In this document: piece after piece, positions 1 to 64,000 of the stretch
Position numbering within the stretch: the stretch's first letter is position 1
How the letters are laid out: every line of letters starts with the position of its first letter
DNA from: a virus
Direction: 5' to 3' (one strand)
Virus record (IMG/VR): IMGVR_UViG_3300037606_000123
Span: 59,032-123,031 of that record
DNA length: 64,000 bases
Made by a program: the position numbers and the translations under genes
Notes under the pieces: generated by a model
Told to the model about the DNA's origin: nothing
Databases searched by the model: none
The model's input: only the letters and a program-made list of their open reading frames with translations

Positions 1-52
1 ATAATAATGTTATTATTTTTTAGTTTTTATTTTTTTAATTCAAATAATTTAT

Positions 53-60
53 TATCTTTG
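53..60 (+). promoter_or_regulatory. Host-like promoter -7 element (TATCTTTG)
   Basis: The octamer TATCTTTG matches the Bacteroidetes -7 consensus TAnnTTTG and lies 27 bases before the first complete gene. No clear -33 TTTG is visible upstream. The same octamer recurs at 4642. The assignment is by consensus only. Confidence 0.5.
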
Positions 61-87
61 TAATGTTCAATTAATAAATATAAAAAA

Positions 88-1170
88 ATGTCACAAAAAA
101 TTTCACAAAAAGATATAGTGTTTGATTTTTTAAAAACTGTATCACCAACACAATCATCTTTATCTGTATGGGAAGAGTTTGAAACAGCTAATCCAGGGTT
201 TAATAAAAAAAATTATAGTTTTTATAGAAATCAAGCAATAAATGATGGGATATATGTACAAGTTAAAAAAAGACTTGTAACTGATATAAATACATTAAAA
301 GTATTTAACGAAAAAGAATTAGTTGTTAAAACAATTAATCTTGATACTATTGATCCTGCAAAATTTAAAGCAATACCAACAGGTACACCATTTGATAAAA
401 TTGCATCTAAGCGTTTAGGAATAATGCCTGGAACTGCATATATGATTACAGGTGAATCTGGTGCAGGTAAAACAACTGTATCTACAAATATTGCAGATTA
501 TTTAAAAGAAAACAATGAAGGATATACTGCGGGATTTATTTCAGGTGAAATGGATGAAAATGATTGGACAGAAGAATGTTTAGACAATCCAAGATTAGCT
601 GATTTAGAAACTGTATTTTTATTAGATTATTTAGATGCTTCAAATTATGTTGAAATTTTAGTTGAAAGTTTATCAAAATGGAATTTTGTAATTCTTGATT
701 CGTTTGAAGTTGTAATTGATCAATTAAAAGATATAAAAGGTTGGACTGCAAAAAAAGCAGAAGCAGAATTAATTAATATGCTCAGAAAAGCAGCAGCAGA
801 ATCTAATTGTACAGTTCTTGCAATTCAACAATATACAAAAGGTGGTACATTTGTTGGGTCTAATAAAATCAAACACTTATTAACAGGAATGATTTTTGTT
901 AGATTTGATAAACACGGAGATCGTTATATCGAATTTGTTAAAAACCGTCGAGGTGGACATATGATAGGAAAACATATGTATTTTACTAAAAATAAAGAAA
1001 CAGGTAGAATTGAATTTGATGATTTACGATTTGAAAATGATGCAGCTTTAGTATCTTTTAATCAAGATGAAGCTACAAAAATTCAAGAAGAAGTTGGTAT
1101 CTTTGATGATTTAATTATGTTACAAGCAGAAGCGGCACAAAAACGTAGAGAAGAATTATTAGCAATTTAA
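88..1170 (+). CDS. RecA-superfamily ATPase (UvsX/RadA/DnaB-like)
   Basis: This is a P-loop ATPase of the RecA fold, expected to act on DNA in recombination or replication. The Walker A motif GESGAGKTT lies at residues 122-130 and a Walker B-like strand (VILDS) at about 200-205. A Gln-containing loop (AIQQYTKGG) follows. A KNRRGG stretch at 285-290 resembles the KNRFG motif of RadA. About 110 residues precede the ATPase core and may form a DNA-binding or winged-helix domain. In T4-like phages this role is filled by UvsX or the gp41 helicase, but I cannot tell which this is; RadA-like is the closest reading. Start: ATG after an A-rich leader with no Shine-Dalgarno, downstream of a TAnnTTTG element. 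The C-terminus (after 330) is helical and charged. The fold is fairly sure and the exact role is not. Confidence 0.75.
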   Translation: MSQKISQKDIVFDFLKTVSPTQSSLSVWEEFETANPGFNKKNYSFYRNQAINDGIYVQVKKRLVTDINTLKVFNEKELVVKTINLDTIDPAKFKAIPTGTPFDKIASKRLGIMPGTAYMITGESGAGKTTVSTNIADYLKENNEGYTAGFISGEMDENDWTEECLDNPRLADLETVFLLDYLDASNYVEILVESLSKWNFVILDSFEVVIDQLKDIKGWTAKKAEAELINMLRKAAAESNCTVLAIQQYTKGGTFVGSNKIKHLLTGMIFVRFDKHGDRYIEFVKNRRGGHMIGKHMYFTKNKETGRIEFDDLRFENDAALVSFNQDEATKIQEEVGIFDDLIMLQAEAAQKRREELLAI

Positions 1171-1211
1171 AAATAATTAATAAAATATTTTTTTTATTAA
1201 AAAAGAATTAC

Positions 1212-1219
1212 TATATTTG
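1212..1219 (+). promoter_or_regulatory. Host-like promoter -7 element (TATATTTG)
   Basis: TATATTTG fits the Bacteroidetes TAnnTTTG element and lies 37 bases before the next start codon. Two T4-late-like TATAAATA octamers (1228-1235 and 1244-1251) lie between it and the gene, so both host-type and late-type initiation are conceivable. Such A/T octamers are common by chance in this genome. Confidence 0.4.
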
Positions 1220-1256
1220 TTAAACAATATAAATAAATAATTATATAAATAATATT

Positions 1257-2396
1257 ATGGCACAATCAAAATTAAATAGTACAAACGTTTCACAAGAACA
1301 GTATAATGAATTTAAAGAAAAAGCATTAAATCATTCGATTGTTAGACGTGTTATTTCATTCAAGGATTTAACATTAATAAGCGATAGTATTATCGAGTAT
1401 AGTGGTGTGCAATTTCAAATGACAGAAAATGCATTTAAATCATTAGTGAAAATATTAGGTTTATCTAATGGTGTAATGGAAACAATTACAAAACAATTAG
1501 GTGAATCAGTAACAAATAAATTGTTATCAATGATGAAAGTTGCAATGAGTAGCGATACATCAAAAAATACAATTTGTATTTTAGTAGATAAAAAAACAAG
1601 TAAAATAGTTGGATTTAGTAAATCAGCTCAATCAATTTTATCAAACAACGCATATTTTACATTGTTTGAACAAACAATGAATAACCATACAGGAATGCAC
1701 ATTAAAAATATGGGTATTACTGAAAATGGAAATATTGAAATTTCTGTTTTAAATGACAATTGGGAATTTAATGTTGGGGGATTGAGTGATGAATATTTTA
1801 AATCTGGTTTAGTATTTATTAATACACCAGATTCAACAATTATTAATCCATTTAACGAACGTCTAGTTTGTACTAATGGTATGGTTGTTTCTGATAATGG
1901 TTTGTCATTAATCCTTAAAAATGGAGATGCAAATTCTATAAGTGGTTTCTTTGATGCTGTTCGTAATTTAAGTGGTACAATTAATTTTGAAAAAGAATTT
2001 AAAAATCGTATCATTAAAATGATGGACACAAAAGCATCATACGGCGAAGTTCTTAGTGTTAGAAAAAATGTTGAATACCACGTTTCAAATATTAGTCACC
2101 CTGATGTAAGAGCAAGCGTAGAACAATTTATTCCAACACAATATATTCATCGTTCATTTTTAGATCAAAAAGTGGATATTTATAAAATTGATAGTAAGAA
2201 TTATGCGAAAATTAACACGATGTTAACGGTTTGGGATTTAGTAAATAGATTGACAGATTTATCATCACATCCTGTTAAATACGGTTTTGAACTACAACAC
2301 GGAAATAGTTCTATTTTTGAATTACAAAAAGCGGCTGGTAATTTATCATTTAAAAAGCAATACGATTTAGAATGTGCGGTTAAACAAATTTTCTAA
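1257..2396 (+). CDS. DUF932-like phage protein
   Basis: A soluble protein of 379 residues with no membrane segment. The stretch NPFNERLVCTNGMV near residues 198-211 resembles the conserved core of DUF932 (phage/plasmid-like) proteins, which often have an RVVCxN-type motif. The function of that family is not established. The N-terminal half carries short helical segments, and the rest has mixed alpha/beta composition. It is preceded by host-like and late-like promoter octamers and followed by a strong terminator at 2418, so it is probably a single-gene transcript. The family link is tentative and rests on one motif. Confidence 0.45.
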   Translation: MAQSKLNSTNVSQEQYNEFKEKALNHSIVRRVISFKDLTLISDSIIEYSGVQFQMTENAFKSLVKILGLSNGVMETITKQLGESVTNKLLSMMKVAMSSDTSKNTICILVDKKTSKIVGFSKSAQSILSNNAYFTLFEQTMNNHTGMHIKNMGITENGNIEISVLNDNWEFNVGGLSDEYFKSGLVFINTPDSTIINPFNERLVCTNGMVVSDNGLSLILKNGDANSISGFFDAVRNLSGTINFEKEFKNRIIKMMDTKASYGEVLSVRKNVEYHVSNISHPDVRASVEQFIPTQYIHRSFLDQKVDIYKIDSKNYAKINTMLTVWDLVNRLTDLSSHPVKYGFELQHGNSSIFELQKAAGNLSFKKQYDLECAVKQIF

Positions 2397-2417
2397 ATAT
2401 TATTAGTTGAACAATTA

Positions 2418-2448
2418 AACCTATTAAGAAATTAATAGGTTTTTTTTA
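2418..2448 (+). terminator. Intrinsic terminator
   Basis: The inverted repeat AACCTATTAA / TTAATAGGTT with a short loop is followed by eight T residues, directly after the DUF932-like gene. Confidence 0.85.
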
Positions 2449-2479
2449 TATATATAATATATAAAAAAAACGTAATAAT

Positions 2480-3187
2480 ATGCATCAAAAAAATTTAACA
2501 CCAATACAAGATGGTGAAATTGTTAAATTACAAAAACCTTTAAATAATACATTTTCTGATCATGTTAAAAATAATGATGGAATTGTATTGGCCACATGCG
2601 ATAATTGTAAAGCTGAAAATGTTAATATTGAAGATCACATATGTAAAACATTAGTTACATTACCTAATCCATCAGATATGGTTACAACTATAGAAAATTT
2701 TAAAAAAATAATAAAAGAAAATATGTTTACAACAAGAAAAGAATTTATTAATTCATTAAATGAAAATTCAAACAATACAGAATTAAAAACATTAGAAGAC
2801 AATATGTATTTTGTGATTAAATCATCGGAATTACGAATTACTAAAAATTCATATAATGATGGTGAAACTGGTGAAACTACACACAGTGATACTGGTTTAG
2901 AAAAAAAACAATATAAAAACGTACAAGAAATTTTAGATCAAATAGATAGTCGTCTTACAAGTGATAGTTTAACTATTATGGATGATAGAATTATTTGTAG
3001 TTATTTAGGTGGAATGTCTGATGATAATAATTATGTTGCAACTGATTCATTAAAATACAATCAATGGAAAAATGATGAATTAGAATTGTACACATTTGAT
3101 TATGATATAGTTATTGAAATTGTAGTTAAAACTAATTATACATCTCAAGATTTATCTAATTTATTAGGTATTGCAAATTATGATTAA
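2480..3187 (+). CDS. Hypothetical protein with zinc-knuckle-like N-terminus
   Basis: I do not recognise a family. Residues 40-56 contain a CxxC...HxC arrangement (CDNCKAENVNIEDHIC) that could bind zinc. Starting at Met67 is a stretch MVTTIENFKKIIKEN that closely matches the candidate capsid-targeting leader found at the start of seven other proteins in this window. Here it is internal, so either the protein is a fusion or translation can also begin at 2678. The remainder is acidic and soluble. It is followed after 18 bases by the next gene and probably co-transcribed with the two genes downstream, which carry related leader-like motifs. Confidence 0.55.
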   Translation: MHQKNLTPIQDGEIVKLQKPLNNTFSDHVKNNDGIVLATCDNCKAENVNIEDHICKTLVTLPNPSDMVTTIENFKKIIKENMFTTRKEFINSLNENSNNTELKTLEDNMYFVIKSSELRITKNSYNDGETGETTHSDTGLEKKQYKNVQEILDQIDSRLTSDSLTIMDDRIICSYLGGMSDDNNYVATDSLKYNQWKNDELELYTFDYDIVIEIVVKTNYTSQDLSNLLGIANYD

Positions 3188-3205
3188 TAAATAAATAAAT
3201 TAGAT

Positions 3206-3859
3206 ATGAAAGAATATATATTTTTAAGATATGCAAATCAACCTAATCCACAAGTTACTGAGGTATTGGTAAATAGTATAGTTAAACAAGGTGCAAAACC
3301 TTTTTTTACATCATTACCTGGTGTTATGATTACATCGTTTAAAAGTGATTTAACTGAAAGTGAAATACGTGGAAAATTAGATATTTTAGATATTTTATAT
3401 GATATAGTAGAAAAGAAAAATATTGTTGTAGATAGTCCTACAAGTACTAATACAACAACAACAAATAGTAAAGAAGAATTACAACGTGAAATGGATGCAG
3501 CAGTAGAATCTGAAGATTATGAAAAAGCTGCAACATTAAGAAATAAGATTGAGCAATTATATGGTCCAAATGAATCATTAATTTTAAATTTTAATTTTTT
3601 TAAATACCTTAAAGAAAATATGTCAACAGAATTATCAGTTGAACGTAAGATTGAAATATTAGCTGAATTATCTGAATGGTCTGGTGGTTATGATCCAACA
3701 GAAATGTCGTTTGATCCTAATTATAGTGATGATAGTGATGATAATGAAACACTTAATCAATACATTGAAAATTATATTTTACAAGATGAAGTAGAATTAG
3801 TTACAGATTGGTTTGTTGATTTACAGAATGGTGCTGATGATATAAAAAAATATCAATAA
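3206..3859 (+). CDS. Hypothetical protein with UVR motif
   Basis: Residues about 93-120 (LQREMDAAVESEDYEKAATL...) match the UVR motif, a short helical hairpin used for protein-protein contact in UvrB/UvrC, ClpC and McsA. No nuclease or helicase domain is present, so it is not a repair enzyme by itself. A Thr/Ser/Asn-rich linker precedes the motif. After it, residues about 128-142 (ILNFNFFKYLKENMST) resemble the F-[KR]-x-x-[LI]-x-E pattern of the candidate capsid-targeting leader. The C-terminal 70 residues are very acidic. The next gene starts 2 bases after the stop, which implies coupled translation. The function is unknown, and a scaffold or adaptor is possible. Confidence 0.6.
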   Translation: MKEYIFLRYANQPNPQVTEVLVNSIVKQGAKPFFTSLPGVMITSFKSDLTESEIRGKLDILDILYDIVEKKNIVVDSPTSTNTTTTNSKEELQREMDAAVESEDYEKAATLRNKIEQLYGPNESLILNFNFFKYLKENMSTELSVERKIEILAELSEWSGGYDPTEMSFDPNYSDDSDDNETLNQYIENYILQDEVELVTDWFVDLQNGADDIKKYQ

Positions 3860-3861
3860 TT

Positions 3862-4617
3862 ATGATAACAAATATTAATGAGTTTAAAGTATACTTAAAT
3901 GAAAATGTTGATATGTCAACATTTTCAATCATACAAAGAAGTGATGGAATAATATCTAAATATGGTCAAGAAAATAATTTAGATATAGATGATTGTATTG
4001 AAAATTTAATATATTATAATATTATATCTGATAATTATACAGAAGACGAATTACGTATATTATTAAATAATTTAAAATTAAATCAAACACACACATTTGG
4101 TTCTAGATGGACACAAACAGAAGTCACAAAAACACATTCTAATGATACATTATTAGAAAATGTACGTATTCCACAAGAAGTTGAATTAAAGTTTGGTGTG
4201 AAGTATAAAAACATCAATTGGAATGATTTAAATCTTATTAATGTTGGTGTCTATGGTGATACTGTATTTTACGGTATTCAAATACCAGGGGAGAATAATA
4301 AATACAATAAAGGAATTATTGTTGATCTTAAAAATGAAGATGAATTAAATCGTATTGATATAATGATGGATTTTAATTTACAAGGTTTAGGATTAGGATA
4401 TAAAATTTATAAAAAAATTATAGAACAAACTGGACACATTTATTCATTATTTAATAAAAGAGTTAATGATGATGCTATTCCTAAAATTTGGGAAAAATTA
4501 AAAAACGATTCTGATATTGAAGTACATTCAAACAAAGATGGTGAAATAGCAATTTGGAAAAACATGAATGATAATGAATTAAAAAATAATTTAATTTCTA
4601 AAATAAATAACAAATAA
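3862..4617 (+). CDS. GNAT-like protein with candidate capsid-targeting leader
   Basis: The protein begins MITNINEFKVYLNE|N, the shared leader seen in several genes here and similar to the T4 internal-protein leader MKTYQEFIAE|A. Cleavage after LNE would fit the T4 gp21 rule (L/I)xE. The C-terminal third contains LQGLGLGYKIYKKI (about residues 173-186), which looks like the acetyl-CoA-binding motif A of GNAT acetyltransferases (Q/RxxGxG/A), with a preceding strand and a following helix. The acceptor is unknown. I infer an enzyme carried in the virion and injected. The leader match is clear and the GNAT call is moderate. It is the last gene before a terminator/tRNA region. Confidence 0.6.
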   Translation: MITNINEFKVYLNENVDMSTFSIIQRSDGIISKYGQENNLDIDDCIENLIYYNIISDNYTEDELRILLNNLKLNQTHTFGSRWTQTEVTKTHSNDTLLENVRIPQEVELKFGVKYKNINWNDLNLINVGVYGDTVFYGIQIPGENNKYNKGIIVDLKNEDELNRIDIMMDFNLQGLGLGYKIYKKIIEQTGHIYSLFNKRVNDDAIPKIWEKLKNDSDIEVHSNKDGEIAIWKNMNDNELKNNLISKINNK

Positions 4618-4702
4618 TTTTTATATTAAATTAATTATTAATATCTTTGTAAAGAATTTAATAAAGGAGTAAACTTTTTTAATATATAACAATATAATAA
4701 AC

Positions 4703-4780
4703 ATGAAAAGAATTTTAAACATACAAGCAGTTATAGGTCAAGCCGGGAGAAATCTACCGACTCAGAATTTGTATTGTTAA
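4703..4780 (+). CDS. Possible 25-residue leader peptide
   Basis: A short frame beginning MKRILNIQAVIGQAGRN and ending ...NLYC, started by ATG after an AT-rich spacer. It lies entirely inside the candidate leader RNA, upstream of the terminator. The second unit at 5538 has a similar short frame ending YNC. It may be a true leader peptide or only incidental to an RNA structure. Confidence 0.3.
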   Translation: MKRILNIQAVIGQAGRNLPTQNLYC

Positions 4781-4805
4781 TTTTTAAATATTTAACTACT
4801 ACTAA

Positions 4806-4838
4806 AACCTGAGTCAATTTGATTCAGGTTTTTTTTAT
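4806..4838 (+). terminator. Intrinsic terminator upstream of tRNA-Gly
   Basis: AAACCTGAGTC / GATTCAGGTTT stem with one G-T pair and an 8-T tail. It ends 8 bases before the tRNA-Gly gene. Upstream bases 4759-4765 can compete for its 5' arm. Confidence 0.8.
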
Positions 4839-4845
4839 TTATAAT

Positions 4846-4916
4846 GCAAGATATAGCTTAATGATAAAGCGCCACACTTCCAATGTGGAGACGGAGTTTG
4901 ATTCTCATATTTTGCT
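4846..4916 (+). tRNA. tRNA-Gly (anticodon TCC), degenerate T arm
   Basis: Acceptor GCAAGAT pairs with ATTTTGC (one G-T). The anticodon stem CCACA/TGTGG encloses loop CTTCCAA with anticodon TCC, which reads GGA. The T stem CGGAG/CTCAT has two mismatches and the T loop is TTTGATT rather than TTCRANY, so the gene is slightly degenerate. CCA is not encoded. Confidence 0.75.
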
Positions 4917-4930
4917 CTAAATTATAATAT

Positions 4931-5002
4931 GCACCATTAATTCAATGGTAGAGTAAATGTCTTATATACATTCGGTCATAGGTTCGATTCCTATATGGTG
5001 CA
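4931..5002 (+). tRNA. tRNA-Ile (anticodon TAT)
   Basis: A perfect 7-bp acceptor (GCACCAT/ATGGTGC), D stem ATTC/GAGT, anticodon stem AATGT/ACATT with loop CTTATAT, and T stem ATAGG/CCTAT with loop TTCGATT. The anticodon TAT reads ATA, a codon used heavily in this AT-rich genome and often poorly served by hosts. Confidence 0.85.
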
Positions 5003-5018
5003 CAAATAAAAAAATAAC

Positions 5019-5091
5019 GGGTTGATGTTGAAGATGGCTATCATAACGGTTTTGCAAATCGTTGTCCTGGGTTCAAGTCCCAGTCGATCCA
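5019..5091 (+). tRNA. tRNA-Ala (anticodon TGC)
   Basis: Acceptor GGGTTGA/TCGATCC contains a G-T wobble at the third pair, matching the G3:U70 identity element of tRNA-Ala. The anticodon stem ACGGT/ATCGT leaves loop TTTGCAA with anticodon TGC. The T stem CTGGG/CCCAG is perfect. A Cys (GCA) reading would need a badly mismatched anticodon stem, so Ala is preferred. The D stem has one mismatch. Confidence 0.75.
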
Positions 5092-5139
5092 AAATGTTTT
5101 TATTATTTAATATATAATAAAAACAAATATAAATTAAAC

Positions 5140-5532
5140 ATGAATCAAAGATATTTTAAAATAACAGCAAATGATGTAAATGACGCAAAACAATTAAAAA
5201 CAATATTACTAACAAAAAAGTTTTATCCAGAAACAACATCAACACCACCATTACCAGCAACAGTAACTGGAGGGTTTGATTACAGAAAATTGTTTCTTGT
5301 TATAGAAATTCAAAATGATGGTATTATTGTATTGACTAGATCAGAATATACTGTTGCACAATTTAATGTAAATGTAATACCAACATTAGATTGGACAACA
5401 AGATATAATTTATCTTTAGCACCAACAATTACATCATTACCAGAATATACAGAATATCGTAATGGTAAAAATACAACAACTTCAATACATGCGTTTTTAA
5501 ACTATGATTACACTTTAACAAATAATAAATAA
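5140..5532 (+). CDS. Hypothetical protein (130 residues)
   Basis: I do not recognise a family. The open frame extends upstream to 5062 but would overlap the tRNA-Ala gene, so the ATG at 5140 (MNQRYFKITAND...) is chosen; it follows TTTAATATATAATAAAAAC, the AT-rich block seen before many starts here. The protein is small, soluble and rich in Thr and Tyr. A beta-strand-rich composition suggests a compact domain. It lies between tRNA genes and may be a late or structural accessory. There is no evidence for a function. Confidence 0.6.
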   Translation: MNQRYFKITANDVNDAKQLKTILLTKKFYPETTSTPPLPATVTGGFDYRKLFLVIEIQNDGIIVLTRSEYTVAQFNVNVIPTLDWTTRYNLSLAPTITSLPEYTEYRNGKNTTTSIHAFLNYDYTLTNNK

Positions 5533-5537
5533 TTAAA

Positions 5538-5655
5538 ATGAAAAAAACAAATAAATACCAGCAAAATAACTTACAACAATTATATAATTGTTGACAGAAA
5601 TTGTATTATTAAAATTTTTACAAAAGTCTGTTAATATTAATTAACAGACTTTTTT
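5538..5655 (+). ncRNA. Second candidate leader RNA with short peptide frame, upstream of tRNA-Gln
   Basis: It opens with an 18-codon frame (MKKTNKYQQNNLQQLYNC, 5538-5594). A perfect palindrome ACAATTATATAATTGT (about 5576-5591) follows, then a CAGAAATTGTATTATTAA segment like the one at 4763-4780, then a strong terminator. Bases ACAGA at 5594-5598 can pair with TCTGT in the terminator 5' arm. The architecture parallels the unit at 4642. The function is unknown. Confidence 0.35.
5624..5655 (+). terminator. Intrinsic terminator abutting tRNA-Gln
   Basis: AAGTCTGTTAAT / ATTAACAGACTT stem with a run of Ts, ending 2 bases before the tRNA-Gln gene. The tRNA therefore needs read-through or a promoter within this element. 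Confidence 0.85.
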
Positions 5656-5657
5656 AT

Positions 5658-5729
5658 TGTCCTATAGTGAAATTGGCATCACACGTCCCTTTGAAGGATG
5701 TATTTCAGGTTCGAATCCTGATTGGACAA
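5658..5729 (+). tRNA. tRNA-Gln (anticodon TTG)
   Basis: Acceptor TGTCCTA/TTGGACA has one T-T mismatch and the U1:A72 pair typical of tRNA-Gln. The anticodon stem CGTCC/GGATG encloses CTTTGAA with anticodon TTG, which reads CAA. The T stem TCAGG/CCTGA with loop TTCGAAT is perfect. Confidence 0.85.
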
Positions 5730-5753
5730 CAACAAAAACACTAAAACACTAAA

Positions 5754-6050
5754 ATGAAATTAATTAAAACAAATAAAAATAATAATTTATATGAAATTGT
5801 ATATTATTATATTCTAAGAAAAAATATTTATATTTTTACAGATAAACCAAATGATTTAATGATAATGCGAAAACATAAAGTAAGTTGTAATTATGATGAA
5901 TTATCTTCATTATATACATTAACTAGTTTTGATAGTAGTAATAATTTAATAATCATAGACACAAATTTAATTGATGCTATAGATAGATATAAAGAAGCAT
6001 TTAGATTATCATTAAGTATTAAAAATATTTATAGTATAAAAACACAATAA
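5754..6050 (+). CDS. Hypothetical protein (98 residues)
   Basis: A small soluble protein with no recognised domain. It is basic at the N-terminus and rich in Asn, Ile and Tyr, as is usual for this genome. It starts 24 bases after the tRNA-Gln gene and may be read through from it. No membrane segment or metal-binding motif is visible. Confidence 0.5.
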   Translation: MKLIKTNKNNNLYEIVYYYILRKNIYIFTDKPNDLMIMRKHKVSCNYDELSSLYTLTSFDSSNNLIIIDTNLIDAIDRYKEAFRLSLSIKNIYSIKTQ

Positions 6051-6102
6051 TTTTTTATTATTCATATTATAACCATATTATTGTATAAATAAAAAAATTA
6101 TT

Positions 6103-6540
6103 ATGTTTGAATCAGAAATGTTTAAAAGTATATTAAAAAATATACCTAATATTATTGCAGAAGAAATAAAAAAAATAGATATTGAAGTTGAATTAAATAA
6201 ATTAAAAGATTTATATAATTCAACAACAAAAGAAACTTCGAAAGAAGAACCAAAAGAAACATCTAAAACAGAAGAAAAAACAAATGTAATTGTTACTGAA
6301 CCTGATGATTTAGGTAAATATGAAATTATATGTGAAATGCCTGGTATTTCTAAAAAAAATATAAGTGTTCAATTGAATAAAGGTGTTTTAAGTATTGATG
6401 CAGAACAAAACATTAAAAAATTCAATTATGAATTTATTGTTAATGATAATAAAATTTTACATGTTGAATTAAAATTAGGTATTTTAACAATTAAACTTCA
6501 AGAAATGTGTGCTACAATTGTTAATGTTGTAATTAATTAA
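6103..6540 (+). CDS. Small heat-shock protein (Hsp20 / alpha-crystallin)
   Basis: An ATP-independent chaperone that holds unfolding proteins. Residues about 66-145 form an alpha-crystallin domain: YEIICEMPGISKKNISV resembles the conserved start of that domain, and ELKLGILTIKL resembles the A-x-x-x-n-GvL-x-I-x-l signature. The N-terminal 65 residues are helical and contain a Lys/Glu/Thr linker. Hsp20 genes are well known in T4-like cyanophages, where they may assist capsid or tail assembly. A TATAAATA octamer lies at 6084-6091, 12 bases before the ATG, so expression may be late. The next gene begins 7 bases downstream. Confidence 0.85.
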   Translation: MFESEMFKSILKNIPNIIAEEIKKIDIEVELNKLKDLYNSTTKETSKEEPKETSKTEEKTNVIVTEPDDLGKYEIICEMPGISKKNISVQLNKGVLSIDAEQNIKKFNYEFIVNDNKILHVELKLGILTIKLQEMCATIVNVVIN

Positions 6541-6547
6541 TTAATTA

Positions 6548-7102
6548 ATGAAAAAATTTGTTATTTTTGATTTAGAAGCTACATGTTATGATAATCGTAC
6601 AGATGAAAAAAAACCTGATGATTTTGTAAATGAAATTATAGAAATTGGTGCCGTTAAACTAGATGTGACAGGAAAAGAAATTGATCGGTTTAGTAAATTT
6701 GCACAACCTACATCATTTCCAACACTTTCTAAATTCTGTACAGAATTAACAACCATAACACAAGAAGATATTGATGGTGCTGATAATTTAAAATTTATAT
6801 TACAAGAATTTATGAATTGGTGTCATAATTGTACATTAATTAGTTGGGGACATTATGATAAAAAACAATTATCGAATGACCTTCTTAGTAACGGTTTGAA
6901 ATATTATTTAGATCATTTAGATGATCATCATTCTTTAAAGCATTTACATGCTAAATGGAATAATTTAAAACAAAAGAGTGGTATTGGTATGTCAAAAGCA
7001 TTACAAATGGAAGGGTTTAAATTAGATGGAACACACCATAGAGGTATTGATGATGCAATAAACATCACAAAAATTTTTAAAAAATATATACACAAATTTT
7101 AA
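6548..7102 (+). CDS. DnaQ-like 3'-5' exonuclease (DEDDh)
   Basis: Exo I motif FDLEAT (Asp8, Glu10) and Exo III motif HRGIDDA near residues 163-169 mark a DEDDh exonuclease. It resembles the ERI1/exonuclease-T branch, which trims single-stranded RNA or DNA. The length of 184 residues fits a stand-alone domain. The phage DNA polymerase has its own exonuclease domain, so this enzyme probably serves RNA processing or DNA repair. It is co-transcribed with the preceding Hsp20 gene. Confidence in the family is high; the substrate is unknown. Confidence 0.85.
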   Translation: MKKFVIFDLEATCYDNRTDEKKPDDFVNEIIEIGAVKLDVTGKEIDRFSKFAQPTSFPTLSKFCTELTTITQEDIDGADNLKFILQEFMNWCHNCTLISWGHYDKKQLSNDLLSNGLKYYLDHLDDHHSLKHLHAKWNNLKQKSGIGMSKALQMEGFKLDGTHHRGIDDAINITKIFKKYIHKF

Positions 7103-7124
7103 ATTACTATAAATATTGAATAGT

Positions 7125-7976
7125 ATGGAAAATATAACATGTTTAAAACATAAACCCTATGATAATTTTAAGGTGTACCATCCAGATGGCACATTAATGT
7201 TTTTTTGTTCACATAGAAAAGTTAATTGGTATGTTAAAAATAATTTAGGTATTTTTTTAAATGATAAAGAATTAAAATTAACTTTTATACCTGGTGGATA
7301 TGGTGATCCAATATCAATATTAAAAGGTAGAAGTAATGCTTGTGTTGTTAATAATTCAATTAACGATTTAACTAAACACCACGTTGTTCCTACACAATTT
7401 AGAAAACATTTCAAATTAAAATATAAAGATAAAAATTCATTTGATTTATGTGTTTTAAATAGAAAAATACATGATGAATATGAATTACATGCAAATGAAT
7501 TTAAAGATATATTATTAACTGATATTATTAATATTGATGATATTGATATTAATATATCATGGTATACAGCAAAAACAATTTATAATACAATAATAAAACA
7601 TTTTGATAAAATTCCACCGTCAAAACAAGTATATTTACAATTGAAATTTGATGGTTTATGTGATAAATATAACTTTGATATTGATAAATTTAAAAATGAA
7701 TTTTCTCCATATAGTACAAATAATAATAAAAAAATAATAAAACAAGTAGGGACAGAAAATTTAATTGTACTTTGGAAATTACATTTTTTAAAATATGCTC
7801 AACCTAAATTTTTACCGGATTGGTGGAAACCTAATTTATTAAAAATTATTAATAGAACAACCAGTAAAAATATATGTAAAACAGAATTAAAAGAAATTGA
7901 CATGGTAAAAAATAAAAAATTATTTAAATTAATATTAAAATATAACTTAGATGAAATCGCCAGTTTATACATATAA
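7125..7976 (+). CDS. HNH-endonuclease-like protein
   Basis: Residues 86-125 contain DLTKHHVVPTQFRKHF followed about 25 residues later by NRKIHDEYE. This looks like the His-His...His/Asn-His core of HNH nucleases (HHxxP...CxxCH) without the zinc cysteines. The ATG at 7125 is preferred to an upstream TTG; it lies 10 bases after TATAAATA (7108-7115). The C-terminal half is helical and Lys-rich. The last 26 bases overlap the SmpB gene in another frame. It could be a free-standing homing endonuclease or a DNA-processing nuclease. The family is likely and the role unknown. Confidence 0.6.
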   Translation: MENITCLKHKPYDNFKVYHPDGTLMFFCSHRKVNWYVKNNLGIFLNDKELKLTFIPGGYGDPISILKGRSNACVVNNSINDLTKHHVVPTQFRKHFKLKYKDKNSFDLCVLNRKIHDEYELHANEFKDILLTDIINIDDIDINISWYTAKTIYNTIIKHFDKIPPSKQVYLQLKFDGLCDKYNFDIDKFKNEFSPYSTNNNKKIIKQVGTENLIVLWKLHFLKYAQPKFLPDWWKPNLLKIINRTTSKNICKTELKEIDMVKNKKLFKLILKYNLDEIASLYI

Positions 7977-8403
7977 AAAAGCAAATTACACGTACAATAT
8001 ACATGATACTTATACAGCAGGTATTATGTTAGAGGGGTGGGAAGTTAAAGCATTAGATTATCATAATGGTGATATTAATGTTAGTTATTGTACATTTAAA
8101 GGTAAAAACTTTATTTTATGTAATTGTATTATAAAACCAGATATTAAGCATGTGATTGATATTAAAACTATTTCAGATAAACAAGTACAAGAAAGAAAAT
8201 TATTATTAAATAAATCTGAAATTATAAAAATTAAATCTAAAATACAAATAAAAGGTTATACATGTATACCATTAAAATTATATAGAAACAATAATGGGTT
8301 ATGGAAATTAGATATTGCTTTAGTTACTGGAAAATCTAATTATGATAAAAGAAACACATTAAAAGAAAAAGATATTAAAAGAGATATAGATCGTAACATT
8401 TAA
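7951..8403 (+). CDS. smpB: SmpB, tmRNA-binding protein for ribosome rescue
   Basis: SmpB binds tmRNA and brings it to ribosomes stalled on broken messages. Conserved blocks are plain: TAGIMLEGWEVKAL (usually AGIxLxGxEVKSL) near residues 22-35, the RKLLLNKSEI block near 82-91, PLKLYRNNNG near 108-117, and GKSNYDKRNTLKEKD near 127-141 (usually GKxxxDKRxxxKxRD). The length of 150 residues matches the family. The C-terminal tail after DIDRNI is short, and this tail normally enters the decoding site, so function with host tmRNA may be altered. No tmRNA gene is recognised in this window. The gene overlaps the HNH-like gene by 26 bases. A phage-encoded SmpB is unusual. Confidence 0.9.
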   Translation: MKSPVYTYKKANYTYNIHDTYTAGIMLEGWEVKALDYHNGDINVSYCTFKGKNFILCNCIIKPDIKHVIDIKTISDKQVQERKLLLNKSEIIKIKSKIQIKGYTCIPLKLYRNNNGLWKLDIALVTGKSNYDKRNTLKEKDIKRDIDRNI

Positions 8404-8432
8404 ACATTCAATTATTTTTTTGTATATATTTT

Positions 8433-9020
8433 ATGAAAGAATTAATTTTAAACGCTATCAATTTTTTAAATATTAGTAACCCTAGTAATTTTTTACCATA
8501 TCACAATATAGATCATTTATGGATGGTTTATAATTATTGTCAAAAAATTACTGATATGATTAATAATTCAGATGTAAAAGAAACTGAGTTATTTATTGCT
8601 GCGTTATTTCATGATTATAATCATAGTGGTGGAAAATTGACAGATAATTTTAATATAGATAATGCTATAGAGGGCGTTACATTATTTCATAAAGCACATC
8701 CCGAATTTGATTTGAATTATGTTTCTTATTTAATTAAATGTACAGAATATCCATATTCTGTGTTAGATATAGATTTAACAATAGAAGCTAAAATTTTAAG
8801 GGATGCTGATTTGTCATATGTTTTTGAATATATAAGTATAGTAAAATTATATTGTGGTTTAAGAAAAGAATTTAATCAAACGTTAATATTATTTTTAAAT
8901 AATCAATTTAATTTTTTAAGTAATATTAATTTTTATATTCCGGAATTCCAAAATTTATGGAAAGGTGGAATACAAGAACTAAGATTACTAGAATTAGAAG
9001 AATTAAAAGCACATGTATAA
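8433..9020 (+). CDS. HD-superfamily phosphohydrolase
   Basis: The metal-binding pattern is complete: H24 (YHNIDH), H60-D61 (FHDYNHS) and D124 (RDADL), in the arrangement of small HD-domain hydrolases. Such enzymes cleave phosphate esters in nucleotides, including dNMPs, cyclic nucleotides or (p)ppGpp. The 195-residue length fits a single HD domain. The substrate cannot be read from the sequence; nucleotide salvage or removal of a host signal nucleotide are both possible. The next gene starts 8 bases before its stop codon. Confidence 0.8.
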   Translation: MKELILNAINFLNISNPSNFLPYHNIDHLWMVYNYCQKITDMINNSDVKETELFIAALFHDYNHSGGKLTDNFNIDNAIEGVTLFHKAHPEFDLNYVSYLIKCTEYPYSVLDIDLTIEAKILRDADLSYVFEYISIVKLYCGLRKEFNQTLILFLNNQFNFLSNINFYIPEFQNLWKGGIQELRLLELEELKAHV

Positions 9021-9345
9021 TTTATATTTAATTTATGCAGAGATTGAATCTATAGGACAATGGAAAGTGGGTTTATCTAAGCATCCAAATAAACGTATAA
9101 ATGAACTACGAACAGCTAATCCAAATATAGTTGGTATTTCAGCTTTATATGAAATATATGAACGTGATGTTGCATATAAAACAGAAGCACTATTAAAAAA
9201 ATTTTTGTTACCATTTAAAATTGCTGGTGAATGGGTTAATATAATGGCATTAAGTCCATTATTATTTTTAGAATACTGTGAAAAATATGAACAAATAGCA
9301 AAAACATTAATACAAATAAAAAAAAATAAAAAATACATTTATTAA
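9013..9345 (+). CDS. GIY-YIG nuclease-like protein, T5orf172 type
   Basis: The stretch VGLSKHPNKRINELRTANPN (residues 19-38) and a later LLKKFLLPFKIAGEWVNI match the T5orf172/MUG113 branch of the GIY-YIG fold (VGxSxxPxxRxxxLrtgnP...GEWF). The opening LYLIYAE replaces the classical GIY strand. Proteins of this branch are common in phages and may be nucleases in mobile elements or DNA modification. It overlaps the HD gene by 8 bases, so it is translationally coupled rather than an independent insertion. Confidence 0.7.
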   Translation: MYNLYLIYAEIESIGQWKVGLSKHPNKRINELRTANPNIVGISALYEIYERDVAYKTEALLKKFLLPFKIAGEWVNIMALSPLLFLEYCEKYEQIAKTLIQIKKNKKYIY

Positions 9346-9349
9346 AAAT

Positions 9350-9847
9350 ATGGAAATAAAATTAAAACCAACTGATATAATAGAAAGATTTCTATGGGAT
9401 AAATATGAATATTTTTGTTTAGAAGAAAAATCTAATTTAGAAATAGCAAATATTATTAAATTGAATGAAGAATTTATTATATCAGAAAATGATGCATTTG
9501 TTATTGGTTTAATAAATGTTATTTATACACCAGAAGTTATTTATAAATTTAAACAATTTTTATTAGGTTTATTATCTAATAAGAGTTTTGAATTTGAAGA
9601 TACAGCTGATAATAGAAAAAAATTATTTATTAATCCACAATTATTTGTACAATCTATAAATACATTTAAAAACAAAATACCAAAAAATTGGACATCAACT
9701 GATATTGAATTTAATAATTTATGTTTACAATTACCAGAAAAATATACACAATTTATTGAAAATTTAGAAAAATTAGATATATTATTAATACAAGATTTTC
9801 CGTGTGTAAAATGCGCACAAGTAAAAAAAATTATAAATAGATTATAA
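9350..9847 (+). CDS. Hypothetical protein (165 residues)
   Basis: No family is recognised. The protein is mostly alpha-helical by composition and ends with a CVKCAQVKK segment whose CxxC could bind a metal, although no partner cysteines or histidines are obvious. It begins 5 bases after the GIY-YIG gene and is the last gene before a symmetrical terminator, so it closes the 7.1-9.8 kb operon. Confidence 0.5.
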   Translation: MEIKLKPTDIIERFLWDKYEYFCLEEKSNLEIANIIKLNEEFIISENDAFVIGLINVIYTPEVIYKFKQFLLGLLSNKSFEFEDTADNRKKLFINPQLFVQSINTFKNKIPKNWTSTDIEFNNLCLQLPEKYTQFIENLEKLDILLIQDFPCVKCAQVKKIINRL

Positions 9848-9850
9848 ATA

Positions 9851-9877
9851 AAAAGAAGAGTTTAAACTCTTCTTTTT
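9851..9877. terminator. Bidirectional intrinsic terminator
   Basis: AAAAGAAGAGTTT / AAACTCTTCTTTT is a perfect palindromic stem with A and T flanks that can stop transcription from either side. Confidence 0.85.
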
Positions 9878-9906
9878 AGTTTATAAAACTTTTTTAAAAA
9901 TATTCA

Positions 9907-9914
9907 TATAAATA
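9907..9914 (+). promoter_or_regulatory. T4-late-like TATAAATA element
   Basis: This exact T4 late -10 octamer lies right after a terminator and 2 bases before the ATG of the next gene. The spacing is tight for that start codon. A gp55-like sigma factor is encoded in this window. Confidence 0.35.
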
Positions 9915-9916
9915 GT

Positions 9917-10150
9917 ATGTATGTTGAAATAGTTGAAATTTTAGGTGATGTTGAAATAGTTGAAAATAAAATAGGTAAAGCTATTTTATTTAGTATTATG
10001 GATAATGAATACAATTTTAATTGTATTTTATATATTGGACAAATGTTACCTTTTGTTACATTGCATGATAATGATAAAAAATATAATGATAATGATATTT
10101 TAAATTTAATTTTAAACAAGTATAAACTAGAAGAATTAAAAAAATTATGA
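9917..10150 (+). CDS. Hypothetical protein upstream of gp46
   Basis: A 77-residue protein that begins MYVEIVEILGDVEIVENKIG and seems to form small beta strands followed by a helix. No family is recognised. Its stop overlaps the next start (ATGA), so it is translationally coupled to the gp46 N-terminal gene and may act in the same process. Confidence 0.5.
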   Translation: MYVEIVEILGDVEIVENKIGKAILFSIMDNEYNFNCILYIGQMLPFVTLHDNDKKYNDNDILNLILNKYKLEELKKL

Positions 10151-10446
10151 TAATAAAAGAATGGTGGTTTAAAAATTACAAATCGTATGGAAATGTAACA
10201 CAAAGAATAAAATTAAATGATGAAGGTGAACTAATATTATTAGTTGGTGCTAACGGTAACGGTAAATGTGTCGAAAAAAATACAGCAATAGATATACATA
10301 TTGTTGATTTAGTATTGACAATAGAATTAATTAATTATTTGGAGACAACGGATAAGGGAAATAAAATATTACAATATATAAAAGAAACTAATAATATTTT
10401 ATATGACCGAATATACCAATTTAAGAAGAAAGAACTCAAAGTTTAA
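10147..10446 (+). CDS. gp46/SbcC N-terminal fragment fused to the N-half of a split intein
   Basis: Residues 1-40 are the start of the T4 gp46 (SbcC/Rad50) ATPase, ending exactly in the P-loop GANGNGK. At Cys41 the sequence changes to CVEKNTAIDIHIVD, a typical intein N-terminal block A with catalytic Cys1. The 59-residue intein portion stops at 10446. The intein block B, blocks F/G and the rest of gp46 are encoded by a separate gene at 11679. Together they predict protein trans-splicing: the two products associate, excise the intein and ligate GK to SSL, restoring the P-loop. The short N-half resembles atypically split inteins. The gene starts at an ATGA overlap with the preceding gene. The gp46 assignment is firm; splicing is inferred. 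Confidence 0.85.
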   Translation: MIIKEWWFKNYKSYGNVTQRIKLNDEGELILLVGANGNGKCVEKNTAIDIHIVDLVLTIELINYLETTDKGNKILQYIKETNNILYDRIYQFKKKELKV

Positions 10447-11701
10447 ATATTTAAAAAAATTCTTTGAATTCTTTAAAGACTATGAAAATTTAATAGTATC
10501 ATATGAAATATTATTAAATGATGTTAATATTACATTATTAAATTTTCAGAAAAACATTTTAAAAAAATATAATATGGTTGCATGTGGTAAACCAACTAAA
10601 TTATTTTGGTTACAACGTGGATATACGTTAGATGAATCTATTGTGCGTTGTAATGAGTATAAAGTTGTAAAAGATAAAACAAAATCACCAATGAATATTA
10701 ATTTTTGGTTGAATAAAGGATTTAGCGAAGAAGATGCTAAATTTAAAATAAAATCACAAAGAAAATTAAATATTGAATATTGGTTGAATAAAGGATTTAG
10801 TGAAGAAGATGCAAAGTTGTATGTAAGAGAATTTCAACTAGAACAAAATAATAAATATGTAAAGAAAAGAAAAAATAATCCAGATAAATATAATGCAGTT
10901 TCTGAAACACAATTAAAATATTGGTTGAATAAAGGATTTAGTGAAGAAGAAGGAAAAATTAAATTAAAAGAACGACAAAGAACATTTAGTAAAGATATAT
11001 GTATTAAAAAATATGGTGATGAATTAGGTTTAATTAAATGGAAAGAACGACAAGATAAATGGATAAATTCTTTAATATTGTCTGATTATGATTTATCATC
11101 AAAAAAATCAGTTACAACTAAATATAAAATAAATAACTATAATATTGATAAATTAATAGATTCATATACATTAATAAATAAAGAATTATTTAAAGAATTA
11201 TTTAAAAAATGTAAAAATATAGAAGAATTTGTAACCGATTATTCAAATCATTTTAATAATAATAATTTAGATGAAATTTCTTTATATAATATAATTAAAC
11301 CAATACAAAATTTAACTATATTATCAACATATTATAATACAGACAATAAACATATATTATCATTAATAATACCAAAAATTACTAGAATAAAAAGCAGATA
11401 TTCATATATTTCTTGGTTTAATGGACATATTTGTAGAAGTGATAGTGAATATATTATTGCAAATTATTTATTTAAAAACAATATAAATTATGTATATGAA
11501 AAATATTATAAAAATTCTAATAAAAGATGTGATTTTTATTTAACTGATTATAATTTATATGTAGAATTTTTTGGAATGACACATTCATATAAAACAAAAA
11601 TTGATTTTTTGAATATAAATAATATTAATTATTTATCTGATAGAAATCGAAAAAAATTAATAGAAAAAATTGATAATTATGTTAACAATACAAATAAATG
11701 A
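10403..11701 (+). CDS. Endonuclease gene between the split-intein halves
   Basis: This frame lies between the two gp46/intein genes, overlapping the first by 44 bases and the second by 23. It carries three or more copies of a W-L-N-K-G-F-S-E-E-[DE]-A/G-K motif (from about residue 94 to 185), probably small helix-turn-helix DNA-binding units. The C-terminus has a PD-(D/E)xK-like nuclease core: SDSEYIIANYL, then RCDFYL and YVEFFGM near residues 365-400, as in Vsr/EDxHD-type homing enzymes. This matches the 'fractured gene' arrangement described for phage-like metagenomic DNA, where a free-standing homing endonuclease separates split-intein genes. The start is uncertain: ATG at 10403, or 10574 (MVACGKPTK). 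Confidence 0.75.
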   Translation: MTEYTNLRRKNSKFKYLKKFFEFFKDYENLIVSYEILLNDVNITLLNFQKNILKKYNMVACGKPTKLFWLQRGYTLDESIVRCNEYKVVKDKTKSPMNINFWLNKGFSEEDAKFKIKSQRKLNIEYWLNKGFSEEDAKLYVREFQLEQNNKYVKKRKNNPDKYNAVSETQLKYWLNKGFSEEEGKIKLKERQRTFSKDICIKKYGDELGLIKWKERQDKWINSLILSDYDLSSKKSVTTKYKINNYNIDKLIDSYTLINKELFKELFKKCKNIEEFVTDYSNHFNNNNLDEISLYNIIKPIQNLTILSTYYNTDNKHILSLIIPKITRIKSRYSYISWFNGHICRSDSEYIIANYLFKNNINYVYEKYYKNSNKRCDFYLTDYNLYVEFFGMTHSYKTKIDFLNINNINYLSDRNRKKLIEKIDNYVNNTNK

Positions 11702-13589
11702 TTTATTAGAATTATCAAAATATACAAATATTTTGAAATCTGAAATACAAACAATGACACCAGCGGGATTAAAAAAGATTTTTGCTGTGGATATAACAGC
11801 AAAAAATAGTAAAATTTTAAATATAAAAACAAGTAAACATGAATTATCGTGTTCACCTGACCATTTGATTAAATCAAATAACGAATGGATAAAAGTTAAA
11901 GATTTGAAAATAGATCAAGAGATAGATACTAAATATGGCACTTATAATATTTTAAGTATATCTGAATTAGATTATACTGATGATTTATTGGATTTACATG
12001 TAGATACAAATGAATATTATACAAATGATATTTTAAGTCATAATTCAAGTTTAATTTCAAGTTTAGATTTAGCTTGTTACGGGGAAGAATTGAATAAACG
12101 TGGTAAAAGATTATCTAAAGGTAATTTTCCTAATAGAATTAATGGTGACATGGAAGTAGGTGTTATATTTAATACAGATCAAGAATTATATATAACACGA
12201 AAAATGGTGAATTTATCAGCACCAGTTAAAACAAATTTGGTTATCGATAAAATTCCATATAATAAAGCAAATAAAATTGAAGATAAGATTGTAGAAAAAA
12301 TTGGATTTGATTTTAAAACATATAAAAGTTTTATTTCAATGAATGTGAATAATTTTAAAAATTTTATTTCATTAACACCAGAAGAAAAAAGAATTTTATT
12401 GGATAAATTATTTAACTTAGAACAAATAAATGAATTAAATAAAATCCTTAAAGAATTACAAAAAACAAATTCTCGTGATATTACTTCTTTAAAATCACAA
12501 ATCGATGTTTATCTTGAAAATATATCTGAATTACAATCAACAGTTGATGCAGTTTTAGAAAAAAATAAAAATAATAATTATACAAGATTAAGTGAAATTA
12601 GTAAATTATTAATTGAACATAAATCAACATTTTTAATTTTAGAAAATTTAAAAGATTCTATTCAAGAAGAATTAGATATATTTTCTAATGGTATTAATAA
12701 ATTAAAAACAAAAAAAATAAATATTAACAGAGATATAATTGATATTGAAACAAAAATAGAATTATATAGTGGTGGTAAATGTCCAACATGTTTACACGAT
12801 TTATCAAATGAATTAAATTTATTGCCTGAATTACAGGAAGTTTTAAATAAAACAAAAGAAGTATTAAATAAAACAAACACAAAAATAAATGATGCAACTA
12901 TAGAATTACAAAATTGTACAACAACACATAGAAAAGCTATCACAGATTTACAATTATTAACACAACAAGTAAATTTATTACAACAAGAACAAAAGTCTCT
13001 TAAAAGTGATAAAAACAATAACATAGAAGATTTTAAACTTAATATAAAATCATTAGAAACTAAAAAAGAAGTAAAAGAAGTTGAATATTTAGAAATTCAA
13101 AAATTAAAATATGTTTATGATATATTAACACCAATTTGGGGTGAACAAGGTATTAAAAGAGATATTATAGATTCTATTATAGATCCATTAAATGAATTTA
13201 TAGAAGAAGATTTAATTCATTTAAAAACAAGATTTAGAGTACAATTAGATAATAATTTTGATGCACATATTTATGAATGGAATGAAGAAATTGATACTGA
13301 TACTTTAAGTGTTGGTGAAGAAAAGAAAATCAATTTAATTATTATGTTAGCATACATAAAAATGTTAAGAATGAAACGAAATATAAATGTTTTATTTTTA
13401 GATGAAGTATTTGCATCAATTGATATGCAAGGTATTGAAGACATATTAATTTTATTTAAGAAATTTGCAAATGAAAGAAAAATTAATATATTTTTAGTGC
13501 ATCATTCAGAATTAAATGAATACTTCTTTGATAGAATATTATACATCAAAAAAAATACTTTTTCTTACATAGAAGAAAAAATTATTTAA
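11679..13589 (+). CDS. Split-intein C-half fused to the main part of gp46 (SbcC/Rad50)
   Basis: Residues 1-122 form the intein C-part. A TPAGLKKIFAV segment precedes block B (SCSPDHLI), then comes a block F-like LLDLHVDTNEYYTNDI, and block G ends SHN at 120-122. Ser123 (+1) begins the C-extein SSLISSLDL, continuing the gp46 P-loop. The extein has long coiled coils, a zinc hook CPTC at 368-371, the ABC signature LSVGEEK at 543-549 and Walker B VLFLDE at 571-576. With gp47 it forms the nuclease complex that resects DNA ends for recombination-dependent replication and host DNA breakdown. The ATG at 11679 is preferred to a TTG at 11670. Its 3' end overlaps a convergent gene by 4 bases. Confidence 0.9.
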   Translation: MLTIQINDLLELSKYTNILKSEIQTMTPAGLKKIFAVDITAKNSKILNIKTSKHELSCSPDHLIKSNNEWIKVKDLKIDQEIDTKYGTYNILSISELDYTDDLLDLHVDTNEYYTNDILSHNSSLISSLDLACYGEELNKRGKRLSKGNFPNRINGDMEVGVIFNTDQELYITRKMVNLSAPVKTNLVIDKIPYNKANKIEDKIVEKIGFDFKTYKSFISMNVNNFKNFISLTPEEKRILLDKLFNLEQINELNKILKELQKTNSRDITSLKSQIDVYLENISELQSTVDAVLEKNKNNNYTRLSEISKLLIEHKSTFLILENLKDSIQEELDIFSNGINKLKTKKININRDIIDIETKIELYSGGKCPTCLHDLSNELNLLPELQEVLNKTKEVLNKTNTKINDATIELQNCTTTHRKAITDLQLLTQQVNLLQQEQKSLKSDKNNNIEDFKLNIKSLETKKEVKEVEYLEIQKLKYVYDILTPIWGEQGIKRDIIDSIIDPLNEFIEEDLIHLKTRFRVQLDNNFDAHIYEWNEEIDTDTLSVGEEKKINLIIMLAYIKMLRMKRNINVLFLDEVFASIDMQGIEDILILFKKFANERKINIFLVHHSELNEYFFDRILYIKKNTFSYIEEKII

Positions 13590-14089
13590 ACATAAAATAT
13601 AGTTAATAAATCATCAGGTTCTAATATATATGGAGCAGTTCCTAACCATGTTAAAGTTAAAGCATTTATATTAAAACTATAATCATCTAAATCTATAATT
13701 ATACCATTTACAGTAATATATGATATATCATTAATTTGAACTGGTATAATCATAGTATGATTAATACCAATAGTTGTTGTTATTAATGGAAATATATTAA
13801 CACGTAATATATTCAATGCTGTTGGTGTATTAGAATTATTAATATTATTTTGTAACATTAATAATGCATCTCTTAATAATATATGTGCACCTCTAGCTTC
13901 TACACTATTACTAAATTTTAATATTATTGTTTCACTTTCTGCATTTTGTTTAATATAAATACTACTATCAGTAATAGATAATGTACAACTAGGATTTCTA
14001 ATTAAATACACAATAGCACCGATATTATTTCTAATTTTTAAAATAATATCAGTACTAATTGGAACTATAAAATTTACTTTATTAAACAT
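13586..14089 (-). CDS. Hypothetical, probably virion protein
   Basis: A 167-residue protein rich in Ile, Thr, Asn and beta-strand patterns, with no charged enzymatic motif and no signal peptide. It lies 2 bases downstream of the Ig-like adhesin gene and in the same operon, so a structural or fibre-associated role is likely. Its stop overlaps the convergent gp46 stop region by 4 bases. Confidence 0.5.
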   Translation of the reverse strand: MFNKVNFIVPISTDIILKIRNNIGAIVYLIRNPSCTLSITDSSIYIKQNAESETIILKFSNSVEARGAHILLRDALLMLQNNINNSNTPTALNILRVNIFPLITTTIGINHTMIIPVQINDISYITVNGIIIDLDDYSFNINALTLTWLGTAPYILEPDDLLTIFYV

Positions 14090-14091
14090 TA

Positions 14092-15453
14092 TTATGACGC
14101 GGTTAATGTTATTATTCTTGTTGTTGTATTTCCAGCTAAATCAGAAACAATAAATGTTACAATATATGGTCCGAACGTAGAAATAATTGCAACCGGTGCA
14201 GATAAAATATCTACAAAACTTACAGATAAATTTGATAATGATATTGGTCCATCTATATCATCAATAATACTTAATATACATAATACTTTAGCATCATTAT
14301 ATGTAAAATTATTTAAATAATCAGCTAAAACAATTGTAATTTCATCTATTACAACACTATTAGTAAATGTAATAACAGGTGGTGTAATATCTATAATATT
14401 TAATTGTGCATCAATAGTAATCATATTTGTAGATGTATTACCAGCAATATCACTAATTGAAATATATGCATTAAATGTTCCTACATTTATTATATTTGGA
14501 ATTATTGTTGTACCTTGTTTAAATACAATATTATTTATTAAGATTGCAATATTACCATCTGTTAAATCTGTTGCATTTAATAATGCGTAATCTATAAAAT
14601 CTTGTTTAGTAAATACTTGTCCTGGATATAAAACTAAATCAATTGTAATTTGGTCTAAAACAACATCTACTGTATAATTAATTACAGGTGGTAATATATC
14701 AGCAGCTTTTGGTAATAATCTATTAATTGGATCTAATAATAACCAATTAATTGCAGATAATGCTTGTAACGCATGGTATTCAGATATAAAATCTAATACA
14801 ATATTATTTGCTGATGCATCATCAATAACTAATCTATTTTGTCCTGGTATTTTAGAAACATTAATTATATCAGCTAAATTAGTTGTTCCTGACAATTCAT
14901 TATCTGAATTGTAATATGCTAATATTTGTGATGTTGTTTGATTGTATGTTTGTATATCATTGAATTCTAAATTATTTAAATATAATAATGCAGATATATC
15001 ATTTAAATAATCATTATCCATAGCTCCAACTAAAATTTCTAATTGTACATTACAATTTGGATTTGGATTATCTAAAACAATTGTTGGTATTGGATTAGAT
15101 GATGTACCAGTTAAAACTAAAATAGTTGTAAAAGATCCTTTTGCATCTGAACTTGATTCATATTTCCATTTTAAAAAATTAGTACGTGTTGATGTTGCAG
15201 CAGATGAATATGTTGGTACTACTGCTAAAAATGTTGGTTTTATACCTAACATAGAAAAAGATAAAACGTATTCTTCTTGTCCAGCTGGAACTTGAATACT
15301 TAATCGTTGATATTGTTTGTAATCAATTTTAACATTACATAAGGGTAATGAACTAATTGTATTTGCTCCACTTACAACATTAATTTTATTACCAAAAAAA
15401 CGTATAAATTTTGTAACTGGCCCAAATATTGGACTTGATGAGAATATTGTCAT
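14092..15453 (-). CDS. Ig-like-domain virion protein (fibre/decoration)
   Basis: The C-terminal 200 residues hold two related bacterial Ig-like (HYR/DUF5011-type) domains. Each begins DI(L/T)PPVI and ends near V/ISD(I/L)AGNT, at about residues 250-350 and 355-453. Such modules decorate phage tails, fibres or capsids and often aid adsorption to carbohydrates. The N-terminal 250 residues are of unknown fold and contain a VPAGQEEYVLSF segment. There is no signal peptide, as expected for an intracellularly assembled structure. It is divergent from the LamG-type gene at 15496; the 42-base gap holds only AT-rich promoter-like DNA. Confidence 0.65.
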   Translation of the reverse strand: MTIFSSSPIFGPVTKFIRFFGNKINVVSGANTISSLPLCNVKIDYKQYQRLSIQVPAGQEEYVLSFSMLGIKPTFLAVVPTYSSAATSTRTNFLKWKYESSSDAKGSFTTILVLTGTSSNPIPTIVLDNPNPNCNVQLEILVGAMDNDYLNDISALLYLNNLEFNDIQTYNQTTSQILAYYNSDNELSGTTNLADIINVSKIPGQNRLVIDDASANNIVLDFISEYHALQALSAINWLLLDPINRLLPKAADILPPVINYTVDVVLDQITIDLVLYPGQVFTKQDFIDYALLNATDLTDGNIAILINNIVFKQGTTIIPNIINVGTFNAYISISDIAGNTSTNMITIDAQLNIIDITPPVITFTNSVVIDEITIVLADYLNNFTYNDAKVLCILSIIDDIDGPISLSNLSVSFVDILSAPVAIISTFGPYIVTFIVSDLAGNTTTRIITLTAS

Positions 15454-15495
15454 AATTTTTAATAATAAAAATGTATTTTAATTATATATAATAAT

Positions 15496-17745
15496 ATGAC
15501 AAGTAACTTTTCTATTAACCATGTATTTGAATCAGATTTACATATTAATATAACTATAAATGATGGTATATTTACAACATTCGGTCAAACATTTATAATA
15601 CAACATAACCCATCAATACAATTATTAAAAAATTTAATATCTTGGGATCATGTAGTATTAAATACTAGTTTAACAAATTATTTTGAAATTGAATATAGAT
15701 CGAGTTTTGATACAATTACATGGACACCATGGGTAAACATGCCAAATGATTTTAATAACTTTTTAGATCCTAATACATTTGGTAATGTTTGGTTACAAGT
15801 AAAATATAAATATATTTCAGATAATACTGGAGTATCTATAGAATTAAAAGAATTAAATATTAATGGTATAAGAACAGTTAATGAAATATTTGAACCAACT
15901 ATTATTACACCTGGTGATGTTGTAACTTATACCAATCAAGACACATATAAAGTTTTTTCTTTAAATGATTTTGAATTATTTTTACAAGATAATAATCCAC
16001 AAGATTTAAATATAGCTATTAGATATACACAAACACAAGGTAGATATTGGAGTGATTGGGTTCCATTAAATAGTGAAAATTTACAAAAGTTAAAATTTGA
16101 AAGATTAAAATTTGTAAATTTTCAATTTTCATTTCAAAATATAGGAAATGTAAATGTAAATTTATATGATTTAGAATTAATAGGTGAATTTCAAAATGTT
16201 ACAGCTAATTATGCAACAATTGCAAGAATGGGATTAAAAACACAATGTAATCCATTAGCAACAACATCTGCACCAACATGTGATGCAGAATTAAGAGCAA
16301 GTAATAATAATTGTGTTCCATGTTCTCAAGCATTAACACCATGGAATACAGACATTAGTGTATGTAATCCATGTAATAATTTTGTACAAATTAATGATAA
16401 ATCATTATGGCAAAATCAAATAAAATTATATGCAGAACTAAATGATTTTATTAATCAAGTAAATTCGTGGAAAGTGACATATTTATTAACAGATGCTGAT
16501 GGTAAAGGAATAGATCATTTATTACATGAACAACAAATACATAATGTTATTTCTAAAAAAGATATTAATGTAATTATACCTAATAATCAATTTCCTGTTG
16601 ATACTTTATATTTTTCTGGTTTAGATTTAGATTTAATACAGTCATTTGAAATACATATAACTAAAGAGTCATTTAAAAAAGTATTTGGTGTTGAATTTAG
16701 ACCAAGTAAACGTGATGTTGTTTACATTTGTGACATTAATCAATTATGGGAAGTTGAACAGATGTTTCCGAAACGCGGTTTTATGAATGCAGAAACTTAC
16801 TATAGAGTATTAATGAAAAAATACAGTGATAGAAAATCTAGACAATTTGCTAAAACAACTGAAGGTGAAGAAGCTAAATTATTTGTTGATGAACTTACAA
16901 AATATACAACATTAGATGTTTTATTTGATATTGATGTAAATGCAGAAGTTAAAAAGGTTACTAAAGATTTATTACCAATGGATATAGATAATCCATCGCA
17001 ACAATATACAGAAAAAACAATTATGAATTTACGCACAAGTATACACAATAAAGTAAGTATTTTAGATAATGAAATATGGAACGCAACATTAACAGTTGCA
17101 AAAAATGTATATGAAATGCCTGTAAAAAGTAGAAATTTAAAATTGGTTGAATATGTAAGTACAGATCAAACAATGAATATTGCTGATAACCGTGCATTTA
17201 CAATGTGGTTTAAAACACAAGAATACGATCCGACATATGATTGGACATTATTAAGCAATTATGATTATAGTAATAATACTGGATATAAAATAAATATTTT
17301 TTCAGGTGCATTGACATATCAATATAATAATAATGCATATTCAATACCTGTTGCATCGATGTTACCAAATACATGGTATGTTATATTAGTTAATATGGAT
17401 CAAGTTAAAAATAAATTAGAATTAGCTGTATATACAAGACAAAATGAAATTGGTAGAGATTTAACTAATTCACAATTAGTATTATTTAATAAAATGATAT
17501 TTGATATTATACCAGACGAATATACACACGATTCTAATTTATTTGTTGGTGGTTGTGATACATTTATATCAACTGGTAATACAAAAAAATGGTATTTAAC
17601 AAATATCCGTATTTGGAATGATGTTATTGAAAAAACTAAACGTACTATAGTTTTAAATGAAAATGTTGTTAATGACGCACAATTAACAATTATAGTTGAT
17701 AATGCAGAAAGAGATTTTAGTTTACCTAAATACGGTAATTTTTAA
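15496..17745 (+). CDS. Large structural protein with C-terminal LamG-like domain
   Basis: A 749-residue protein. Residues about 30-230 are beta-rich and include repeated W-x-x-W motifs (WTPWVNMP, WSDWVPLN), like galactose-binding or fibronectin-like folds. A cysteine-rich patch lies near 250-300 (NNNCVPCSQ, VCNPCNN). Residues about 560-740 fit a LamG/concanavalin-like jelly roll, with MWFKTQE, WTLLSNYD, WYVILVNMD and a final LTNIRIWND strand. The likely location is tail fibre, baseplate or capsid surface. It has an ATG start after a TATATAATA block. The stop overlaps the convergent gene by 4 bases. Confidence 0.65.
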   Translation: MTSNFSINHVFESDLHINITINDGIFTTFGQTFIIQHNPSIQLLKNLISWDHVVLNTSLTNYFEIEYRSSFDTITWTPWVNMPNDFNNFLDPNTFGNVWLQVKYKYISDNTGVSIELKELNINGIRTVNEIFEPTIITPGDVVTYTNQDTYKVFSLNDFELFLQDNNPQDLNIAIRYTQTQGRYWSDWVPLNSENLQKLKFERLKFVNFQFSFQNIGNVNVNLYDLELIGEFQNVTANYATIARMGLKTQCNPLATTSAPTCDAELRASNNNCVPCSQALTPWNTDISVCNPCNNFVQINDKSLWQNQIKLYAELNDFINQVNSWKVTYLLTDADGKGIDHLLHEQQIHNVISKKDINVIIPNNQFPVDTLYFSGLDLDLIQSFEIHITKESFKKVFGVEFRPSKRDVVYICDINQLWEVEQMFPKRGFMNAETYYRVLMKKYSDRKSRQFAKTTEGEEAKLFVDELTKYTTLDVLFDIDVNAEVKKVTKDLLPMDIDNPSQQYTEKTIMNLRTSIHNKVSILDNEIWNATLTVAKNVYEMPVKSRNLKLVEYVSTDQTMNIADNRAFTMWFKTQEYDPTYDWTLLSNYDYSNNTGYKINIFSGALTYQYNNNAYSIPVASMLPNTWYVILVNMDQVKNKLELAVYTRQNEIGRDLTNSQLVLFNKMIFDIIPDEYTHDSNLFVGGCDTFISTGNTKKWYLTNIRIWNDVIEKTKRTIVLNENVVNDAQLTIIVDNAERDFSLPKYGNF

Positions 17746-18062
17746 ATATTACCAAATTCATTATTATCAAATTTAATATCTGCTAATAATGTTGTTAAAT
17801 CTGTTTTTAATACTGATGTTAATTGTTTAGATAATGCTTTACCCCATTCTTCAGATATTTTTTTCCATAAATTTTTCTTGAATTCTTCTTCATCAAAATC
17901 TTTACTAGGTTTATTTGCTTTAGAATATTTATCTAATTCAGTTAACGCTTTGAAAATACCAGCATTTTCATTTGTTAAAAGTTTTAAAATATTACTTTCC
18001 ATTTTTGAAATACGTGATGTTACTTTTGTTTCAAATGAAATTTGATTTTGTGATTTAGCCAT
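17742..18062 (-). CDS. Hypothetical helical protein (106 residues)
   Basis: A small Lys/Glu-rich, predicted helical protein with no recognised motif. It is 2 bases downstream of the degenerate-Nudix gene and shares its operon with other minus-strand genes. A chaperone or assembly role for the neighbouring virion proteins is possible, but nothing in the sequence proves it. Confidence 0.5.
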   Translation of the reverse strand: MAKSQNQISFETKVTSRISKMESNILKLLTNENAGIFKALTELDKYSKANKPSKDFDEEEFKKNLWKKISEEWGKALSKQLTSVLKTDLTTLLADIKFDNNEFGNI

Positions 18063-18064
18063 AA

Positions 18065-18616
18065 TTAAAATAATGAATAATGTTGTTTAAATAAATCAAT
18101 AGAGTATCTTGAAATTAAATCATAAATTATAATATTTTTTAATTCATTTATATGAATTATTATATTATTTTCTTTCATATTTAATTTTTCAATATCTAAA
18201 GGTACATGTTCTTCATAGTCATATGACATTAAAGGTAATATACATATATGATATGATGCAACATTACCTTTGTTTAAAAATATTGGTGCTAATATATCTA
18301 ATTTTGTATTATCTGAAATTTTTAAACCGTATTCAGATAATAACCCACGTTTTAAAGCATCCACAGGTGTTTCATTTTTTTCTATAAGTGTAGACATTAC
18401 ATTAATAAATTTATCTATTTCAGGTCTTTTAATATTAAATGGTGGTATATTTTCGTATCTTAATAATATTTGATTTTTTTCAACTAAATATGGAATACAT
18501 ACAACCATGTCTTGTTCTTGAATAGCTGTATATCCAGCTATATCTAATACTTGTAAATGACCTGCATCAAATGTTACTTTTGTTTCTTTCTTTTCTATGT
18601 TACTTAATAATTGCAT
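18065..18616 (-). CDS. Nudix-fold protein with degenerate active site
   Basis: The central segment NETPVDALKRGLLSEYGLKI (about residues 99-118) follows the Nudix box pattern ExP..A.RE(L)xEExG, but two catalytic glutamates are replaced (RE to RG, EE to SE). The surrounding strands fit a Nudix fold of 183 residues. It is probably not a hydrolase and may bind a nucleotide or protein. It sits next to a leader-bearing gene and virion genes. The window also holds one canonical Nudix enzyme (20144) and one fusion (36949), so this may be a diverged paralogue. Confidence 0.5.
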   Translation of the reverse strand: MQLLSNIEKKETKVTFDAGHLQVLDIAGYTAIQEQDMVVCIPYLVEKNQILLRYENIPPFNIKRPEIDKFINVMSTLIEKNETPVDALKRGLLSEYGLKISDNTKLDILAPIFLNKGNVASYHICILPLMSYDYEEHVPLDIEKLNMKENNIIIHINELKNIIIYDLISRYSIDLFKQHYSLF

Positions 18617-18633
18617 GTTTTATATATGTATTT

Positions 18634-18990
18634 TTATTTAATCCAAATATCATTACTATCACCAAAATCATATAATGATTCTAAATAATCATTGAATAAA
18701 TCTGTAAAATTACCATCAAAACTATATTCTTGAAAAGTATCTTCTGGAATTGTACCATCTGCTAACTGTTTTAAAAAATCGAAATTATCAACAATTTCTT
18801 CTAATTCATATTTTACTGAATCATCTATTTTATTAATTAATCTTTTTAATTGATTAATTATAATATTACAAATTGTAATTACTTGTGCTTCATCATCAAA
18901 ATCTTCACCTCTCAAATGTTGTTTTATATCTAAATGGTATTTCCAATTTCTTTCATTAATTTGTCGAAATTCATTAATTGTTGTAATCAT
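18634..18990 (-). CDS. Small protein with candidate capsid-targeting leader
   Basis: It starts MITTINEFRQINE|R, the shared leader, with a possible gp21-type cleavage after INE at residue 13. The remaining 105 residues are acidic and helical with no recognised family. By analogy with T4 internal proteins IPI-IPIII, which are small, have a 10-residue leader and are injected, it may be an internal head protein. T4 IPs are mostly basic, whereas this is acidic. It lies between the degenerate Nudix and a hypothetical gene on the same strand. Confidence 0.6.
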   Translation of the reverse strand: MITTINEFRQINERNWKYHLDIKQHLRGEDFDDEAQVITICNIIINQLKRLINKIDDSVKYELEEIVDNFDFLKQLADGTIPEDTFQEYSFDGNFTDLFNDYLESLYDFGDSNDIWIK

Positions 18991-19009
18991 GTTTTTTATT
19001 TTTTTGTTT

Positions 19010-19816
19010 TTATTTTATTTTTTCAAAATACCAATTGAACCAGTAGTATGTTGGTTTTTTTATTATATGTGTATTATTTTCTAATTTGAATTTAATAATA
19101 TCATTATCTGAATATATTACTTCAATTATATTATTTTCAAAAACTGTTTTTAATTGACCAAGTTCATTAAAAACATTTACTTCTTTCATAATTGTTTTAT
19201 ATATACCTGGTTTAATTTTAAACCAGTTTAAAATATGGTTCCATATTTTACCAGTAATTCTAATACGATCTTCTATTTTTAATTTTTCAATTTCAGTACA
19301 AATAAATTTCGGTTTTAATTCTAAACCAAATTTTTCAAATTTACCAAATATTTCAGCTTCACCAATATTAAATTTTATATAAAGATTAAAACCTATTCCG
19401 ATATTTAATGGAACCATTTTTAAAATAGTTAATTTATCTATTTCAATTTCTTGAACACTATTTTTACCATTTACATATGCTTGAATACCATCTGGAAATA
19501 AATATTGTGTTAATGCATTTACATAATACCACTGTTGTAATGAATTTTTTTTATCATAACCATAAACTGATCCACCACGTTGCGCACTCCAACTAGATAA
19601 AGGAACACCATTTAAATGAAATGTACCTATTGATGTAATATCACCATGCATTAATGTAACATCAGCATCCGGATCTATATCTGGATTTAACCAATCTGGA
19701 ACATCTATCATATCATTACAATTGTTATATTGTATATTCGTTCCACCCGTTGATGAACCATCTAATACAGGATTAAAAAATTCAAATACTTGTTCACGAT
19801 TACATAAATATTTCAT
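19010..19816 (-). CDS. Hypothetical protein (268 residues)
   Basis: No family is recognised. The first 125 residues contain Gly/Asn/Asp-rich segments (HGDITSIGTFHLNGVPL, RGGSVYGYDKK) that read like part of a virion or host-contact protein. The second half is beta-rich with many Lys/Ile alternations and a Trp-rich end (TYYWFNWYFEKI). There is no leader, signal peptide or membrane span. It is upstream of the leader-bearing gene at 18634 in the same minus-strand cluster. The AT-rich block TTAATATATATAATTAA precedes its start. Confidence 0.5.
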   Translation of the reverse strand: MKYLCNREQVFEFFNPVLDGSSTGGTNIQYNNCNDMIDVPDWLNPDIDPDADVTLMHGDITSIGTFHLNGVPLSSWSAQRGGSVYGYDKKNSLQQWYYVNALTQYLFPDGIQAYVNGKNSVQEIEIDKLTILKMVPLNIGIGFNLYIKFNIGEAEIFGKFEKFGLELKPKFICTEIEKLKIEDRIRITGKIWNHILNWFKIKPGIYKTIMKEVNVFNELGQLKTVFENNIIEVIYSDNDIIKFKLENNTHIIKKPTYYWFNWYFEKIK

Positions 19817-19938
19817 ATTAATTATATATATTAATTTTTATGATTTATATTTTTTATATGTTATTTTTTATATGTATATTTGTATTTCTAAACAATATAT
19901 TATTTTATTGTAAAAAATATAAACCAATTAATATAAAG

Positions 19939-20160
19939 ATGGCAACAAAATCAAAACACAGAAAAAATCACAAAGAGAAATTAGCAAAACGTAATACACG
20001 AATAGCAAATGAAAAAAAGATTCAAAATAAACGTATGCAAGAATACGTTAAACAATTAATGGCTGAACAAACGAATGAAAAATTAACGAGTGTAGCTGAA
20101 ACAACTGATCTTTCTTTCACAACAGATACAGAAAACCCAACAGATGAAACCAATATTTAA
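19939..20160 (+). CDS. Small basic protein (73 residues)
   Basis: The first 45 residues are strongly basic (KSKHRKNHKEKLAKRN...), and the last 25 are acidic and Thr-rich. The open frame extends upstream to 19840 with a hydrophobic stretch, but the ATG at 19939 (MATKSKH) has the usual AT-rich spacer and gives a sensible soluble protein. Basic N-terminal segments of this sort suggest nucleic-acid binding. The Nudix gene starts 17 bases before its stop. Confidence 0.5.
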   Translation: MATKSKHRKNHKEKLAKRNTRIANEKKIQNKRMQEYVKQLMAEQTNEKLTSVAETTDLSFTTDTENPTDETNI

Positions 20161-20701
20161 TAATATTCAAAATAAAAAACTTGACACAGTAGATGGTGTC
20201 AAGTTTTTTTCTCGTTCTAGTGCCGTTGTAGCGCACATTTGGATAAAACAAGGTACAAGTACATTTGTTCTAATTGGTCAACGTGGTAACTCTGGTGATC
20301 AACCTTTTAAATTTAATATGCCATGTGGTTATATGGATTGGAATGAAACATTAGAAGAAGCATTATTTAGAGAAGTGTGGGAAGAATGTGGTTTAGATTT
20401 AAAAAACTTAATATTTGATAATAAAGTGTTGTTTAAAGCTATTGATCAACCATGGTCTGTTAATACAGATCCAAAAGAAAATAGAGAAAATATTTCTTTT
20501 CATTGTGGATTATTAATTGATATTGAAGATAAAACATTACCAGAATTATCTTTAGATAATATGGAACCAGATGAAGTATTAGGTATTAATTTTTGGGATT
20601 TAAATGTTGCTAAACGTATGAAAACATATGATTGGGCATTTAATCATAATGAAAGATTAATAGATTTTGAAAATTATTTAGAATCTAAATTTATATTATA
20701 A
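20144..20701 (+). CDS. Nudix hydrolase
   Basis: The Nudix box is complete: G62, E68, R76-E77-V78, E80-E81, G83-L84 in the pattern GX5EX7REUXEEXGU. Nudix enzymes hydrolyse nucleoside diphosphates linked to another group, such as ADP-ribose, NADH, ApnA or oxidised dNTPs. T4 NudE is a phage example. The 185-residue length fits. The start overlaps the upstream gene by 17 bases. A strong terminator-like hairpin (20175-20210) falls inside codons 11-22, so this gene may be expressed only when transcripts pass that hairpin. No later in-frame start would keep the first Nudix strand. Confidence 0.88.
   Translation: MKPIFNNIQNKKLDTVDGVKFFSRSSAVVAHIWIKQGTSTFVLIGQRGNSGDQPFKFNMPCGYMDWNETLEEALFREVWEECGLDLKNLIFDNKVLFKAIDQPWSVNTDPKENRENISFHCGLLIDIEDKTLPELSLDNMEPDEVLGINFWDLNVAKRMKTYDWAFNHNERLIDFENYLESKFIL
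20175..20210 (+). terminator. Terminator-like hairpin inside the Nudix coding region
   Basis: AAAAAACTTGACAC / GTGTCAAGTTTTTT forms a 14-bp stem with an 8-base loop and a T-run, 15 bases after the upstream gene's stop codon. It has all the marks of an intrinsic terminator, but it lies within the Nudix reading frame. It may act as an attenuator. Confidence 0.6.
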
Positions 20702-20739
20702 AAAAAGAGAATTAATTAATTAATTAATCCTCTTTTTTA
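20701..20739. terminator. Bidirectional terminator between convergent genes
   Basis: AAAAAAGAG...ATTAATTAATTAATTAAT...CTCTTTTTT forms a long stem between the Nudix gene and the convergent minus-strand gene, with A and T flanks for both strands. Confidence 0.8.
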
Positions 20740-21455
20740 TTTTTATTTTTTTGATATTCTTGTTCAACTATATTTTTTTTCGTTTCTTCTTCTTTTTTTA
20801 ATTGTTCTTGTTTTGCATGTATTAAATCTGTTAATTTAGACATATCAACAATTACGCGTTTATCAGCATCATCTATTTTTTCTTCTGTTTGTTTAACAAT
20901 TTTTTCTTCTTCATTTTCAAATCCATATAATTCAGCATATATTTTCCAGTAACTTTCACATTTATTTAAATGTTCATCTAACACTTTCATATTAGCTCTT
21001 AATTCTTGTTGTGCTTTATTAACAGAATCAAACATTTCTTTACTCATATCACCACCATCAATTGATTCTTGTAATCTTAATAAATTTGATTCTGATATAC
21101 TTAACATTAATAAAATTCTAGAATATTTTAATATGTCATTTTGTTTTAAATCTTTTAAACGTGGTGAATCTAATAAACTTAAACTTTTAACATAAGTTAA
21201 AACAATATTATTTACAGATTGTTCTGCAAATTCTTTATGGTTTTTCATTTCATCAATATAATCAATATATTTAATACTGTTACTATTGTCAGGAAAATCA
21301 CCAATTTTCGGAAATAAATCATTTGTATTTAATTGTACAGGATCAGATTTTATTAATTCTTTTAAATTTGCTAATTTGCTTTTTGTTGTATCTAATGCAG
21401 ATTTTTTAGAATTATTTAAATTATCGGGTTTTAAAATATCATCTATATTTGGCAT
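20724..21455 (-). CDS. Hypothetical coiled-coil protein (243 residues)
   Basis: The protein is helical and highly charged; the C-terminal 60 residues (KQEQLKKEEETKK...) are a clear coiled coil. Size, charge and helical centre are reminiscent of small terminase subunits (T4 gp16), but no diagnostic motif is present, so the name is not assigned. The upstream gene on the same strand ends 1 base before this start codon, which means coupled translation with the 429-residue protein at 21457. Confidence 0.45.
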   Translation of the reverse strand: MPNIDDILKPDNLNNSKKSALDTTKSKLANLKELIKSDPVQLNTNDLFPKIGDFPDNSNSIKYIDYIDEMKNHKEFAEQSVNNIVLTYVKSLSLLDSPRLKDLKQNDILKYSRILLMLSISESNLLRLQESIDGGDMSKEMFDSVNKAQQELRANMKVLDEHLNKCESYWKIYAELYGFENEEEKIVKQTEEKIDDADKRVIVDMSKLTDLIHAKQEQLKKEEETKKNIVEQEYQKNKNKKED

Positions 21456-21456
21456 T

Positions 21457-22746
21457 TTATTTCTTTTTTACTAATTTTTTCTTATCATTATTTTCATCAC
21501 CAAATAATGAATCTACTTCTGGATATGCATAACCTTTATTATCTTCTTCCCATTTTATATTTGGATAGTCTTTCAAATCTTTTAAGTTATATGAATATTT
21601 ATTTAATTTGTTATTATAATTTAATTGTGTTTCAATTTTCAATTCAATTTTGCGTACTAATGTATTTAAATGGTCTAACGCAATATTATTAATAATACCG
21701 ATTTCTTTTTTATGTTTTCTTTGAAAATTAGAAAGTATAATTTTAAATACATATTCAATTTTTGAATGTTTATTTATATAATCTAATGTTGTTTCATTTT
21801 TTATTAATGCTTGATTAATTCTAAATTTATCACTATTGAAAAATTCTGGAACAGTAAAAATGAAATCAATTATATTAATTTCATACTTTTGAATATACAT
21901 ATTAAATAATTTTGATATTAAATTTATATAAATCACTTCTCTTGTTGTACCAGAAATATCTAATTCATCTATATCAATACTTAATAACCATTGCATAAAA
22001 TTAAATAATAATATAGAATATACATCAGAATATTCAGAATCAACTTTTAATTGCATTTTATTATAAATAGGATTTAATATCTCTAATGTTGATTCTTTAT
22101 TTGATTTAATAAAGCGTATTATTATTTTTTCTAAGTTCTGTTGAAAACTATCTTTTTTTAAGAATGAGTTTTTTGCAAATGGATTTAATAATTTATAAAA
22201 AAATTCAGTGAAGTTTGTATTCTTTAAAAATAGTTTTGTGTCTTGTTCAGACGTGTTTAGGAAATACGTTATGGCTTTTAATTGTTTATCTGATAGTTTA
22301 CCATTATAAATAATTGGTAGCGTTTCAACGCCAAATAAATCAGCATAAATTTTTAACTCTTCAATATCATAACTGTATTTTTTACCATACTTACATATTG
22401 TTGTTAATATTAAATTATTTTTTGGAATTCTTTCATATTTAATATGTGCTGGTTGTTCATCAGGGAAATATTCAAAACAAAAATACATATTTGGTCTTAA
22501 TAAATCTGTAACTTCATCAGGTAATGATAACAAATATGCCCAAGCATATTTATAATATTTTTGCATCGCTAAATCTACTAAATTTATAGGGTTTTGATTT
22601 ATATTTTTTGGTCGTATTAACCAGTTACCATTTACATAATTAATCCATATTTTGGATCCTTGTACGTCTTCATATATAATGATTTCTTCATTAGAGATAA
22701 GTTCAATAAACTTATCAGGTTCAATTTGATTGTTTCTTATTAACAT
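21457..22746 (-). CDS. Hypothetical protein (429 residues)
   Basis: No firm family. Residues about 35-130 contain SKIWINYVNGNWLIRPK followed by MYFCFEYFPDEQPAHIKYERIP. The alternation of strands with FxFE resembles motif III of the nucleotidyltransferase/RNA-ligase fold, but a clear motif I lysine (KxDG) is lacking, so this is only a hint. The rest is helical and includes many Ile/Asn-rich segments. It is coupled to the downstream coiled-coil gene. The start is an ATG preceded by the AT-rich block TATATATTAAATAA. Confidence 0.45.
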   Translation of the reverse strand: MLIRNNQIEPDKFIELISNEEIIIYEDVQGSKIWINYVNGNWLIRPKNINQNPINLVDLAMQKYYKYAWAYLLSLPDEVTDLLRPNMYFCFEYFPDEQPAHIKYERIPKNNLILTTICKYGKKYSYDIEELKIYADLFGVETLPIIYNGKLSDKQLKAITYFLNTSEQDTKLFLKNTNFTEFFYKLLNPFAKNSFLKKDSFQQNLEKIIIRFIKSNKESTLEILNPIYNKMQLKVDSEYSDVYSILLFNFMQWLLSIDIDELDISGTTREVIYINLISKLFNMYIQKYEINIIDFIFTVPEFFNSDKFRINQALIKNETTLDYINKHSKIEYVFKIILSNFQRKHKKEIGIINNIALDHLNTLVRKIELKIETQLNYNNKLNKYSYNLKDLKDYPNIKWEEDNKGYAYPEVDSLFGDENNDKKKLVKKK

Positions 22747-22790
22747 GTTAGAATTTTTGTTTTTATTCTGTTATTTAATATATATAGTAT

Positions 22791-23036
22791 ATGAATATCG
22801 CTTCTATTAAAGATTATACAGAAAATTATTGGTACCGTGGATTTAAAAAAATGTATATTAAAGAATATTCAAATAACAAAATTTTATTTTCTAATAATGA
22901 TATTATAAAAATTGAAAATAGTGATATATATTTAAATAATAAATTAATATGTTCTGATCCAGATATAACAATAGAACAGTTCTTAGAATTATATAAATAT
23001 ATTTTAATAAAAAAAGGATATAAATTTACAGACTAA
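22791..23036 (+). CDS. Hypothetical protein (81 residues)
   Basis: A small soluble protein (MNIASIKDYTENYWYRG...) with no recognised domain. It opens a plus-strand operon after a TTTAATATATATAG promoter-like block (22772-22785). Its stop overlaps the ATG of the next gene (TAATGA), so the two are coupled and it may be functionally tied to the leader-bearing protein at 23036. Confidence 0.5.
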   Translation: MNIASIKDYTENYWYRGFKKMYIKEYSNNKILFSNNDIIKIENSDIYLNNKLICSDPDITIEQFLELYKYILIKKGYKFTD

Positions 23037-23419
23037 TGATAACTAATATAAATGAATTCAAAAAAAATAATAAAGAAGCAACATACGACAATTTAGCTGA
23101 TGATATTACTATTATAAATAAAGAAACATTAGAACCGATTAACTCCGACGAATATGAAATTGATCAAATAATAGATATTATTACAGATCAAGAAGAAATT
23201 AAAAAATTTGAAGGTGCATCAAATATTTCAAAAACAGATTTAACATATAAAACAGTTGATAGAAATGATATATTGTGGATTACTGTTATGTTAAAATCAC
23301 GTAATAACTCATCAGCATATCCGTTGGGAGAACTTGGGGTTGTTAAAGTGAAGGTTCTTCAAACATTTTATGGTTTAAATAAATTAAAACAATTAAAAAC
23401 AACAGATAAAATTTATTAA
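23036..23419 (+). CDS. Protein with candidate capsid-targeting leader (127 residues)
   Basis: It begins MITNINEFKKNNKE|A, with a possible protease site after NKE (less ideal than (L/I)xE). The following 113 residues are acidic and not recognised. There are no membrane segments or metal motifs. It is coupled to the small gene upstream and followed by the RuvC-like gene. It is treated as a candidate internal head protein. Confidence 0.55.
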   Translation: MITNINEFKKNNKEATYDNLADDITIINKETLEPINSDEYEIDQIIDIITDQEEIKKFEGASNISKTDLTYKTVDRNDILWITVMLKSRNNSSAYPLGELGVVKVKVLQTFYGLNKLKQLKTTDKIY

Positions 23420-23448
23420 ACATATTTTAATTTAATTGTAATATAATT

Positions 23449-24165
23449 ATGAATTATAATTATATTGGGATTGATACATCACTAAGTTCTACAGGCTTAT
23501 ACATTTGTTTAAAAGATGGTAGCGAACATTATTACAACTATCGTAATACCGATAAATTAACTAAATGGCATAAAATTTTAGATTTCATAAATTATTTTGA
23601 TTATCAAAATATTAAATTAGATAATTATTCTGATACAGAAATAGCAAAAATCATTCAATATAATAAAGTTACAGATCAAATGGTTACAGATATTTTAAAA
23701 CATTGCATACCACAAGAAACAAAAATAATAACAGAAGGGTATTCGTATTCTTCTTCAAATACATCATCATTAATTGATTTAATTTCTTATGCTACTTTAT
23801 TAAGAAATAAATTAATCCAATTAGATTTTAATGATTTTATAATTAAATCACCGTCAACATTAAAATTAGATTGTTGTAAATCAACATATATTCCAATAGA
23901 AAAAATTATTGGTGGAAAAAAACCAAGGATAGAATTAATTTACAGAAATGATGAAGGTATTGCAGGTGGTAAATTTACAAAACGTGAAATGTTAAAATCG
24001 ATATTTGATCACCCAAATGTTAATGTATATATACAAAAAATATTAGATTTTCACATTGTTGATCTACTAAAAATGAAAAACATACCGAAACCTATTGATG
24101 ATGTTGTTGATGCTGTTTGGTTAGCATGGACAGAAATATTAGTAAATGAAAACCTTATCAATTGA
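23449..24165 (+). CDS. RuvC-like Holliday-junction resolvase
   Basis: The RNase H/RuvC fold is visible: first strand YIGIDTSLSSTGL with catalytic Asp9, second acidic site IITEGYSYSSS with Glu96, and a C-terminal IDDVVDAVWLAW helix near residues 217-228 with the Asp pair. Such enzymes cut four-way junctions in recombination and packaging. T4 uses the unrelated endonuclease VII, so a RuvC-type enzyme would be a substitution. The 238-residue length is longer than bacterial RuvC. A terminator overlaps the final codons. It sits among candidate internal-protein genes. Confidence 0.75.
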   Translation: MNYNYIGIDTSLSSTGLYICLKDGSEHYYNYRNTDKLTKWHKILDFINYFDYQNIKLDNYSDTEIAKIIQYNKVTDQMVTDILKHCIPQETKIITEGYSYSSSNTSSLIDLISYATLLRNKLIQLDFNDFIIKSPSTLKLDCCKSTYIPIEKIIGGKKPRIELIYRNDEGIAGGKFTKREMLKSIFDHPNVNVYIQKILDFHIVDLLKMKNIPKPIDDVVDAVWLAWTEILVNENLIN

Positions 24166-24177
24166 TGAGGTTTTTTT
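24149..24177 (+). terminator. Terminator overlapping the resolvase stop codon
   Basis: AAAACCTTATCA / TGATGAGGTTTT stem with a T-run; the resolvase stop TGA lies in the loop/3' arm. The T-run continues directly into AATATATA, the AT-rich block before the next gene. Confidence 0.75.
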
Positions 24178-24191
24178 AATATATAACTTTA

Positions 24192-25388
24192 ATGATTACA
24201 ACTATAAATGATTTTAAAAATATAAATGAAGCATCAAAAAAGAAAACTGATGGTTTTGATTTATTTATTATAGATACACAAAAAGAAAATAATAAAATGT
24301 TTAATGATGATAATTTAAAATCATTAAATAATTATAGTAAAGATTTTTCAAGAGTATTTCAATTATGGAATAGTACAAACACATCAAAACCAAGTTATGA
24401 ATTTAATAACCAAGTTAAATTTTATAGTACACAACAAGGTAGAAAATTATCATTAACAGATGTTTCATTATTATTTCATAAACCACAACAAGAAAATATT
24501 ATAAATAGAATTAAAAATATACCAGATGATTATGAAATGTTCGAAACAATTCATAATGAAATTTGGTTTTATTTAGGTTTTGATAAATGGTTTTTATTAA
24601 CAACAGAATTAGTTAAATTATTTAAAACATTTAAAAAACAAAACCGTAAAATTATTATTACAGGTGTAAAAAAATCATGTAATTTAATTTATCATATAAT
24701 GCGAAAAATGGAAATTGATGTAGAATATAATTTTGAATTTATTTTTGATGGTACACCAAGTGTATTAAAAGAATCTAAAAACATGTCAGGTGAAATTGAA
24801 TATATTAAAAATCATTTAGATCATAATCGAGGACAAGATGATTATCATATGGATATGGTATTAGATGATAATGTATTAGCATATGTTGATTATTCATTAT
24901 ATCGCGGTAAATTACATATTAAAATGATTGAAACTGTAATTAAAAATAAAGGTTATGGTTTAATGTTAATGAGAGAACTTGCAAAAGATTATGGTTATGA
25001 AAATATAGAACGAAATCAATTAACACCAGATGGAATGAAAATGCGTAAAAAATTAGATGATGAATTTAATTTTGATTATGAAAAACATATAAAAAATCAA
25101 AATAAACATATAAAAGCAGACGTAATTAAAGATATAAGAATAAAAAATTCTATAGTAGCAGATTTTTTAAGTGATATATTATTATTAGGTTCTGATGAAA
25201 CATGGAAAAAATGGTTGAAACGTTCAGATTATAATGATATAAATAATAAATTAGTATTAGATTTTAACTTAGATTTTAATGATATTAGTGATATATCTAC
25301 ATGGATTAAAAATTCACCGACTAATAACAATGATATATTACAAGATGTACCATATAATATTAAAAATGATTTAAATAAATTATTATGA
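24192..25388 (+). CDS. Large leader-bearing protein with GNAT-like domain
   Basis: It begins MITTINDFKNINE|ASKK, the closest match in the window to the T4 leader MKTYQEFIAE|AS, with an ideal INE|A cleavage site. Residues about 230-290 contain DNVLAYVDYSL followed by VIKNKGYGLMLMREL, which fits strand-turn-helix motif A of GNAT acetyltransferases. The N-terminal 200 residues and the C-terminal 100 are unassigned. I infer an enzyme packaged in the head and injected. The next gene overlaps by 4 bases (ATGA) and is also a leader-bearing GNAT, so the pair is probably made together. Confidence 0.6.
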   Translation: MITTINDFKNINEASKKKTDGFDLFIIDTQKENNKMFNDDNLKSLNNYSKDFSRVFQLWNSTNTSKPSYEFNNQVKFYSTQQGRKLSLTDVSLLFHKPQQENIINRIKNIPDDYEMFETIHNEIWFYLGFDKWFLLTTELVKLFKTFKKQNRKIIITGVKKSCNLIYHIMRKMEIDVEYNFEFIFDGTPSVLKESKNMSGEIEYIKNHLDHNRGQDDYHMDMVLDDNVLAYVDYSLYRGKLHIKMIETVIKNKGYGLMLMRELAKDYGYENIERNQLTPDGMKMRKKLDDEFNFDYEKHIKNQNKHIKADVIKDIRIKNSIVADFLSDILLLGSDETWKKWLKRSDYNDINNKLVLDFNLDFNDISDISTWIKNSPTNNNDILQDVPYNIKNDLNKLL

Positions 25389-25897
25389 TAACAAATATTT
25401 TAAATTTTAAAATATTTGAATCTGGTTTAAATAATGTTAAAATATATAATTCAGATGAATTTTATGAATACATTTCTACTAATGGACCACAAAAAACATT
25501 TGATCCTAGATTTTTACGTAAAAATGATGGTGGTAAAAAGGCATTTAAATATTACGAATATCAAGATTATAGTTCAATGTATGTAAATGTTGATAATACT
25601 ATATTTTTTGGAATATTTGAAAATGATATAATGGTTGGACTTTCAAGAATTTATTTAAATGATATAAATAAATCAAAAAATATTTGGTGGTTAACTTATT
25701 TATGTATTGATCCAATATATGAAGGTAAAGGATATGCTACACAATTAGCTGATTATATATTTAAATATTTTAAACAAAACAATTATACATTTGAAACATC
25801 TTCTTATACTGAACAAGGATTTATTAAATTAAAACCATTATTTAATCGTTTAGCATTAAAATATAATGTTACATTTATAGATAAAGAAAAATTCTAA
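25385..25897 (+). CDS. GNAT-family N-acetyltransferase with candidate capsid-targeting leader
   Basis: This is the clearest acetyltransferase in the window. Residues 103-125 read LTYLCIDPIYEGKGYATQLADY, a canonical beta4 / motif A (V-x-P-x-x-x-G-x-G-x-A) that binds acetyl-CoA. It starts MITNILNFKIFE|SG, the shared leader with a possible protease site after IFE. The 170-residue length is one GNAT domain plus the leader. The acceptor is unknown; in T4 the analogous leader directs the Alt ADP-ribosyltransferase, which modifies host RNA polymerase, into the capsid. It is coupled by ATGA to the gene at 24192. Confidence 0.75.
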   Translation: MITNILNFKIFESGLNNVKIYNSDEFYEYISTNGPQKTFDPRFLRKNDGGKKAFKYYEYQDYSSMYVNVDNTIFFGIFENDIMVGLSRIYLNDINKSKNIWWLTYLCIDPIYEGKGYATQLADYIFKYFKQNNYTFETSSYTEQGFIKLKPLFNRLALKYNVTFIDKEKF

Positions 25898-25990
25898 AAA
25901 TATTTTTTTAATATTAAACTTTTTATACAATATTTCATATAATATGTATCAATATAATGAATAAAAAGAATAAAAAGAATTTAAAAAATT

Positions 25991-27007
25991 ATGGAAGATG
26001 TATTTAATTTAGAAGGATCGGGGTCCAATTCATATTTGAATGACACGAAAAAAACAGATGATGGTTTATTAAGACCAAAATTAGAAGAGGGTAAAGATGG
26101 AAAAAGAGAATTAGTAGTTCGTATTTTACCAAATTTATCAAGAGAGGGTAAAATCGGCTCAACAGCAATGGAAAAGCATATACATTATGCAAACTTCAAA
26201 AACAATCCTGAATTACAGGGATATTTTGATTGTTTAAAAAATGCAAATATAGCAAAAGATTGTCCTTTATGTAAAACATATTGGAATTTGAAAAATTCTA
26301 AAAATCCAGCAGATGATGATAAAGCAAAATTAATTAATCGTTCAACAAAATATTATGCTTATGCATATGTTGTTGAAGATACACAAGTACCAGAAAATGA
26401 AGGTAAAATTTTTATTTTTCCGTTTGGATATAAGATTTTCCAAAAAATCAAAATGAAAGCTGAAAGCACACGTAAACCAGTTAAAGTTGAAGATTTAATT
26501 TATGGTGCAAATTTGAATTTAGTTATTCAAGAAGTTGGTGGTTATTATAACTACGATGCTTCTGAATTTGAATCTCCTGAACCAATTGAATTTAATGGTA
26601 AACAATTAGTTGTTGCTGCTGATGGATCAATTTCAAAAGAAGAAAAAACTAGAGTGTTTGAATTCTTATTATCAAGAGAACACGATTTAGAATCATTTAT
26701 GCCATCAGATTGGACAGCTGAACAATATGATAAAGTGGATAAAATTGTTGCATTGTTATCAGGTGTAAGTTATTCAGGTACAAGTTCATCAGCACCAACA
26801 GAAAAAGTTAGTACTACATTAACAAGTGCATCAGTATTTGATGATGATGATGATGATGATGATGAACCAGAAGTTGTTGCTGAAAAAGCACCTCGAAAAA
26901 AAGTTGCAAAAATTGTAGACGAAGATGAAGATGAAGATACTGTAACAACAGTAAAAGCAGCAAAGAAAAAAGCTGCAGCTTTTTTCTTTGATTCCGAAGA
27001 AGATTAA
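25991..27007 (+). CDS. gp32-like single-stranded DNA-binding protein
   Basis: It coats single-stranded DNA and coordinates replication and recombination. Matches to T4 gp32: a zinc-binding centre with HIHYANF upstream of CPLCKTYWNLKN (about residues 59-105), aromatic strands of the OB fold, and a very acidic C-terminal region (Asp-rich run at about 283-290 and DEDEDED) ending in ...FFFDSEED for protein contacts. The C-terminal tail has Ala/Lys-rich patches. A second copy of the last 15 codons lies 1.5 kb downstream (28486-28530), beyond an endonuclease gene, so the 3' end seems to have been replaced or duplicated by an insertion. Confidence 0.88.
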   Translation: MEDVFNLEGSGSNSYLNDTKKTDDGLLRPKLEEGKDGKRELVVRILPNLSREGKIGSTAMEKHIHYANFKNNPELQGYFDCLKNANIAKDCPLCKTYWNLKNSKNPADDDKAKLINRSTKYYAYAYVVEDTQVPENEGKIFIFPFGYKIFQKIKMKAESTRKPVKVEDLIYGANLNLVIQEVGGYYNYDASEFESPEPIEFNGKQLVVAADGSISKEEKTRVFEFLLSREHDLESFMPSDWTAEQYDKVDKIVALLSGVSYSGTSSSAPTEKVSTTLTSASVFDDDDDDDDEPEVVAEKAPRKKVAKIVDEDEDEDTVTTVKAAKKKAAAFFFDSEED

Positions 27008-27030
27008 TATAATTTTTTAATATAATTAAA

Positions 27031-27065
27031 AAAAAAGAGTATTCATATGAATACTCTTTTTTTTA
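27031..27065. terminator. Terminator between gp32 and the endonuclease gene
   Basis: AAAAAAGAGTATTCATATGAATACTCTTTTTT is a perfect palindrome with A and T flanks. It serves the convergent gp32 and endonuclease genes and probably arrived with the insertion. Confidence 0.85.
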
Positions 27066-27076
27066 TTATAAAAATT

Positions 27077-28462
27077 TTATTGATTTATTTGTTTATTAAA
27101 TTTTTTAGAACGAATTCCAACTAATTCACCAGATAAATATCTTGGATCATCTTTATCAATTCTATATACGATACCATTACAATCTTTAGTGACAATTTTA
27201 TTTTTTGCAATTCCAACTAATTCACCAGATAAAAATCTTGGATCGTTTATATCTACTTGAAAATTATTTTCATCTTTATCTTTAACAATAATTTTATTTT
27301 TTGCAATTCCAACTAATTCACCAGATAAGTATCTTGGATCATCTTTATCAATTCTATCTACAATACCATTACAATCTTTAACTGAAACTTTACCGGTAGC
27401 AATTCCAACTAATTCACCAGATAAAAATCTTGGATCGTTTACATCTACTTGAAAATTATTTCCATCTTTATCTTTAACAACAACTTTATTTTTAGTAAAT
27501 GTAATTAATTCACCATTTTTAAATCTTTCATCATTTTTATCAACATGATATATATTTCCATCTTTATCTTTCACACCTATTTTATTTTTTGAAAAACAAT
27601 AAAAATTATCAGTTTTATAAAATGGATCATCTTTATCAACATAATATATATTACCATCAATATCTTTAATATTCATTTTACCTGTTGATACCGCAACTAG
27701 TTCACCAGATAAATATCTTGGATCTGTTATATCTACTTGATAAAATTTACCATCTTTATCTTTTACAGAAATTTTACCTACAGTAATTGGAATTAATTCA
27801 CCAGATAAATATCTTGGATCTGTTATATCTACTTGATAATTGTTTCCATATTTATCTTTAACTTGAACTTTACCTACAGCAATTGGAATTAATTCTCCAG
27901 ATAAATATCTTGGATTTGTTATATCTACCTGTAATGTATTTCCGTCTTTATCTTTTACGACAACTTTATCAGTCATAATAAACTTTAATTCTCCAGATAA
28001 ATATCTTGGATCTGTTATATCTACTTGACAATTATTTCCATCTTTGTCTTTTACAGTTACTTTATCAGTAGCAATAAATTTTAATTCACCAGATAAATAT
28101 CTTGGATCTATTTTATCAATAAAATAATTATTTCCAATGTTATCTTTAACTATAACTTTACCCTTATTATTAATAGTTCCACCTAATATAATATTATATG
28201 TATCTTTTCTTAAAACAAAGTCATCATTTACTAATTCTAGTTCTTTATTTAACATATCTATTTTATTATCAAAAATATGTAATATTTCTTTTTTAAAATT
28301 TTCTTTTCCGTGTTTTTTAATAGATAATTTTAATTTTTTACCACTACCCAGATAATTATCATTTATATTATCTGTTATATGACATCCAATATAAATTTTA
28401 TTATTAATTAGATTTATTGTTTGATAAATTATATATTTTAACTCGTTTTGTGTATTGTTCAT
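27077..28462 (-). CDS. GIY-YIG homing endonuclease with 11 tandem 32-residue repeats
   Basis: The N-terminal 100 residues form a GIY-YIG nuclease of the phage Seg type: YIIYQTINLINNKIYIG (residues 10-26), then NYLGSGKKLKLSIKKHG and E-rich helices. From residue 102 to 453 there are 11 tandem repeats of 32 residues with consensus KVxVKDKDGN...QVDxxDPRYLSGELVGI, probably DNA-binding units. The ATG at 28462 is chosen; an upstream extension would run through the duplicated gp32 tail. The gene is antiparallel to gp32 and flanked by two copies of the gp32 3' end, a classical sign of a homing insertion. Confidence 0.85.
   Translation of the reverse strand: MNNTQNELKYIIYQTINLINNKIYIGCHITDNINDNYLGSGKKLKLSIKKHGKENFKKEILHIFDNKIDMLNKELELVNDDFVLRKDTYNIILGGTINNKGKVIVKDNIGNNYFIDKIDPRYLSGELKFIATDKVTVKDKDGNNCQVDITDPRYLSGELKFIMTDKVVVKDKDGNTLQVDITNPRYLSGELIPIAVGKVQVKDKYGNNYQVDITDPRYLSGELIPITVGKISVKDKDGKFYQVDITDPRYLSGELVAVSTGKMNIKDIDGNIYYVDKDDPFYKTDNFYCFSKNKIGVKDKDGNIYHVDKNDERFKNGELITFTKNKVVVKDKDGNNFQVDVNDPRFLSGELVGIATGKVSVKDCNGIVDRIDKDDPRYLSGELVGIAKNKIIVKDKDENNFQVDINDPRFLSGELVGIAKNKIVTKDCNGIVYRIDKDDPRYLSGELVGIRSKKFNKQINQ
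27104..28159 (-). repeat. Eleven 96-bp tandem repeats in the endonuclease gene
   Basis: Eleven consecutive 32-codon units; DPRYLSGEL or DPRFLSGEL is visible in nine, while units 6 and 7 are diverged. The last four alternate between two types (DKDGNNFQVD and DCNGIVYRID), suggesting duplication of a two-unit block. Confidence 0.9.
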
Positions 28463-28485
28463 AATATATATATTAATAATAAAAA

Positions 28486-28530
28486 GTGAAAAAAGCTGCA
28501 GCATTTTTTGAAGACGAAGACGAAGATTAA
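28486..28530 (+). pseudogene. Orphan copy of the gp32 3' end
   Basis: Fifteen codons reading VKKAAAFFEDEDED-stop align codon for codon with the last 15 codons of gp32 (KKKAAAFFFDSEED-stop, 26963-27007). It has no upstream gene body. A terminator follows, as expected behind an original gp32 gene. It is probably the remnant of the pre-insertion gp32 end. Confidence 0.8.
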
Positions 28531-28557
28531 TTTTCACAGTTTTTTTTTTTTTTTTTT

Positions 28558-28588
28558 AAAACCTCATTATAATATAATGAGGTTTTTT
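28558..28588 (+). terminator. Terminator downstream of the orphan gp32 end
   Basis: AAACCTCATTATA / TATAATGAGGTTT stem with T-run. It was probably the original gp32 terminator before the endonuclease insertion. Confidence 0.8.
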
Positions 28589-28615
28589 ATTTTAAACATA
28601 TTAATAAATTAAACG

Positions 28616-28635
28616 TATAAATATAAATATAAATA
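28616..28635 (+). promoter_or_regulatory. Triple overlapping TATAAATA element
   Basis: Three copies of the T4 late octamer overlap with a 6-base period (28616, 28622, 28628), 10 bases before the next ATG. This suggests a strong late promoter, or simply an AT-rich tandem run. Confidence 0.4.
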
Positions 28636-28644
28636 AAAACAAAT

Positions 28645-29643
28645 ATGGAAAATATTTTAAATAAATCATATAAACGAAAAAATGATGTTAATTCAGATAT
28701 ATTTACAGCATTAAGTATTGATAACGATTTTGTTATTTTTTCTAATGGTGCTAAATGTAAAATTGCAACATTAATGACAGATTTTGTTGTGTCTGATAAT
28801 AATTTTGAAAATGTATCAGAATCTGTTAATTTAGAACTTAATCCTGATACATTTTTTGATACACCATTAAACACAAATGATCCGGTTTATGATCAATTAG
28901 ATCAAGCTGTAATAACACCTGGACAACAAACACATTCACAAAAATTACGCAATAGTGTATCATTAGACGAATCTGTTCCAAATAAACCATTACAAATAAA
29001 CGCTATAAATAAAAATGGTTTAAATTTAGGTAATGATGATAATAATGATTTAAATAATAATACACAAAATTCAACATATAATGAAAATAGATTACCGGAA
29101 TGGGATGTTTTTGATCGTGTTAAAAAATCAGAAGAAATTGATTTTGAATTAACATTTAAAATAAAATTACCAAAAGCACAAAAAATTGATGCATTGAATG
29201 ATATGTTTGAAACATCATTTATAAATTATTTAGCAAAACAATACATTAAAGATAATGTTATTAATAATACAATTGATTTACAATTAACAATTAAAGATGC
29301 AATTGAAAAATGGGTTGATGATAGTATTTATGGAAATAAAAAAACCACTACTAAAAAAACACGTAAACCTATAGTTAAAACTGAAGTTAAAACTGAAGTT
29401 GATGATAATATAAATACACAACTAGATAGTACAAATACATCAGATTTTTTTAATAATATACAACAACCTATATGGGATGGCGATTTAAAAAAAATAATAT
29501 TAATTAATACACAAGAACAATATATTGCTGTACAAAAACAATTAAATATATTAAGAGAAAATAATCCCGATTCTATAGATATTGATAGATATGAGGATTT
29601 AATGTTAATTTATGATGAACAAATAAAAGATATAAAAAAATAA
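28645..29643 (+). CDS. Hypothetical protein (332 residues)
   Basis: No family is recognised. The N-terminal 75 residues look folded, residues about 90-160 are Asn/Asp/Gln-rich and probably disordered, and a helical region follows (FELTFKIKLPKAQKIDALNDMF). A Lys/Thr-rich linker with KTEVKTEV lies near 245-260. It sits directly downstream of gp32 (in the pre-insertion order) and may be late-expressed. The next gene starts 4 bases later. A role in replication or virion assembly cannot be decided. Confidence 0.5.
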   Translation: MENILNKSYKRKNDVNSDIFTALSIDNDFVIFSNGAKCKIATLMTDFVVSDNNFENVSESVNLELNPDTFFDTPLNTNDPVYDQLDQAVITPGQQTHSQKLRNSVSLDESVPNKPLQINAINKNGLNLGNDDNNDLNNNTQNSTYNENRLPEWDVFDRVKKSEEIDFELTFKIKLPKAQKIDALNDMFETSFINYLAKQYIKDNVINNTIDLQLTIKDAIEKWVDDSIYGNKKTTTKKTRKPIVKTEVKTEVDDNINTQLDSTNTSDFFNNIQQPIWDGDLKKIILINTQEQYIAVQKQLNILRENNPDSIDIDRYEDLMLIYDEQIKDIKK

Positions 29644-29647
29644 AAAT

Positions 29648-30043
29648 ATGAAAATTGATTTACTATACATAAAAGAATCTAAAAGAATTATTGATACATA
29701 TGATGAACTAATTGAATATGTAAATAGTATTTATACTATATTAGATAATAATAAAAATATATTATTAGATATTCAAAAAGATATTTATAATATTGATAAT
29801 GATAACAAAGAAACAAAATTAGTAAGCTTAGAAAAATTACAAGAATGTATTTTAGAATACGATAAAGAAATAATAAAAATTCAAAAAGAATTAAATCCAT
29901 ATCTTACTAAAATAGAAAAAGTAAAAAAAGATAGTGTTTTATTATATAAAACCATTAAAGAAAACTATCCAGGTGTATCTGATACAGATTTACAAATACA
30001 AATACAAACACAAATAAAAGAATTAAAAAAAGAGGAATTATAA
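29648..30043 (+). CDS. Hypothetical coiled-coil protein (131 residues)
   Basis: It is helical throughout, with heptad-like spacing of Ile/Leu between residues 30 and 110, and ends in KELKKEEL. No domain is recognised. It forms a two-gene unit with the 332-residue protein upstream and ends in a bidirectional terminator facing the giant virion gene. It may be an assembly chaperone or adaptor. Confidence 0.5.
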   Translation: MKIDLLYIKESKRIIDTYDELIEYVNSIYTILDNNKNILLDIQKDIYNIDNDNKETKLVSLEKLQECILEYDKEIIKIQKELNPYLTKIEKVKKDSVLLYKTIKENYPGVSDTDLQIQIQTQIKELKKEEL

Positions 30044-30058
30044 TTCCTCTTTTTTTTA
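30026..30058. terminator. Bidirectional terminator
   Basis: AAAAAAGAGGAATT / AATTCCTCTTTTTT palindrome between convergent genes; it overlaps the 3' end of the coiled-coil gene. Confidence 0.85.
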
Positions 30059-33000
30059 ATCAAAAAACCCATTTATAACTGAATACGTTTTAACTGTTTT
30101 ATGTGTTGTAGCATAACCAGAATGCCAATATACTTCAACAGTAAAATGTGGATCTACATTTGTATTAATTGTTATTGATGTAGATCCAGCTGTATACATG
30201 TAATCACGAGCTATTTGTATATTTTGTAATGATTCTAAATTAGATATTTCCCAATTTACTGTAAACCCTGGTTCATTTCCAACGATAGTATTACTTATAC
30301 ATTTCCATATTTTATTATTATTATAAACAAAAACACCAACATTATATGTTAAATTTTCATCCCATACATTAACATCAAATGTACGTATAACATATTCAAA
30401 CCATTCAATAGTTTCAGCACTAAAAAATTCTACACTAATATCATATGAATTAGACCCCATTGTTGTTGGTTGTAAATAACCACTGACTTTAAAATCTACA
30501 GGTGATGCATATTCTTCAACTCTGAAATTTTTTGTCATATATGTTTCGTGTTTTAAATTAAAATTTTGTGGCATAACATACTTACCATTAATATCTAATA
30601 TTTTTGTTCCGAAAGGAATAATATTTTCAGTTAACCATTTTTTTAAACCAAGTAATTTAATTTTCACTTCTTCTAATGAATATGCATTTATAAAATTACC
30701 ATCAATATCTGTTATTTTATAATTTAAAGAGAATAAATTTGTTTTTCTAAATCCTTCATTACGTAAATTTTCGTATGCTAAATTTGAATATTCCCAACCG
30801 TCAATAGATTTATCAAGAATATTTAATAATTCCATATTTAATAACTGCCCAAATTTTGAACTTTCTGGATTAATGTTTTGAAAATATTCTGTAAACGTAA
30901 GATCATTATATCCAAAAAAATTAATTGCATGAATAACGCTTTTATAATTAGATAAATTATTAAAAATTTCTGGATATATTTCTATTAATTCTTTTCTTTT
31001 TCTATTTAAAAATATCCAATCAATACCTTTTTCACTAATGTCAACATCTTTAAAAATATAAATATCTTGTAATTTTAAAATATTTAAATTTTTATTATTT
31101 AAATTTATTTTATGTCTTTCATCTTCACTTTCACTTTCACCGTAAACATCAAAATATGCAATAACTTTTGGTACAATATTTAATTGTAAATTGAAACGTC
31201 TATTTGATACTATTGCATTACCAGATATATCATAATATGGTGCTATTGGTGAAGCTACTACTTTTACAGATGTTTCTGGAAGTACATCTGTATTAAATAT
31301 AATTTTATGCATTTGTACTTCTTTAATCATATATTTTTTACCACTATTTAACATTGTAGCAATTTTTAATCCATCTGAATTTGTGTCAGTTGCTATAAAT
31401 TGAACAATTTGACCTGGATTAAAACCTAAAAATAAAAAATTAAATGTAGTTGTTGGAGATTGTAATTCTAAATAATTATCATTAAACACCCATAAATCGT
31501 CAGTTAAATTTATATTTGTTGTTACATCATATTTAATATTTTCAATCATTTCCATATAAACACGGGCTTTATTCCAACCTTCAATTTCTGCATTATACCC
31601 TATAAATAATTGTAAAGGATCAGGTTCAATTCCAGCATTAACGTTATCATCGGTAAATGGTAATTTATATTTAATTTCATTAAATACAGTTTGTTGTTTA
31701 ACTGGGTTATTTACATCATTTAAAATAGTATTTGGTTTATCAATTAATTTTAATGTTATTTCACCATCCGGACCACATAACGGCATAATACCATTATAAG
31801 TCGGAAAAAATTCTGATACTGGTTTTAATTGATTACCTGTAAAATCATAAAAGAAAAAATCATTTATTTCTGTGTCTTTCCATGTAAAATTAATATTACA
31901 TTCTAAATCATTTTCACTAAAACCATATTTAGGAAATCTTATAAAATAATCTGAAATTATATTTAAATCAAAAACTGGTAATCCTTGTTGCCAAAATGCA
32001 CCTTGATATGATAATGAAATAATTTCATTATCTAAACTAATAATATTATATGATTTATTTTGTGGAACTTTAATAGCTCCAGATATAGATATTTTTTGTC
32101 CTGTAGAATAATAATCTAAAAAATTATAAACACCAGCATTACATCTTATTTCATTTCCACTTATAATTGAACCTATACTATTTGTAGTATGATTAGTTTC
32201 GTATACAGATAAATCACCAGATTTAGGAATATATCCGATATTATATTTTATATCTAATATTTTTTCTGTATCTAATAAATTAAAATGTATTTTATTTGCA
32301 GTATTAGAAACTAATATTCCTAATGTTCTTAATATTGCTTGATATGTATTTATCCATTTTGTTACTGTTATTATATCATTTGTATCAAATGTGACAATAT
32401 AATTATTATCGTTTATATTTAATAATAATTGTGATTTTATATTATTAAATTCTATATCTTTATATTGTACATAAAAAATTGTATTATCACCAAAATTTAA
32501 TTCAACAAATACTGGAACATTTGGGTAATCACATGTAATATTTAAAGTATCACCTAATACTGTTGTATTTGTTTGTGAAATATTAATACCAATACTTGCT
32601 AATACTGTAGAATAAACTGTAATAAAATCACCAATTGTGTTATTAATATCAGTATCAAAATCAACATCGTATGTAATACCATTAATTCTAAGATTTAAAC
32701 CAAATGCATCAATTGAATTAAATATTATATTACGGTTATATAATGTACTATCAGAAAGAATATTATCTTCTATCGTTAATGCTTCTTTAACAAATAATGG
32801 ATAAATTGTATATTGATTAATTAATACTGGATAATTTGTTATAATATTACTAGAATTAATTACATTTACATTAATTGATGTATATGTTTCAACATAATCA
32901 GAAATTATATGCAATTCATCAGTTTCTGTAATATACTCTAATCTATTTCCACCTGGTAAATTTAATAATTCATCTTTATATTTATTTACAATTGTCCAAT

Positions 33001-34099
33001 ATGTTAATGGTAATGAATATGTATTATTATTATCTAATACTATATCTTGTTCTATTGTAAATATATTTGTTGCTAAATAAATATAACAATCAATAATTTG
33101 TACACCAACTGACGTATTTACAGTTATTGTATTTGTTAATTTATCAAGACCAATTATTGTATACTGTATTAAATTCGATAATAATAATGGCGTTGTCTTT
33201 ATTTGTGCTTGTATGGTATCACCAATTTTTAAAAATGATGGTATATATGGTATATTTATATTGGACACACCAGAACCACCAAAATCAACTACACCGTCAA
33301 CTAATTGTATATTAGTTGTTCTCAATTCTATATCAATTTTTAATTTGTCACCTATTGTTGGAGCAAACAATGCTGGTGATAATTTAATAAAATCTCTTGT
33401 ATAATCATTACAAACTGTATCTATAGTATAAATACCACTATTTTCAGAATTAGTAATATATGATATTTTTTTATTATTGTATATTTTTGCAGTTAATCCA
33501 GTTTCATTCCATAATGGTTCTGCTGGTAAACCTGTTAAACTTTGTTGCACCTCAATAATATTTACCGGTACAATCATTGCAGTTGTTGCTATAAATGGTG
33601 CTAATGTAATATTGTTTGTTGTATCTGTCCAAACTAATATTTTACCGTTTTGTACACCTAAAACCTTTCTAACTTGTAAGTTACCATTTATAGTGTTAAA
33701 ATCAGTGTTATGATAACCATTTAAACCAGTAATATAACACCACATACCCGGATAAAAATATTTTTCTATATTATCGGCATAAATCCATTTAGTATTATAA
33801 TTAGAATTTTCATTAACTAATTCAATATTATTTATAATTAATTCAGTTGCATCATATTTTGGATATGTTCTAAATCCATTCGTATTAAATACTTGAAATT
33901 TTTCTAAATGTGTTTGAAGTGAATTATTTGAACCTGGCACTTTTTCAAACATATAAATACCTTGTGTTTTATATGTATCTGTTGAATTTTTATCGAAATA
34001 TATTTTTCCATTCCACATGTTTAAATCAGAATCAAAATTTAAATTCATTGGATTACCTTCTTTATTGAAAAACAATAAGTCTTTTACTTGTAATGTCAT
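30056..34099 (-). CDS. Giant virion protein, probably baseplate/tail
   Basis: At 1347 residues this is the longest protein in the window. It is rich in Asn, Ile and Thr and in beta strands, without signal peptide or membrane spans. Residues about 1020-1200 contain a helical region (DISEKGIDWIFLNRKRKELIEIYPEIF, cut by eye) that reads like a baseplate wedge protein. Near the C-terminus, YNVGVFVYNNNKIWKC...PGFTVNWEIS resembles a chitin-binding type-3/carbohydrate module (Y-x-x-G-x-x-V...W). I infer a baseplate or fibre component with a carbohydrate-binding end. It is a single-gene transcript preceded by TTTAATATATATTTT. Confidence 0.6.
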   Translation of the reverse strand: MTLQVKDLLFFNKEGNPMNLNFDSDLNMWNGKIYFDKNSTDTYKTQGIYMFEKVPGSNNSLQTHLEKFQVFNTNGFRTYPKYDATELIINNIELVNENSNYNTKWIYADNIEKYFYPGMWCYITGLNGYHNTDFNTINGNLQVRKVLGVQNGKILVWTDTTNNITLAPFIATTAMIVPVNIIEVQQSLTGLPAEPLWNETGLTAKIYNNKKISYITNSENSGIYTIDTVCNDYTRDFIKLSPALFAPTIGDKLKIDIELRTTNIQLVDGVVDFGGSGVSNINIPYIPSFLKIGDTIQAQIKTTPLLLSNLIQYTIIGLDKLTNTITVNTSVGVQIIDCYIYLATNIFTIEQDIVLDNNNTYSLPLTYWTIVNKYKDELLNLPGGNRLEYITETDELHIISDYVETYTSINVNVINSSNIITNYPVLINQYTIYPLFVKEALTIEDNILSDSTLYNRNIIFNSIDAFGLNLRINGITYDVDFDTDINNTIGDFITVYSTVLASIGINISQTNTTVLGDTLNITCDYPNVPVFVELNFGDNTIFYVQYKDIEFNNIKSQLLLNINDNNYIVTFDTNDIITVTKWINTYQAILRTLGILVSNTANKIHFNLLDTEKILDIKYNIGYIPKSGDLSVYETNHTTNSIGSIISGNEIRCNAGVYNFLDYYSTGQKISISGAIKVPQNKSYNIISLDNEIISLSYQGAFWQQGLPVFDLNIISDYFIRFPKYGFSENDLECNINFTWKDTEINDFFFYDFTGNQLKPVSEFFPTYNGIMPLCGPDGEITLKLIDKPNTILNDVNNPVKQQTVFNEIKYKLPFTDDNVNAGIEPDPLQLFIGYNAEIEGWNKARVYMEMIENIKYDVTTNINLTDDLWVFNDNYLELQSPTTTFNFLFLGFNPGQIVQFIATDTNSDGLKIATMLNSGKKYMIKEVQMHKIIFNTDVLPETSVKVVASPIAPYYDISGNAIVSNRRFNLQLNIVPKVIAYFDVYGESESEDERHKINLNNKNLNILKLQDIYIFKDVDISEKGIDWIFLNRKRKELIEIYPEIFNNLSNYKSVIHAINFFGYNDLTFTEYFQNINPESSKFGQLLNMELLNILDKSIDGWEYSNLAYENLRNEGFRKTNLFSLNYKITDIDGNFINAYSLEEVKIKLLGLKKWLTENIIPFGTKILDINGKYVMPQNFNLKHETYMTKNFRVEEYASPVDFKVSGYLQPTTMGSNSYDISVEFFSAETIEWFEYVIRTFDVNVWDENLTYNVGVFVYNNNKIWKCISNTIVGNEPGFTVNWEISNLESLQNIQIARDYMYTAGSTSITINTNVDPHFTVEVYWHSGYATTHKTVKTYSVINGFFD

Positions 34100-34153
34100 A
34101 AAATATATATTAAAGAATTAAACTTTTGTATATAATCTTTATAAAATTATTAT

Positions 34154-34161
34154 TATATTTG
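34154..34161 (+). promoter_or_regulatory. Host-like promoter -7 element next to the start codon
   Basis: TATATTTG is followed by only 4 bases before the ATG of the dCMP deaminase gene. If the element is used as in Bacteroidetes, transcription would start at about the A of ATG, giving a leaderless message. Confidence 0.5.
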
Positions 34162-34165
34162 TAAT

Positions 34166-34630
34166 ATGAAATTAATAAATCACAAAACGTATTTAGAAAT
34201 GGCTGATAAGTTATCTAACATTTCAAAATGTGCAAAACATAAAGTTGGCGCTTTAATCGTTAAAGATGGTAGAATTGTTAGTAATGGTGTAAATGGTACA
34301 CCAAGTGGTTTTACTAATTGTTGTGATAAATTCCATGATAGTGATTTACATATTGAACCAAAACGTACGGAACATAGAGAGTGGGCAGAAATTTATGAAA
34401 TACATGCAGAGATGAATGCTATCTTGTTTGCAGGTAAAAAAGGGGTAAGATTAGAAAACGCTACACTTTATTGTAATTTAGAACCATGTTTTAATTGTTT
34501 AAAACATGCAATAACTGTAGGTATTAAAACAATATACTATTCTAAAAAACATAAATCAAATATAGAATCAGAAGAAGCACTTAATTTAATAAATAAATTA
34601 AACATAAAAATTATCCATATTGAAATTTGA
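34166..34630 (+). CDS. dCMP deaminase
   Basis: A zinc-dependent deaminase that converts dCMP to dUMP, feeding thymidylate synthase (encoded at 38317). The catalytic motif HAE is at residues 80-82 and the zinc ligands PCFNC at 107-111. An N-terminal GALIVKDGRIVSNGVNGTP strand is typical of the family. The 154-residue length is normal. It has a host-like promoter with a 4-base leader and is translationally coupled to the next gene through a TTGA overlap. It is probably an early gene. Confidence 0.92.
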   Translation: MKLINHKTYLEMADKLSNISKCAKHKVGALIVKDGRIVSNGVNGTPSGFTNCCDKFHDSDLHIEPKRTEHREWAEIYEIHAEMNAILFAGKKGVRLENATLYCNLEPCFNCLKHAITVGIKTIYYSKKHKSNIESEEALNLINKLNIKIIHIEI

Positions 34631-35151
34631 AAACATTACACATTAATTTTTGGGCCGGACCGGGCACAGGAAAATCAACAATTGCCGCAGCTATTTTTGC
34701 AAACTTAAAATGGTTAGATAAAGATTGTGAATTAATTAGTGAGTACGCTAAAGATATGGTTTGGGAAGAATCATTTAAAAAATTAACAAATCAGATTTAT
34801 ATTTTTAGTAAACAACACAAAAAACATTTTGTATTAGACGGTAAAGTTGATTATGTTATTACAGATTCAGCAATACCATTAACATGTATTTATGATAATG
34901 ATACAAAATATTTAAAAGAATTAGTATTATCAGAATTTAATAAGTTTAATAATTTAAACATTTTATTAAAACGCACAAAAAAATATAATACGAACGGACG
35001 GACACAAACCTTTGATGAAGCTATTAGTGTTGATAATAAGATACTAAACTTTATGAAAAATTGCCATATACCATATTATGAATTAGACGCAACACCCGAT
35101 TGTGTACAACAAATAATGGATATAATAAAAAATACCAAACCTATGATTTGA
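34627..35151 (+). CDS. P-loop kinase/ATPase (NadR/AAA_28-like)
   Basis: Walker A GPGTGKST is at residues 11-18 and a Walker B-like YVITDSAIPL near 78-87, as in small nucleoside or nicotinamide-riboside-type kinases common in phages. Start: there is no ATG before the Walker A, and TTG at 34627 overlaps the preceding stop as TTGA, giving MKTLHINFWAGPG, so this non-ATG start is well supported. The substrate is unknown; the neighbours suggest nucleotide or NAD metabolism. It is coupled to the downstream nuclease gene by a second TTGA overlap. Confidence 0.75.
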   Translation: MKTLHINFWAGPGTGKSTIAAAIFANLKWLDKDCELISEYAKDMVWEESFKKLTNQIYIFSKQHKKHFVLDGKVDYVITDSAIPLTCIYDNDTKYLKELVLSEFNKFNNLNILLKRTKKYNTNGRTQTFDEAISVDNKILNFMKNCHIPYYELDATPDCVQQIMDIIKNTKPMI

Positions 35152-35966
35152 ATAAAATTACAGTTGAAGAAATTCAAGAAAAATTAAAATATTTTGATGA
35201 TCCAAAATTTATTTTTAATGCAGAAGAACACGTTTATCGATATGATAATAAAAGAATATTTGGAGTTACATCATTTTTAGAAAGATTTATAAAACAATTT
35301 GATTCAGATTTTTGGTCAAAGAAAAAAGCAGAACAAGCTGGTATAACACAAGAAGAAATGTTAGCCCAATGGGATGCAAAACGAGATAGATCGTGTGATT
35401 TAGGACATTGTGTTCATGATTACATTGAAAAATTTTATATGGAAGGTTCTGAATTATTAACAGAAGATGTTGAAGCTAATGAAAGAATTGTAAAATTTCA
35501 TACAATATATGAAAGTAAATTAAAATCACTAACACCAATAGGTTCAGAAATTAGAGTATTTTCTAAAAAATGGGGTATAGCAGGAACATTAGATCAGTTA
35601 TATTTATATGAAGGATCAGTTATTATTGGTGACTGGAAAACAAATAAAGAAATTAAAACAGATAAATCATATTGTTTCAATAAATTATTACCACCATTTC
35701 AAAATTATAAAGATAATGAATTAAATAAATATTCATTACAAATATCTTTATATAGACTATTATTAGAAGAAGCTGGAATACATACCGATTATGGTTTTAT
35801 TTGTCATATTCCTGGAAAAGGCGATGCAGCTATTTATAAATTAAAAGATTTTAGAGCAGAATTAAAAACATATTTTAATCATATGTTTTTAAATGATATT
35901 GAATTAACAGATGCAATAGAATTAAAAAAATTAAGTAAAGAAATAAAATTATCAAAAGTTTGGTAA
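35148..35966 (+). CDS. PD-(D/E)xK exonuclease (RecB/Cas4-like)
   Basis: The core reads GIAGTLDQLYL ... VIIGDWKTNKEI ... YSLQISLYRLLLEEAG (residues about 145-225), giving the GxxD, DWKT and QxxxY motifs of the RecB/Cas4 nuclease family. Such proteins degrade or process single-stranded DNA ends. The frame is open from 35100, but the TTG at 35148 overlaps the upstream stop as TTGA, the same coupling used 520 bases earlier, so it is taken as the start. A conserved His (GHCVHDYIE) near residue 86 fits the N-terminal helical part of the family. Confidence 0.8.
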   Translation: MNKITVEEIQEKLKYFDDPKFIFNAEEHVYRYDNKRIFGVTSFLERFIKQFDSDFWSKKKAEQAGITQEEMLAQWDAKRDRSCDLGHCVHDYIEKFYMEGSELLTEDVEANERIVKFHTIYESKLKSLTPIGSEIRVFSKKWGIAGTLDQLYLYEGSVIIGDWKTNKEIKTDKSYCFNKLLPPFQNYKDNELNKYSLQISLYRLLLEEAGIHTDYGFICHIPGKGDAAIYKLKDFRAELKTYFNHMFLNDIELTDAIELKKLSKEIKLSKVW

Positions 35967-35973
35967 TTTTTAT

Positions 35974-35981
35974 TATATTTG
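35974..35981 (+). promoter_or_regulatory. Host-like promoter -7 element next to the start codon
   Basis: TATATTTG is again followed by exactly 4 bases before the ATG, the same spacing as at 34154. It may give a leaderless message. Confidence 0.5.
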
Positions 35982-35985
35982 TATT

Positions 35986-36561
35986 ATGAATAAAATTATA
36001 TTTGTTGAAGGTGCTCGCAACGTTGGAAAAACGTTTCTTTTAGATAAATTAGATAATGATTACATTATTTATAAATTTCCATTCAGTCAATATTTTAATG
36101 AATTACATACATACAATATTAATGAAGAAAAACAAAAATTAAATTCAGACCCAAAGTTATTCTTTTTAACTTTGGGTTATGATATTACAATACTTGATTT
36201 AGCATCCAAAGGACTTCTTAAACAAGATTTATTTGTAGATAGAGGTATTATATCAGATTTAGTATTTGGAATACAAGCAGGACGTATAAATAAAGAATTT
36301 GCTATTGTTGTATTAAAATGGATCATTGAAAATTATGGTGATGTTTTTAAAATATTATATATTACAGCAGATAATAAAACAGATGAACGCGCTAAAGATG
36401 ATTGGAATCATTATGATAAATCATTATCAAATGAAATATTTTTTAATTTAATAAAAGATATTAATGTTTTTCCATATTATTTTAATAACGATTTTAATAA
36501 TGAATCAATTATTAGATTTAAAAAATGTGTTTCTAATATAACAACGGATATTATTTTTTAA
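35986..36561 (+). CDS. Deoxynucleoside-monophosphate-kinase-like P-loop protein
   Basis: Walker A GARNVGKT is at residues 9-16, and FVDRGIISDLVFG near 83-95 resembles the DR(Y/G)xxS motif of thymidylate and deoxynucleoside kinases. The 191-residue length fits. It probably phosphorylates dNMPs in the same pathway as the dCMP deaminase and thymidylate synthase nearby. An invariant lid arginine region is hard to place (ADNKTDERAKDD near 146-157 is a candidate). It ends 2 bases from a convergent leader-bearing gene. Confidence 0.65.
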   Translation: MNKIIFVEGARNVGKTFLLDKLDNDYIIYKFPFSQYFNELHTYNINEEKQKLNSDPKLFFLTLGYDITILDLASKGLLKQDLFVDRGIISDLVFGIQAGRINKEFAIVVLKWIIENYGDVFKILYITADNKTDERAKDDWNHYDKSLSNEIFFNLIKDINVFPYYFNNDFNNESIIRFKKCVSNITTDIIF

Positions 36562-36563
36562 AA

Positions 36564-36944
36564 TTAATTACTAATCCATTTTTTACCATTCCAATATGAC
36601 CAATCAACATTACCTGGAACCCATTCCATATCAATTTCAATATTTAATTTATCAATATTATCATATTTTTTTACTACTGTATTAATAATCCAATCATTTA
36701 ATGCTTTTATATCAAAAGGATTTGAATCACCTAAAACTATTGCAAGTTTTAATTCTTTTTTATTATAATAAGTGTTTCCATATTCACCATTACACATTAA
36801 ATGTAATGCTTCCGCAAATTTTTGTAATCGTTTCATATCAATAATGCTATCAAAAGTAATAATATTATTTTCATTAATAGAATCTATTGATTCATAATGT
36901 GTTATTTTTTTATTATTTTTAAATTTATTAATAGTTGTTATCAT
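36564..36944 (-). CDS. Protein with candidate capsid-targeting leader (126 residues)
   Basis: It begins MITTINKFKNNKKITHYE|S. The leader matches the shared motif; the best (L/I)xE-like site is less clear than in other members (THYE|S, or INE at about residue 25). The rest (residues 40-126) includes LAIVLGDSNPFDIKALNDWI and a Trp-rich C-terminus (EWVPGNVDWSYWNGKKW). No family is recognised. It lies 4 bases after the deoxyribosyltransferase-Nudix gene on the same strand. Confidence 0.55.
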   Translation of the reverse strand: MITTINKFKNNKKITHYESIDSINENNIITFDSIIDMKRLQKFAEALHLMCNGEYGNTYYNKKELKLAIVLGDSNPFDIKALNDWIINTVVKKYDNIDKLNIEIDMEWVPGNVDWSYWNGKKWISN

Positions 36945-36948
36945 AATA

Positions 36949-38115
36949 TTATATATTATTTTTATTTAATACATACAAAATTTGACCGCTATTTGACCAA
37001 TCTAAATATTCTTCTGTAATAATATCACATGCTTTAAAAATATGTAATTCTGTACGTTCTGTATCTTCAATATTACCAAATATTTGATTTTCTTTTGTTT
37101 TTAAAATATCAAATTCCAAATCAGATAATTGATATGAATACAACCAATTTTTATGTGTTAATAAAGTAGAACAAATTTGTCGTTCACCTTCAAATATAAG
37201 TTTTTCTATGTTTGGTTGAAATCCAGTTTCTTCTTCTAACTCTTCTATTATTCTTTCTTTAGGATCAACACCAGGTTTAACACTTGATCCACCAGGTAAT
37301 TCATAAACTAACCCTTTTGTATTATTAACTGGTGATCTGAATTCAGAAACTAATATAATTTCTGATTTTAGGAAATTTTCAGTGTTTAAATGATATAAAA
37401 CACATGAACTAATATCAGGTCTTGAAAAAACAAATTCATTATTTTTATATCTATTTTCTGATTTGATAAATATGTTAACCCATAAACTGAATGCGAATAT
37501 TTTATTATTAGATGGGATTCTATATGTTTTTAAAACTTTAGCATCTGAAATCCAATTACCATTACTACGTAATTGCTTGTACCATGATTGAAATTGATCT
37601 AGTTGCCATATTTCTTGTGGTATAAATCTTTCACCATCTAATCTTGAATAATTATCTTGTATGTCTATAATATGTCTAATACCATTAGATAATTCATGAA
37701 ATGCTGGTACTTTTAATTCTTTGGCCCACCATTCTTGATAACGAACTTTATCAGCTGTTAATTCAGTAATTAAAACACATTTACCTGAATCTTTCCAATA
37801 ACCCCATTCATCGTTAGTTGTTAAACCATATAATTCTGTATCTAAATTTCTATTAATATAAAATATAATATTGTCTGCAATTTTTAAACATTTACTTTCC
37901 CATAATATTTGTGTTTGATAATTTAAATCTTCAAAGTTTCCATCTTTACCTTCTGGTATAAAAACAACACCATCATATTCTAAAATTTCTAAAATTTTAA
38001 TTGCTTTTTCTCTCCAACTTACACCTTTTTGACCAGGTCTTAAACTAGGACCAGCTAAAAATATAGATTTACTTATTTCATTTGGTATTGCTTCTTGAGC
38101 ATATATTAATTTCAT
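36949..38115 (-). CDS. Nucleoside deoxyribosyltransferase-like / Nudix fusion
   Basis: The N-terminal 150 residues match the nucleoside 2-deoxyribosyltransferase-like family: SIFLAGPSLR (17-26), SWREKAIKIL (33-42), FIPEG, QILWESKCLKIAD and GLTTNDEWGYW. That fold cleaves or transfers N-glycosidic bonds of (deoxy)nucleosides and nucleotides. The C-terminal half is a Nudix domain with GGSSVKPGVD...EELEEETGF; the usual Arg of REL is Glu, but three catalytic Glu positions remain. A central linker (residues about 155-240) joins them. A fused glycosidase plus pyrophosphatase could sanitise nucleotides or act on NAD/ADP-ribose-type metabolites; the substrate is inferred only. It sits in the nucleotide-metabolism block. 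Confidence 0.75.
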   Translation of the reverse strand: MKLIYAQEAIPNEISKSIFLAGPSLRPGQKGVSWREKAIKILEILEYDGVVFIPEGKDGNFEDLNYQTQILWESKCLKIADNIIFYINRNLDTELYGLTTNDEWGYWKDSGKCVLITELTADKVRYQEWWAKELKVPAFHELSNGIRHIIDIQDNYSRLDGERFIPQEIWQLDQFQSWYKQLRSNGNWISDAKVLKTYRIPSNNKIFAFSLWVNIFIKSENRYKNNEFVFSRPDISSCVLYHLNTENFLKSEIILVSEFRSPVNNTKGLVYELPGGSSVKPGVDPKERIIEELEEETGFQPNIEKLIFEGERQICSTLLTHKNWLYSYQLSDLEFDILKTKENQIFGNIEDTERTELHIFKACDIITEEYLDWSNSGQILYVLNKNNI

Positions 38116-38117
38116 AT

Positions 38118-38268
38118 TTATTTTAAAATTTTTATTTGATTTGTATTAAAAATTATTATTATTTTATAAACACCATCATCATAATAATTTGTTGTTACAT
38201 TATTTACAATAACAGAATCATATCCATCAGAAATTAATTTATTTTTAAATTTTAATAGATGTTATCAT
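38118..38268 (-). pseudogene. Frameshifted small gene with leader motif
   Basis: An ATG at 38268 reads MITSIKI-stop. In the +1 frame the text continues FKNKLISDGYDSVIVNN... to a stop at 38118, so the whole would be MITSI-[K/N]-FKNKL plus about 35 residues. The 151-base span is one base over a codon multiple. It may be a decayed leader gene, a frameshifted gene or an assembly error. Confidence 0.5.
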
Positions 38269-38316
38269 AATTTATTTTTTTAATAGATTTAATAATTTAT
38301 ATATTAAAAAAATAAA

Positions 38317-39159
38317 TTATATTGCCATTGGAACAGGTTTCATTTTACCATCGTGCTGGTAATTTAATAATTCAACATCAGAATATTGTAAATTACAAAT
38401 ATCTTCTAATGTATTTAATTCTTTATTAATTTTTAATGTTGGTAATGGATATGATTTTTTAGTTTTAAATTCATCATATTGTTCTAATCCATTTAAATAT
38501 AAATGTGTATCAGCTGATGTCATAACTAATTCACCCACTTCCATTTTTAAAGCGTGTGCTAAAAGATTTGTTAGTAAAGCATAACATTGCATATCATATG
38601 AAAAACCGTTCCATACATCTAAACTACGCATCAAAAATTGACAACTTAATTTATTATTTCTAACATAAAATGATGATATAATATGACATGGTGGTAATGC
38701 TGCTTCATGTAATCTTGCAGGATGCCATGCTGTCATAACCATTCTTCTATCTGTTGGATTATTTTTTAGTGTATTAAATATATTTTGTAATTGATCAACA
38801 CCATCAAAATTTCTCCATATTGCACCATAAGCATAACCAATATTACCAACTGGTAAATCAGTTAATCCTCTATTATCTAAAAATTCTCTACTTGTATTAC
38901 CTTTCCAAATATTTATATTATTATCTTCTAGCCATAACTTTGAATCAGATGAACCATTTAAAAACATCATTGTTTCGTAAAATGAAATTTTAAATGAGTG
39001 TTGTCTTTTAGTAAGAATCGGAAATCCTTCATGTAAATTTACTCTAATTTGTTGTGTAAATAATGATTTTGTGTTTATACCAGTTCTATTTTCCGATAAT
39101 TCACCATTTTTTAAAATATTATTTAATAATATCGTATACTGTTTGTCTAATTTATTCAT
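38317..39159 (-). CDS. thyA: Thymidylate synthase (ThyA)
   Basis: It methylates dUMP to dTMP with methylene-tetrahydrofolate. The conserved RTGINT...F, PILTKR, WHPARLHEAALPPCH with nucleophile Cys158, RSLDVWNG and the YxHDG-like end (LLNYQHDGKMKPVPMAI) are all present. The 280-residue length is usual. The ATG at 39159 is chosen, since an upstream extension would add an odd hydrophobic segment. It works with the dCMP deaminase (34166) and the dUTPase-like domain (47998) to supply dTTP for this AT-rich genome. Confidence 0.95.
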   Translation of the reverse strand: MNKLDKQYTILLNNILKNGELSENRTGINTKSLFTQQIRVNLHEGFPILTKRQHSFKISFYETMMFLNGSSDSKLWLEDNNINIWKGNTSREFLDNRGLTDLPVGNIGYAYGAIWRNFDGVDQLQNIFNTLKNNPTDRRMVMTAWHPARLHEAALPPCHIISSFYVRNNKLSCQFLMRSLDVWNGFSYDMQCYALLTNLLAHALKMEVGELVMTSADTHLYLNGLEQYDEFKTKKSYPLPTLKINKELNTLEDICNLQYSDVELLNYQHDGKMKPVPMAI

Positions 39160-39379
39160 AACTCTTATATAGTAAAAAATATATAATGTTTTAAATAATA
39201 AAACAAATAAATATATACTAATAATAATAATAAATTCTATGTAAACAAACCTACGAGATAGTATCAAATACGTAAATTTTTGATTAATATAATCAATATA
39301 ATATTAAAGATGGTATCAAAAATATTATAAAAAAAATAAATTATTATTAAAAAAAAAATAAAAAAAAACAAATTAATTT
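39160..39379. other. Divergent intergenic region
   Basis: 220 bases between thyA and a small plus-strand gene. It is AT-rich with poly-A runs and holds two imperfect direct copies of GAT(A/G)GTATCAAA (about 39258 and 39310). No gene is seen. It probably contains promoters for both directions. Confidence 0.35.
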
Positions 39380-39562
39380 ATGCAAGCAGAACTAATAAAA
39401 AACGAAAAGGTTTCAGATAGAGATATGGTACAATTTAGAGAAAATTTTGTAAAACATTACTGTATATCAAAAAATTGGGATAAATGTAATTTATCATTTG
39501 AACAAATTTTAGAAATTCGCTCACACCATGAATGGAAAACACCAGGTATGGTTCGTTCTTAA
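39380..39562 (+). CDS. Hypothetical small protein (60 residues)
   Basis: A compact protein with mixed charge, one Cys-rich patch (KHYCISKNWDKCNLS) and a C-terminal ILEIRSHHEWKTPG. It has its own terminator and a long AT-rich upstream region, so it appears to be a separate transcription unit. No family is recognised. Small single-gene units of this kind in phages are often host-takeover proteins, but that is only a guess. Confidence 0.5.
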   Translation: MQAELIKNEKVSDRDMVQFRENFVKHYCISKNWDKCNLSFEQILEIRSHHEWKTPGMVRS

Positions 39563-39587
39563 TTTATTCTTAATATTAATATTAACT

Positions 39588-39616
39588 AAATCCTAGAGAA
39601 ATCTAGGATTTTTTAT
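39588..39616. terminator. Intrinsic terminator between convergent genes
   Basis: AAATCCTAGA / TCTAGGATTT stem with a T-run, overlapping the 3' end of the gp47 gene on the other strand. Confidence 0.8.
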
Positions 39617-40710
39617 TTTTTATTTAATTCTAATAATGTATAACATTTTTCTATTGTTTCATTCATAGAATTTTTTAAATCTATTTCATTAAATAAATCA
39701 GTTTCATCACTTATTTTTAAATTATTTATCCATTCAAAACTTACATCTTTTATTGTTTTGTCTTTATTATAATTTGATATTTTTGTTGGTTTATTTTCTT
39801 TAATAATATCATTTATAAATTCTATATTTTGAATTTTGTGTTTATTAGTTATTTTATCTAAATCTAATCTAAGATGTGGTGTATTTAATAATAAATTATT
39901 ACTAACAGAAATATCAATAAAATTATTTGTTTTAATTTCTTCTTGTAATATTTTAAAATCTGATTCTTGTAAAATATTAATTTTTTTAAATTCTGGACTA
40001 AAATTATTTTCAATAAAAAAATCAGTTTTCTTTTTTGTATCATATACAAAAATACCTTTTTTATTTTCAACATCATTGCGGTCTAAATGATATGGTGAAC
40101 CTACAAATGTAAAATTATTTATTTCTTGTACAATATGAATATGTCCAGAATAAACTTTCCCATATCCAGCAAAATCGTCAATATCTAATATATTTCTATT
40201 TAATGGTCTTGTTGGATATAATTGTGTTCTACAACCATTTAAATCTGAATGACAAAATAATAAATCAGCACCTTTGTATTTTTCTAATATTTCTTTTTCA
40301 TTATCTTTACCATGGATCCATGGCATAATTACTATTGATAAACCGTCAATAGTGATTTTTTGTGGTTCTTCATAAACGAATACATTATTAATATTACGAA
40401 CAGTTGATACTGAATTAATATCCGGACTATTCATTAAATACATATCGTGATTACCTAATAATAAATGACATTCAATTATTTTTGATAAATCTTCAAACAA
40501 TTTAATTACAGTATCAATAGTTTTTAAATTAATACTTGTTCTATTATCAAATAAATCACCTAGAAAAAAAAACTTATCACCAGGTTTTGAATACTTAATT
40601 ATAGTTGGTATAAAAAATTCATAAAAATATGCTTTCATATTATTAAGCCATTTATCTGAATCTAAATTATATTTTCCAAAATGTGCATCTGATAGTAACC
40701 AAAATTTCAT
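39613..40710 (-). CDS. gp47-like recombination nuclease (SbcD/Mre11)
   Basis: A metallophosphoesterase that partners gp46 to resect DNA ends. All metal-site motifs are present: D8-x-H10, GDLFD (51-55), GNHD (86-89), FCHSD (153-157) and GHIH (189-192). The C-terminal part after 270 is the expected gp46-binding/capping region. At 365 residues it is close to T4 gp47. In T4, genes 46 and 47 are adjacent; here gp47 is about 26 kb away and on the opposite strand, with gp46 itself fractured. Confidence 0.9.
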   Translation of the reverse strand: MKFWLLSDAHFGKYNLDSDKWLNNMKAYFYEFFIPTIIKYSKPGDKFFFLGDLFDNRTSINLKTIDTVIKLFEDLSKIIECHLLLGNHDMYLMNSPDINSVSTVRNINNVFVYEEPQKITIDGLSIVIMPWIHGKDNEKEILEKYKGADLLFCHSDLNGCRTQLYPTRPLNRNILDIDDFAGYGKVYSGHIHIVQEINNFTFVGSPYHLDRNDVENKKGIFVYDTKKKTDFFIENNFSPEFKKINILQESDFKILQEEIKTNNFIDISVSNNLLLNTPHLRLDLDKITNKHKIQNIEFINDIIKENKPTKISNYNKDKTIKDVSFEWINNLKISDETDLFNEIDLKNSMNETIEKCYTLLELNKK

Positions 40711-40796
40711 ATGAATTATATAAATTATAAATAAAAAGTTTAATTATAATAAGACAATATAAAAATAATATATAATATAAATAATTATAAAATATT

Positions 40797-41129
40797 ATGA
40801 GAAAACCCCCAAAAAATGAAGAAGTTAAAGAAATAACAAATATAGAAGAAGTTAAAACTGTTGAAGTTAAAGTTGTTGAAGAAGTTAAAGTTGTTGAAGA
40901 AGTTGAAGAAGTTGAAGAAGTTGAAGAAGTTGAAACAGTTAAAGTTAAACCATTAACACAAAAAGAAATGTTTGATAATGCTATATCTGATTCTGGATTT
41001 TCAATTTATCAAAACGGTGTTTTAATTTGTACAGATAATCCATATTTAGTGATTAAAACAGAAATTAAATATTTTGAAATTTTCGGTGTTAAATATACAT
41101 ATAATGGAATAGAAATTAAATATGCATAA
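40797..41129 (+). CDS. Hypothetical protein with VEE(V) repeats
   Basis: Residues 10-55 are a low-complexity run of V-E-E-V / V-K-V-V-E-E units produced by 9-base tandem repeats (gttgaagaa, about 40867-40935); this segment is acidic and probably disordered or helical. Residues 56-110 look folded (LTQKEMFDNAISDSGFSIYQNGVLICTD, read in parts). No family is recognised. A TATAAATA octamer is at 40776-40783. The gene overlaps the next by 8 bases. Confidence 0.5.
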   Translation: MRKPPKNEEVKEITNIEEVKTVEVKVVEEVKVVEEVEEVEEVEEVETVKVKPLTQKEMFDNAISDSGFSIYQNGVLICTDNPYLVIKTEIKYFEIFGVKYTYNGIEIKYA

Positions 41130-43014
41130 TATTTTATCAAAAAAAAACGTATTAATATTAGAGGCTGCGGTACAGTGGAATAAATCTGCTTTAGGTATTT
41201 TAAGTAATGCTTTGTTTCGACCTATATCATTTTTAACAGGATCAATTAAAAAGGGTTTAAATAAACAACAAATGAATATTCTTGTTAAACAATGGGGATT
41301 AGAATACGTTAATGCTATTAAATTAGCTGATATTGATGATACAGATAGTGTAGATAATTCAGATGATATAGATGATGTTGATAATTCTTCAGGTGATTCC
41401 ATATTAACTGAAGAACAAAAAACAAAAATATTAACAGATATAACTAAATATAATACTAATTTATTAGCATTAAAAAAAATAGTACAACCACTTTTATCAT
41501 GGAGTAATGTTGATACAAAAGAAAAAGAATTTATTAAGTTAAAGTCAAGTATTGTTATTGATATTATTGATCCTAATTATTTAATATTTTTAAAAGATAA
41601 AAAAATTAAAAATACTGATAATTATAAAAAAAATGTTGACATAATAAATTCATTTTTAACAAATATAAAAAAATCACAGAATATTAGTGATTATTTAAAT
41701 ATAGCACAAGATATATCTAAATTTAATTCAACAATAAAATTAACATTAGCTAGTATTGATGATTTATTAGATATTAATGAAATTGTATCTTCTGAATTAA
41801 ATAATGAAGAATTAGGAAATAATACAGCACCAAAAAATAAAAAAGAATACAATACTGGTGATAAAATAAAATATCAAAAAAATACTGGTGATGTAGCGGA
41901 AGCAACTGTTGATGTTCAAAAAGACGTTAATTCTGGATTTATTAAAATTAAAACAAAAAATTCTTCTTTTGTTATAAAATTAGATAAAATTGTAGAATCA
42001 TATAATTATTTTATTAATGAAGCAAGTGAATATAGATTACCTAATAATGTTACTGATTTATTGTCTATAGATGAAATAAATAAATTAAAACAAGACCCAG
42101 ATATAAAAAAAAAAATCACGGATAAATTAAATTTTGAAAGATTAAATACTATCATGTATGAAGCAAATTATTTAATTGAGAAATTAAATGATAAAGATCG
42201 TAAAGATGAGTCTAAAGAATTAAAACGTGTTTGGGATTTAGGCGTACAAAACACAAATGATTATTTTCAAGATTTAGTTGATGTTAATAAAATTAAAAAT
42301 CAAGTAAAAGGTAGTACTGATTCTAATACTAAAAAAATTATAGTTGATGAACAAGAAAAATTAAACACGTTTCAAAAAATTGGTGCAAGTGAAGTTTTTG
42401 CTGTAGGTGATAAATTTGACAATAAAAAATTATATGCTTTTGATATAATGTTAACAGGACAAAACAATAAAATAAAAAAAATAATTTTATTTATGAGCCC
42501 TACTCAAGATTTTGTAGAAGATGTTGCTGGTGAAAAATATTTTTGGTTTAAATTATTTGGTGCATATACATTTGATGAAAAAAATAAAAAAATTATTAGA
42601 ACAAATCCATTTTCAAAATTAACACAAAATTCAGAATTAGTATCTAGTTTAATGACAGAAGGTGATTCCGTTTATATATCAACAAAAATGTTAAGACCAT
42701 CAGCAAGTTCGTCATATGTGTTTATTTATGATAAAAATGGAAAGTTTTTTTATAATACAAAAAAATATAATACTAGTGATGTTGCTACAGAAATAATGAA
42801 ATATAAAAAAGATGATTTAAATAAATCATTAAAAGATATAGCAAATACTGCAAATATAATGAAAATAAAAATTATTCAACGTTTTGTTATTGAAGATTCA
42901 AATATTAGTAGTAATAAATATCCAGGTATATCTTTATCTATATTAAATAATGACAAAGGTATAAATACAGCAAAAACAAATCACGATAAATTATTAAATC
43001 TATTAGGAACATAA
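41122..43014 (+). CDS. Hypothetical, probably virion-associated protein (630 residues)
   Basis: Not recognised. It begins MHNILSKKNVLILE|AAVQ, where LILE|A fits the T4-type protease rule. Around residue 295 the stretch ESYNYFINE|ASEYR closely resembles the T4 leader TYQEFIAE|AS, so maturation cleavage at one or both sites is plausible. An Asp/Ser-rich low-complexity segment lies at 72-92. The remaining regions are helical in the middle and mixed in the last 200 residues. It is followed after 3 bases by a leader-bearing gene and then by the tape-measure-like gene, so a head or tail role is likely. Confidence 0.5.
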   Translation: MHNILSKKNVLILEAAVQWNKSALGILSNALFRPISFLTGSIKKGLNKQQMNILVKQWGLEYVNAIKLADIDDTDSVDNSDDIDDVDNSSGDSILTEEQKTKILTDITKYNTNLLALKKIVQPLLSWSNVDTKEKEFIKLKSSIVIDIIDPNYLIFLKDKKIKNTDNYKKNVDIINSFLTNIKKSQNISDYLNIAQDISKFNSTIKLTLASIDDLLDINEIVSSELNNEELGNNTAPKNKKEYNTGDKIKYQKNTGDVAEATVDVQKDVNSGFIKIKTKNSSFVIKLDKIVESYNYFINEASEYRLPNNVTDLLSIDEINKLKQDPDIKKKITDKLNFERLNTIMYEANYLIEKLNDKDRKDESKELKRVWDLGVQNTNDYFQDLVDVNKIKNQVKGSTDSNTKKIIVDEQEKLNTFQKIGASEVFAVGDKFDNKKLYAFDIMLTGQNNKIKKIILFMSPTQDFVEDVAGEKYFWFKLFGAYTFDEKNKKIIRTNPFSKLTQNSELVSSLMTEGDSVYISTKMLRPSASSSYVFIYDKNGKFFYNTKKYNTSDVATEIMKYKKDDLNKSLKDIANTANIMKIKIIQRFVIEDSNISSNKYPGISLSILNNDKGINTAKTNHDKLLNLLGT

Positions 43015-43017
43015 ATT

Positions 43018-43422
43018 ATGATAACAACTATAAACGATTTTAGAAATAAAATAAATGAAAACATTGAGGAGCTTAATTCTAACAAAGAAGTTAAATTAAA
43101 AGCATATCAAGAAATTATAAAAAATTATAATTCACGTAAAGAAAGTTTAAAAAACATATTCAGTAAATCTCAAGATAAATGGGAAGAAGAAGCTGAAAAA
43201 ATAATAGAGGGAAATGTATATTTAGGTTTATTTTGGAAATTAACTAAATTAACTAAAATTATTAATGATGATGAAGAAAAATTAAAAAATAGTGAATTAA
43301 CAGATATAGAAAAGAAAGAAATTCAAACTAGAATTAATGATAATAAGAAAAAATTATCTGATGATCAGAATGAACTTAATAAACAGATACGTGAAGACCT
43401 ATCTGACATACAAAGATTATAA
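43018..43422 (+). CDS. Coiled-coil protein with candidate capsid-targeting leader
   Basis: It begins MITTINDFRNKINE|N, with the leader and an INE|N cleavage candidate. The remaining 120 residues are almost entirely helical and charged (KKEIQTRINDNKKKLSDDQNELNK), a long coiled coil. By analogy with T4 internal or scaffold-core proteins it may occupy the prohead core. It starts 3 bases after the 630-residue protein and ends in a terminator. Confidence 0.6.
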   Translation: MITTINDFRNKINENIEELNSNKEVKLKAYQEIIKNYNSRKESLKNIFSKSQDKWEEEAEKIIEGNVYLGLFWKLTKLTKIINDDEEKLKNSELTDIEKKEIQTRINDNKKKLSDDQNELNKQIREDLSDIQRL

Positions 43423-43423
43423 A

Positions 43424-43453
43424 AAAAAAACCAGGTAAATCCTGGTTTTTTTA
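43424..43453 (+). terminator. Terminator fused to AT-rich promoter-like block
   Basis: AAAACCAGG / CCTGGTTTT stem with T-run. The run flows into AATATATAG, 10 bases before the next ATG. Confidence 0.8.
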
Positions 43454-43464
43454 ATATATAGTTT

Positions 43465-46197
43465 ATGGCAAATGATCCTAAATTTACAGAAGCAATGCAA
43501 AGTTTTTCAAAATCTATTGAAATCTTTGCACAAGCCATATTAAATCAAGTAAATAAAAAAGAAAAAAAAGATGATGAAAAAATTTCTGCATCTGATTCTA
43601 AAGGACAAACACAAGCTATATATGACATAGCAAAAAACATTGATGTTATTTCTAAACGTGTAGAAAATGCGGATAATAACAGCAAAGAAATTTTAAAATC
43701 AATACAAAAATTAAAAGAAGATAAACAAGATAAAGGTTTATTAGGTCGATTATCTAAATCTAAAGATAAAAATAAATCAATGGCCGAAGGTATTCAAAAC
43801 ATTGGATTAATGGCCGGAGCAATATTAGCAATTGGTACAGCATTTAAAATTGTTGGTGATGTTGATTTTGAATCTGTTTTAGCTTTATCTATTGCATTAC
43901 CTTTAATGGCATTAGCTTTTGATAAAGTTGGAGAAACTGCACGATCACCAAAAGAATCAATGAATGTTGCTATTGGTATGGTATTTATGTCTGCAGGTAT
44001 TGCAGCTAGTGGTTTATTATTATCATATATGCCATCATTAAGTTTAGGACAAATGTTTAGTGCTGTTGTCGTTGCCGCCGCTATTGGTGTTGCAATATAT
44101 GGATTAGCTGTTAGTGCTGATGAAATTGGTGCAAATAAAATAAAAGCATTGTATTCAATTATTCCTGCAATGCCATTTGTAGCTGGTGGTATTTTAGCTT
44201 CTGGTATGATATTACAAAGTATGCCTACATTAGGAATGACACAATTTTTAAGTGCTGTTGGTGTAGGTGTTGCAATGGGTGCAAGTATGGTTCCATTAGC
44301 AATTGCATCAAAAATTATTGGAAAAGATGCAACTAGTTTATTTACTGTAGCATTAGCAATGCCTGTTATAGCTGGTGGTATTTTAGCTTCTGCATATATA
44401 TTACAAGATATTCCTGATGTTGATACAATGGGTATGTTAGAAACAACTACAAGTATTACTGCATCATTATTAATAATGGGCGCTGGTATTTTCCTATTAA
44501 ATAAAATGGGTGTAGATCCTGGTATGGCTGTTAAAGGTGCATTAGTTATGCCTATAGTTTCGGCTGCATTAATGGCATCATCGTGGATTTTAAGTGTTGG
44601 TAATTATAAAGATGGTCCGAGTGTTGAATGGGCTTCTGGTTTTGGTTTATCTATGTTAGCATCTATACCGGCCGTAATTGGTTTTGGTGCTTTAGCTGCA
44701 ACAGGTTTTGGTGCTATTGTTATTGCTGCTGGTATTTTATCAATGTTAGCTGTTGCTGGTGGTATTGCTGCGGCTTCTGAAATTTTAGCTGGTGGTACAT
44801 ATACTGGTGGTCCAAGTGTTGAATGGGCTGGAGGTGTTGGTATGGCTTTAATGTCATTTACTAATGCAATAGATACATTAAAACCAAATATATTTGATAT
44901 GTTATTTAGTAGTGATACGATGGATTCTAAAATTGAATCAATTGTAAAAATTGGTGGGGCACTAAAAGAAGTTGCTAGTGTTATTAAAGGTGGTTCATAT
45001 ACAGGTGGTCCAAGTAAAGAATGGTCGGAAGGTGTTGGTATAGCTTTAATGACTTTTGCTAATGCTTTAAATGCAATTAAACCAAATGTATTCGAAAGAT
45101 TATTAGGTGATAGTATGGATCAAAATATTGCATCTATTATAAAATTAGGATATGCATTACCAGAAATTGGTAAAGCTGTTGGTAAAGACGTTTCTATGTA
45201 TACTGGTGGACCAAAAAAAGAATGGGCTGAGGGTGTTGGTGGTGCTTTATCTGCATTTGCTGGGGCCTTAGAAAAAGTTAAACCTGGATTTTTTGATAGA
45301 TTATTTGGTGATACATTACAAGGACAAATTAATGGTATGATTGAAATTGCAAGAGCATTACCTAAAATTGGTAATGCAATTGGTAAAGATGTTTCTATGT
45401 ATCAAGGTGGACCCGATAAAGATTGGGCACAAGGTACAGGTGATAGTGTAATTGCATTTGCTACTGCAATAGCAACTATGGCTGATGAAATTGATGCAGA
45501 TGAAATTAATGATTGGATTTATCCAATGAAACAAATAGCTGGAGTTATGGCACATTTTGCACAAAAATTAAATGGACAAAAATTTGATAATTATCCATCT
45601 AAAGATTGGTCGAAAGGTATATTAGGATTTATGGAAGGTGTTGCTGAATGGGATGCTGGTTCTGATGTTAAAGGTTCTATAAAAAATATTAATGCTATGT
45701 CTAATGCTAATTTTAAATTAGCAAGATCAATTAGTACTATAGCTTATTCATTAAAAAAAATAAAAAAAATACCAGATTTAACTAATTTATATAGTGGATT
45801 AATCACATTATCTGTAATTGATTCAGAAAATTTAAATGGTGTTTTAGATAAAGTAAGTGAAAAAAAACAAAAATTTAGTGATTTATTAAAAATTGTTAGC
45901 GATAGTACAAATGTAACTCAATCCGGTTCTAAATATAATGCACCAGATAAAAAACCAGTTGGTTCAGGTGGTTCAGGTGGTTCAGGTGGTTCAAGTGGTT
46001 CAGGTGGTTCAGGTGGTTCAGTAACGCCAAAAAATAATACACCGTCTAAACCACAAGAAGTTATTATTAAAGATGATAAAACAGCAATGTTAATGGAAAA
46101 ATTAATTGGTATTCAATCACAAATGAATACAGTATTAAATGAAATTGCAGATAATACATCGAATAAGAATAATACACCAAGTAATATTTCACATTAA
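43465..46197 (+). CDS. Tape-measure-like protein with hydrophobic core and GPSxEW repeats
   Basis: 910 residues. The N-terminal 110 are helical and charged. Residues about 115-440 contain repeated hydrophobic segments (MAGAILAIGTAF, AMPFVAGGILASGMILQSMP), as in tape-measure proteins that cross the host membrane. From about 385 to 720 a unit with core YTGGPSxEWAxGVGxALMxFxNAL and KPNxFxxLxxD recurs five or six times at about 75-80-residue spacing. A Gly-Gly-Ser linker (residues about 832-852) and a helical C-terminus follow. I infer a tail tape measure or a membrane-active injection protein. A terminator and AT-rich promoter block precede it. Confidence 0.55.
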   Translation: MANDPKFTEAMQSFSKSIEIFAQAILNQVNKKEKKDDEKISASDSKGQTQAIYDIAKNIDVISKRVENADNNSKEILKSIQKLKEDKQDKGLLGRLSKSKDKNKSMAEGIQNIGLMAGAILAIGTAFKIVGDVDFESVLALSIALPLMALAFDKVGETARSPKESMNVAIGMVFMSAGIAASGLLLSYMPSLSLGQMFSAVVVAAAIGVAIYGLAVSADEIGANKIKALYSIIPAMPFVAGGILASGMILQSMPTLGMTQFLSAVGVGVAMGASMVPLAIASKIIGKDATSLFTVALAMPVIAGGILASAYILQDIPDVDTMGMLETTTSITASLLIMGAGIFLLNKMGVDPGMAVKGALVMPIVSAALMASSWILSVGNYKDGPSVEWASGFGLSMLASIPAVIGFGALAATGFGAIVIAAGILSMLAVAGGIAAASEILAGGTYTGGPSVEWAGGVGMALMSFTNAIDTLKPNIFDMLFSSDTMDSKIESIVKIGGALKEVASVIKGGSYTGGPSKEWSEGVGIALMTFANALNAIKPNVFERLLGDSMDQNIASIIKLGYALPEIGKAVGKDVSMYTGGPKKEWAEGVGGALSAFAGALEKVKPGFFDRLFGDTLQGQINGMIEIARALPKIGNAIGKDVSMYQGGPDKDWAQGTGDSVIAFATAIATMADEIDADEINDWIYPMKQIAGVMAHFAQKLNGQKFDNYPSKDWSKGILGFMEGVAEWDAGSDVKGSIKNINAMSNANFKLARSISTIAYSLKKIKKIPDLTNLYSGLITLSVIDSENLNGVLDKVSEKKQKFSDLLKIVSDSTNVTQSGSKYNAPDKKPVGSGGSGGSGGSSGSGGSGGSVTPKNNTPSKPQEVIIKDDKTAMLMEKLIGIQSQMNTVLNEIADNTSNKNNTPSNISH
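45961..46020 (+). repeat. Gly-Gly-Ser-coding 9-base repeats
   Basis: Six to seven copies of GGTTCAGGT-type units encode a flexible Gly/Ser linker in the tape-measure-like protein. One unit is altered to TCAAGT. Confidence 0.85.
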
Positions 46198-46227
46198 ACT
46201 TTTTTAATTATTCAACATATACATAAT

Positions 46228-46632
46228 ATGTTTAAATTTTATAAAAAAATCTCTTTATTTTTTGCATATCGTAAAAATATCATATTAAATAAAACATATT
46301 TATTGAATAAATATGGTTTAAAATATAATTTTATTTATGAATTATATACAACTATAGTATTAACCGATGCACCTAGTGAAATGAAACAGCAATATGGTAA
46401 TGCATTAGCATCACATGAAATAAAAAAATATATTAAAAATTTTAATTTTGATTTAGAAAAATTAGAATTACAAGAATTAGTTAATATTTATGAAATTAAA
46501 AAAATTAATGATGATTTATATGGTATAGCATTTGGTTATGCATTAATGAAAAATATTAAAATTTATCTTTACTTATTATTACACATTATAGGTATTGTTG
46601 CACTAGTAGCTTTTTTAATTTTTTTAATATAA
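46228..46632 (+). CDS. Small protein with C-terminal membrane anchor
   Basis: The last 25 residues (IYLYLLLHIIGIVALVAFLIFLI, read in parts) form a single hydrophobic helix at the extreme C-terminus, so this is a tail-anchored membrane protein. The soluble part is about 105 residues, basic at the start and helical. Possible roles are in lysis, superinfection exclusion or holin function, but the topology (one C-terminal span) fits no specific family. A TATAAATA (46628-46635) overlaps its stop codon and could drive the next gene. Confidence 0.55.
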   Translation: MFKFYKKISLFFAYRKNIILNKTYLLNKYGLKYNFIYELYTTIVLTDAPSEMKQQYGNALASHEIKKYIKNFNFDLEKLELQELVNIYEIKKINDDLYGIAFGYALMKNIKIYLYLLLHIIGIVALVAFLIFLI

Positions 46633-46669
46633 ATAAGTAAAATAAACAAAAAACAAAAAACAAATATAT

Positions 46670-47161
46670 ATGAGTACAGAAACAAATAATGACAAGTATT
46701 ATGATTTAGATCAAGATACAATTGATTTAATTAACAAAGTTATGGAAAGCATTACTATGCCTTTTAATATTAAAGTTAAAATGATTGGATCATCAAAAAT
46801 GAAATGTTTAATTAAATTACAAAAAGTTGCAGATGTATTTGCACACATGACTGGGTATGATTTAATTATTTATATTAATGAAGATTATTTAATTAGATTA
46901 GATGATATTAATTCTGAAATTTTAATTTATCAAGACTTAGATAGATTACAATTTGATATTGAAAAAGGCACATTTAAATTAGGTAAATTTCAATTACAAA
47001 CAAATCCAGGAGTTCTTAAGAAATTTGGTATTGATGCTGTTGCAAATGCTAATCAATTAACAGATTTATTAACACAACAAAAAGCAGATAGTGGTGATGA
47101 TCAATTTGATATTAATACATCAGTAAAATCAGTTAAAAAATCAGTTGATTTTTTAAACTAA
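46670..47161 (+). CDS. Hypothetical protein, possibly a degenerate phage metallopeptidase fold
   Basis: The segment GYDLIIYINEDYLIRLDD followed by EILIYQDLDRLQFD (residues 63-103) has the layout of the phage metallopeptidase family (DxIIxIxE...HExxH), but the histidines are replaced (HExxH to YQDLD), so catalysis is unlikely. The following segment (FKLGKFQLQTNPGVLKKFG) and the Asp/Gln-rich tail are common to uncharacterised phage proteins. This is a weak assignment. Confidence 0.4.
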   Translation: MSTETNNDKYYDLDQDTIDLINKVMESITMPFNIKVKMIGSSKMKCLIKLQKVADVFAHMTGYDLIIYINEDYLIRLDDINSEILIYQDLDRLQFDIEKGTFKLGKFQLQTNPGVLKKFGIDAVANANQLTDLLTQQKADSGDDQFDINTSVKSVKKSVDFLN

Positions 47162-47203
47162 TCAATATAAACCAATATAAATAAAAAATATAAATAATAT
47201 AAG

Positions 47204-47917
47204 ATGAGTGAAAAAGAAACAGAAATAAAAAATATAGTACAAATAACATCAGAAGCTGATTTTGTAGATAAATTATCATCAATTAAAAATACTGATAATG
47301 GTGTAAATTTTGATCTTTTATTAGATGATACAAAACAAACAATAGATTCATTAAATACTGAAATAAGTGATTTTTTAAAATCTAATGTTGATTTTAATAA
47401 TTATTCAGTTGAAGAAAAAGATCAAATGTTTAATGATGTAATTAATAAATTTGACAATTTTAAAAATTATATTAAAAACACTAAATGTAATTTTGATTCT
47501 ACTGGTATTGAAATTAAAACAATCGATAAAAGATTACACCAATCTGTAGAATACACAACAGAAACGTTATTTTATGGTTTACACTTAAAGAAAAATTTCT
47601 TAAACGATTTACCTAAAGTTAATAATGATTTTGATACATATAATTTATCAATTACATTCTCTAATGCTATTGCAATGTATCACGTATTATCTACTTTAAC
47701 CGTTAAAGGTTTAAATAAAGAAAGTTACGCTTTAGCTCATGTACTTTATAGTTTAACTGAAATTAGTAAAATTTATCAATATTACGATAATTTAACAGAA
47801 AGAACTAATAAATTAATTATGCAATGGAATTTAGGTCTTACTCAAACAGATGCTAAAAAATTAGAAACTGCTGTAACTGAACAAATGTTATTAGAAGAAA
47901 TTGAAAAAGCTAAATAA
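47204..47917 (+). CDS. Hypothetical helical protein (237 residues)
   Basis: An acidic, mostly helical protein without a recognised domain. Two TATAAATA octamers (47176-47183 and 47189-47196) lie just upstream, suggesting late expression. The gene ends in a terminator. Residues 130-200 (NNDFDTYNLSITFSNAIAMYHVL, read in parts) may form the core. A structural or assembly role is a guess from timing and neighbours only. Confidence 0.5.
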   Translation: MSEKETEIKNIVQITSEADFVDKLSSIKNTDNGVNFDLLLDDTKQTIDSLNTEISDFLKSNVDFNNYSVEEKDQMFNDVINKFDNFKNYIKNTKCNFDSTGIEIKTIDKRLHQSVEYTTETLFYGLHLKKNFLNDLPKVNNDFDTYNLSITFSNAIAMYHVLSTLTVKGLNKESYALAHVLYSLTEISKIYQYYDNLTERTNKLIMQWNLGLTQTDAKKLETAVTEQMLLEEIEKAK

Positions 47918-47938
47918 ACAATTCAAATAAAATATAAT

Positions 47939-47970
47939 AAAAAACCGATAAACTTTTATCGGTTTTTTTT
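47939..47970 (+). terminator. Intrinsic terminator
   Basis: AAAACCGATAAA / TTTATCGGTTTT stem with 8 Ts. Confidence 0.85.
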
Positions 47971-47997
47971 ATATAATAAAAAAAAATAATAAACAAA

Positions 47998-49104
47998 ATG
48001 GATAATAATAATAAAATAATTAAAAAATGGAAACCAATAGTATCTACTATAGTGTTATCAGAAAATGTATCTATTGATAATATCAATGTAGAAAATATAT
48101 GTATTTTAATTGAATCACTAGCTATAAACGCAATTGATAATTCACTTAATGATAATAATTTTTTACCTAATTTATTATTATCTATTATTAGATTATATAA
48201 AACTGATGTTAAATTTACAATTAGTAATACAAATATAACTACACCAGAAACATATACATTAATGTTAATAGATGATATTGTAAAAGGAACATTACAAATA
48301 GATTTAGATTTAGCTTTGACTCAAGTATTTCAACAACATTCATACAATGTTTCTATAAATAATATTACATTTATTAATAATCAAATTATATTAAAATGTA
48401 CACCAAACACAACAAAAAAGAAATTTATTATACCAACAAATACATTATGCCCAATTAAGGCAGAACAAGAAATTGCTATGTTAATTGCAGATTATAAAGA
48501 TAATATAGCATTTGACAATACAACAGGCTTAATATATAATGACGGTTCCAAAGATTTACTACATTCAAATGAATATTGGTTTGCTGATTCTGGTGATAGT
48601 AAAACAATTAATAACGTAACACCGTTACCTAACTTTCAAGAGTGTTCACATTTAGAAATAGAGGATGTTTTTAACACATCTGAGAACACTTTAAAAGATT
48701 TATATAATCTACAGAAGGATATACAAGAAAATGTATATGGTTACGATTTTAATAAATTACAATCTGGTCCATTACCGGAGTTAAGACAATTTTGGGATTG
48801 GAATTATCATGCAATTCAAGACGAATTAAGAGAAGCATTTACAGCATTAGGTGGAATGTCTGATGGTATATCTAATGGTGTTTGGAAACCATGGAAAAAA
48901 TCATATACAGAACAAGCACCAAATATGACATATAATGATATGTCTGAACGTGATAAAAAAGAATTAAAAATGGAATTAATTGATATTCAACATTTTTTAT
49001 TCAATATCATGCTATCAGTCGGAATGACAGAACAAGAATTAATGAATTTTTATTTTGCAAAAAATCAAGAAAACCGCCGAAGAAATGCTAGTGGTACTTA
49101 TTAA
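47998..49104 (+). CDS. Chimeric gene: portal-derived segment plus all-alpha dUTPase/MazG-like domain
   Basis: There are three parts. Residues 1-141: unknown, opening KIIKKWKPIV like the start of the major capsid protein here (AITKWKPIV). Residues 142-200: FIIPTNTLCPIKAEQEIAML... is nearly the same as portal residues 282-340 (46 of 59 identical by hand count, with strong DNA similarity), so a piece of the portal gene was copied into this gene. Residues about 230-368: LYNLQKDIQENVYG, WNYHAIQDELREAFTALGG, WKPWKK and KKELKMELIDIQHFLFNIML form an all-alpha NTP pyrophosphatase (dimeric dUTPase / T4 gp56 dCTPase class) with EExxE/ExxD-type metal motifs. The enzyme part is probably active in dUTP removal; the portal segment is unexplained. 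Confidence 0.8.
   Translation: MDNNNKIIKKWKPIVSTIVLSENVSIDNINVENICILIESLAINAIDNSLNDNNFLPNLLLSIIRLYKTDVKFTISNTNITTPETYTLMLIDDIVKGTLQIDLDLALTQVFQQHSYNVSINNITFINNQIILKCTPNTTKKKFIIPTNTLCPIKAEQEIAMLIADYKDNIAFDNTTGLIYNDGSKDLLHSNEYWFADSGDSKTINNVTPLPNFQECSHLEIEDVFNTSENTLKDLYNLQKDIQENVYGYDFNKLQSGPLPELRQFWDWNYHAIQDELREAFTALGGMSDGISNGVWKPWKKSYTEQAPNMTYNDMSERDKKELKMELIDIQHFLFNIMLSVGMTEQELMNFYFAKNQENRRRNASGTY
48421..48597 (+). repeat. Portal-gene segment copied into the dUTPase gene
   Basis: About 177 bases encoding 59 residues match portal gene positions 56496-56672 on the minus strand. The longest shared coding stretch runs AEQEIAMLIADYKDN. Both DNA and protein agree, so the duplication is fairly recent. 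Confidence 0.85.
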
Positions 49105-49115
49105 TAAATAAATAT

Positions 49116-49427
49116 ATGAATGAATTACAACAAAAAACATTTGATAAAATACTTAATGCGTCTAATTTTATTGAAAAAAATAATAAACAATCAAAAACAT
49201 GTATTGTTAATAGAAAATTATTTAGTATTTTGATGAAAGATGAAAGACTTATATGTAACTCAACAACAGAAATAATATCTAAGGTGTGTTATGGTCAATA
49301 TAAAGATATTACATTTATATGTGATGAATTTATACCTAATGACAATAAATATATTTATGAATTTATAAATAATAAATTAACTAAAATATTATGTATTGAA
49401 GGTTTAGATACATACATACATACATGA
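49116..49427 (+). CDS. Hypothetical protein (103 residues)
   Basis: A small soluble protein with no recognised family; it contains a NGQYKDITFICDEFIP-like strand region (as VCYGQYKDITFICDEF) near residues 60-75. It begins 11 bases after the chimeric dUTPase gene and is probably co-transcribed. A structured-RNA-like region follows it. Confidence 0.5.
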   Translation: MNELQQKTFDKILNASNFIEKNNKQSKTCIVNRKLFSILMKDERLICNSTTEIISKVCYGQYKDITFICDEFIPNDNKYIYEFINNKLTKILCIEGLDTYIHT

Positions 49428-49436
49428 AATTTAATA

Positions 49437-49597
49437 TATAATAATGTCATTGCACAAAGTGTGAAGGACGTGGCGTGATTAGGCCGTACAAGTTTACAAC
49501 AAATTTTACAATTTAAATATATGTAAATTAATCCTCTTTACTTATGGAGTAAAGTTAAAATCCCCAAATATGTTAAACATATTTGGGGTTTTTTTAT
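49437..49597 (+). ncRNA. Candidate structured RNA upstream of DNA polymerase
   Basis: After a TTTAATATATAATAATG block comes a GC-rich island (49463-49491: GAAGGACGTGGCGTGATTAG and on) that stands out in this AT-rich genome. A CTTTACTTATGGAGTAAAG hairpin (about 49535-49553) follows, then a very strong terminator. Only a 6-codon frame (MSLHKV) is present, so it is not a protein gene. It could be a stable small RNA or a regulator of the polymerase gene. No RNA family is recognised. Confidence 0.45.
49560..49597 (+). terminator. Strong intrinsic terminator
   Basis: ATCCCCAAATATGTT / AACATATTTGGGGT stem followed by 7 Ts, ending the candidate RNA. TATAAATA octamers (49597-49604 and 49603-49610) begin at its T-run. 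Confidence 0.9.
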
Positions 49598-49630
49598 ATA
49601 AATATAAATAAAAGGCATTAAAGGAATAAT

Positions 49631-51115
49631 ATGATAGTAAATTACGAATATTTAAATGGTAAATTAGTTTTATCGTATATAGATAAAAAGGGTAATATAA
49701 AATTTAAAAATTATAATTGGCAAAGTCCTTTACAATGGAACATGTGTTCAGATAATGATATTTCTAAATCTGATAAATTTTGTTCATGGGATAATAAAGC
49801 TGTTAAATTAGAAAGTTGTCGCTATCCAAATAGATATACTATTTATGAATTTTTAAATAAATTAGATCAAGCAGAAAAAGATGAAATCTTTGCATATAAT
49901 GAACCCAAAATTTTCTTCTGTGATATTGAGACTGAAATTACAGAAGGTTTCCCAGAAGCTCACTTAGCAGACAATAAAGTCACTTCTTTATGTTTTATAC
50001 ATGAAAATAAAGTTTTATTAACGGGTATTAAATATATATCACCGGATGAAATAATTCAGATGGAAAAAGATATGAATAAATATTTTGAAAAGTTTGAAAC
50101 TAAATATACAATTGAATGGTATTATTGTGAAACAGAATATGAAATGTTATCTTTCTTTTTTAATGATTTAATTAATAAAATGCCAGTATTAACAGGATGG
50201 AATTTTGTTGATTTTGACTGGGTTTATTTAGTTACTCGTGCAAGAAAATTAGGAATAAATCCAGATGTTGCATCACCAACCGGTAAATTAATTAAACCAT
50301 GGAAAAAAAATGCAGGACCTAATTTTAAACCGTCATTTGAAGAATTACCTAAACATAGATTAATATTAGATTATATGGCAATTTTTGATAAATGGGACAC
50401 ATCTATAAAAATTAAAGAATCAAACGCTTTAAATTTTATATCTGAAAATGTATTAGGTGTAAAAAAATTAGAATATGCTGGGAATTTAAAAGATTTATAT
50501 ACAAATGATTATTATAAATTTCTATTATATAACTGTATTGATACAGCTTTAGTACAATTAATACATTTTCAACAACGTATATTTGATATTATGTTATCAA
50601 TATCAAATTTAGCAAGAATACCAATTGAAGATTCAGTATCAGCTATTCGTGTGACGGAAGGTGTATTTTTTGAAAAATATTATAATAACGGTATCGTTAT
50701 GGTAAAACAAAAAAATGCTATTTTTACATCTAGTGATGAAGAAAATGATATTGATGAATTGTCTGGTGGTTATGTAAAATTTCCCTCTGTTGGATTAATG
50801 CTATGGATCAGTGTATTCGATTTTGCATCACTATATCCAACAATTATGAGACAATTTAATATTGCACCAGAAGCATTTAGAGGTATTAAATTTAATGATA
50901 CAGAAGCATTATTAAATGGTGTTAAATATACTATAGAAGAAAATGATATTGTTTTATTAAATGGCGCAGTATTTAAAAATGATGAATCAGAAACAAAAAA
51001 AATTTTAACAAATATATTTAAAGATAGAAAAATTAATAAAAATTTGGGTTTTGATTATAAAAAACAAGAACAATTAATTAAAAAATATTTATTAAATAGA
51101 AAACAATTAGCTTAA
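49631..51115 (+). CDS. Family B DNA polymerase, N-terminal half (split gp43)
   Basis: This is the N-terminal and exonuclease part of T4 gp43. Exo I is FFCDIETEITEG (residues 96-107), and Exo II/III regions include GWNFVDFDWVY and YNCIDTALV. The palm motif A is DFASLYPTIMRQFNI near 397-411. The gene stops at ...LLNRKQLA, exactly where T4 has NRKILINSLYG (motif B), so motif B, motif C (DTDS) and the thumb are missing. T4 gp43 is about 900 residues; here only 494. Split gp43 (gp43A/B) is known from other T4-like phages, and the other half is not in this window. A rare AAAGGA ribosome-binding site precedes the ATG. A clean terminator follows, which argues against a simple sequencing error. Confidence 0.88.
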   Translation: MIVNYEYLNGKLVLSYIDKKGNIKFKNYNWQSPLQWNMCSDNDISKSDKFCSWDNKAVKLESCRYPNRYTIYEFLNKLDQAEKDEIFAYNEPKIFFCDIETEITEGFPEAHLADNKVTSLCFIHENKVLLTGIKYISPDEIIQMEKDMNKYFEKFETKYTIEWYYCETEYEMLSFFFNDLINKMPVLTGWNFVDFDWVYLVTRARKLGINPDVASPTGKLIKPWKKNAGPNFKPSFEELPKHRLILDYMAIFDKWDTSIKIKESNALNFISENVLGVKKLEYAGNLKDLYTNDYYKFLLYNCIDTALVQLIHFQQRIFDIMLSISNLARIPIEDSVSAIRVTEGVFFEKYYNNGIVMVKQKNAIFTSSDEENDIDELSGGYVKFPSVGLMLWISVFDFASLYPTIMRQFNIAPEAFRGIKFNDTEALLNGVKYTIEENDIVLLNGAVFKNDESETKKILTNIFKDRKINKNLGFDYKKQEQLIKKYLLNRKQLA

Positions 51116-51118
51116 ATA

Positions 51119-51148
51119 AAAAAAGACACTCTAAGAGTGTCTTTTCTA
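51119..51148. terminator. Bidirectional terminator between polymerase and capsid genes
   Basis: AAAAAAGACACTC / GAGTGTCTTTT stem serving convergent genes. Confidence 0.85.
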
Positions 51149-51166
51149 TTTGAATTATTTAAGCTA

Positions 51167-52918
51167 TTAGAATAAAATACCAGAAGCATCTTCAACTTTG
51201 ATAGCCATGTATTGTTTCTCGGGAAAAAACCCAAATTCAGATACAGCATAACGAGAGTACATGTACAATCTTGGTGCCATAGTTTTTTCTGATGTAATTT
51301 CAACAGATTCAGCTAACATGTAAGCTAAGAATTTAATTCCTGGCTCTTCTTTAGTTCCAACACGACCCATATAGATTGTTAAATCTGCTGGAGACATAAA
51401 AGGATCAACATATAATTTGATACCATCAATAACACCTGCTGGTTGTAATTGTCCTGGGATTGCCATTTTAGCATCGAAAGGATTAATTGTATAACTTTGG
51501 ATTCCTTTTAATGTACCTGCTAATGTACCAGATGTTACTACATAATCAATTCCACCGATACGACCATCTGTTGCTACGAAGTAAGATGCTTGAACAACTT
51601 TTGACCATAATTTACGTGCCATTGAAGCATTGTGTTCACCACCTAATGCACCAGCTGTTGCAGTAACTGACATATCATAAATACGACCGTCTGTAATACC
51701 ACCAACTGTTAATCCAGTTTGCATTGCTGCTGGAGCTGCTGGAGCTTGTAATCTATTTTTCAAACCCATTTCTTTAATTTTTTCAACAATTTCTACAGAA
51801 ATTTTAGTTGAAATTTGATTAATTAATTGAGCTTTAGTTTTTTCTACAACATCAACGCCGTACATTCTTTTCCAATCACCTATTTCAGATAATCTTAATG
51901 CTGCTGATACGTGAGCAACACCGATTTCTACTGATTTAGTAAATGAGTTTGGTCCTAATTTACCAGCTTCAGCTGTGTCCCATTCACCTCTAGTTAAAGT
52001 TCCTGGTTTACCACCTGTTGTGAAATCATCAATGAAATCTTCACCTGCTGAAATTAATAATACTGTATCAACTGGAACAGCTGTAAAATCAGTAGCTGAT
52101 GTTAATGTCTCATCAATTTGTGATGCTGTTAAATGTGCTAAAATACTTAAAGCTGCTGGAAATGTGTTTAATGCTGGTGAAAAAGACCAAGCACCTGACG
52201 ACGCAGAATTTTGTTGAATATAAGCACGGAACATTGGCATACCATCAAGACGTGAAAATCCTTTGAATTGTACCCATCCTTCTTTAGATGCTGTTGGAGC
52301 AACTGTTGAATCATAAGCAGCTACTGCTGTTACGACACCTGATGGTGCTGTAAATCCAGATAAGTGAAAATATAAAGATTTAGAAAGTCTACCTCTTAAT
52401 TCAGTTGTACCAGTTGCAGCCATTTCAGCACGTAAAAACGTTTTTAATGACGTAAAGTCTGCTTCATCTGTTGGACGAAATTTAAATGATGAACTTCTTT
52501 CATCATTATCAAATCCGTTAGTATCATCATAATTCCATTCGAAATATAATAAATCAACACGATTTGAATTTACGTTAATTGTTGGTACTAACTCTAAACC
52601 TGGAGTGTTAGCTGCGATTTTTAAAGATGCTGGTAACAATGTTTGACCTAAATCTCCTGAACCTGCTCCACCTGGTAAACCTGGTACTTGTGATAAAGTT
52701 GGAAAACTAACAGCACCCATTCCTGCAGAATTTGCTGGATTTGCGTAAGCTACATTTTCATTTACCATACCGCTTGTTATTGCGCTTGAATGCATTTCTG
52801 CATACTCGCATAATTCGTTAATACGAGCTATATCAGTTACTCCTAATTTCTCCACGATTGGTTTCCATTTAGTAATTGCTTTTGTCATATCAACTGTTAA
52901 TTGTGAATTACGTTGCAT
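51167..52918 (-). CDS. Major capsid protein (gp23-like)
   Basis: It forms the hexamers of the head. The N-terminal AITKWKPIVEKLGV resembles T4 gp23 LLNKWKPLLEGEGL. A propeptide site is likely near SGMVNE|NVAYANP (about residue 54), as T4 gp23 is trimmed by gp21. The long Gly/Ala/Thr-rich body includes AAALRLSEIGDWKRMYGV-like and NQISTKISVEIVEKIKEMGLKN-like segments typical of gp23 and a C-terminal KYMAIKVEDASGILF-type strand. At 583 residues it is slightly longer than T4 gp23 (521). Its codons are visibly richer in G+C than those of its neighbours, as expected for a very highly expressed gene. Regulatory elements lie at 52945 and 53105. Confidence 0.9.
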   Translation of the reverse strand: MQRNSQLTVDMTKAITKWKPIVEKLGVTDIARINELCEYAEMHSSAITSGMVNENVAYANPANSAGMGAVSFPTLSQVPGLPGGAGSGDLGQTLLPASLKIAANTPGLELVPTINVNSNRVDLLYFEWNYDDTNGFDNDERSSSFKFRPTDEADFTSLKTFLRAEMAATGTTELRGRLSKSLYFHLSGFTAPSGVVTAVAAYDSTVAPTASKEGWVQFKGFSRLDGMPMFRAYIQQNSASSGAWSFSPALNTFPAALSILAHLTASQIDETLTSATDFTAVPVDTVLLISAGEDFIDDFTTGGKPGTLTRGEWDTAEAGKLGPNSFTKSVEIGVAHVSAALRLSEIGDWKRMYGVDVVEKTKAQLINQISTKISVEIVEKIKEMGLKNRLQAPAAPAAMQTGLTVGGITDGRIYDMSVTATAGALGGEHNASMARKLWSKVVQASYFVATDGRIGGIDYVVTSGTLAGTLKGIQSYTINPFDAKMAIPGQLQPAGVIDGIKLYVDPFMSPADLTIYMGRVGTKEEPGIKFLAYMLAESVEITSEKTMAPRLYMYSRYAVSEFGFFPEKQYMAIKVEDASGILF

Positions 52919-52944
52919 AATATTTTGTTTTTATTTTTATTTTT

Positions 52945-52952
52945 TATTTATA
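52945..52952 (-). promoter_or_regulatory. T4-late-like promoter for the major capsid gene
   Basis: TATAAATA on the minus strand, 26 bases before the capsid ATG, the position expected for a late promoter used by a gp55-type sigma factor. Confidence 0.55.
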
Positions 52953-53104
52953 TATTAACTTAAAATTGCGTCTTTTTGCTAAAAAATATTGTTTTCTTTT
53001 TTGGCGTGCGTTTTAAATTTTGTTAGTTGAATAGATTCTGTTTTTTCTAATTCCTAAGTAATATTATATATTTATTAATTTATGTCACTTTTTGCTAATT
53101 ATGC

Positions 53105-53196
53105 ATTTATAATAGAAAAAAAGTAATAATTATAGATTTATAATAGAAAAAAATAGTTTTTTTTATAATATCATTTATTATAATAGAAAAAAATAG
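53105..53196. repeat. Three direct repeats upstream of the capsid gene
   Basis: Three copies of (A/T)TTATAATAGAAAAAAA(T)AG at 53105-53125, 53136-53156 and 53176-53196, with spacings of 31 and 40 bases. They lie between the protease-gene terminator and the capsid promoter. They are not coding and could be protein-binding sites. Confidence 0.6.
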
Positions 53197-53204
53197 CATA
53201 AATA

Positions 53205-53235
53205 AAAAAGAGAACCAATTATGGTTCTCTTTTTA
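53205..53235 (-). terminator. Terminator after the protease/scaffold gene
   Basis: AAAAAGAGAACCA / TGGTTCTCTTTTT stem with flanking A and T runs, just 3' of the minus-strand gene. Confidence 0.8.
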
Positions 53236-53260
53236 TTATATTTAATTAATTAAAATTTAA

Positions 53261-55726
53261 TTATTTTGTATTTAAATTATTAAAGTTTGTTAAAAAAGCA
53301 TTAATATATTCATCACTTAATACTGTTGAATCTTCACTATTAAAAGATTCTTTTATCATTGTAGCATTTGAACCTGTAACAGATTTTGCAAACGGTCTAG
53401 TTGCCCAGAAGTTTTTCATATCTGCAGATGTTGATAAAGAAAAATACTTAGATTCTGTAATTACAGAAACTTTTTGATTTTGATCTAAACTATTCCATGC
53501 TTCTTTAATATTTTCTGGTACATTAGATATTAATTTATCTTCATAACTAACTTTTGTATCATTTAATGTTTTACCAATGATATTTAATACATCAGATGTA
53601 TTATAATATTCACTTTCATCTAAAGCTACAACAACTGCATCTTGTTTATCTTTACTAAAAGATTTAAAATCTGCTATTTGTTGTTCTGATAAAAACGACA
53701 TAAAATGTGGTTGTTGATTAGCTAATATTTTTTGTCGTTTAATTTCTGCTAAAACATCATTAACTGTTTCAGTTAAATTTTCTTCAACATTCATAACTTC
53801 ATATTTATCATGTTCTAATTCAACAGTTTCATCTGTACCTGATTTTTGAATAATAACTTTATTATCTGGTGTAATTTCAATAATAATTCCAGTATCATCT
53901 GAATCTAATATTTTTACTAATGATGATAATAATGATGTTTCCATTGATGTATCAATTGTTCCATCTAATGTAACTGGTGATTCTGCTTCAATTGTATCAT
54001 CAGATAAATTAATATCAGTTAATGCTGTTGTATCAATTACATTATCATTAGGAACAGGAATAGGAATTATGTTTTCCATATCTACAGTATCTACAACTGT
54101 AGATAATTCGTCTGTATCTAATAATTCTTCAGTTTGATCCATTTCTTCTTCTTCAGTAGCATCCATTATTTCTTCTTCAGTAGCATCCATTATTTCTTCT
54201 TCAGTAGCATCCATTATTTCTTCTTCAGTTTCTTCATCATTCATAATTTCTTCTGTAACATTATTAATAATATCTTTTTCTTCGATAACACCTAAATATT
54301 CTTCAATATCAGATAAATTATGAATAGTTTCAATATCAGTATTAACATTTTCTAAAATTGGTGTATTAACTTTTAAAGTATTAACTAAATTTTTACTATA
54401 ACCAACAACTCCATCAAGTTTTTCTGAAATATAATCTAAAAAGACTTGGTCTTTATATGATTCATTAGCAACATATTCTATAAATTTTTGAGCTATTTCA
54501 GTTTCTTTTGCTGTACTTTCTGCAAATTTTTGAGCTATTTCAGTTTCTTTTGCTGTATTATCTAAAAAATCCTGTGTAACTTTTATTTCAGACTCTACGT
54601 CCTTAGCAAATTGTTCTGCAAACATTTGTGTAATTTCAGTTTCTTTTGCAACATATTGTAAAAAATCTGAATTGTTAGATAAATCTTCATTCATTTTAAA
54701 CACATTAGTGCTTAAATCTTCTGTCATTAAAATATTAGCTTTTGCGTGTTCTGCAACATATTCAATCATTTTTTCATCAATAGATAATCTTGATTCTATT
54801 TCAATTGATTGTTCGTTTAATTTTTTAAATACAGATGCTAAGTGATTAGAATATAATACAGATTCATTTAATTCTGTAACTAATGTTGTATTAGCTGTTT
54901 TTAAATTTTTATTTTCTTTAACTAAATAGTTTATTTTAGTTTTAAAAGTTTCTAAATATAATTTAACAGCTACTAATTCGTCATTAACTAAATCATACTT
55001 TTCAGATATAGCTAAAATATCAGTTGGATTAAATTTTCCTGTTTTAATTTTTTCTGTTAATTGATATTCCAATTTAGCCATTTCTGTAGCTAAAAGTTTT
55101 TTCATATATTTTAAATCCATTTCTGTTTTGTTGTCGTTTTTATTATCAATGTGTAAATTATTTACATCACCGTCTTTCATTTCATAAATTCTATAATGAG
55201 TATCTTCATTGGTTTTTAATCCAAAACTTTCATTAACACTTACATTCGATGTAGCAAATCCAGGATCTAAAACAATATCGTATGTAAATAACTCTTTTAA
55301 CATAACCCCACCATTTGCATCAGTTACACCAGCAGCACGAGAAGAAACAAATAATGGATAACCATCATTTATTATAGCTTTCGCTTCTTTACCCCAATGT
55401 GTTGATAACAACGCAATAGTTCCATCAATTCTATTTGATTCTTCATTATGAACTAAAGACTCAATAGCATGTGATGCGTTTTTACCAGCAATATCAAATA
55501 CATCTGGATGATCAAATTCACCGTAAATAACGCCAAGCATTTTTTTCTTTTCTAATAAATTATTCATTATAGGAAGGAAATTTGCTGCATTATAAAAACG
55601 TTTATTGCGATTTTCTATATCAAATTCAGTAAAGTTACCACTTAATAAAATTTTAGATGAGTTGTTTACTGATTCATTAAGTTTTAATGATTCAATTTGT
55701 TTCTCAACAATTAATACATTTTTCAT
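53261..55726 (-). CDS. Prohead protease fused to scaffold (gp21-gp22-like)
   Basis: The N-terminal 180 residues form a gp21-type serine protease: GEFDHPD with His73, a second His in ASHAIES and the nucleophile in FVSSRAAG (Ser128/129). This protease would process capsid, scaffold and internal proteins after (L/I)xE. Residues 200-821 are helical, coiled-coil and highly acidic, as in a scaffold core (T4 gp22/gp68). They contain AKETEIAQKF repeats near 385-420 and four E-E-E-I-M-D-A-T repeats near 500-530. In T4 protease and scaffold are separate genes; here they are one 821-residue protein. A TATAAATA (55759-55766, minus strand) lies 33 bases upstream. Confidence 0.85.
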   Translation of the reverse strand: MKNVLIVEKQIESLKLNESVNNSSKILLSGNFTEFDIENRNKRFYNAANFLPIMNNLLEKKKMLGVIYGEFDHPDVFDIAGKNASHAIESLVHNEESNRIDGTIALLSTHWGKEAKAIINDGYPLFVSSRAAGVTDANGGVMLKELFTYDIVLDPGFATSNVSVNESFGLKTNEDTHYRIYEMKDGDVNNLHIDNKNDNKTEMDLKYMKKLLATEMAKLEYQLTEKIKTGKFNPTDILAISEKYDLVNDELVAVKLYLETFKTKINYLVKENKNLKTANTTLVTELNESVLYSNHLASVFKKLNEQSIEIESRLSIDEKMIEYVAEHAKANILMTEDLSTNVFKMNEDLSNNSDFLQYVAKETEITQMFAEQFAKDVESEIKVTQDFLDNTAKETEIAQKFAESTAKETEIAQKFIEYVANESYKDQVFLDYISEKLDGVVGYSKNLVNTLKVNTPILENVNTDIETIHNLSDIEEYLGVIEEKDIINNVTEEIMNDEETEEEIMDATEEEIMDATEEEIMDATEEEEMDQTEELLDTDELSTVVDTVDMENIIPIPVPNDNVIDTTALTDINLSDDTIEAESPVTLDGTIDTSMETSLLSSLVKILDSDDTGIIIEITPDNKVIIQKSGTDETVELEHDKYEVMNVEENLTETVNDVLAEIKRQKILANQQPHFMSFLSEQQIADFKSFSKDKQDAVVVALDESEYYNTSDVLNIIGKTLNDTKVSYEDKLISNVPENIKEAWNSLDQNQKVSVITESKYFSLSTSADMKNFWATRPFAKSVTGSNATMIKESFNSEDSTVLSDEYINAFLTNFNNLNTK
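54139..54230 (-). repeat. 24-base tandem repeats in the scaffold region
   Basis: About four copies of a 24-base unit coding for ATEEEIMD; they extend an acidic, probably disordered segment of the scaffold. Confidence 0.85.
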
Positions 55727-55758
55727 ATTTTATTAAATATTTTTTTTTATTATATATT

Positions 55759-55766
55759 TATTTATA
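55759..55766 (-). promoter_or_regulatory. T4-late-like promoter for the protease/scaffold gene
   Basis: TATAAATA on the minus strand, 33 bases upstream of the ATG, between the portal and protease genes. Confidence 0.5.
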
Positions 55767-55784
55767 TATATTCTTTTTTGCCAA

Positions 55785-57515
55785 TTACTCTGGATTATCT
55801 TCTACCGGTGTTTCATCAATTGCTTCTTCACCACCACCATCGTCAATTACTTCTTCTTCACCACCACCATCATCAGATAATTCTTCACCACCACCAAAAT
55901 CTGTAGGATCACTATCATCACCACCAAGATCATCACCACCACCTCCGTCGCCACTTGTAGAACCTCCATCTTTATCTTCAGCCCAGTATTTATCATTTTC
56001 TGCTAAAAATTCATCATCAAATTCCATTATATGTTTAGCTATCATTTTCCAGTGTAATAAAGGTCTTTCAGTTTCACCACTACCTACAGTTAAATTGTTT
56101 TTAAGGTCCGCTGCAATAGAAGACATAGCTTGCATATTTGATAATGCTTTAGCTTTTATTAATTCCGAATGTCCATAATATTTTAAATCTAAATCATTAT
56201 ATAATCTGTTATCATTTTCCAATTCAGGAAATTCTAATAACAATTGTATAATAATTGGTTTTAATAATACATCTTTAAATAATGCACGTAGTCTTTCTAT
56301 ATATTGTTGAAAATTATAATCATCATGTGTTAAATCTGAACCAACACTATAAATATTTCCACCACCAATTGAATTATCTAATCTTGATAAAGGAAATTTA
56401 CTTGTTCTTTTTAACGCATTATTAAACCAAATTAACATTGAATTTTCATTTAAATCATGACCACCTGGTTCAACTATATTCATTTCTGGTTTATTATCAC
56501 CAGGATTAGGAAACCAATATTCTTTTGAATATGGTAAATCTTTAGAACCATCAATATAAATTAAACCAGTTGTATCGTCAAATGCTACATTATCTTTATA
56601 ATCTGCAATTAACATAGCAATTTCTTGTTCTGCCATAATTGGAGATAATCCATTTGTTGGTATAATGAATTCTTTATGCATTGTAGCATTAATTAAATTA
56701 AATAACAATCTTGCTCTTTCAATTGATTTTAATTCGTTATATGGTCTAATTAACGGTTCAACATATGATGTTTCCATATAACTAGATGATCCTGAATATG
56801 AAACATAAATAACTTCTGCATCTAATAAGATTCTTCTATTTTGTTCATCATATGGATGTTGTACCCAAATTTTTAAACCTGATTGTTCATCTACTATAGG
56901 TATAATAGATATAGGATCTAATTTTTGAAACCCTATTATATTTTTTCCTTTTTTATCATAAATAATTTCTCGAGTTATATATCCTTCAACTAACCAATCT
57001 CTAGCCATATCCCAAGCCATAGTACCTTCTGTAAATCCACTATAAGCATAAATATTTTCAAAAACATTTTTAGCTTTATTACGAATAACTTCCGAATACG
57101 TATTAGGTAAATCTACTAATTCACACCATTTTTTATCTTTACCATAAACAATAATTTCATTTGTCATTTTAGAAACATAATCACGTATTTCAACTTTTGT
57201 AGCATACTCTTTAAGTATCATTATTTTTGATAAATAGCCTTCTGATAATGCAGCTATTGATTGTTTTTCTTGCATTAATGCATGAGCTTTTCTTGAAAAC
57301 ATTGAATAGCTATATCCATTTGTATCTGTAATCATATTTAGATCTTCATTTGCATGAATACCTTTTGCATTTTGTACAGCATTCTCTAAATAATTTCTAC
57401 CAAACAATGATAGTTTTGCTAATCTATTATTAAAATAAGTACCATTATTACCAATATTATCTAACATTGATGAATTTATATTTTGACTTCTATATGGATT
57501 ATAACCGTTATTCAT
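55785..57515 (-). CDS. Portal protein (gp20-like)
   Basis: It forms the dodecameric portal through which DNA is packaged. Typical gp20 features are present: an N-terminal helical region, MAWDMARDWLVEGYITREIIYD (cut: residues 168-186), FQKLDPISIIPI, the ERARLLFNLINATMHKEF helix, SRLDNSIGGGNIYS and QYIERLRALFKDVLLKPI. The last 60 residues are Gly/Asp/Glu-rich and probably disordered. At 576 residues it is close to T4 gp20 (524). Residues 282-340 are duplicated inside the dUTPase-like gene at 47998. It is in the usual portal-protease-capsid order on the minus strand. Confidence 0.9.
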   Translation of the reverse strand: MNNGYNPYRSQNINSSMLDNIGNNGTYFNNRLAKLSLFGRNYLENAVQNAKGIHANEDLNMITDTNGYSYSMFSRKAHALMQEKQSIAALSEGYLSKIMILKEYATKVEIRDYVSKMTNEIIVYGKDKKWCELVDLPNTYSEVIRNKAKNVFENIYAYSGFTEGTMAWDMARDWLVEGYITREIIYDKKGKNIIGFQKLDPISIIPIVDEQSGLKIWVQHPYDEQNRRILLDAEVIYVSYSGSSSYMETSYVEPLIRPYNELKSIERARLLFNLINATMHKEFIIPTNGLSPIMAEQEIAMLIADYKDNVAFDDTTGLIYIDGSKDLPYSKEYWFPNPGDNKPEMNIVEPGGHDLNENSMLIWFNNALKRTSKFPLSRLDNSIGGGNIYSVGSDLTHDDYNFQQYIERLRALFKDVLLKPIIIQLLLEFPELENDNRLYNDLDLKYYGHSELIKAKALSNMQAMSSIAADLKNNLTVGSGETERPLLHWKMIAKHIMEFDDEFLAENDKYWAEDKDGGSTSGDGGGGDDLGGDDSDPTDFGGGEELSDDGGGEEEVIDDGGGEEAIDETPVEDNPE

Positions 57516-57518
57516 TTA

Positions 57519-58265
57519 TTAAAATTTTTTTTTTATTATATTTAACGACGTTTGTAAATTATCGTTTTTTTCACTTAATGTTAATTTTGTTTTATTTAAT
57601 TCTTGTTCAATTGTTTTAAAATCATTTAACAAATCAGCTATCATTTTTCTTTCTCTTTCATCTTGTTTAGATAATTTTTTTTGCCAAATTTCTAATAGTT
57701 TTGAATCATCTACACCTGTTAATTGTGCTGTTGACATAGATATAAATTCAGGTAATATTTTTGTAGAAATCAAATTAACATTATTAATTAATTTCATATC
57801 AAATTCTCTAATACACCATTCAAAACCAATATTCTTTAATAATTTATATATATTTGAAAAATTTATATTTTTAAAAGATGTTTCATTATTAATTTTAACG
57901 TTTTCATTTTCATTCATTATTGACAGATTAAAATTAATAATACTATTAAAAAAAATAGTTCTAATAGCTACAGGCATAAAATTAATAGATACAGCATATA
58001 ACATACGTGTTCCTTTAATATCAAACCAATCAATTACAAATAATGGATTAAATTTTTCCATTTTACTTGTTTTTCCTGACAAATCATAAAACATAAAATA
58101 AAACTTACCCTTTTCAATATTGGTTAAATTTGTTTGTACAATTTTATCTGAATTACTATCATTAATATTATCAGTAATAATTTTTGCATTTATCATATAC
58201 ATTTTATTACCAACATCTTTATATTGCTTTTTAATTTTGTCTATAAAATAATCTTTAATAATCAT
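57519..58265 (-). CDS. Hypothetical protein of the head-module operon
   Basis: The core KGKFYFMFYDLSGKTSKME...NPLFVIDWF...LYAVSINFMPVAIRTIFF (residues about 48-110) belongs to a type seen in many large phages with the layout GxxYxFxYDxK...P(L/V)xxxL...G(L)NxHYxPxxxR. The function is unknown to me. A coiled coil ends the protein (residues 205-248). The ATG at 58265 forms an ATGA overlap with the stop of the gp4-like gene, so it is chosen over a longer reading. It is placed between the portal and head-completion genes, which suggests a head or neck role. Confidence 0.6.
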   Translation of the reverse strand: MIIKDYFIDKIKKQYKDVGNKMYMINAKIITDNINDSNSDKIVQTNLTNIEKGKFYFMFYDLSGKTSKMEKFNPLFVIDWFDIKGTRMLYAVSINFMPVAIRTIFFNSIINFNLSIMNENENVKINNETSFKNINFSNIYKLLKNIGFEWCIREFDMKLINNVNLISTKILPEFISMSTAQLTGVDDSKLLEIWQKKLSKQDERERKMIADLLNDFKTIEQELNKTKLTLSEKNDNLQTSLNIIKKKF

Positions 58266-58750
58266 ATTGTAAATAATCCTAAATGTTTTTCTGTAACCAA
58301 CCAAAATTTCATATCTCTGTTTTTACACCATTCTACAGTGTATGTCCATTTATATTTATTTTTTTGCCATACACCTAAATCGTATTCTAAATTTTTTAAT
58401 TTTTTTTCACTTATATTACCCACTGGTATTTCAGGTTCTCTTATTTCTTTTTCTGGTTTAATTTCAATTAAAAATCTATTCATTAATCCTTCATGTTTTG
58501 TGTTTTTTGTTTCTAAATAAAAATCAGGTATATATATTCTACTATGTCCTTTATAATCAATATAGGGGATTCTAAAAACCTCGCTGCCCCACTTTAATAT
58601 CTGTTCATTCATATCACAGTAAATCATAAACTTATACTCCCACGATGAACGGTATACAATATCAACAGGATTACCTAAATATTTTTCAACATTTTTTATT
58701 TTATAATATCCTTGTTTAAATTTACCTGGTTTATTTGGAACATGTGCCAT
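58262..58750 (-). CDS. Head completion protein (gp4/gp50-like, TnsA-type nuclease fold)
   Basis: A short protein with SSWEYKFMIYCDMNEQILKW (residues 36-55), YIPDFYL and FLIEIKPEKE, a PD-(D/E)xK arrangement with Glu...PD...ExK as in T4 gp4 and TnsA-like endonucleases. In T4 it acts late in head filling, perhaps trimming DNA before tail joining. The 162-residue length fits (T4 gp4 is about 150). It is coupled by ATGA to the following gene and 6 bases from the upstream 2H phosphoesterase gene. Confidence 0.85.
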   Translation of the reverse strand: MAHVPNKPGKFKQGYYKIKNVEKYLGNPVDIVYRSSWEYKFMIYCDMNEQILKWGSEVFRIPYIDYKGHSRIYIPDFYLETKNTKHEGLMNRFLIEIKPEKEIREPEIPVGNISEKKLKNLEYDLGVWQKNKYKWTYTVEWCKNRDMKFWLVTEKHLGLFTI

Positions 58751-58756
58751 AATATT

Positions 58757-59587
58757 TTAATTATTTTTTATATCATTATCAATGAAACGCATTGCAAATT
58801 CTTTCGCGTTTTCTAATGTTACTGTTCCTCTGATCCCCATTTTATATTCGTCGACTAAATATACTGCACAATTATATACATGATTAAAACGATCATTAGG
58901 AACTAACTTTACAGTATATCCTAAATATTCAAATGATTCATCTTTAGGTGTATCTCTATAACTTAATAATTCTGTTTCTGTCATAATAGATTCTTTTATT
59001 GTTTGTGTTTCTCTTATAACCTCAGCACCTTTTCCTGGTATTATTTTAATTTTTTTACCATCGGCTTTTGAATAAACCCAATAATCAATTTTTTTAGTTA
59101 ATTCTTTTTTTAATTCATTTGTATATTTTTCCCCTTCTCCTGGTAAACAATAAGCAATTGTTACATGTGCGTGATAATCTGGATAATCACTTTTAAACGG
59201 AAACATTGAAGAAACCATTTTATTTAATATTATTAATTCATCTGAAACCACATCCCATTTAACTACATCAAATTTATCATTTTCGAATAATGTAATTTTA
59301 TCTGTACTAACAGTTGGACCATCAATTAAAGTAAATAATTTAATTATTTCTTCTTCATCAATTTTATCATCTGTTAAACCGTACAAAATAGTTACGTGTG
59401 GTTCAATTTCTAAACCATATTCATTTTTATCATTGTCATATATATCTTCTTTTTTAATTTTTGGATCTTTAAACCCAGTATTAAAATATCCCATTAGACA
59501 ACCAGAACTATATTCTTGATCTGTTTTCTTTTCTAATAATAATTTTTTGAATTCATTAAAAGATGGTATTAAATCTATTTCTTTCAT
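58757..59587 (-). CDS. 2H phosphoesterase with leader-like N-terminus
   Basis: Two HxT motifs, PHVTILYG (H64, T66) and HAHVTIAY (H141, T143), mark the 2H phosphoesterase family (RNA ligase-like 2',3'-cyclic or cyclic-oligonucleotide esterases). The phage protein Acb1 (T4 57B) belongs to this fold and degrades the cyclic nucleotides of CBASS defence, so an anti-defence function is possible. The N-terminus FNEFKKLLLE|K resembles the candidate capsid-targeting leader with an (L/I)xE site, which would allow delivery with the DNA. Residues 190-276 form a second, unassigned domain. It lies in the late head operon. Confidence 0.75.
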   Translation of the reverse strand: MKEIDLIPSFNEFKKLLLEKKTDQEYSSGCLMGYFNTGFKDPKIKKEDIYDNDKNEYGLEIEPHVTILYGLTDDKIDEEEIIKLFTLIDGPTVSTDKITLFENDKFDVVKWDVVSDELIILNKMVSSMFPFKSDYPDYHAHVTIAYCLPGEGEKYTNELKKELTKKIDYWVYSKADGKKIKIIPGKGAEVIRETQTIKESIMTETELLSYRDTPKDESFEYLGYTVKLVPNDRFNHVYNCAVYLVDEYKMGIRGTVTLENAKEFAMRFIDNDIKNN

Positions 59588-59604
59588 AATCTTATATATT
59601 TATT

Positions 59605-59994
59605 TTAAACATTGTATAAGCCTTGTCCACTATTAGATGAATTTATACTTACTGTTTTTACATATTTTTGTTCTTCTTTTTTTAATCCTTTTTTCATGTA
59701 CAATCTATTAATTTCTTCAGTTGTAGAACGTTTATGAATTTCTGTAAAATATGCAAAAGCATTAGTTGTTTTATCTGGATTAAAACTTTGCCAATTAGTA
59801 AACAAATTTAAATAAGATGTTTGTAAGCAATCTTTTCTATCTTCTTCATAAAAATATGTTTTTTTTCTAATTGCTCTTTCTGCTAACATAATTAACATGT
59901 TTTCTGATTTTCTTGTTAATTTTCCTAATCCTTTTGAAATTATAATTTCATATGTAAATTTTATTGCATTTATGGGATTTTTCTTTTTTACCAT
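59605..59994 (-). CDS. gp55-like late sigma factor
   Basis: T4 gp55 is a short sigma factor that directs host RNA polymerase to TATAAATA late promoters. Here residues about 48-100 (DCLQTSYLNLFTNW, FNPDKTTNAFAYFTEIHKRSTTEEINR) match the region-2-like core of gp55 (FDETKYKNPHAYITQACFN), followed by a basic patch (MKKGLKKEEQKY). At 129 residues it is shorter than T4 gp55 (185) and lacks an obvious gp45 clamp-binding tail, though the ending ...SGQGLYNV could serve. The presence of TATAAATA before the capsid and protease genes is consistent. Confidence 0.75.
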   Translation of the reverse strand: MVKKKNPINAIKFTYEIIISKGLGKLTRKSENMLIMLAERAIRKKTYFYEEDRKDCLQTSYLNLFTNWQSFNPDKTTNAFAYFTEIHKRSTTEEINRLYMKKGLKKEEQKYVKTVSINSSNSGQGLYNV

Positions 59995-60059
59995 ATTTAT
60001 TTAATAGTAATTATTTTTATTATATATATTTGTTATACACTATAAAAAATAGTTGTTTA

Positions 60060-60092
60060 AAAAAAAAGTCTCATATTAATATGAGACTTTTT
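60060..60092. terminator. Intrinsic terminator
   Basis: AAAAAGTCTCATATT / AATATGAGACTTTTT palindrome after the minus-strand gene at 60116, upstream of the sigma-factor gene. Confidence 0.85.
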
Positions 60093-60115
60093 AATAATAT
60101 TAATTATTATTATTA

Positions 60116-61396
60116 TTATTTATATAATTGTGATTTTTTATTTTTAATGATTTTTAATTCTTCTGCTAATTTATGTTTTTTACCTAATAAGTTATTATAT
60201 AAATTTTCAAGAACTTTATTTTCTTTTATTATATCTTGACCTTCATATTTTATTTTTAAAATAGCATTATCAACATCAGTTAATTTTTCTAATACAACTT
60301 TTTCAGCTGTTTCTAAATTAATTTTTGCTTTAACTTCTTCATCTAATAAATCTTCATAGAAGAATGTTAAATCAGCACCTAATTCTTGCATTAAATTTTC
60401 AATTAATGGCATAGCATTTTCAAAAGCATAATAAGAATTACCAGCATGTTTATCAATTCTATATTGTGTAATTTTTCCATTATAATTAAATACATAACAT
60501 TCAAATGCATGATTCATAATATTGTAAACATGTTTAACTGTATCTATTTTCATAAATTTATCTAAGTTATTAAATGTTTCATTTAATATTGGATAAAATC
60601 CTTTTCCAGCTATTGGTACAATTGGTGAATTAAATAAAGTTTCTAATGTTGTACCTCTATCAGATTCAGATCCATTTAAAAATATTTCTTTAGAATTAAC
60701 ATTAAATGTTACATTTAATTCTTCTGCAATATTAAAAACAATTTTATCATCTGTAAATGTTGCATAGTTAATAGCTTGTTCTAATATTCTCATTTTTTTT
60801 AATTGAATATCATCAGTAATGTGATTTTCTAATAATGTAATATTAACACCTTGATCATTTAATAACACCCAATTTTTTGCTATGTATGTTAAATAACCTT
60901 CTTTTAATTGTAATACAATCGAAAAAACATCATCAATTTTACCACCATTAGAAATAAAATTTTGTTTTGTTTGTGGTGTAGAAGCCATTTCATATAAAAA
61001 CATTCTTATTTCAGAAACCCATTCATACATTTTTAAACTATCTAAAATTTTAATTTTACGTTCTTCATCATTTGTTTGATTAATACATTCTAAAATCGAA
61101 TTTAAAGCGGTCTCATATAAAAATGTATCACCTTTTCTTTTTATCTTTGTATATAAATCTTTTAATGAATACAAAATAGGATCACTAGATAACTCTTGAT
61201 CGATACTTTCTAAAAAAGGTGTAACGCTTTCATAAAATTTAAATTTATCTAACATATTTGATAAATTTAAAAATACTTCTTTTTCAGAATACATATCACA
61301 TAATGTAATGTGTTCTGATACTATATTTACAACATCTGTTTGTTCTATATTTAAACCTTTACGGTATTCAAACAATTTAAGTTTTAATGACTTCAT
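60116..61396 (-). CDS. Hypothetical protein of the head module (about 426 residues)
   Basis: A large, mostly helical soluble protein with no recognised domain; a coiled coil occupies the last 70 residues. A possible protease site occurs in KLKLFE|YRKG at the N-terminus. The ATG at 61396 is chosen because an AT-rich promoter-like block (AATATATAATAAAAAATAAT on the minus strand) lies directly upstream and would otherwise be coding. Position between the sigma and tail-terminator-like genes suggests a virion core or neck protein, perhaps an internal protein. Confidence 0.5.
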   Translation of the reverse strand: MKSLKLKLFEYRKGLNIEQTDVVNIVSEHITLCDMYSEKEVFLNLSNMLDKFKFYESVTPFLESIDQELSSDPILYSLKDLYTKIKRKGDTFLYETALNSILECINQTNDEERKIKILDSLKMYEWVSEIRMFLYEMASTPQTKQNFISNGGKIDDVFSIVLQLKEGYLTYIAKNWVLLNDQGVNITLLENHITDDIQLKKMRILEQAINYATFTDDKIVFNIAEELNVTFNVNSKEIFLNGSESDRGTTLETLFNSPIVPIAGKGFYPILNETFNNLDKFMKIDTVKHVYNIMNHAFECYVFNYNGKITQYRIDKHAGNSYYAFENAMPLIENLMQELGADLTFFYEDLLDEEVKAKINLETAEKVVLEKLTDVDNAILKIKYEGQDIIKENKVLENLYNNLLGKKHKLAEELKIIKNKKSQLYK

Positions 61397-61486
61397 ACTT
61401 TTAGTCAATTTATTATTTTTTATTATATATTGATATTTTATATACAAAAAAATCTTTTTTTTATATTTTTTTATATATTAAGTTTT

Positions 61487-62221
61487 TTATTCACCTGATG
61501 ATGGATTTAAATTTGTATTTTGATTATTTTGCCATATATCAATAATAAAATTAGATGTATCATTTGCATTAAATTTATTATTATAATCAAATATAGGATA
61601 AAATGTATGTATTTCAAATTCAAAAGATATTTTTAAAAGATCAACATCACCAAAAGATGCTTCTCTTACTTTTGTTTGTTGTGTATCTGCTGTAAAATTA
61701 AATACCGCATTTATAGGAATTCTTTTAAAATCAAAAACAAAATATTTATAAATCCACATATTGTCCATATATGTTTGCCACATTTTAAATACATCAATTT
61801 CATTATCAAAAATTGTATCTAATGTAAATGATAATTTAACTGGTACACCTTTTGTTTGTGTAACAATTTGTTGTAACTCATCATCATCATTCATTACATT
61901 TACATTAAGCCATGTATTTGGATTTGTAAATTCATCCATTTTTACAGCCCAGCTATTTAATGTAATAACACCTCTAGGTATTTGATCAGTATTCATATTT
62001 ACTCTTTTATCTGGTATATCATCATAAAATGCATCCATAACATATCTTGTATCACCAAGCATTGAATAAAATATAGGAATTTTAACTTCATATGGGCCAT
62101 CTTCAGAAACATTAGTCCATTTAAAACGATCATGTAAAAATCCTCTAAACCCTAAAATAACATTACGTAAAAAAATATTATCAAAATTATTTTTATCTAA
62201 ATGTGTTTGATTATTTGTCAT
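61487..62221 (-). CDS. Putative tail sheath stabiliser (gp15-like)
   Basis: The overall pattern (VKIPIFYS, a long strand-rich centre with LPxx-like IPRGVITLNSWAV, VPVKLSFTLDTIFDNE, FKMWQTYMDNMWIYKYFVFD, DLLKISFEFEIHTFYPIFD near the end) parallels T4 gp15 (RVPITYA...PSPIKMIYELSIFTRYEDD...IEWSLTFEVNGWMYPP). gp15 caps the tail tube and sheath and joins it to the neck. At 244 residues it is close to T4's 272. It is read by eye without alignment, so only moderate confidence. It is the first gene of the minus-strand head/tail operon. Confidence 0.5.
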   Translation of the reverse strand: MTNNQTHLDKNNFDNIFLRNVILGFRGFLHDRFKWTNVSEDGPYEVKIPIFYSMLGDTRYVMDAFYDDIPDKRVNMNTDQIPRGVITLNSWAVKMDEFTNPNTWLNVNVMNDDDELQQIVTQTKGVPVKLSFTLDTIFDNEIDVFKMWQTYMDNMWIYKYFVFDFKRIPINAVFNFTADTQQTKVREASFGDVDLLKISFEFEIHTFYPIFDYNNKFNANDTSNFIIDIWQNNQNTNLNPSSGE

Positions 62222-62347
62222 AATTTATATATATATTTTTAATATTTTTATATTATATCATATGTGGTCCAAAAAATACTATTCACTGAATATTATTTTA
62301 TAAACAAAATAATATTTATTTTATATAATTATTAAAGAAATAATAAT
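62222..62347. promoter_or_regulatory. Divergent promoter region
   Basis: The 126-base AT-rich gap between the minus-strand virion operon and the plus-strand clamp-loader gene includes CATATG and several AATATTATTTTATA-like blocks, but no clear TAnnTTTG or TATAAATA on the plus strand. Promoters for both directions must lie here or nearby. Confidence 0.4.
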
Positions 62348-63304
62348 ATGATAGTTTTAAAAAAAATATACAGAAATAAATATAGACCAAAAAATATAGA
62401 AGGAACTATATTATTACCTAGAATTAAAAAAGAATTATTAGATGGTAATAATGAATTTATATTAGCTAATCATTATTTATTCAGTGGATCTCCAGGTATT
62501 GGAAAAACAACATTAGCTAAAATTATTGTACCAAGTGGGGCATTAATTGTAAATGCATCATATAATTCGTCTGTTGAAGATTTAAAAGAACAAGTAATAG
62601 ATTATTGTAGAACATCTGATATTTTTGAAGATGCTACAATTAATGGATTTAAAATAGTATTCTTAGATGAATTTGATGGTGTTTCACAAAAATACCAAGA
62701 AGCATTAAGAGCATTTATGGAAGAGTACGATGATCGTGTTAGATTTATTGCAACATGTAATAATTTATCTAAAATATCACCGGCAATGCAATCACGATTT
62801 ACTGTTTTTAAATTTGATCCTGAAACAGAAGAAGAAACACAATATTTAAAACAAGAATATTTAGAAAGAGCTTTACTTATTAAAGAAAAAAATAATATTA
62901 ATATTGAAGAAGAACAAATTAGTTCTATTATTAATATTAATTTTCCTGATTTAAGAAGTGTATTTAATACATTACAAAGAGCAGAAGTTAGTGGTAGTTA
63001 TAATAAAACAATGAATACAAGTATAAATGTTGATTTATATAATATTGTTTTTGAAATGCCCGATCCAGAAAAAACATATGCTTGGGTTATGAATAATTTT
63101 GGTGATAATGTTGAAAATTTATTGAAATTATGTGCACGACCATTAACTGAATATATCTTTGAAAATAAAAAAAAATACATGAATAAAGTTCCAATGCTAA
63201 TGAAAATTGTTGCTAATTATACAACAAATTTAAATAATTGTGTTGACCCCGTCATTTTAGCTTTATCATGTATTTACGAAATACAAGAAATAATAAACAA
63301 ATAA
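62348..63304 (+). CDS. Clamp loader large subunit (gp44-like, RFC/AAA+)
   Basis: It loads the sliding clamp for DNA polymerase. The motifs are complete: KYRPKN (RFC box) near 11-16, Walker A GSPGIGKTT at 47-55, Walker B VFLDEFDG near 104-111, sensor 1 FIATCN near 133-138 and the SRF (149-151) arginine finger region. The 318-residue length matches T4 gp44 (319). The sliding clamp gp45 was not seen in this window. The next gene starts 8 bases later and may encode the partner subunit gp62. Confidence 0.92.
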   Translation: MIVLKKIYRNKYRPKNIEGTILLPRIKKELLDGNNEFILANHYLFSGSPGIGKTTLAKIIVPSGALIVNASYNSSVEDLKEQVIDYCRTSDIFEDATINGFKIVFLDEFDGVSQKYQEALRAFMEEYDDRVRFIATCNNLSKISPAMQSRFTVFKFDPETEEETQYLKQEYLERALLIKEKNNINIEEEQISSIININFPDLRSVFNTLQRAEVSGSYNKTMNTSINVDLYNIVFEMPDPEKTYAWVMNNFGDNVENLLKLCARPLTEYIFENKKKYMNKVPMLMKIVANYTTNLNNCVDPVILALSCIYEIQEIINK

Positions 63305-63312
63305 ATAAAAAT

Positions 63313-63603
63313 ATGGATTTACAATGGAAAAAAATGATAGAATCAAATATTTATGATTATATCAGTACAGTTGATTATAGACACCCAGATTTTACAGTAG
63401 CTGAATTTAAATTAAATTTAAAAAAAATTATTGGAATTGAACCAGCTGTAAAATTAAAATGGAATACTAGTGAAAAAATAAATGAATTAAAAAAACAATC
63501 TGGTGCTATTGATTATAAAGAAATAATTGAAAAAATTGAAATGATAGATATTACATTTATTGATGAAAATAATAAACCAATAGAATTAAAATTTATTTTA
63601 TAA
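63313..63603 (+). CDS. Small protein downstream of gp44, possible gp62 counterpart
   Basis: A 96-residue basic protein, beginning MDLQWKKMIESNIYDYI (ATG at 63313; a longer frame from 63268 would overlap gp44). In T4, gene 62, the clamp-loader small subunit, follows gene 44; this protein is in that position but is only half the length of T4 gp62 (187) and no motif confirms it. The short RHPDFTVAEFKLNLKK segment could be a helix for gp44 contact. Confidence 0.45.
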   Translation: MDLQWKKMIESNIYDYISTVDYRHPDFTVAEFKLNLKKIIGIEPAVKLKWNTSEKINELKKQSGAIDYKEIIEKIEMIDITFIDENNKPIELKFIL

Positions 63604-63637
63604 ATAAAAAATATTAAAAAAATATGAATAACTTAAT

Positions 63638-64000
63638 CTATTTGTATTTCCATGAATAACCACCAGCGGTTTTACGAGTATTTTTACAACAAGATACAAT
63701 AGAAGATGAATTTATATTTGTTTTCCTATGTGCTTCACTAATAGAGTAAAATTCATTAATAATTATATTATTATGTATCTGTAACACTGCTCGTGTTTTA
63801 TTTCTTTTCATTTTTTCTAATGTTTCTGGTTTATGTTTAGTTTTATTAAAATTACCATCATGATTTAATTGATTTATATTATAATTTAAATAACCTTGTT
63901 CTAATTGTTCGATATTTTTATAACGCCAAACATATCCACCACTATTACGAATATTGCCTTTACAACACGCAACAATATTATTTGCACCTGTTGTTTTGGT
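63638..64000 (-). CDS. Homing endonuclease C-terminal part with IENR1/NUMOD-type repeats (partial)
   Basis: The minus-strand frame is open from the window edge to a stop at 63638 (120 residues). Two copies of the intron-encoded-nuclease repeat are visible: an incomplete ...GANNIVACCKGN...GGYVWRY at the edge and SISEAHRKTNINSSSIVSCC...AGGYSWKY near the end. In such proteins these repeats follow an HNH or GIY-YIG nuclease domain and bind DNA. The nuclease part should lie beyond base 64000. It is antiparallel to the clamp-loader genes, so it looks like a mobile insertion next to a replication gene. Confidence 0.7.
   Translation of the reverse strand, partial: TKTTGANNIVACCKGNIRNSGGYVWRYKNIEQLEQGYLNYNINQLNHDGNFNKTKHKPETLEKMKRNKTRAVLQIHNNIIINEFYSISEAHRKTNINSSSIVSCCKNTRKTAGGYSWKYK

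What the first reader, a model, noticed from the sequence alone, without database searches (positions are those of the whole stretch)
3862..43422. A shared N-terminal leader on at least seven unrelated proteins: a candidate capsid-targeting/injection signal
Proteins starting at 3862, 18634 (minus), 23036, 24192, 25385, 36564 (minus) and 43018 begin MIT[NT]I[NL]xF[KRI]; most have a nearby [IL]xE site (LNE|N, INE|R, INE|A, IFE|S, INE|N). Known: T4 internal proteins and Alt carry a leader (MKTYQEFIAE|A) that targets them into the prohead and is removed by gp21 after (L/I)xE. MITTINDFKNINE|AS is strikingly similar. A gp21-type protease is encoded at 53261. The bodies after the leader are unrelated, which argues for a sorting signal rather than common descent. 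Inference: these proteins are packaged and injected.
Basis: partly seen in the sequence, partly recalled or inferred. Interest (0 to 1): 0.9.

Follow-up and report, generated by a model that had tools for sequence, protein, structure and literature searches.

The report
Capsid-loading tags on huge-phage proteins
A large bacterial virus, and its uncultured relatives even more so, puts the same short removable address label on many unrelated proteins, very probably so that they are loaded into the virus head and delivered into the bacterium with the DNA.

Summary
In the 123-kb contig around the window, 11 proteins begin M[IV]TxIxx[FY] (10 of 137 called starts; the only internal match among 633 methionines is the leader at 2678). 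Their bodies share no detectable similarity, and synonymous codons in the leader vary, so the peptide is conserved rather than the DNA. An unbiased test supports the protease site: leaders picked by residues 1-8 alone carry [ILMVF]xE in residues 9-26 in 46 of 55 cases (shuffles: mean 18, maximum 34 of 2,000), mostly as [IL]NE|[NSA]. The same site is invariant in the major capsid protein ([IVM]NE|N) and common near the protease's own N-terminus. The protease domain folds like T4 gp21 (Foldseek 8e-7). Relatives carry other leader 'dialects', including T4-like MKNYQEFIKEA; orthologous bodies switch dialect with the genome, or lose the leader. One relative tags 18 of 77 genes. Cargo includes GNAT, an Acb1-like 2H phosphoesterase, SprT-like and polyvalent-protein domains. 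Best explanation: a T4-type capsid-targeting sequence, expanded into a large, modular system for loading cargo into the head. Cleavage, packaging and injection are inferred, not shown. A new variant of a known kind.

The parts
3862..3903 (+). leader MITNINEFKVYLNE| of the 251-aa protein 3862-4617 (C-terminal half homologous to leader-bearing proteins of relatives)
18952..18990 (-). leader MITTINEFRQINE| of the 118-aa protein 18634-18990
23036..23077 (+). leader MITNINEFKKNNKE| of the 127-aa protein; ortholog in G025 is MITNINQFLIRE|AMDNLSDDI
24192..24230 (+). leader MITTINDFKNINE| of a 398-aa two-domain cargo; the C-terminal GNAT-like half is a separate leader-bearing protein in G017 and G018
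25385..25420 (+). leader MITNILNFKIFE| of a 170-aa GNAT acetyltransferase
36870..36944 (-). leader MITTINKFKNNKKITHYESIDSINE| of a 126-aa protein (site late, at residue 25)
43018..43059 (+). leader MITTINDFRNKINE| of a 134-aa protein; orthologs MKKFQLFLEE| (G001) and MITSINEWRKVNE| (G017)
2678..2719 (+). eighth leader MVTTIENFKKIIKE|, at an in-frame second ATG of ORF 2480-3187 (true start or internal leader)
59531..59587 (-). probable non-MIT leader MKEIDLIPSFNEFKKLLLE| of the 276-aa 2H phosphoesterase / Acb1-like protein; ortholog in G001 is MNINILSRLEFNRHFRKMNE|KTENQSYSSGC
41122..41163 (+). probable leader MHNILSKKNVLILE|AAV of a 630-aa protein; also a site (F)INE|ASEY between its two halves, IFE|ASEY in G017/G026
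61367..61396 (-). possible leader MKSLKLKLFE| of the 426-aa head-cluster protein (same N-terminus in G001; diverged in G016 and G017)
53261..55726 (-). prohead protease fused to a long acidic C-terminal region (821 aa); residues 1-215 fold like T4 gp21; N-terminal site LKLNE|S at 55673-55726
51167..52918 (-). major capsid protein; predicted pro-peptide residues 1-54 ending VNE|NVAY (52757-52918)
3206..3859 (+). 217-aa protein with an internal leader-like segment FNFFKYLKE|NM between two parts (inference)

Best explanation
The shared N-terminus is a capsid-targeting sequence of the T4 type. During late infection, proteins with this 11-18 residue leader bind the prohead core (here probably the core region fused to the protease) through a hydrophobic residue at 4/5 and an aromatic residue three positions on (I5 and F8). 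The core is then enclosed by the shell. The gp21-type protease cuts after [IL]NE, the same motif it would use on the capsid protein, removing the leader and freeing the mature cargo inside the head. The cargo is ejected with the DNA and acts at once in the new host, for example acetyltransferases, an Acb1-like cyclic-oligonucleotide phosphodiesterase, and SprT-like and polyvalent-protein domains. In this clade the leader has become a general loading tag: unrelated genes gain or lose it, its consensus is kept uniform within a genome (a 'dialect'), and two-domain cargoes arise by fusion. Shown by sequence: shared leader, site, unrelated bodies, dialect switching, gp21-fold protease. Inferred: core binding, cleavage, packaging, injection, effector roles.
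For: (1) Leader enrichment at starts: M[IV]TxIxx[FY] 10/137 vs 1/633 internal Met, p=2e-7; relative G018 18/77 genes, no internal match past residue 20 in the count. (2) Site found blind: leaders chosen on residues 1-8 have [ILMVF]xE in residues 9-26 in 46/55 (shuffle mean 18, max 34); strict form 33/55 vs 4/55 in the next window and 34/593 in other proteins. (3) Same site in the capsid protein, [IVM]NE|N with E54 and N55 invariant in 12 sequences, and as [LI][NS]E|[SA] near the protease N-terminus in most relatives. (4) Protease fold: T4 gp21 5JBL is the only PDB match below 1e-3 and the top HMM hit. (5) Relatives use MKYLKxFE[SN], MKNYQEFIKEA, MKTFKEFVNE: strict pattern 66/1128 starts vs 17/4624 internal Mets. 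T4 control: a pattern built on these genomes picks only ipII and ipIII in most of T4, 0/786 internal. (6) Orthologs: the 6119 family is MIT in G000/G025 and MKY in G002, G003, G005, G011; the 43018 family is MIT in G000/G017 and MKKFQLFLEE in G001; G018 17675 has a leader, its 73%-identical G017 ortholog starts right after it. (7) Cargo with LPD11, LPD29, SprT-like, GNAT, 2H/Acb1 domains; polyvalent proteins are predicted to be injected (PMC5512222). (8) Isolate MA9V-2 has MKTFTYFINE|A between its portal and protease genes.
Against: There is no virion proteomics for any MIT-dialect phage. 9 of 55 leaders lack a clear site, and at least one (G017 2_16238) is a chance match inside a conserved body. 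A lysozyme in G017 also carries the leader; it may be virion-borne or an exception. In Tenacibaculum phage PTm1, which has the same protease, the pattern found no leader in the 50 kb sampled. The 55 leaders include some orthologs, so they are not fully independent. The part of the core that would bind the leader is not identified.
Confidence: 0.85

Rival explanations
1. The leader is a capsid-targeting and cleavage signal, but the cargo works inside the prohead or virion (core building, DNA condensation) and is not injected as effectors.
For: 43018 lies beside virion-type genes. A role for T4 IPIII in head morphogenesis has been proposed and its exact role is unsolved (PMC9026906).
Against: Cargo domains are enzymes typical of host takeover or counter-defence (GNAT, 2H/Acb1, SprT-like, LPD domains). 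The cargo set varies strongly between relatives, unlike structural parts.
Confidence: 0.2
2. The leader addresses proteins to another place (membrane, replication compartment), or is a degradation or translation signal; the [IL]xE motif is incidental.
For: Some leader proteins have no known head role. Many leaders have no close head-gene neighbour.
Against: The site is far above chance and identical to that of the capsid protein and of most protease N-termini. Relatives use T4-like leader forms. The leader peptide, not the codons, is conserved.
Confidence: 0.07
3. Common descent: one leader-bearing gene family duplicated and its bodies diverged beyond recognition, or a mobile DNA segment spread the start codon region.
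For: A few leader proteins within one genome are paralogs (G018 4111/13434; G027 7030/10200). In phage Atu_ph07 a tandem array with its own M[KR]W.QL[NT]E leader is clearly paralogous.
Against: Bodies fall into different families (GNAT, 2H, SprT-like, LPD11, lysozyme) and most show no similarity to each other. Synonymous sites are scrambled and upstream DNA is not shared. Leaders are gained, lost or changed on conserved bodies.
Confidence: 0.05
4. Chance in an AT-rich genome rich in I, N, K and E codons.
For: GC is 23.7%; G000 is 10% Ile and 9% Asn.
Against: Internal-methionine and shuffled controls from the same proteins. The same leader occurs in relative G025 at 41.6% GC and G017 at 32%.
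Confidence: 0.01

Closest known systems
T4 capsid targeting sequence (CTS) of internal proteins IPI, IPII, IPIII, cut by gp21 after (L/I)xE (PMC9026906; T4 record NC_000866)
   Same: Short N-terminal leader on unrelated proteins; hydrophobic and aromatic residues three apart; (I/L)xE site; gp21-fold protease. Relatives in this clade carry near-T4 forms such as MKNYQEFIKEA.
   Different: Consensus here is MITTINEFK..[IL]NE|[NSA], with the aromatic at 8 and the site mostly at 12-14. Up to 23% of called genes carry it (G018), against two found by the same kind of pattern in most of T4. Dialect differs by lineage. Some cargoes are fused, with internal leaders. Protease and core region are one protein.
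phiKZ / SPN3US head propeptides and inner-body proteins cut at S/A-x-E (PMC5694885, PMC9026906)
   Same: Many head and ejected proteins matured by a gp21-related protease after glutamate.
   Different: Those propeptides are mostly long (about 80-130 residues) and not one shared short leader; the preferred residue at P3 differs.
Polyvalent injected proteins (PMC5512222) and MuF/portal-fused effectors (PMC9503650)
   Same: Overlapping cargo domains (LPD11, LPD29, SprT-like metallopeptidase, GNAT, 2H).
   Different: Those use large multidomain chains or fusion to head proteins; here small separate proteins share an N-terminal leader.

Membership tests
T4-type capsid targeting sequence | short N-terminal leader (10-20 residues) shared by otherwise unrelated proteins of one genome | tested here: met
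T4-type capsid targeting sequence | targeting residues: hydrophobic/aromatic pair three apart (4 and 7 in T4) | tested here: met
   I5 or F5 with F8 or Y8 in 55/55 by construction of the search; enriched at gene starts vs internal Met in ten genomes; T4 determinants from PMC9026906
T4-type capsid targeting sequence | (L/I)xE cleavage motif directly after the targeting part | tested here: met
   46/55 vs shuffle mean 18
T4-type capsid targeting sequence | same cleavage motif in the major capsid protein of the same phage | tested here: met
   (position by sequence alignment only; the mature N-terminus is not known)
T4-type capsid targeting sequence | gp21-family prohead protease encoded in the genome | tested here: met
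T4-type capsid targeting sequence | leader drives packaging and is removed in the head; cargo injected | not testable with these tools
   needs virion proteomics and reporter fusions
phiKZ-type inner-body proteins | cleavage after S/A-x-E | tested here: not met
   P3 is I, L, M, F or V in the sites found; the search class fixed this, but the capsid protein (aligned without that constraint) shows I/V/M

The most novel reading that the evidence does not exclude
Huge T4-related phages, probably of Bacteroidota, keep a lineage-specific capsid-loading 'address code'. The leader consensus co-evolves with the phage's own core and protease and is stamped on up to a quarter of all genes. Unrelated counter-defence and takeover effectors, some as cleavable tandem cargo with internal leaders, are then loaded into the head and delivered with the DNA. 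Virion cargo of uncultured phages could be read from sequence alone.
Probability: 0.6. Interest if true: 0.85.

Novelty: new variant of a known kind. Interest (0 to 1): 0.72.

Why it matters
Most genes of huge phages have no known role. If this leader marks head-loaded cargo, a motif search alone can list the injected proteins of uncultured phages and point to new anti-defence factors. It would also supply new, orthogonal targeting tags for loading proteins into phage heads, and show how a phage lineage keeps one address label uniform on dozens of unrelated genes.

Tried and rejected
A loose leader pattern was too weak on its own (190/1128 vs 340/4667), so the test was redone with classification on residues 1-8 only. 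A pooled position profile of [ILV]xE was only weakly informative. Shared promoter or DNA cassette: upstream DNA is not shared. A late-promoter-like TTAATATATAA precedes leader genes in G018 (8/11 vs 3/33, p=1e-4) and some virion genes in G017, but is not enriched in G000, G025 or G026 and was chosen after seeing the data, so it is only suggestive. Atu_ph07 was examined because its virion proteome is published: its gp53-63 carry M[KR]W.QL[NT]E-type leaders inside the cluster CDS 31-76, in which 29 proteins were found by MS. The per-protein table was not readable here and the array is paralogous, so it is a lead only. The idea that the N-half of 24192 is an isochorismatase-like hydrolase was not confirmed by fold search. 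No paper describing such leaders in huge phages was found in the papers searched; subscription papers were not available.
Full report
WHAT IS THERE. The window is the right-hand 64 kb of a 123,031-bp virus contig with very low GC (23.7% in the window). By capsid protein its relatives are uncultured huge phages, Lak phages, Sphingomonas phage PAU, Tenacibaculum phages and Chryseobacterium phages. All seven reported leaders are present. An eighth is at 2678 and three more lie left of the window. M[IV]TxIxx[FY] begins 10 of 137 called genes but only 1 of 633 internal methionines, and that one is the leader at 2678 (p=2e-7).

NOT A DNA CASSETTE, NOT ONE FAMILY. Codons of the shared residues vary synonymously and the upstream DNA differs. 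BLASTP with the bodies finds no similarity among leader proteins of this genome. Their families, where known, differ: GNAT (25385; C-half of 24192 by relatives and a weak GCN5 fold match) and, with a non-MIT leader, 2'-5' RNA ligase / Acb1-like (58757).

THE PROTEASE SITE. Leaders were collected from this contig and six related contigs by residues 1-8 only. In residues 9-26, 46 of 55 hold [ILMVF]xE. Shuffling residues 9-70 gives a mean of 18 and a maximum of 34 in 2,000 trials. The strict form [ILMVF][NRSAK]E[NASRTGI] is in 33/55, against 4/55 in the next stretch of the same proteins and 34/593 in leaderless proteins. The commonest form is INE|N or INE|S, with E at residue 12-14 in 34 of 47 sites. 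The capsid proteins of 12 relatives all have [IVM][NK]E|N at one alignment position, with E54 and N55 invariant. The proteases themselves mostly begin with a stretch ending [LI][NS]E|[SA]. The protease domain (residues 1-215) was modelled; confidence is moderate (mean pLDDT 65). T4 gp21 (5JBL) is the only PDB match below 1e-3. A profile search also ranks 5JBL first, though weakly (E=0.014). The conserved YGEFDHPD and FVSSRAAG motifs fit a His-Ser protease (assignment from family knowledge).

DIALECTS. More distant relatives have other leaders of the same design: MKYLKxFE[SN], MKKIxxYEFINES, MKTFKEFVNE, MKNYQEFIKEA. A strict pattern finds 66 of 1128 starts against 17 of 4624 internal methionines (p=3e-32). 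Applied to most of T4, a related pattern finds only ipII and ipIII, with 0/786 internal matches. T4 ipI (MKTFKEF...ITE|A) was read directly from the record. Orthologs decide between descent and sorting: the 6119 family has MIT leaders in G000 and G025 and MKY leaders in G002, G003, G005 and G011. The 43018 family reads MITTINDFRNKINE|NIEELNSNKEV here and MKKFQLFLEE|VKNINSDKEV in G001. G018 17675 carries MITTINEFKKYMSQ before a body whose 73%-identical G017 ortholog starts directly with it. The leader is thus an exchangeable module with a genome-wide consensus. A DNA pattern scan of viral contigs for MIT[TNK]IN[DE]F found 26 stretches from 13 contigs. In one of these, G018, 18 of 77 genes carry the leader, and 14 of the 18 have the site.

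CARGO. In the MIT set Pfam finds GNAT, SprT-like, LPD11, LPD29, phage lysozyme, DUF5661 and 2H/Acb1. In the other dialects it finds an N6/N4 DNA methylase, HNH, ankyrin repeats, SprT-like, DHH and lysozyme among others. LPD and metallopeptidase domains are hallmarks of polyvalent proteins predicted to be injected (PMC5512222). Cargoes fuse: both halves of 24192 have relatives that carry their own leader. In G017 a 361-aa protein contains a full internal leader, MITTIDEFCSVNE|SS, between two domains. These may be cleavable tandem cargoes, or mis-called starts.

MECHANISM. T4 work shows that ten N-terminal residues suffice for packaging, that residues 4 and 7 matter for targeting and 8 and 10 for cleavage, and that foreign proteins fused to the leader are packaged and delivered (PMC9026906). 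The window leaders keep the two hydrophobic positions three apart (I5, F8), followed by [IL]xE. The simplest account is that the leader docks cargo on the prohead core, here probably the acidic part fused to the protease, and is cut off in the head. Docking, cutting, packaging and injection are inference for this phage.

NOVELTY. The principle is T4's. New here, as far as the papers searched show, are the scale, the lineage-specific dialects that switch on conserved bodies, and the range of counter-defence-like cargo. I therefore call it a new variant of a known kind.

Noticed in passing
53261-55726 (-): Prohead protease and a long acidic, coiled, probably scaffold region are one 821-aa protein (about 700-820 aa in relatives; annotated as one in Tenacibaculum phage PTm1), unlike the separate gp21 and gp22 of T4.
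   Followed up: partly
47998-49104 (+), residues 138-208: A 71-residue stretch 70% identical to portal residues 278-348 (55785-57515) is embedded in another protein; the G001 counterpart (164 aa) appears to lack it. Looks like a copied portal fragment.
   Followed up: partly
10147-13589 (+): SbcC/gp46-like gene interrupted at its P-loop by what looks like an intein with a homing-endonuclease-like ORF (10403-11701).
   Followed up: no
27077-28504 (-): GIY-YIG-like N-terminus followed by about a dozen tandem repeats VKDKDGNxxQVDxxDPRYLSGEL.
   Followed up: no
49631-51115 (+): Family B DNA polymerase ORF stops after 494 aa, as does the 497-aa ortholog in G001; the polymerase is probably split.
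   Followed up: no
L145:29484-40592 (Agrobacterium phage Atu_ph07 gp53-gp63): Tandem array of 11 paralogous proteins with an 8-residue M[KR]W.QL[NT]E-type leader and a YRG motif (ADP-ribosyltransferase-like guess), inside a cluster rich in MS-identified virion proteins.
   Followed up: partly
G018 and G017 upstream regions: TTAATATATAA, possibly the late promoter, precedes the tail sheath gene, other virion genes and several leader genes.
   Followed up: partly

What the first reader, a model, noticed from the sequence alone, without database searches (positions are those of the whole stretch)
24192..25897. Tandem leader-bearing GNAT acetyltransferases (third possible copy at 3862)
25385 has a canonical GNAT motif (VxP-like IDP...GKGYATQLADY); 24192 and 3862 have weaker ones (KNKGYGLMLMREL, QGLGLGYKIYKKI). 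All three carry the candidate capsid leader. T4 packages the ADP-ribosyltransferase Alt to modify host RNA polymerase at once after injection; here acetylation may play the same part. This would be a new class of injected host-modifying enzyme.
Basis: inference. Interest (0 to 1): 0.75.

Follow-up and report, generated by a model that had tools for sequence, protein, structure and literature searches.

The report
Tagged acetyltransferases in a huge phage
A fragment of a very large bacterial virus encodes three unrelated acetyltransferase-type proteins that share a virus-specific start sequence resembling the tag phage T4 uses to load proteins into its head, so they are probably carried in the particle and injected to modify host or defence proteins, although no virion or enzyme test has been done.

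Summary
The window belongs to a 123-kb fragment of a T4-like huge phage; its capsid protein and prohead protease are closest to the 634-735-kb "huge phages". All three proteins are GNATs, but from three different GNAT groups, not copies: 25385 by Pfam; 24192 by homology to a GNAT family found in polyvalent and head-linked phage proteins, with anti-CRISPR AcrVA5 its nearest solved match; 3862 by an AlphaFold model whose listed PDB matches are nearly all acetyltransferase folds.

The leader is real: MIT[TNSK]I..[FY] starts 10 of 139 ORFs and occurs at 0 of 666 internal methionines. It is private to this phage. Relatives use other leaders, and homologues of 3862 carry the leader type of their own phage. 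Most leaders can be read as ending in the L/I-x-E motif cut by T4 gp21. Packaging and injection are therefore likely, but inferred.

Two parts of the first interpretation fail or go untested. Injected phage GNATs were already predicted (polyvalent proteins, 2017; jumbo phages, 2021), and nothing points to RNA polymerase as the target. Counter-defence or translation targets are at least as likely. Verdict: a new variant of a known kind.

The parts
24192..25388 (+). Leader-bearing two-domain GNAT protein, 398 aa
   Evidence: ORF; leader; N-domain and GNAT-domain homology
24192..24230 (+). Candidate capsid-targeting leader MITTINDFKNINE|A (13 aa), I-N-E site
   Evidence: T4 comparison PMC9026906
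24240..24761 (+). N-domain (residues ~17-190) shared with leader-bearing ~200-aa stand-alone proteins of LR756501, LR756502 and LR745206; D-x-Q and one Cys invariant, isochorismatase-like by eye only
24792..25091 (+). GNAT domain (residues ~201-300) of the polyvalent/AcrVA5-like group, NKGYG loop
25385..25897 (+). Leader-bearing GNAT acetyltransferase, 170 aa; its start overlaps the stop of 24192 (ATGA)
   Evidence: PF00583 E 6.1e-8, 33.4 bits; overlap
25385..25420 (+). Candidate capsid-targeting leader MITNILNFKIFE|S (12 aa), I-F-E site
3862..4617 (+). Leader-bearing GNAT-fold protein, 251 aa; family found behind other phages' own leaders
3862..3903 (+). Candidate capsid-targeting leader MITNINEFKVYLNE|N (14 aa), L-N-E site
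4186..4578 (+). GNAT-fold domain (residues ~109-239), QGLGLG acetyl-CoA-loop-like motif
   Evidence: AF2 model m827b07f2f505; glycines invariant in A3/A5
18634..18990 (-). Leader-bearing 118-aa protein (MITTINEFRQINE|R), phrog_6318, unknown function
23036..23419 (+). Leader-bearing 127-aa protein (MITNINEFKKNNKE|A)
36564..36944 (-). Leader-bearing 126-aa protein (MITTINKFKNNKK...)
43018..43422 (+). Leader-bearing 134-aa protein (MITTINDFRNKINE|N)
53261..55726 (-). Prohead protease (821 aa, probably fused to scaffold), the presumed leader-cleaving enzyme; its own N-terminus contains L-N-E|S (residues 16-18)
   Evidence: phrog_207 E 1.1e-23; tblastn
51167..52918 (-). Major capsid protein, used to place the phage
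   Evidence: phrog_138 E 8.8e-8; 39% identity over 99% to LR756502

Best explanation
The three ORFs are GNAT-type acetyltransferases of separate origin recruited behind one phage-specific N-terminal tag. The tag works like the T4 capsid targeting sequence: it docks the protein in the prohead core, the gp21-like prohead protease (53261-55726) usually removes it after an L/I-x-E site, and the mature enzyme is packed with the DNA and enters the cell at infection. There it acetylates host proteins before phage gene expression can supply new enzyme. The best-supported target class is host defence or translation-type proteins (nearest solved match of 24192: anti-CRISPR AcrVA5, then RimI-type enzymes), not specifically RNA polymerase. 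Shown by computation: GNAT domains, the leader and its statistics, lineage-specific leaders, domain company. Inferred: docking, cleavage, packaging, injection, catalysis. Guessed: the target.
For: GNAT domains: 25385; 24192; 3862. Leader: 10/139 N-termini vs 0/666 internal Met; codons vary at wobble positions among the ten, so selection acts on the peptide; L/I-x-E at residues 9-18 in 6/10 leader proteins vs 12/129 others, P 3e-4. Lineage-specific leaders: MITxI..[FY] 11 times in this record and 0-4 times in relatives several times longer; MK.[hyd]K.[FY]..[FY] 34, 39 and 27 times in three huge-phage relatives, 0 here, reversed control 0-2; Mxx[L/F]I[K/R]...E 12 and 5 times in two IMG/VR contigs, 0 here. 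Leader exchange: three LR756504 homologues of 3862 carry the MK..F type, and most IMG/VR homologues carry a short N-terminus ending [LIV]-x-E (e.g. MKKFIKNLLTE|A) in contigs that use that type. The N-domain of 24192 follows a leader in three huge phages. Leader-bearing GNATs in LR756501 and LR756502. Packaged-effector company: L025 joins a virion-structural-protein domain, ParB and GNAT; Tunturi_5 gp273 joins NUDIX, ART-PolyVal and GNAT beside a minor head protein; L024 follows terminase- and portal-like genes (identified by eye); L051 joins ART-PolyVal to the 3862-type domain. T4 CTS facts from PMC9026906.
Against: No virion proteome or cleavage data exist for this phage or its nearest relatives. 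Four of the ten leader proteins lack L/I-x-E at residues 9-18. The cultured relative PTm1 shows no MK.[hyd]K-type leader signal above control and none is evident in the annotated genes of its first 50 kb. None of the three GNAT genes lies in the head-gene cluster of this record. 25385 and 24192 depart from the usual Q/R at the first position of the acetyl-CoA loop (E and K). The only model of 24192 was unusable (pLDDT 39). No target was tested.
Confidence: 0.6

Rival explanations
1. The leader loads the proteins into the prohead core, but they act there (core assembly, head size, DNA condensation, acetylation of virion proteins) and are not host-directed effectors.
For: Same packaging evidence. 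Some T4 core proteins have purely structural roles (PMC9026906).
Against: GNAT relatives sit with ART-PolyVal, NUDIX and ParB domains typical of injected conflict proteins. Three different GNAT groups behind one tag, and patchy presence between relatives, suit effectors better than structural parts.
Confidence: 0.15
2. As in the best explanation, but the specific target is host RNA polymerase, as with T4 Alt.
For: Precedents: T4 Alt modifies host RNA polymerase (PMC9026906) and the phage GNAT Rac triggers RNAP alpha cleavage (PMC7552054); PMC7824862 predicts Rac-like roles for jumbo-phage GNATs.
Against: No link to Rac was tested or seen; the nearest solved matches are AcrVA5 and RimI (24192) and PanZ, RimL and RimI folds (3862).
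Confidence: 0.1
3. The shared N-terminus is not a packaging signal but another sorting or expression feature, e.g. docking to a replication compartment or membrane, or a translation-start element; the GNATs are ordinary cytoplasmic phage enzymes.
For: 24192 and 25385 lie among replication-type genes (RuvC-like resolvase, gp32-like SSB) rather than in the head-gene cluster; packaging untested.
Against: Wobble positions vary among the ten leaders, against a DNA or RNA element. Layout and L/I-x-E excess match the T4 CTS. T4-type head genes are present. Related domains occur with virion-protein domains or beside head genes.
Confidence: 0.12

Closest known systems
T4 internal proteins and Alt with capsid targeting sequences (PMC9026906, PMC3012670)
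   Same: Short N-terminal tag shared by otherwise unrelated proteins, key hydrophobic/aromatic positions three apart, L/I-x-E site, T4-type prohead protease, MCP and portal in the genome.
   Different: Different, lineage-specific tag sequence and 12-14 rather than 10 residues; cargo is GNAT, not ADP-ribosyltransferase or restriction inhibitor; packaging not demonstrated.
GNAT domains of phage polyvalent proteins (Iyer et al. 2017, PMC5512222)
   Same: The GNAT domain of 24192 is homologous to GNAT domains in multidomain phage proteins with ART-PolyVal/NUDIX (Tunturi_5 gp273) or ParB plus a virion-protein domain (L025); predicted to be injected and to modify proteins.
   Different: Here the GNATs are short, separate proteins with a T4-like leader; 3862 and 25385 belong to other GNAT groups.
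AcrVA5 / AcrVA5Bsp anti-CRISPR acetyltransferases (PMC11021501, PMC10799925)
   Same: Best sequence-profile match of the 24192 family in the PDB (6IUF, E 5e-6, over the acetyl-CoA-loop region); minimal GNAT; AcrVA5Bsp comes from Bacteroidota phages.
   Different: AcrVA5 is encoded in prophage regions and not known to be packaged; match covers 38 residues; no anti-CRISPR activity tested here.
Rac, GNAT of phiKMV-like phages (PMC7552054)
   Same: Phage GNAT acting in host takeover.
   Different: Not known to be packaged; triggers RNAP alpha cleavage; no relationship beyond the fold shown here.
GNATs of jumbo phages surveyed by Iyer et al. 2021 (PMC7824862)
   Same: Stand-alone GNATs in jumbo phages predicted to modify host proteins.
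   Different: The passages read there do not mention an N-terminal packaging tag on such GNATs.

Membership tests
GNAT superfamily | GNAT sequence profile or fold | tested here: met
   25385: PF00583 33.4 bits against cut-off 20.7. 24192: homologous family with PF00583 hits. 3862: AF2 model, GNAT topology, nearly all listed PDB matches acetyltransferase folds.
GNAT superfamily | Q/R-x-x-G-x-G/A acetyl-CoA loop | tested here: inconclusive
   Canonical in 3862 (QGLGLG, the glycines invariant in A3/A5). 24192 (KNKGYG) and 25385 (EGKGYA) keep the G-x-G/A but replace Q/R.
GNAT superfamily | acetyl-CoA-dependent acetyl transfer | not testable with these tools
   No assay.
T4-type capsid targeting sequence (CTS) | short N-terminal tag shared by unrelated proteins of one phage | tested here: met
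   10/139 starts vs 0/666 internal Met.
T4-type capsid targeting sequence (CTS) | L/I-x-E prohead-protease site at the end of the tag | tested here: inconclusive
   Clear enrichment (6/10 vs 12/129, P 3e-4), but four leaders lack it at residues 9-18; actual cleavage untested.
T4-type capsid targeting sequence (CTS) | gp21-type prohead protease and T4-type head in the same phage | tested here: met
   Protease, MCP, portal.
T4-type capsid targeting sequence (CTS) | tag-dependent packaging and release on infection | not testable with these tools
   Needs virion mass spectrometry or reporter packaging.
Phage polyvalent proteins | two or more effector domains in one large polypeptide | tested here: not met
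   25385 has one recognised domain; 3862 one recognised domain plus an uncharacterised N-terminal region; 24192 has an uncharacterised N-domain plus GNAT in 398 aa. They may work like, but are not filed as, polyvalent proteins.
AcrVA5 anti-CRISPR | inhibition of Cas12a by acetylation | not testable with these tools
   Only a profile match to 6IUF.
Rac-like RNAP modifiers | RNAP alpha modification/cleavage | not tested
   No Rac sequence was compared.

The most novel reading that the evidence does not exclude
Huge T4-like phages pack tens of different proteins, each phage family with its own interchangeable capsid address tag; acetyltransferases of several origins are recurrent cargo that acetylate host defence or translation proteins at the moment of DNA entry.
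Probability: 0.4. Interest if true: 0.8.

Novelty: new variant of a known kind. Interest (0 to 1): 0.55.

Why it matters
If right, a simple N-terminal pattern reads out the injected cargo of huge phages directly from sequence, including uncultured ones, turning dozens of unknown proteins into testable candidate early effectors. It would also extend T4-style injected host modification from ADP-ribosylation to acetylation, with a counter-defence role as a concrete first test.

Tried and rejected
Single-sequence AF2 of 24192: pLDDT 39, not used. The search for related loci with each protein alone gave no relatives; profiles were needed. The idea that the three are paralogues: rejected, families do not align, although A5 vs A2 shows a faint local match (E 0.007, probability 5%). 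A DNA- or RNA-level start element: rejected because wobble positions vary. T4 late-promoter TATAAATA upstream of leader genes: 3/10 vs 21/129, not informative. A position-matrix search for leaders in LR756501 drifted to unrelated starts, so only fixed patterns are used for counts. ART-PolyVal in this record and the huge relatives: none found. PTm1 as a cultured carrier of the same leader: no signal above control. Promoter and terminator scans: chance level. Open-access papers holding 'capsid targeting sequence', 'acetyltransferase' and 'phage' together: none.

Full report
What the window is. The window is bases 59032-123031 of a 123-kb virus record. It holds a T4-type major capsid protein (51167-52918), prohead protease (53261-55726) and portal (55785-57515). 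The capsid protein is 38-39% identical over 99-100% of its length to the uncultured 634-735-kb phages LR756501-504 and LR745206, and less so to Lak phages of Prevotella and to phages of Tenacibaculum, Chryseobacterium and Flavobacterium; the protease agrees. The record is therefore probably a fragment of a huge, probably Bacteroidota-infecting, T4-like phage (inference).

The observation. The ORFs are real. 25385 is a GNAT by Pfam. 24192 and 3862 have no direct hit. For 24192, residues ~201-300 match proteins in a fecal phage contig and in Tunturiibacter phage Tunturi_5, a protein encoded right after terminase- and portal-like genes (L024, pairwise E 3e-17) and a 522-aa protein of a 517-kb phage (L025, E 1e-9). 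Three of five members of this family hit PF00583 (best 9e-11), and the profile's best PDB match is 6IUF (E 5e-6), which PMC11021501 identifies as AcrVA5. For 3862, three homologues were found in LR756504 and a profile scan gave 22 IMG/VR loci. AlphaFold with 17 rows gave pLDDT around 90 or more over most of residues 121-250; nearly all listed PDB matches are acetyltransferase folds (PanZ Z 8.6, RimL 7.8, RimI 7.2, SpeG), and the best viral match is an annotated NAT_SF protein (TM 0.82 by target length). Z values are moderate, but the rows agree. The three are separate GNAT groups, so 'copies' is wrong.

The leader. The pattern MIT[TNSK]I..[FY] begins 10 of 139 ORFs in the record, against 0 of 666 internal methionines (P 1.8e-8), and shuffled sequence gives 0.2 expected six-frame hits against 11. 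Codons differ at wobble positions among the ten, so the peptide is what is kept. L/I-x-E, the motif cut by T4 gp21 (PMC9026906), occurs at residues 9-18 in 6 of 10 leader proteins and 12 of 129 others (P 3e-4); the N-terminus of the protease itself contains LNE|S. In T4 the first 10 residues of IPIII suffice for packaging, with positions 4 and 7 mainly for targeting and 8 and 10 for processing; the hydrophobic pair I5 and F8 here has the same spacing.

Lineage-specific leaders. Fixed DNA patterns give a near-exclusive pattern of use: this phage's leader 11 times here and 0-4 times elsewhere; MK.[hyd]K.[FY]..[FY] 34, 39 and 27 times in LR756504, LR756502 and LR745206, once in LR756501 and never here, with reversed-pattern controls of 0-2; and Mxx[L/F]I[K/R]...E 12 and 5 times in IMG/VR contigs G007 and G002, with 0-2 in the huge relatives and none here. 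The same cargo sits behind different leaders: 3862-type GNATs carry MK..F leaders in LR756504 and MKKFIK..L.E-type leaders in the IMG/VR group, and the N-domain of 24192 follows MK-type leaders in three huge phages. This is what an exchangeable address tag read by each phage's own core or protease would produce. It is the strongest new evidence here, though it does not show where the address leads.

Company kept. L025 joins an N-terminal phrog_13138 (virion structural protein, E 1e-27), a ParB domain and the GNAT. Tunturi_5 gp273 joins NUDIX, ART-PolyVal and GNAT and lies beside a minor head protein. L051 joins ART-PolyVal to the 3862-type domain. Leader-bearing GNATs with clear Pfam hits exist in LR756501 and LR756502; the same phages and their relatives also hold GNATs without a leader, so the tag is selective.

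Mechanism. The best reading is T4-like: tag-directed loading into the prohead core, cleavage by the prohead protease, release into the cell with the DNA, and acetylation of host proteins before phage genes are expressed. Domain identity, leader statistics and leader exchange are computed; loading, cleavage, injection and catalysis are inferred; the target is unknown. AcrVA5 and RimI being nearest to 24192 makes defence or translation proteins at least as plausible as RNA polymerase, for which there is only precedent (Alt, Rac).

Novelty. Iyer et al. predicted injected GNATs in polyvalent proteins (PMC5512222) and Rac-like roles for jumbo-phage GNATs (PMC7824862). What appears new is small separate GNATs of several origins behind a phage-private CTS-like tag in huge T4-like phages; no open-access paper joined these terms, which does not prove absence. 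Hence 'new variant of a known kind'.

Noticed in passing
LR756504, LR756502, LR745206 (records of L006-L008): Each of these 634-642-kb phages has 27-39 start matches to one leader pattern, suggesting tens of tagged proteins per phage.
   Followed up: partly
24240-24761: N-domain of 24192 is shared with leader-bearing ~200-aa proteins of huge phages; invariant D-x-Q and Cys look isochorismatase/nicotinamidase-like by eye, but Pfam and PDB searches found nothing significant.
   Followed up: partly
27077-28537 (-): GIY-YIG-like start (by eye) followed by about ten 96-bp (32-aa) tandem repeats, consensus like VKDKDGN..VDI.DPRYLSGEL.
   Followed up: no
record 18849-18896 (-), outside the window: Leader-only mini ORF MITNINEFKMRYMKII, possibly a decayed leader gene.
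   Followed up: no
47998-49104: ORF matching both an NTP pyrophosphohydrolase (MazG-like) PHROG and, weakly, a portal PHROG.
   Followed up: no
L040, L042-L046, L048, L050, L053: 3862-type GNAT gene sits antisense to its conserved neighbours near a RuvC-like gene; in the window 24192 also lies next to a RuvC-like gene (23449-24165).
   Followed up: no
L027 3764-4976 (-), LR756504: Four tandem ~100-aa paralogous genes next to the 529-aa leader-bearing GNAT-fold gene.
   Followed up: no
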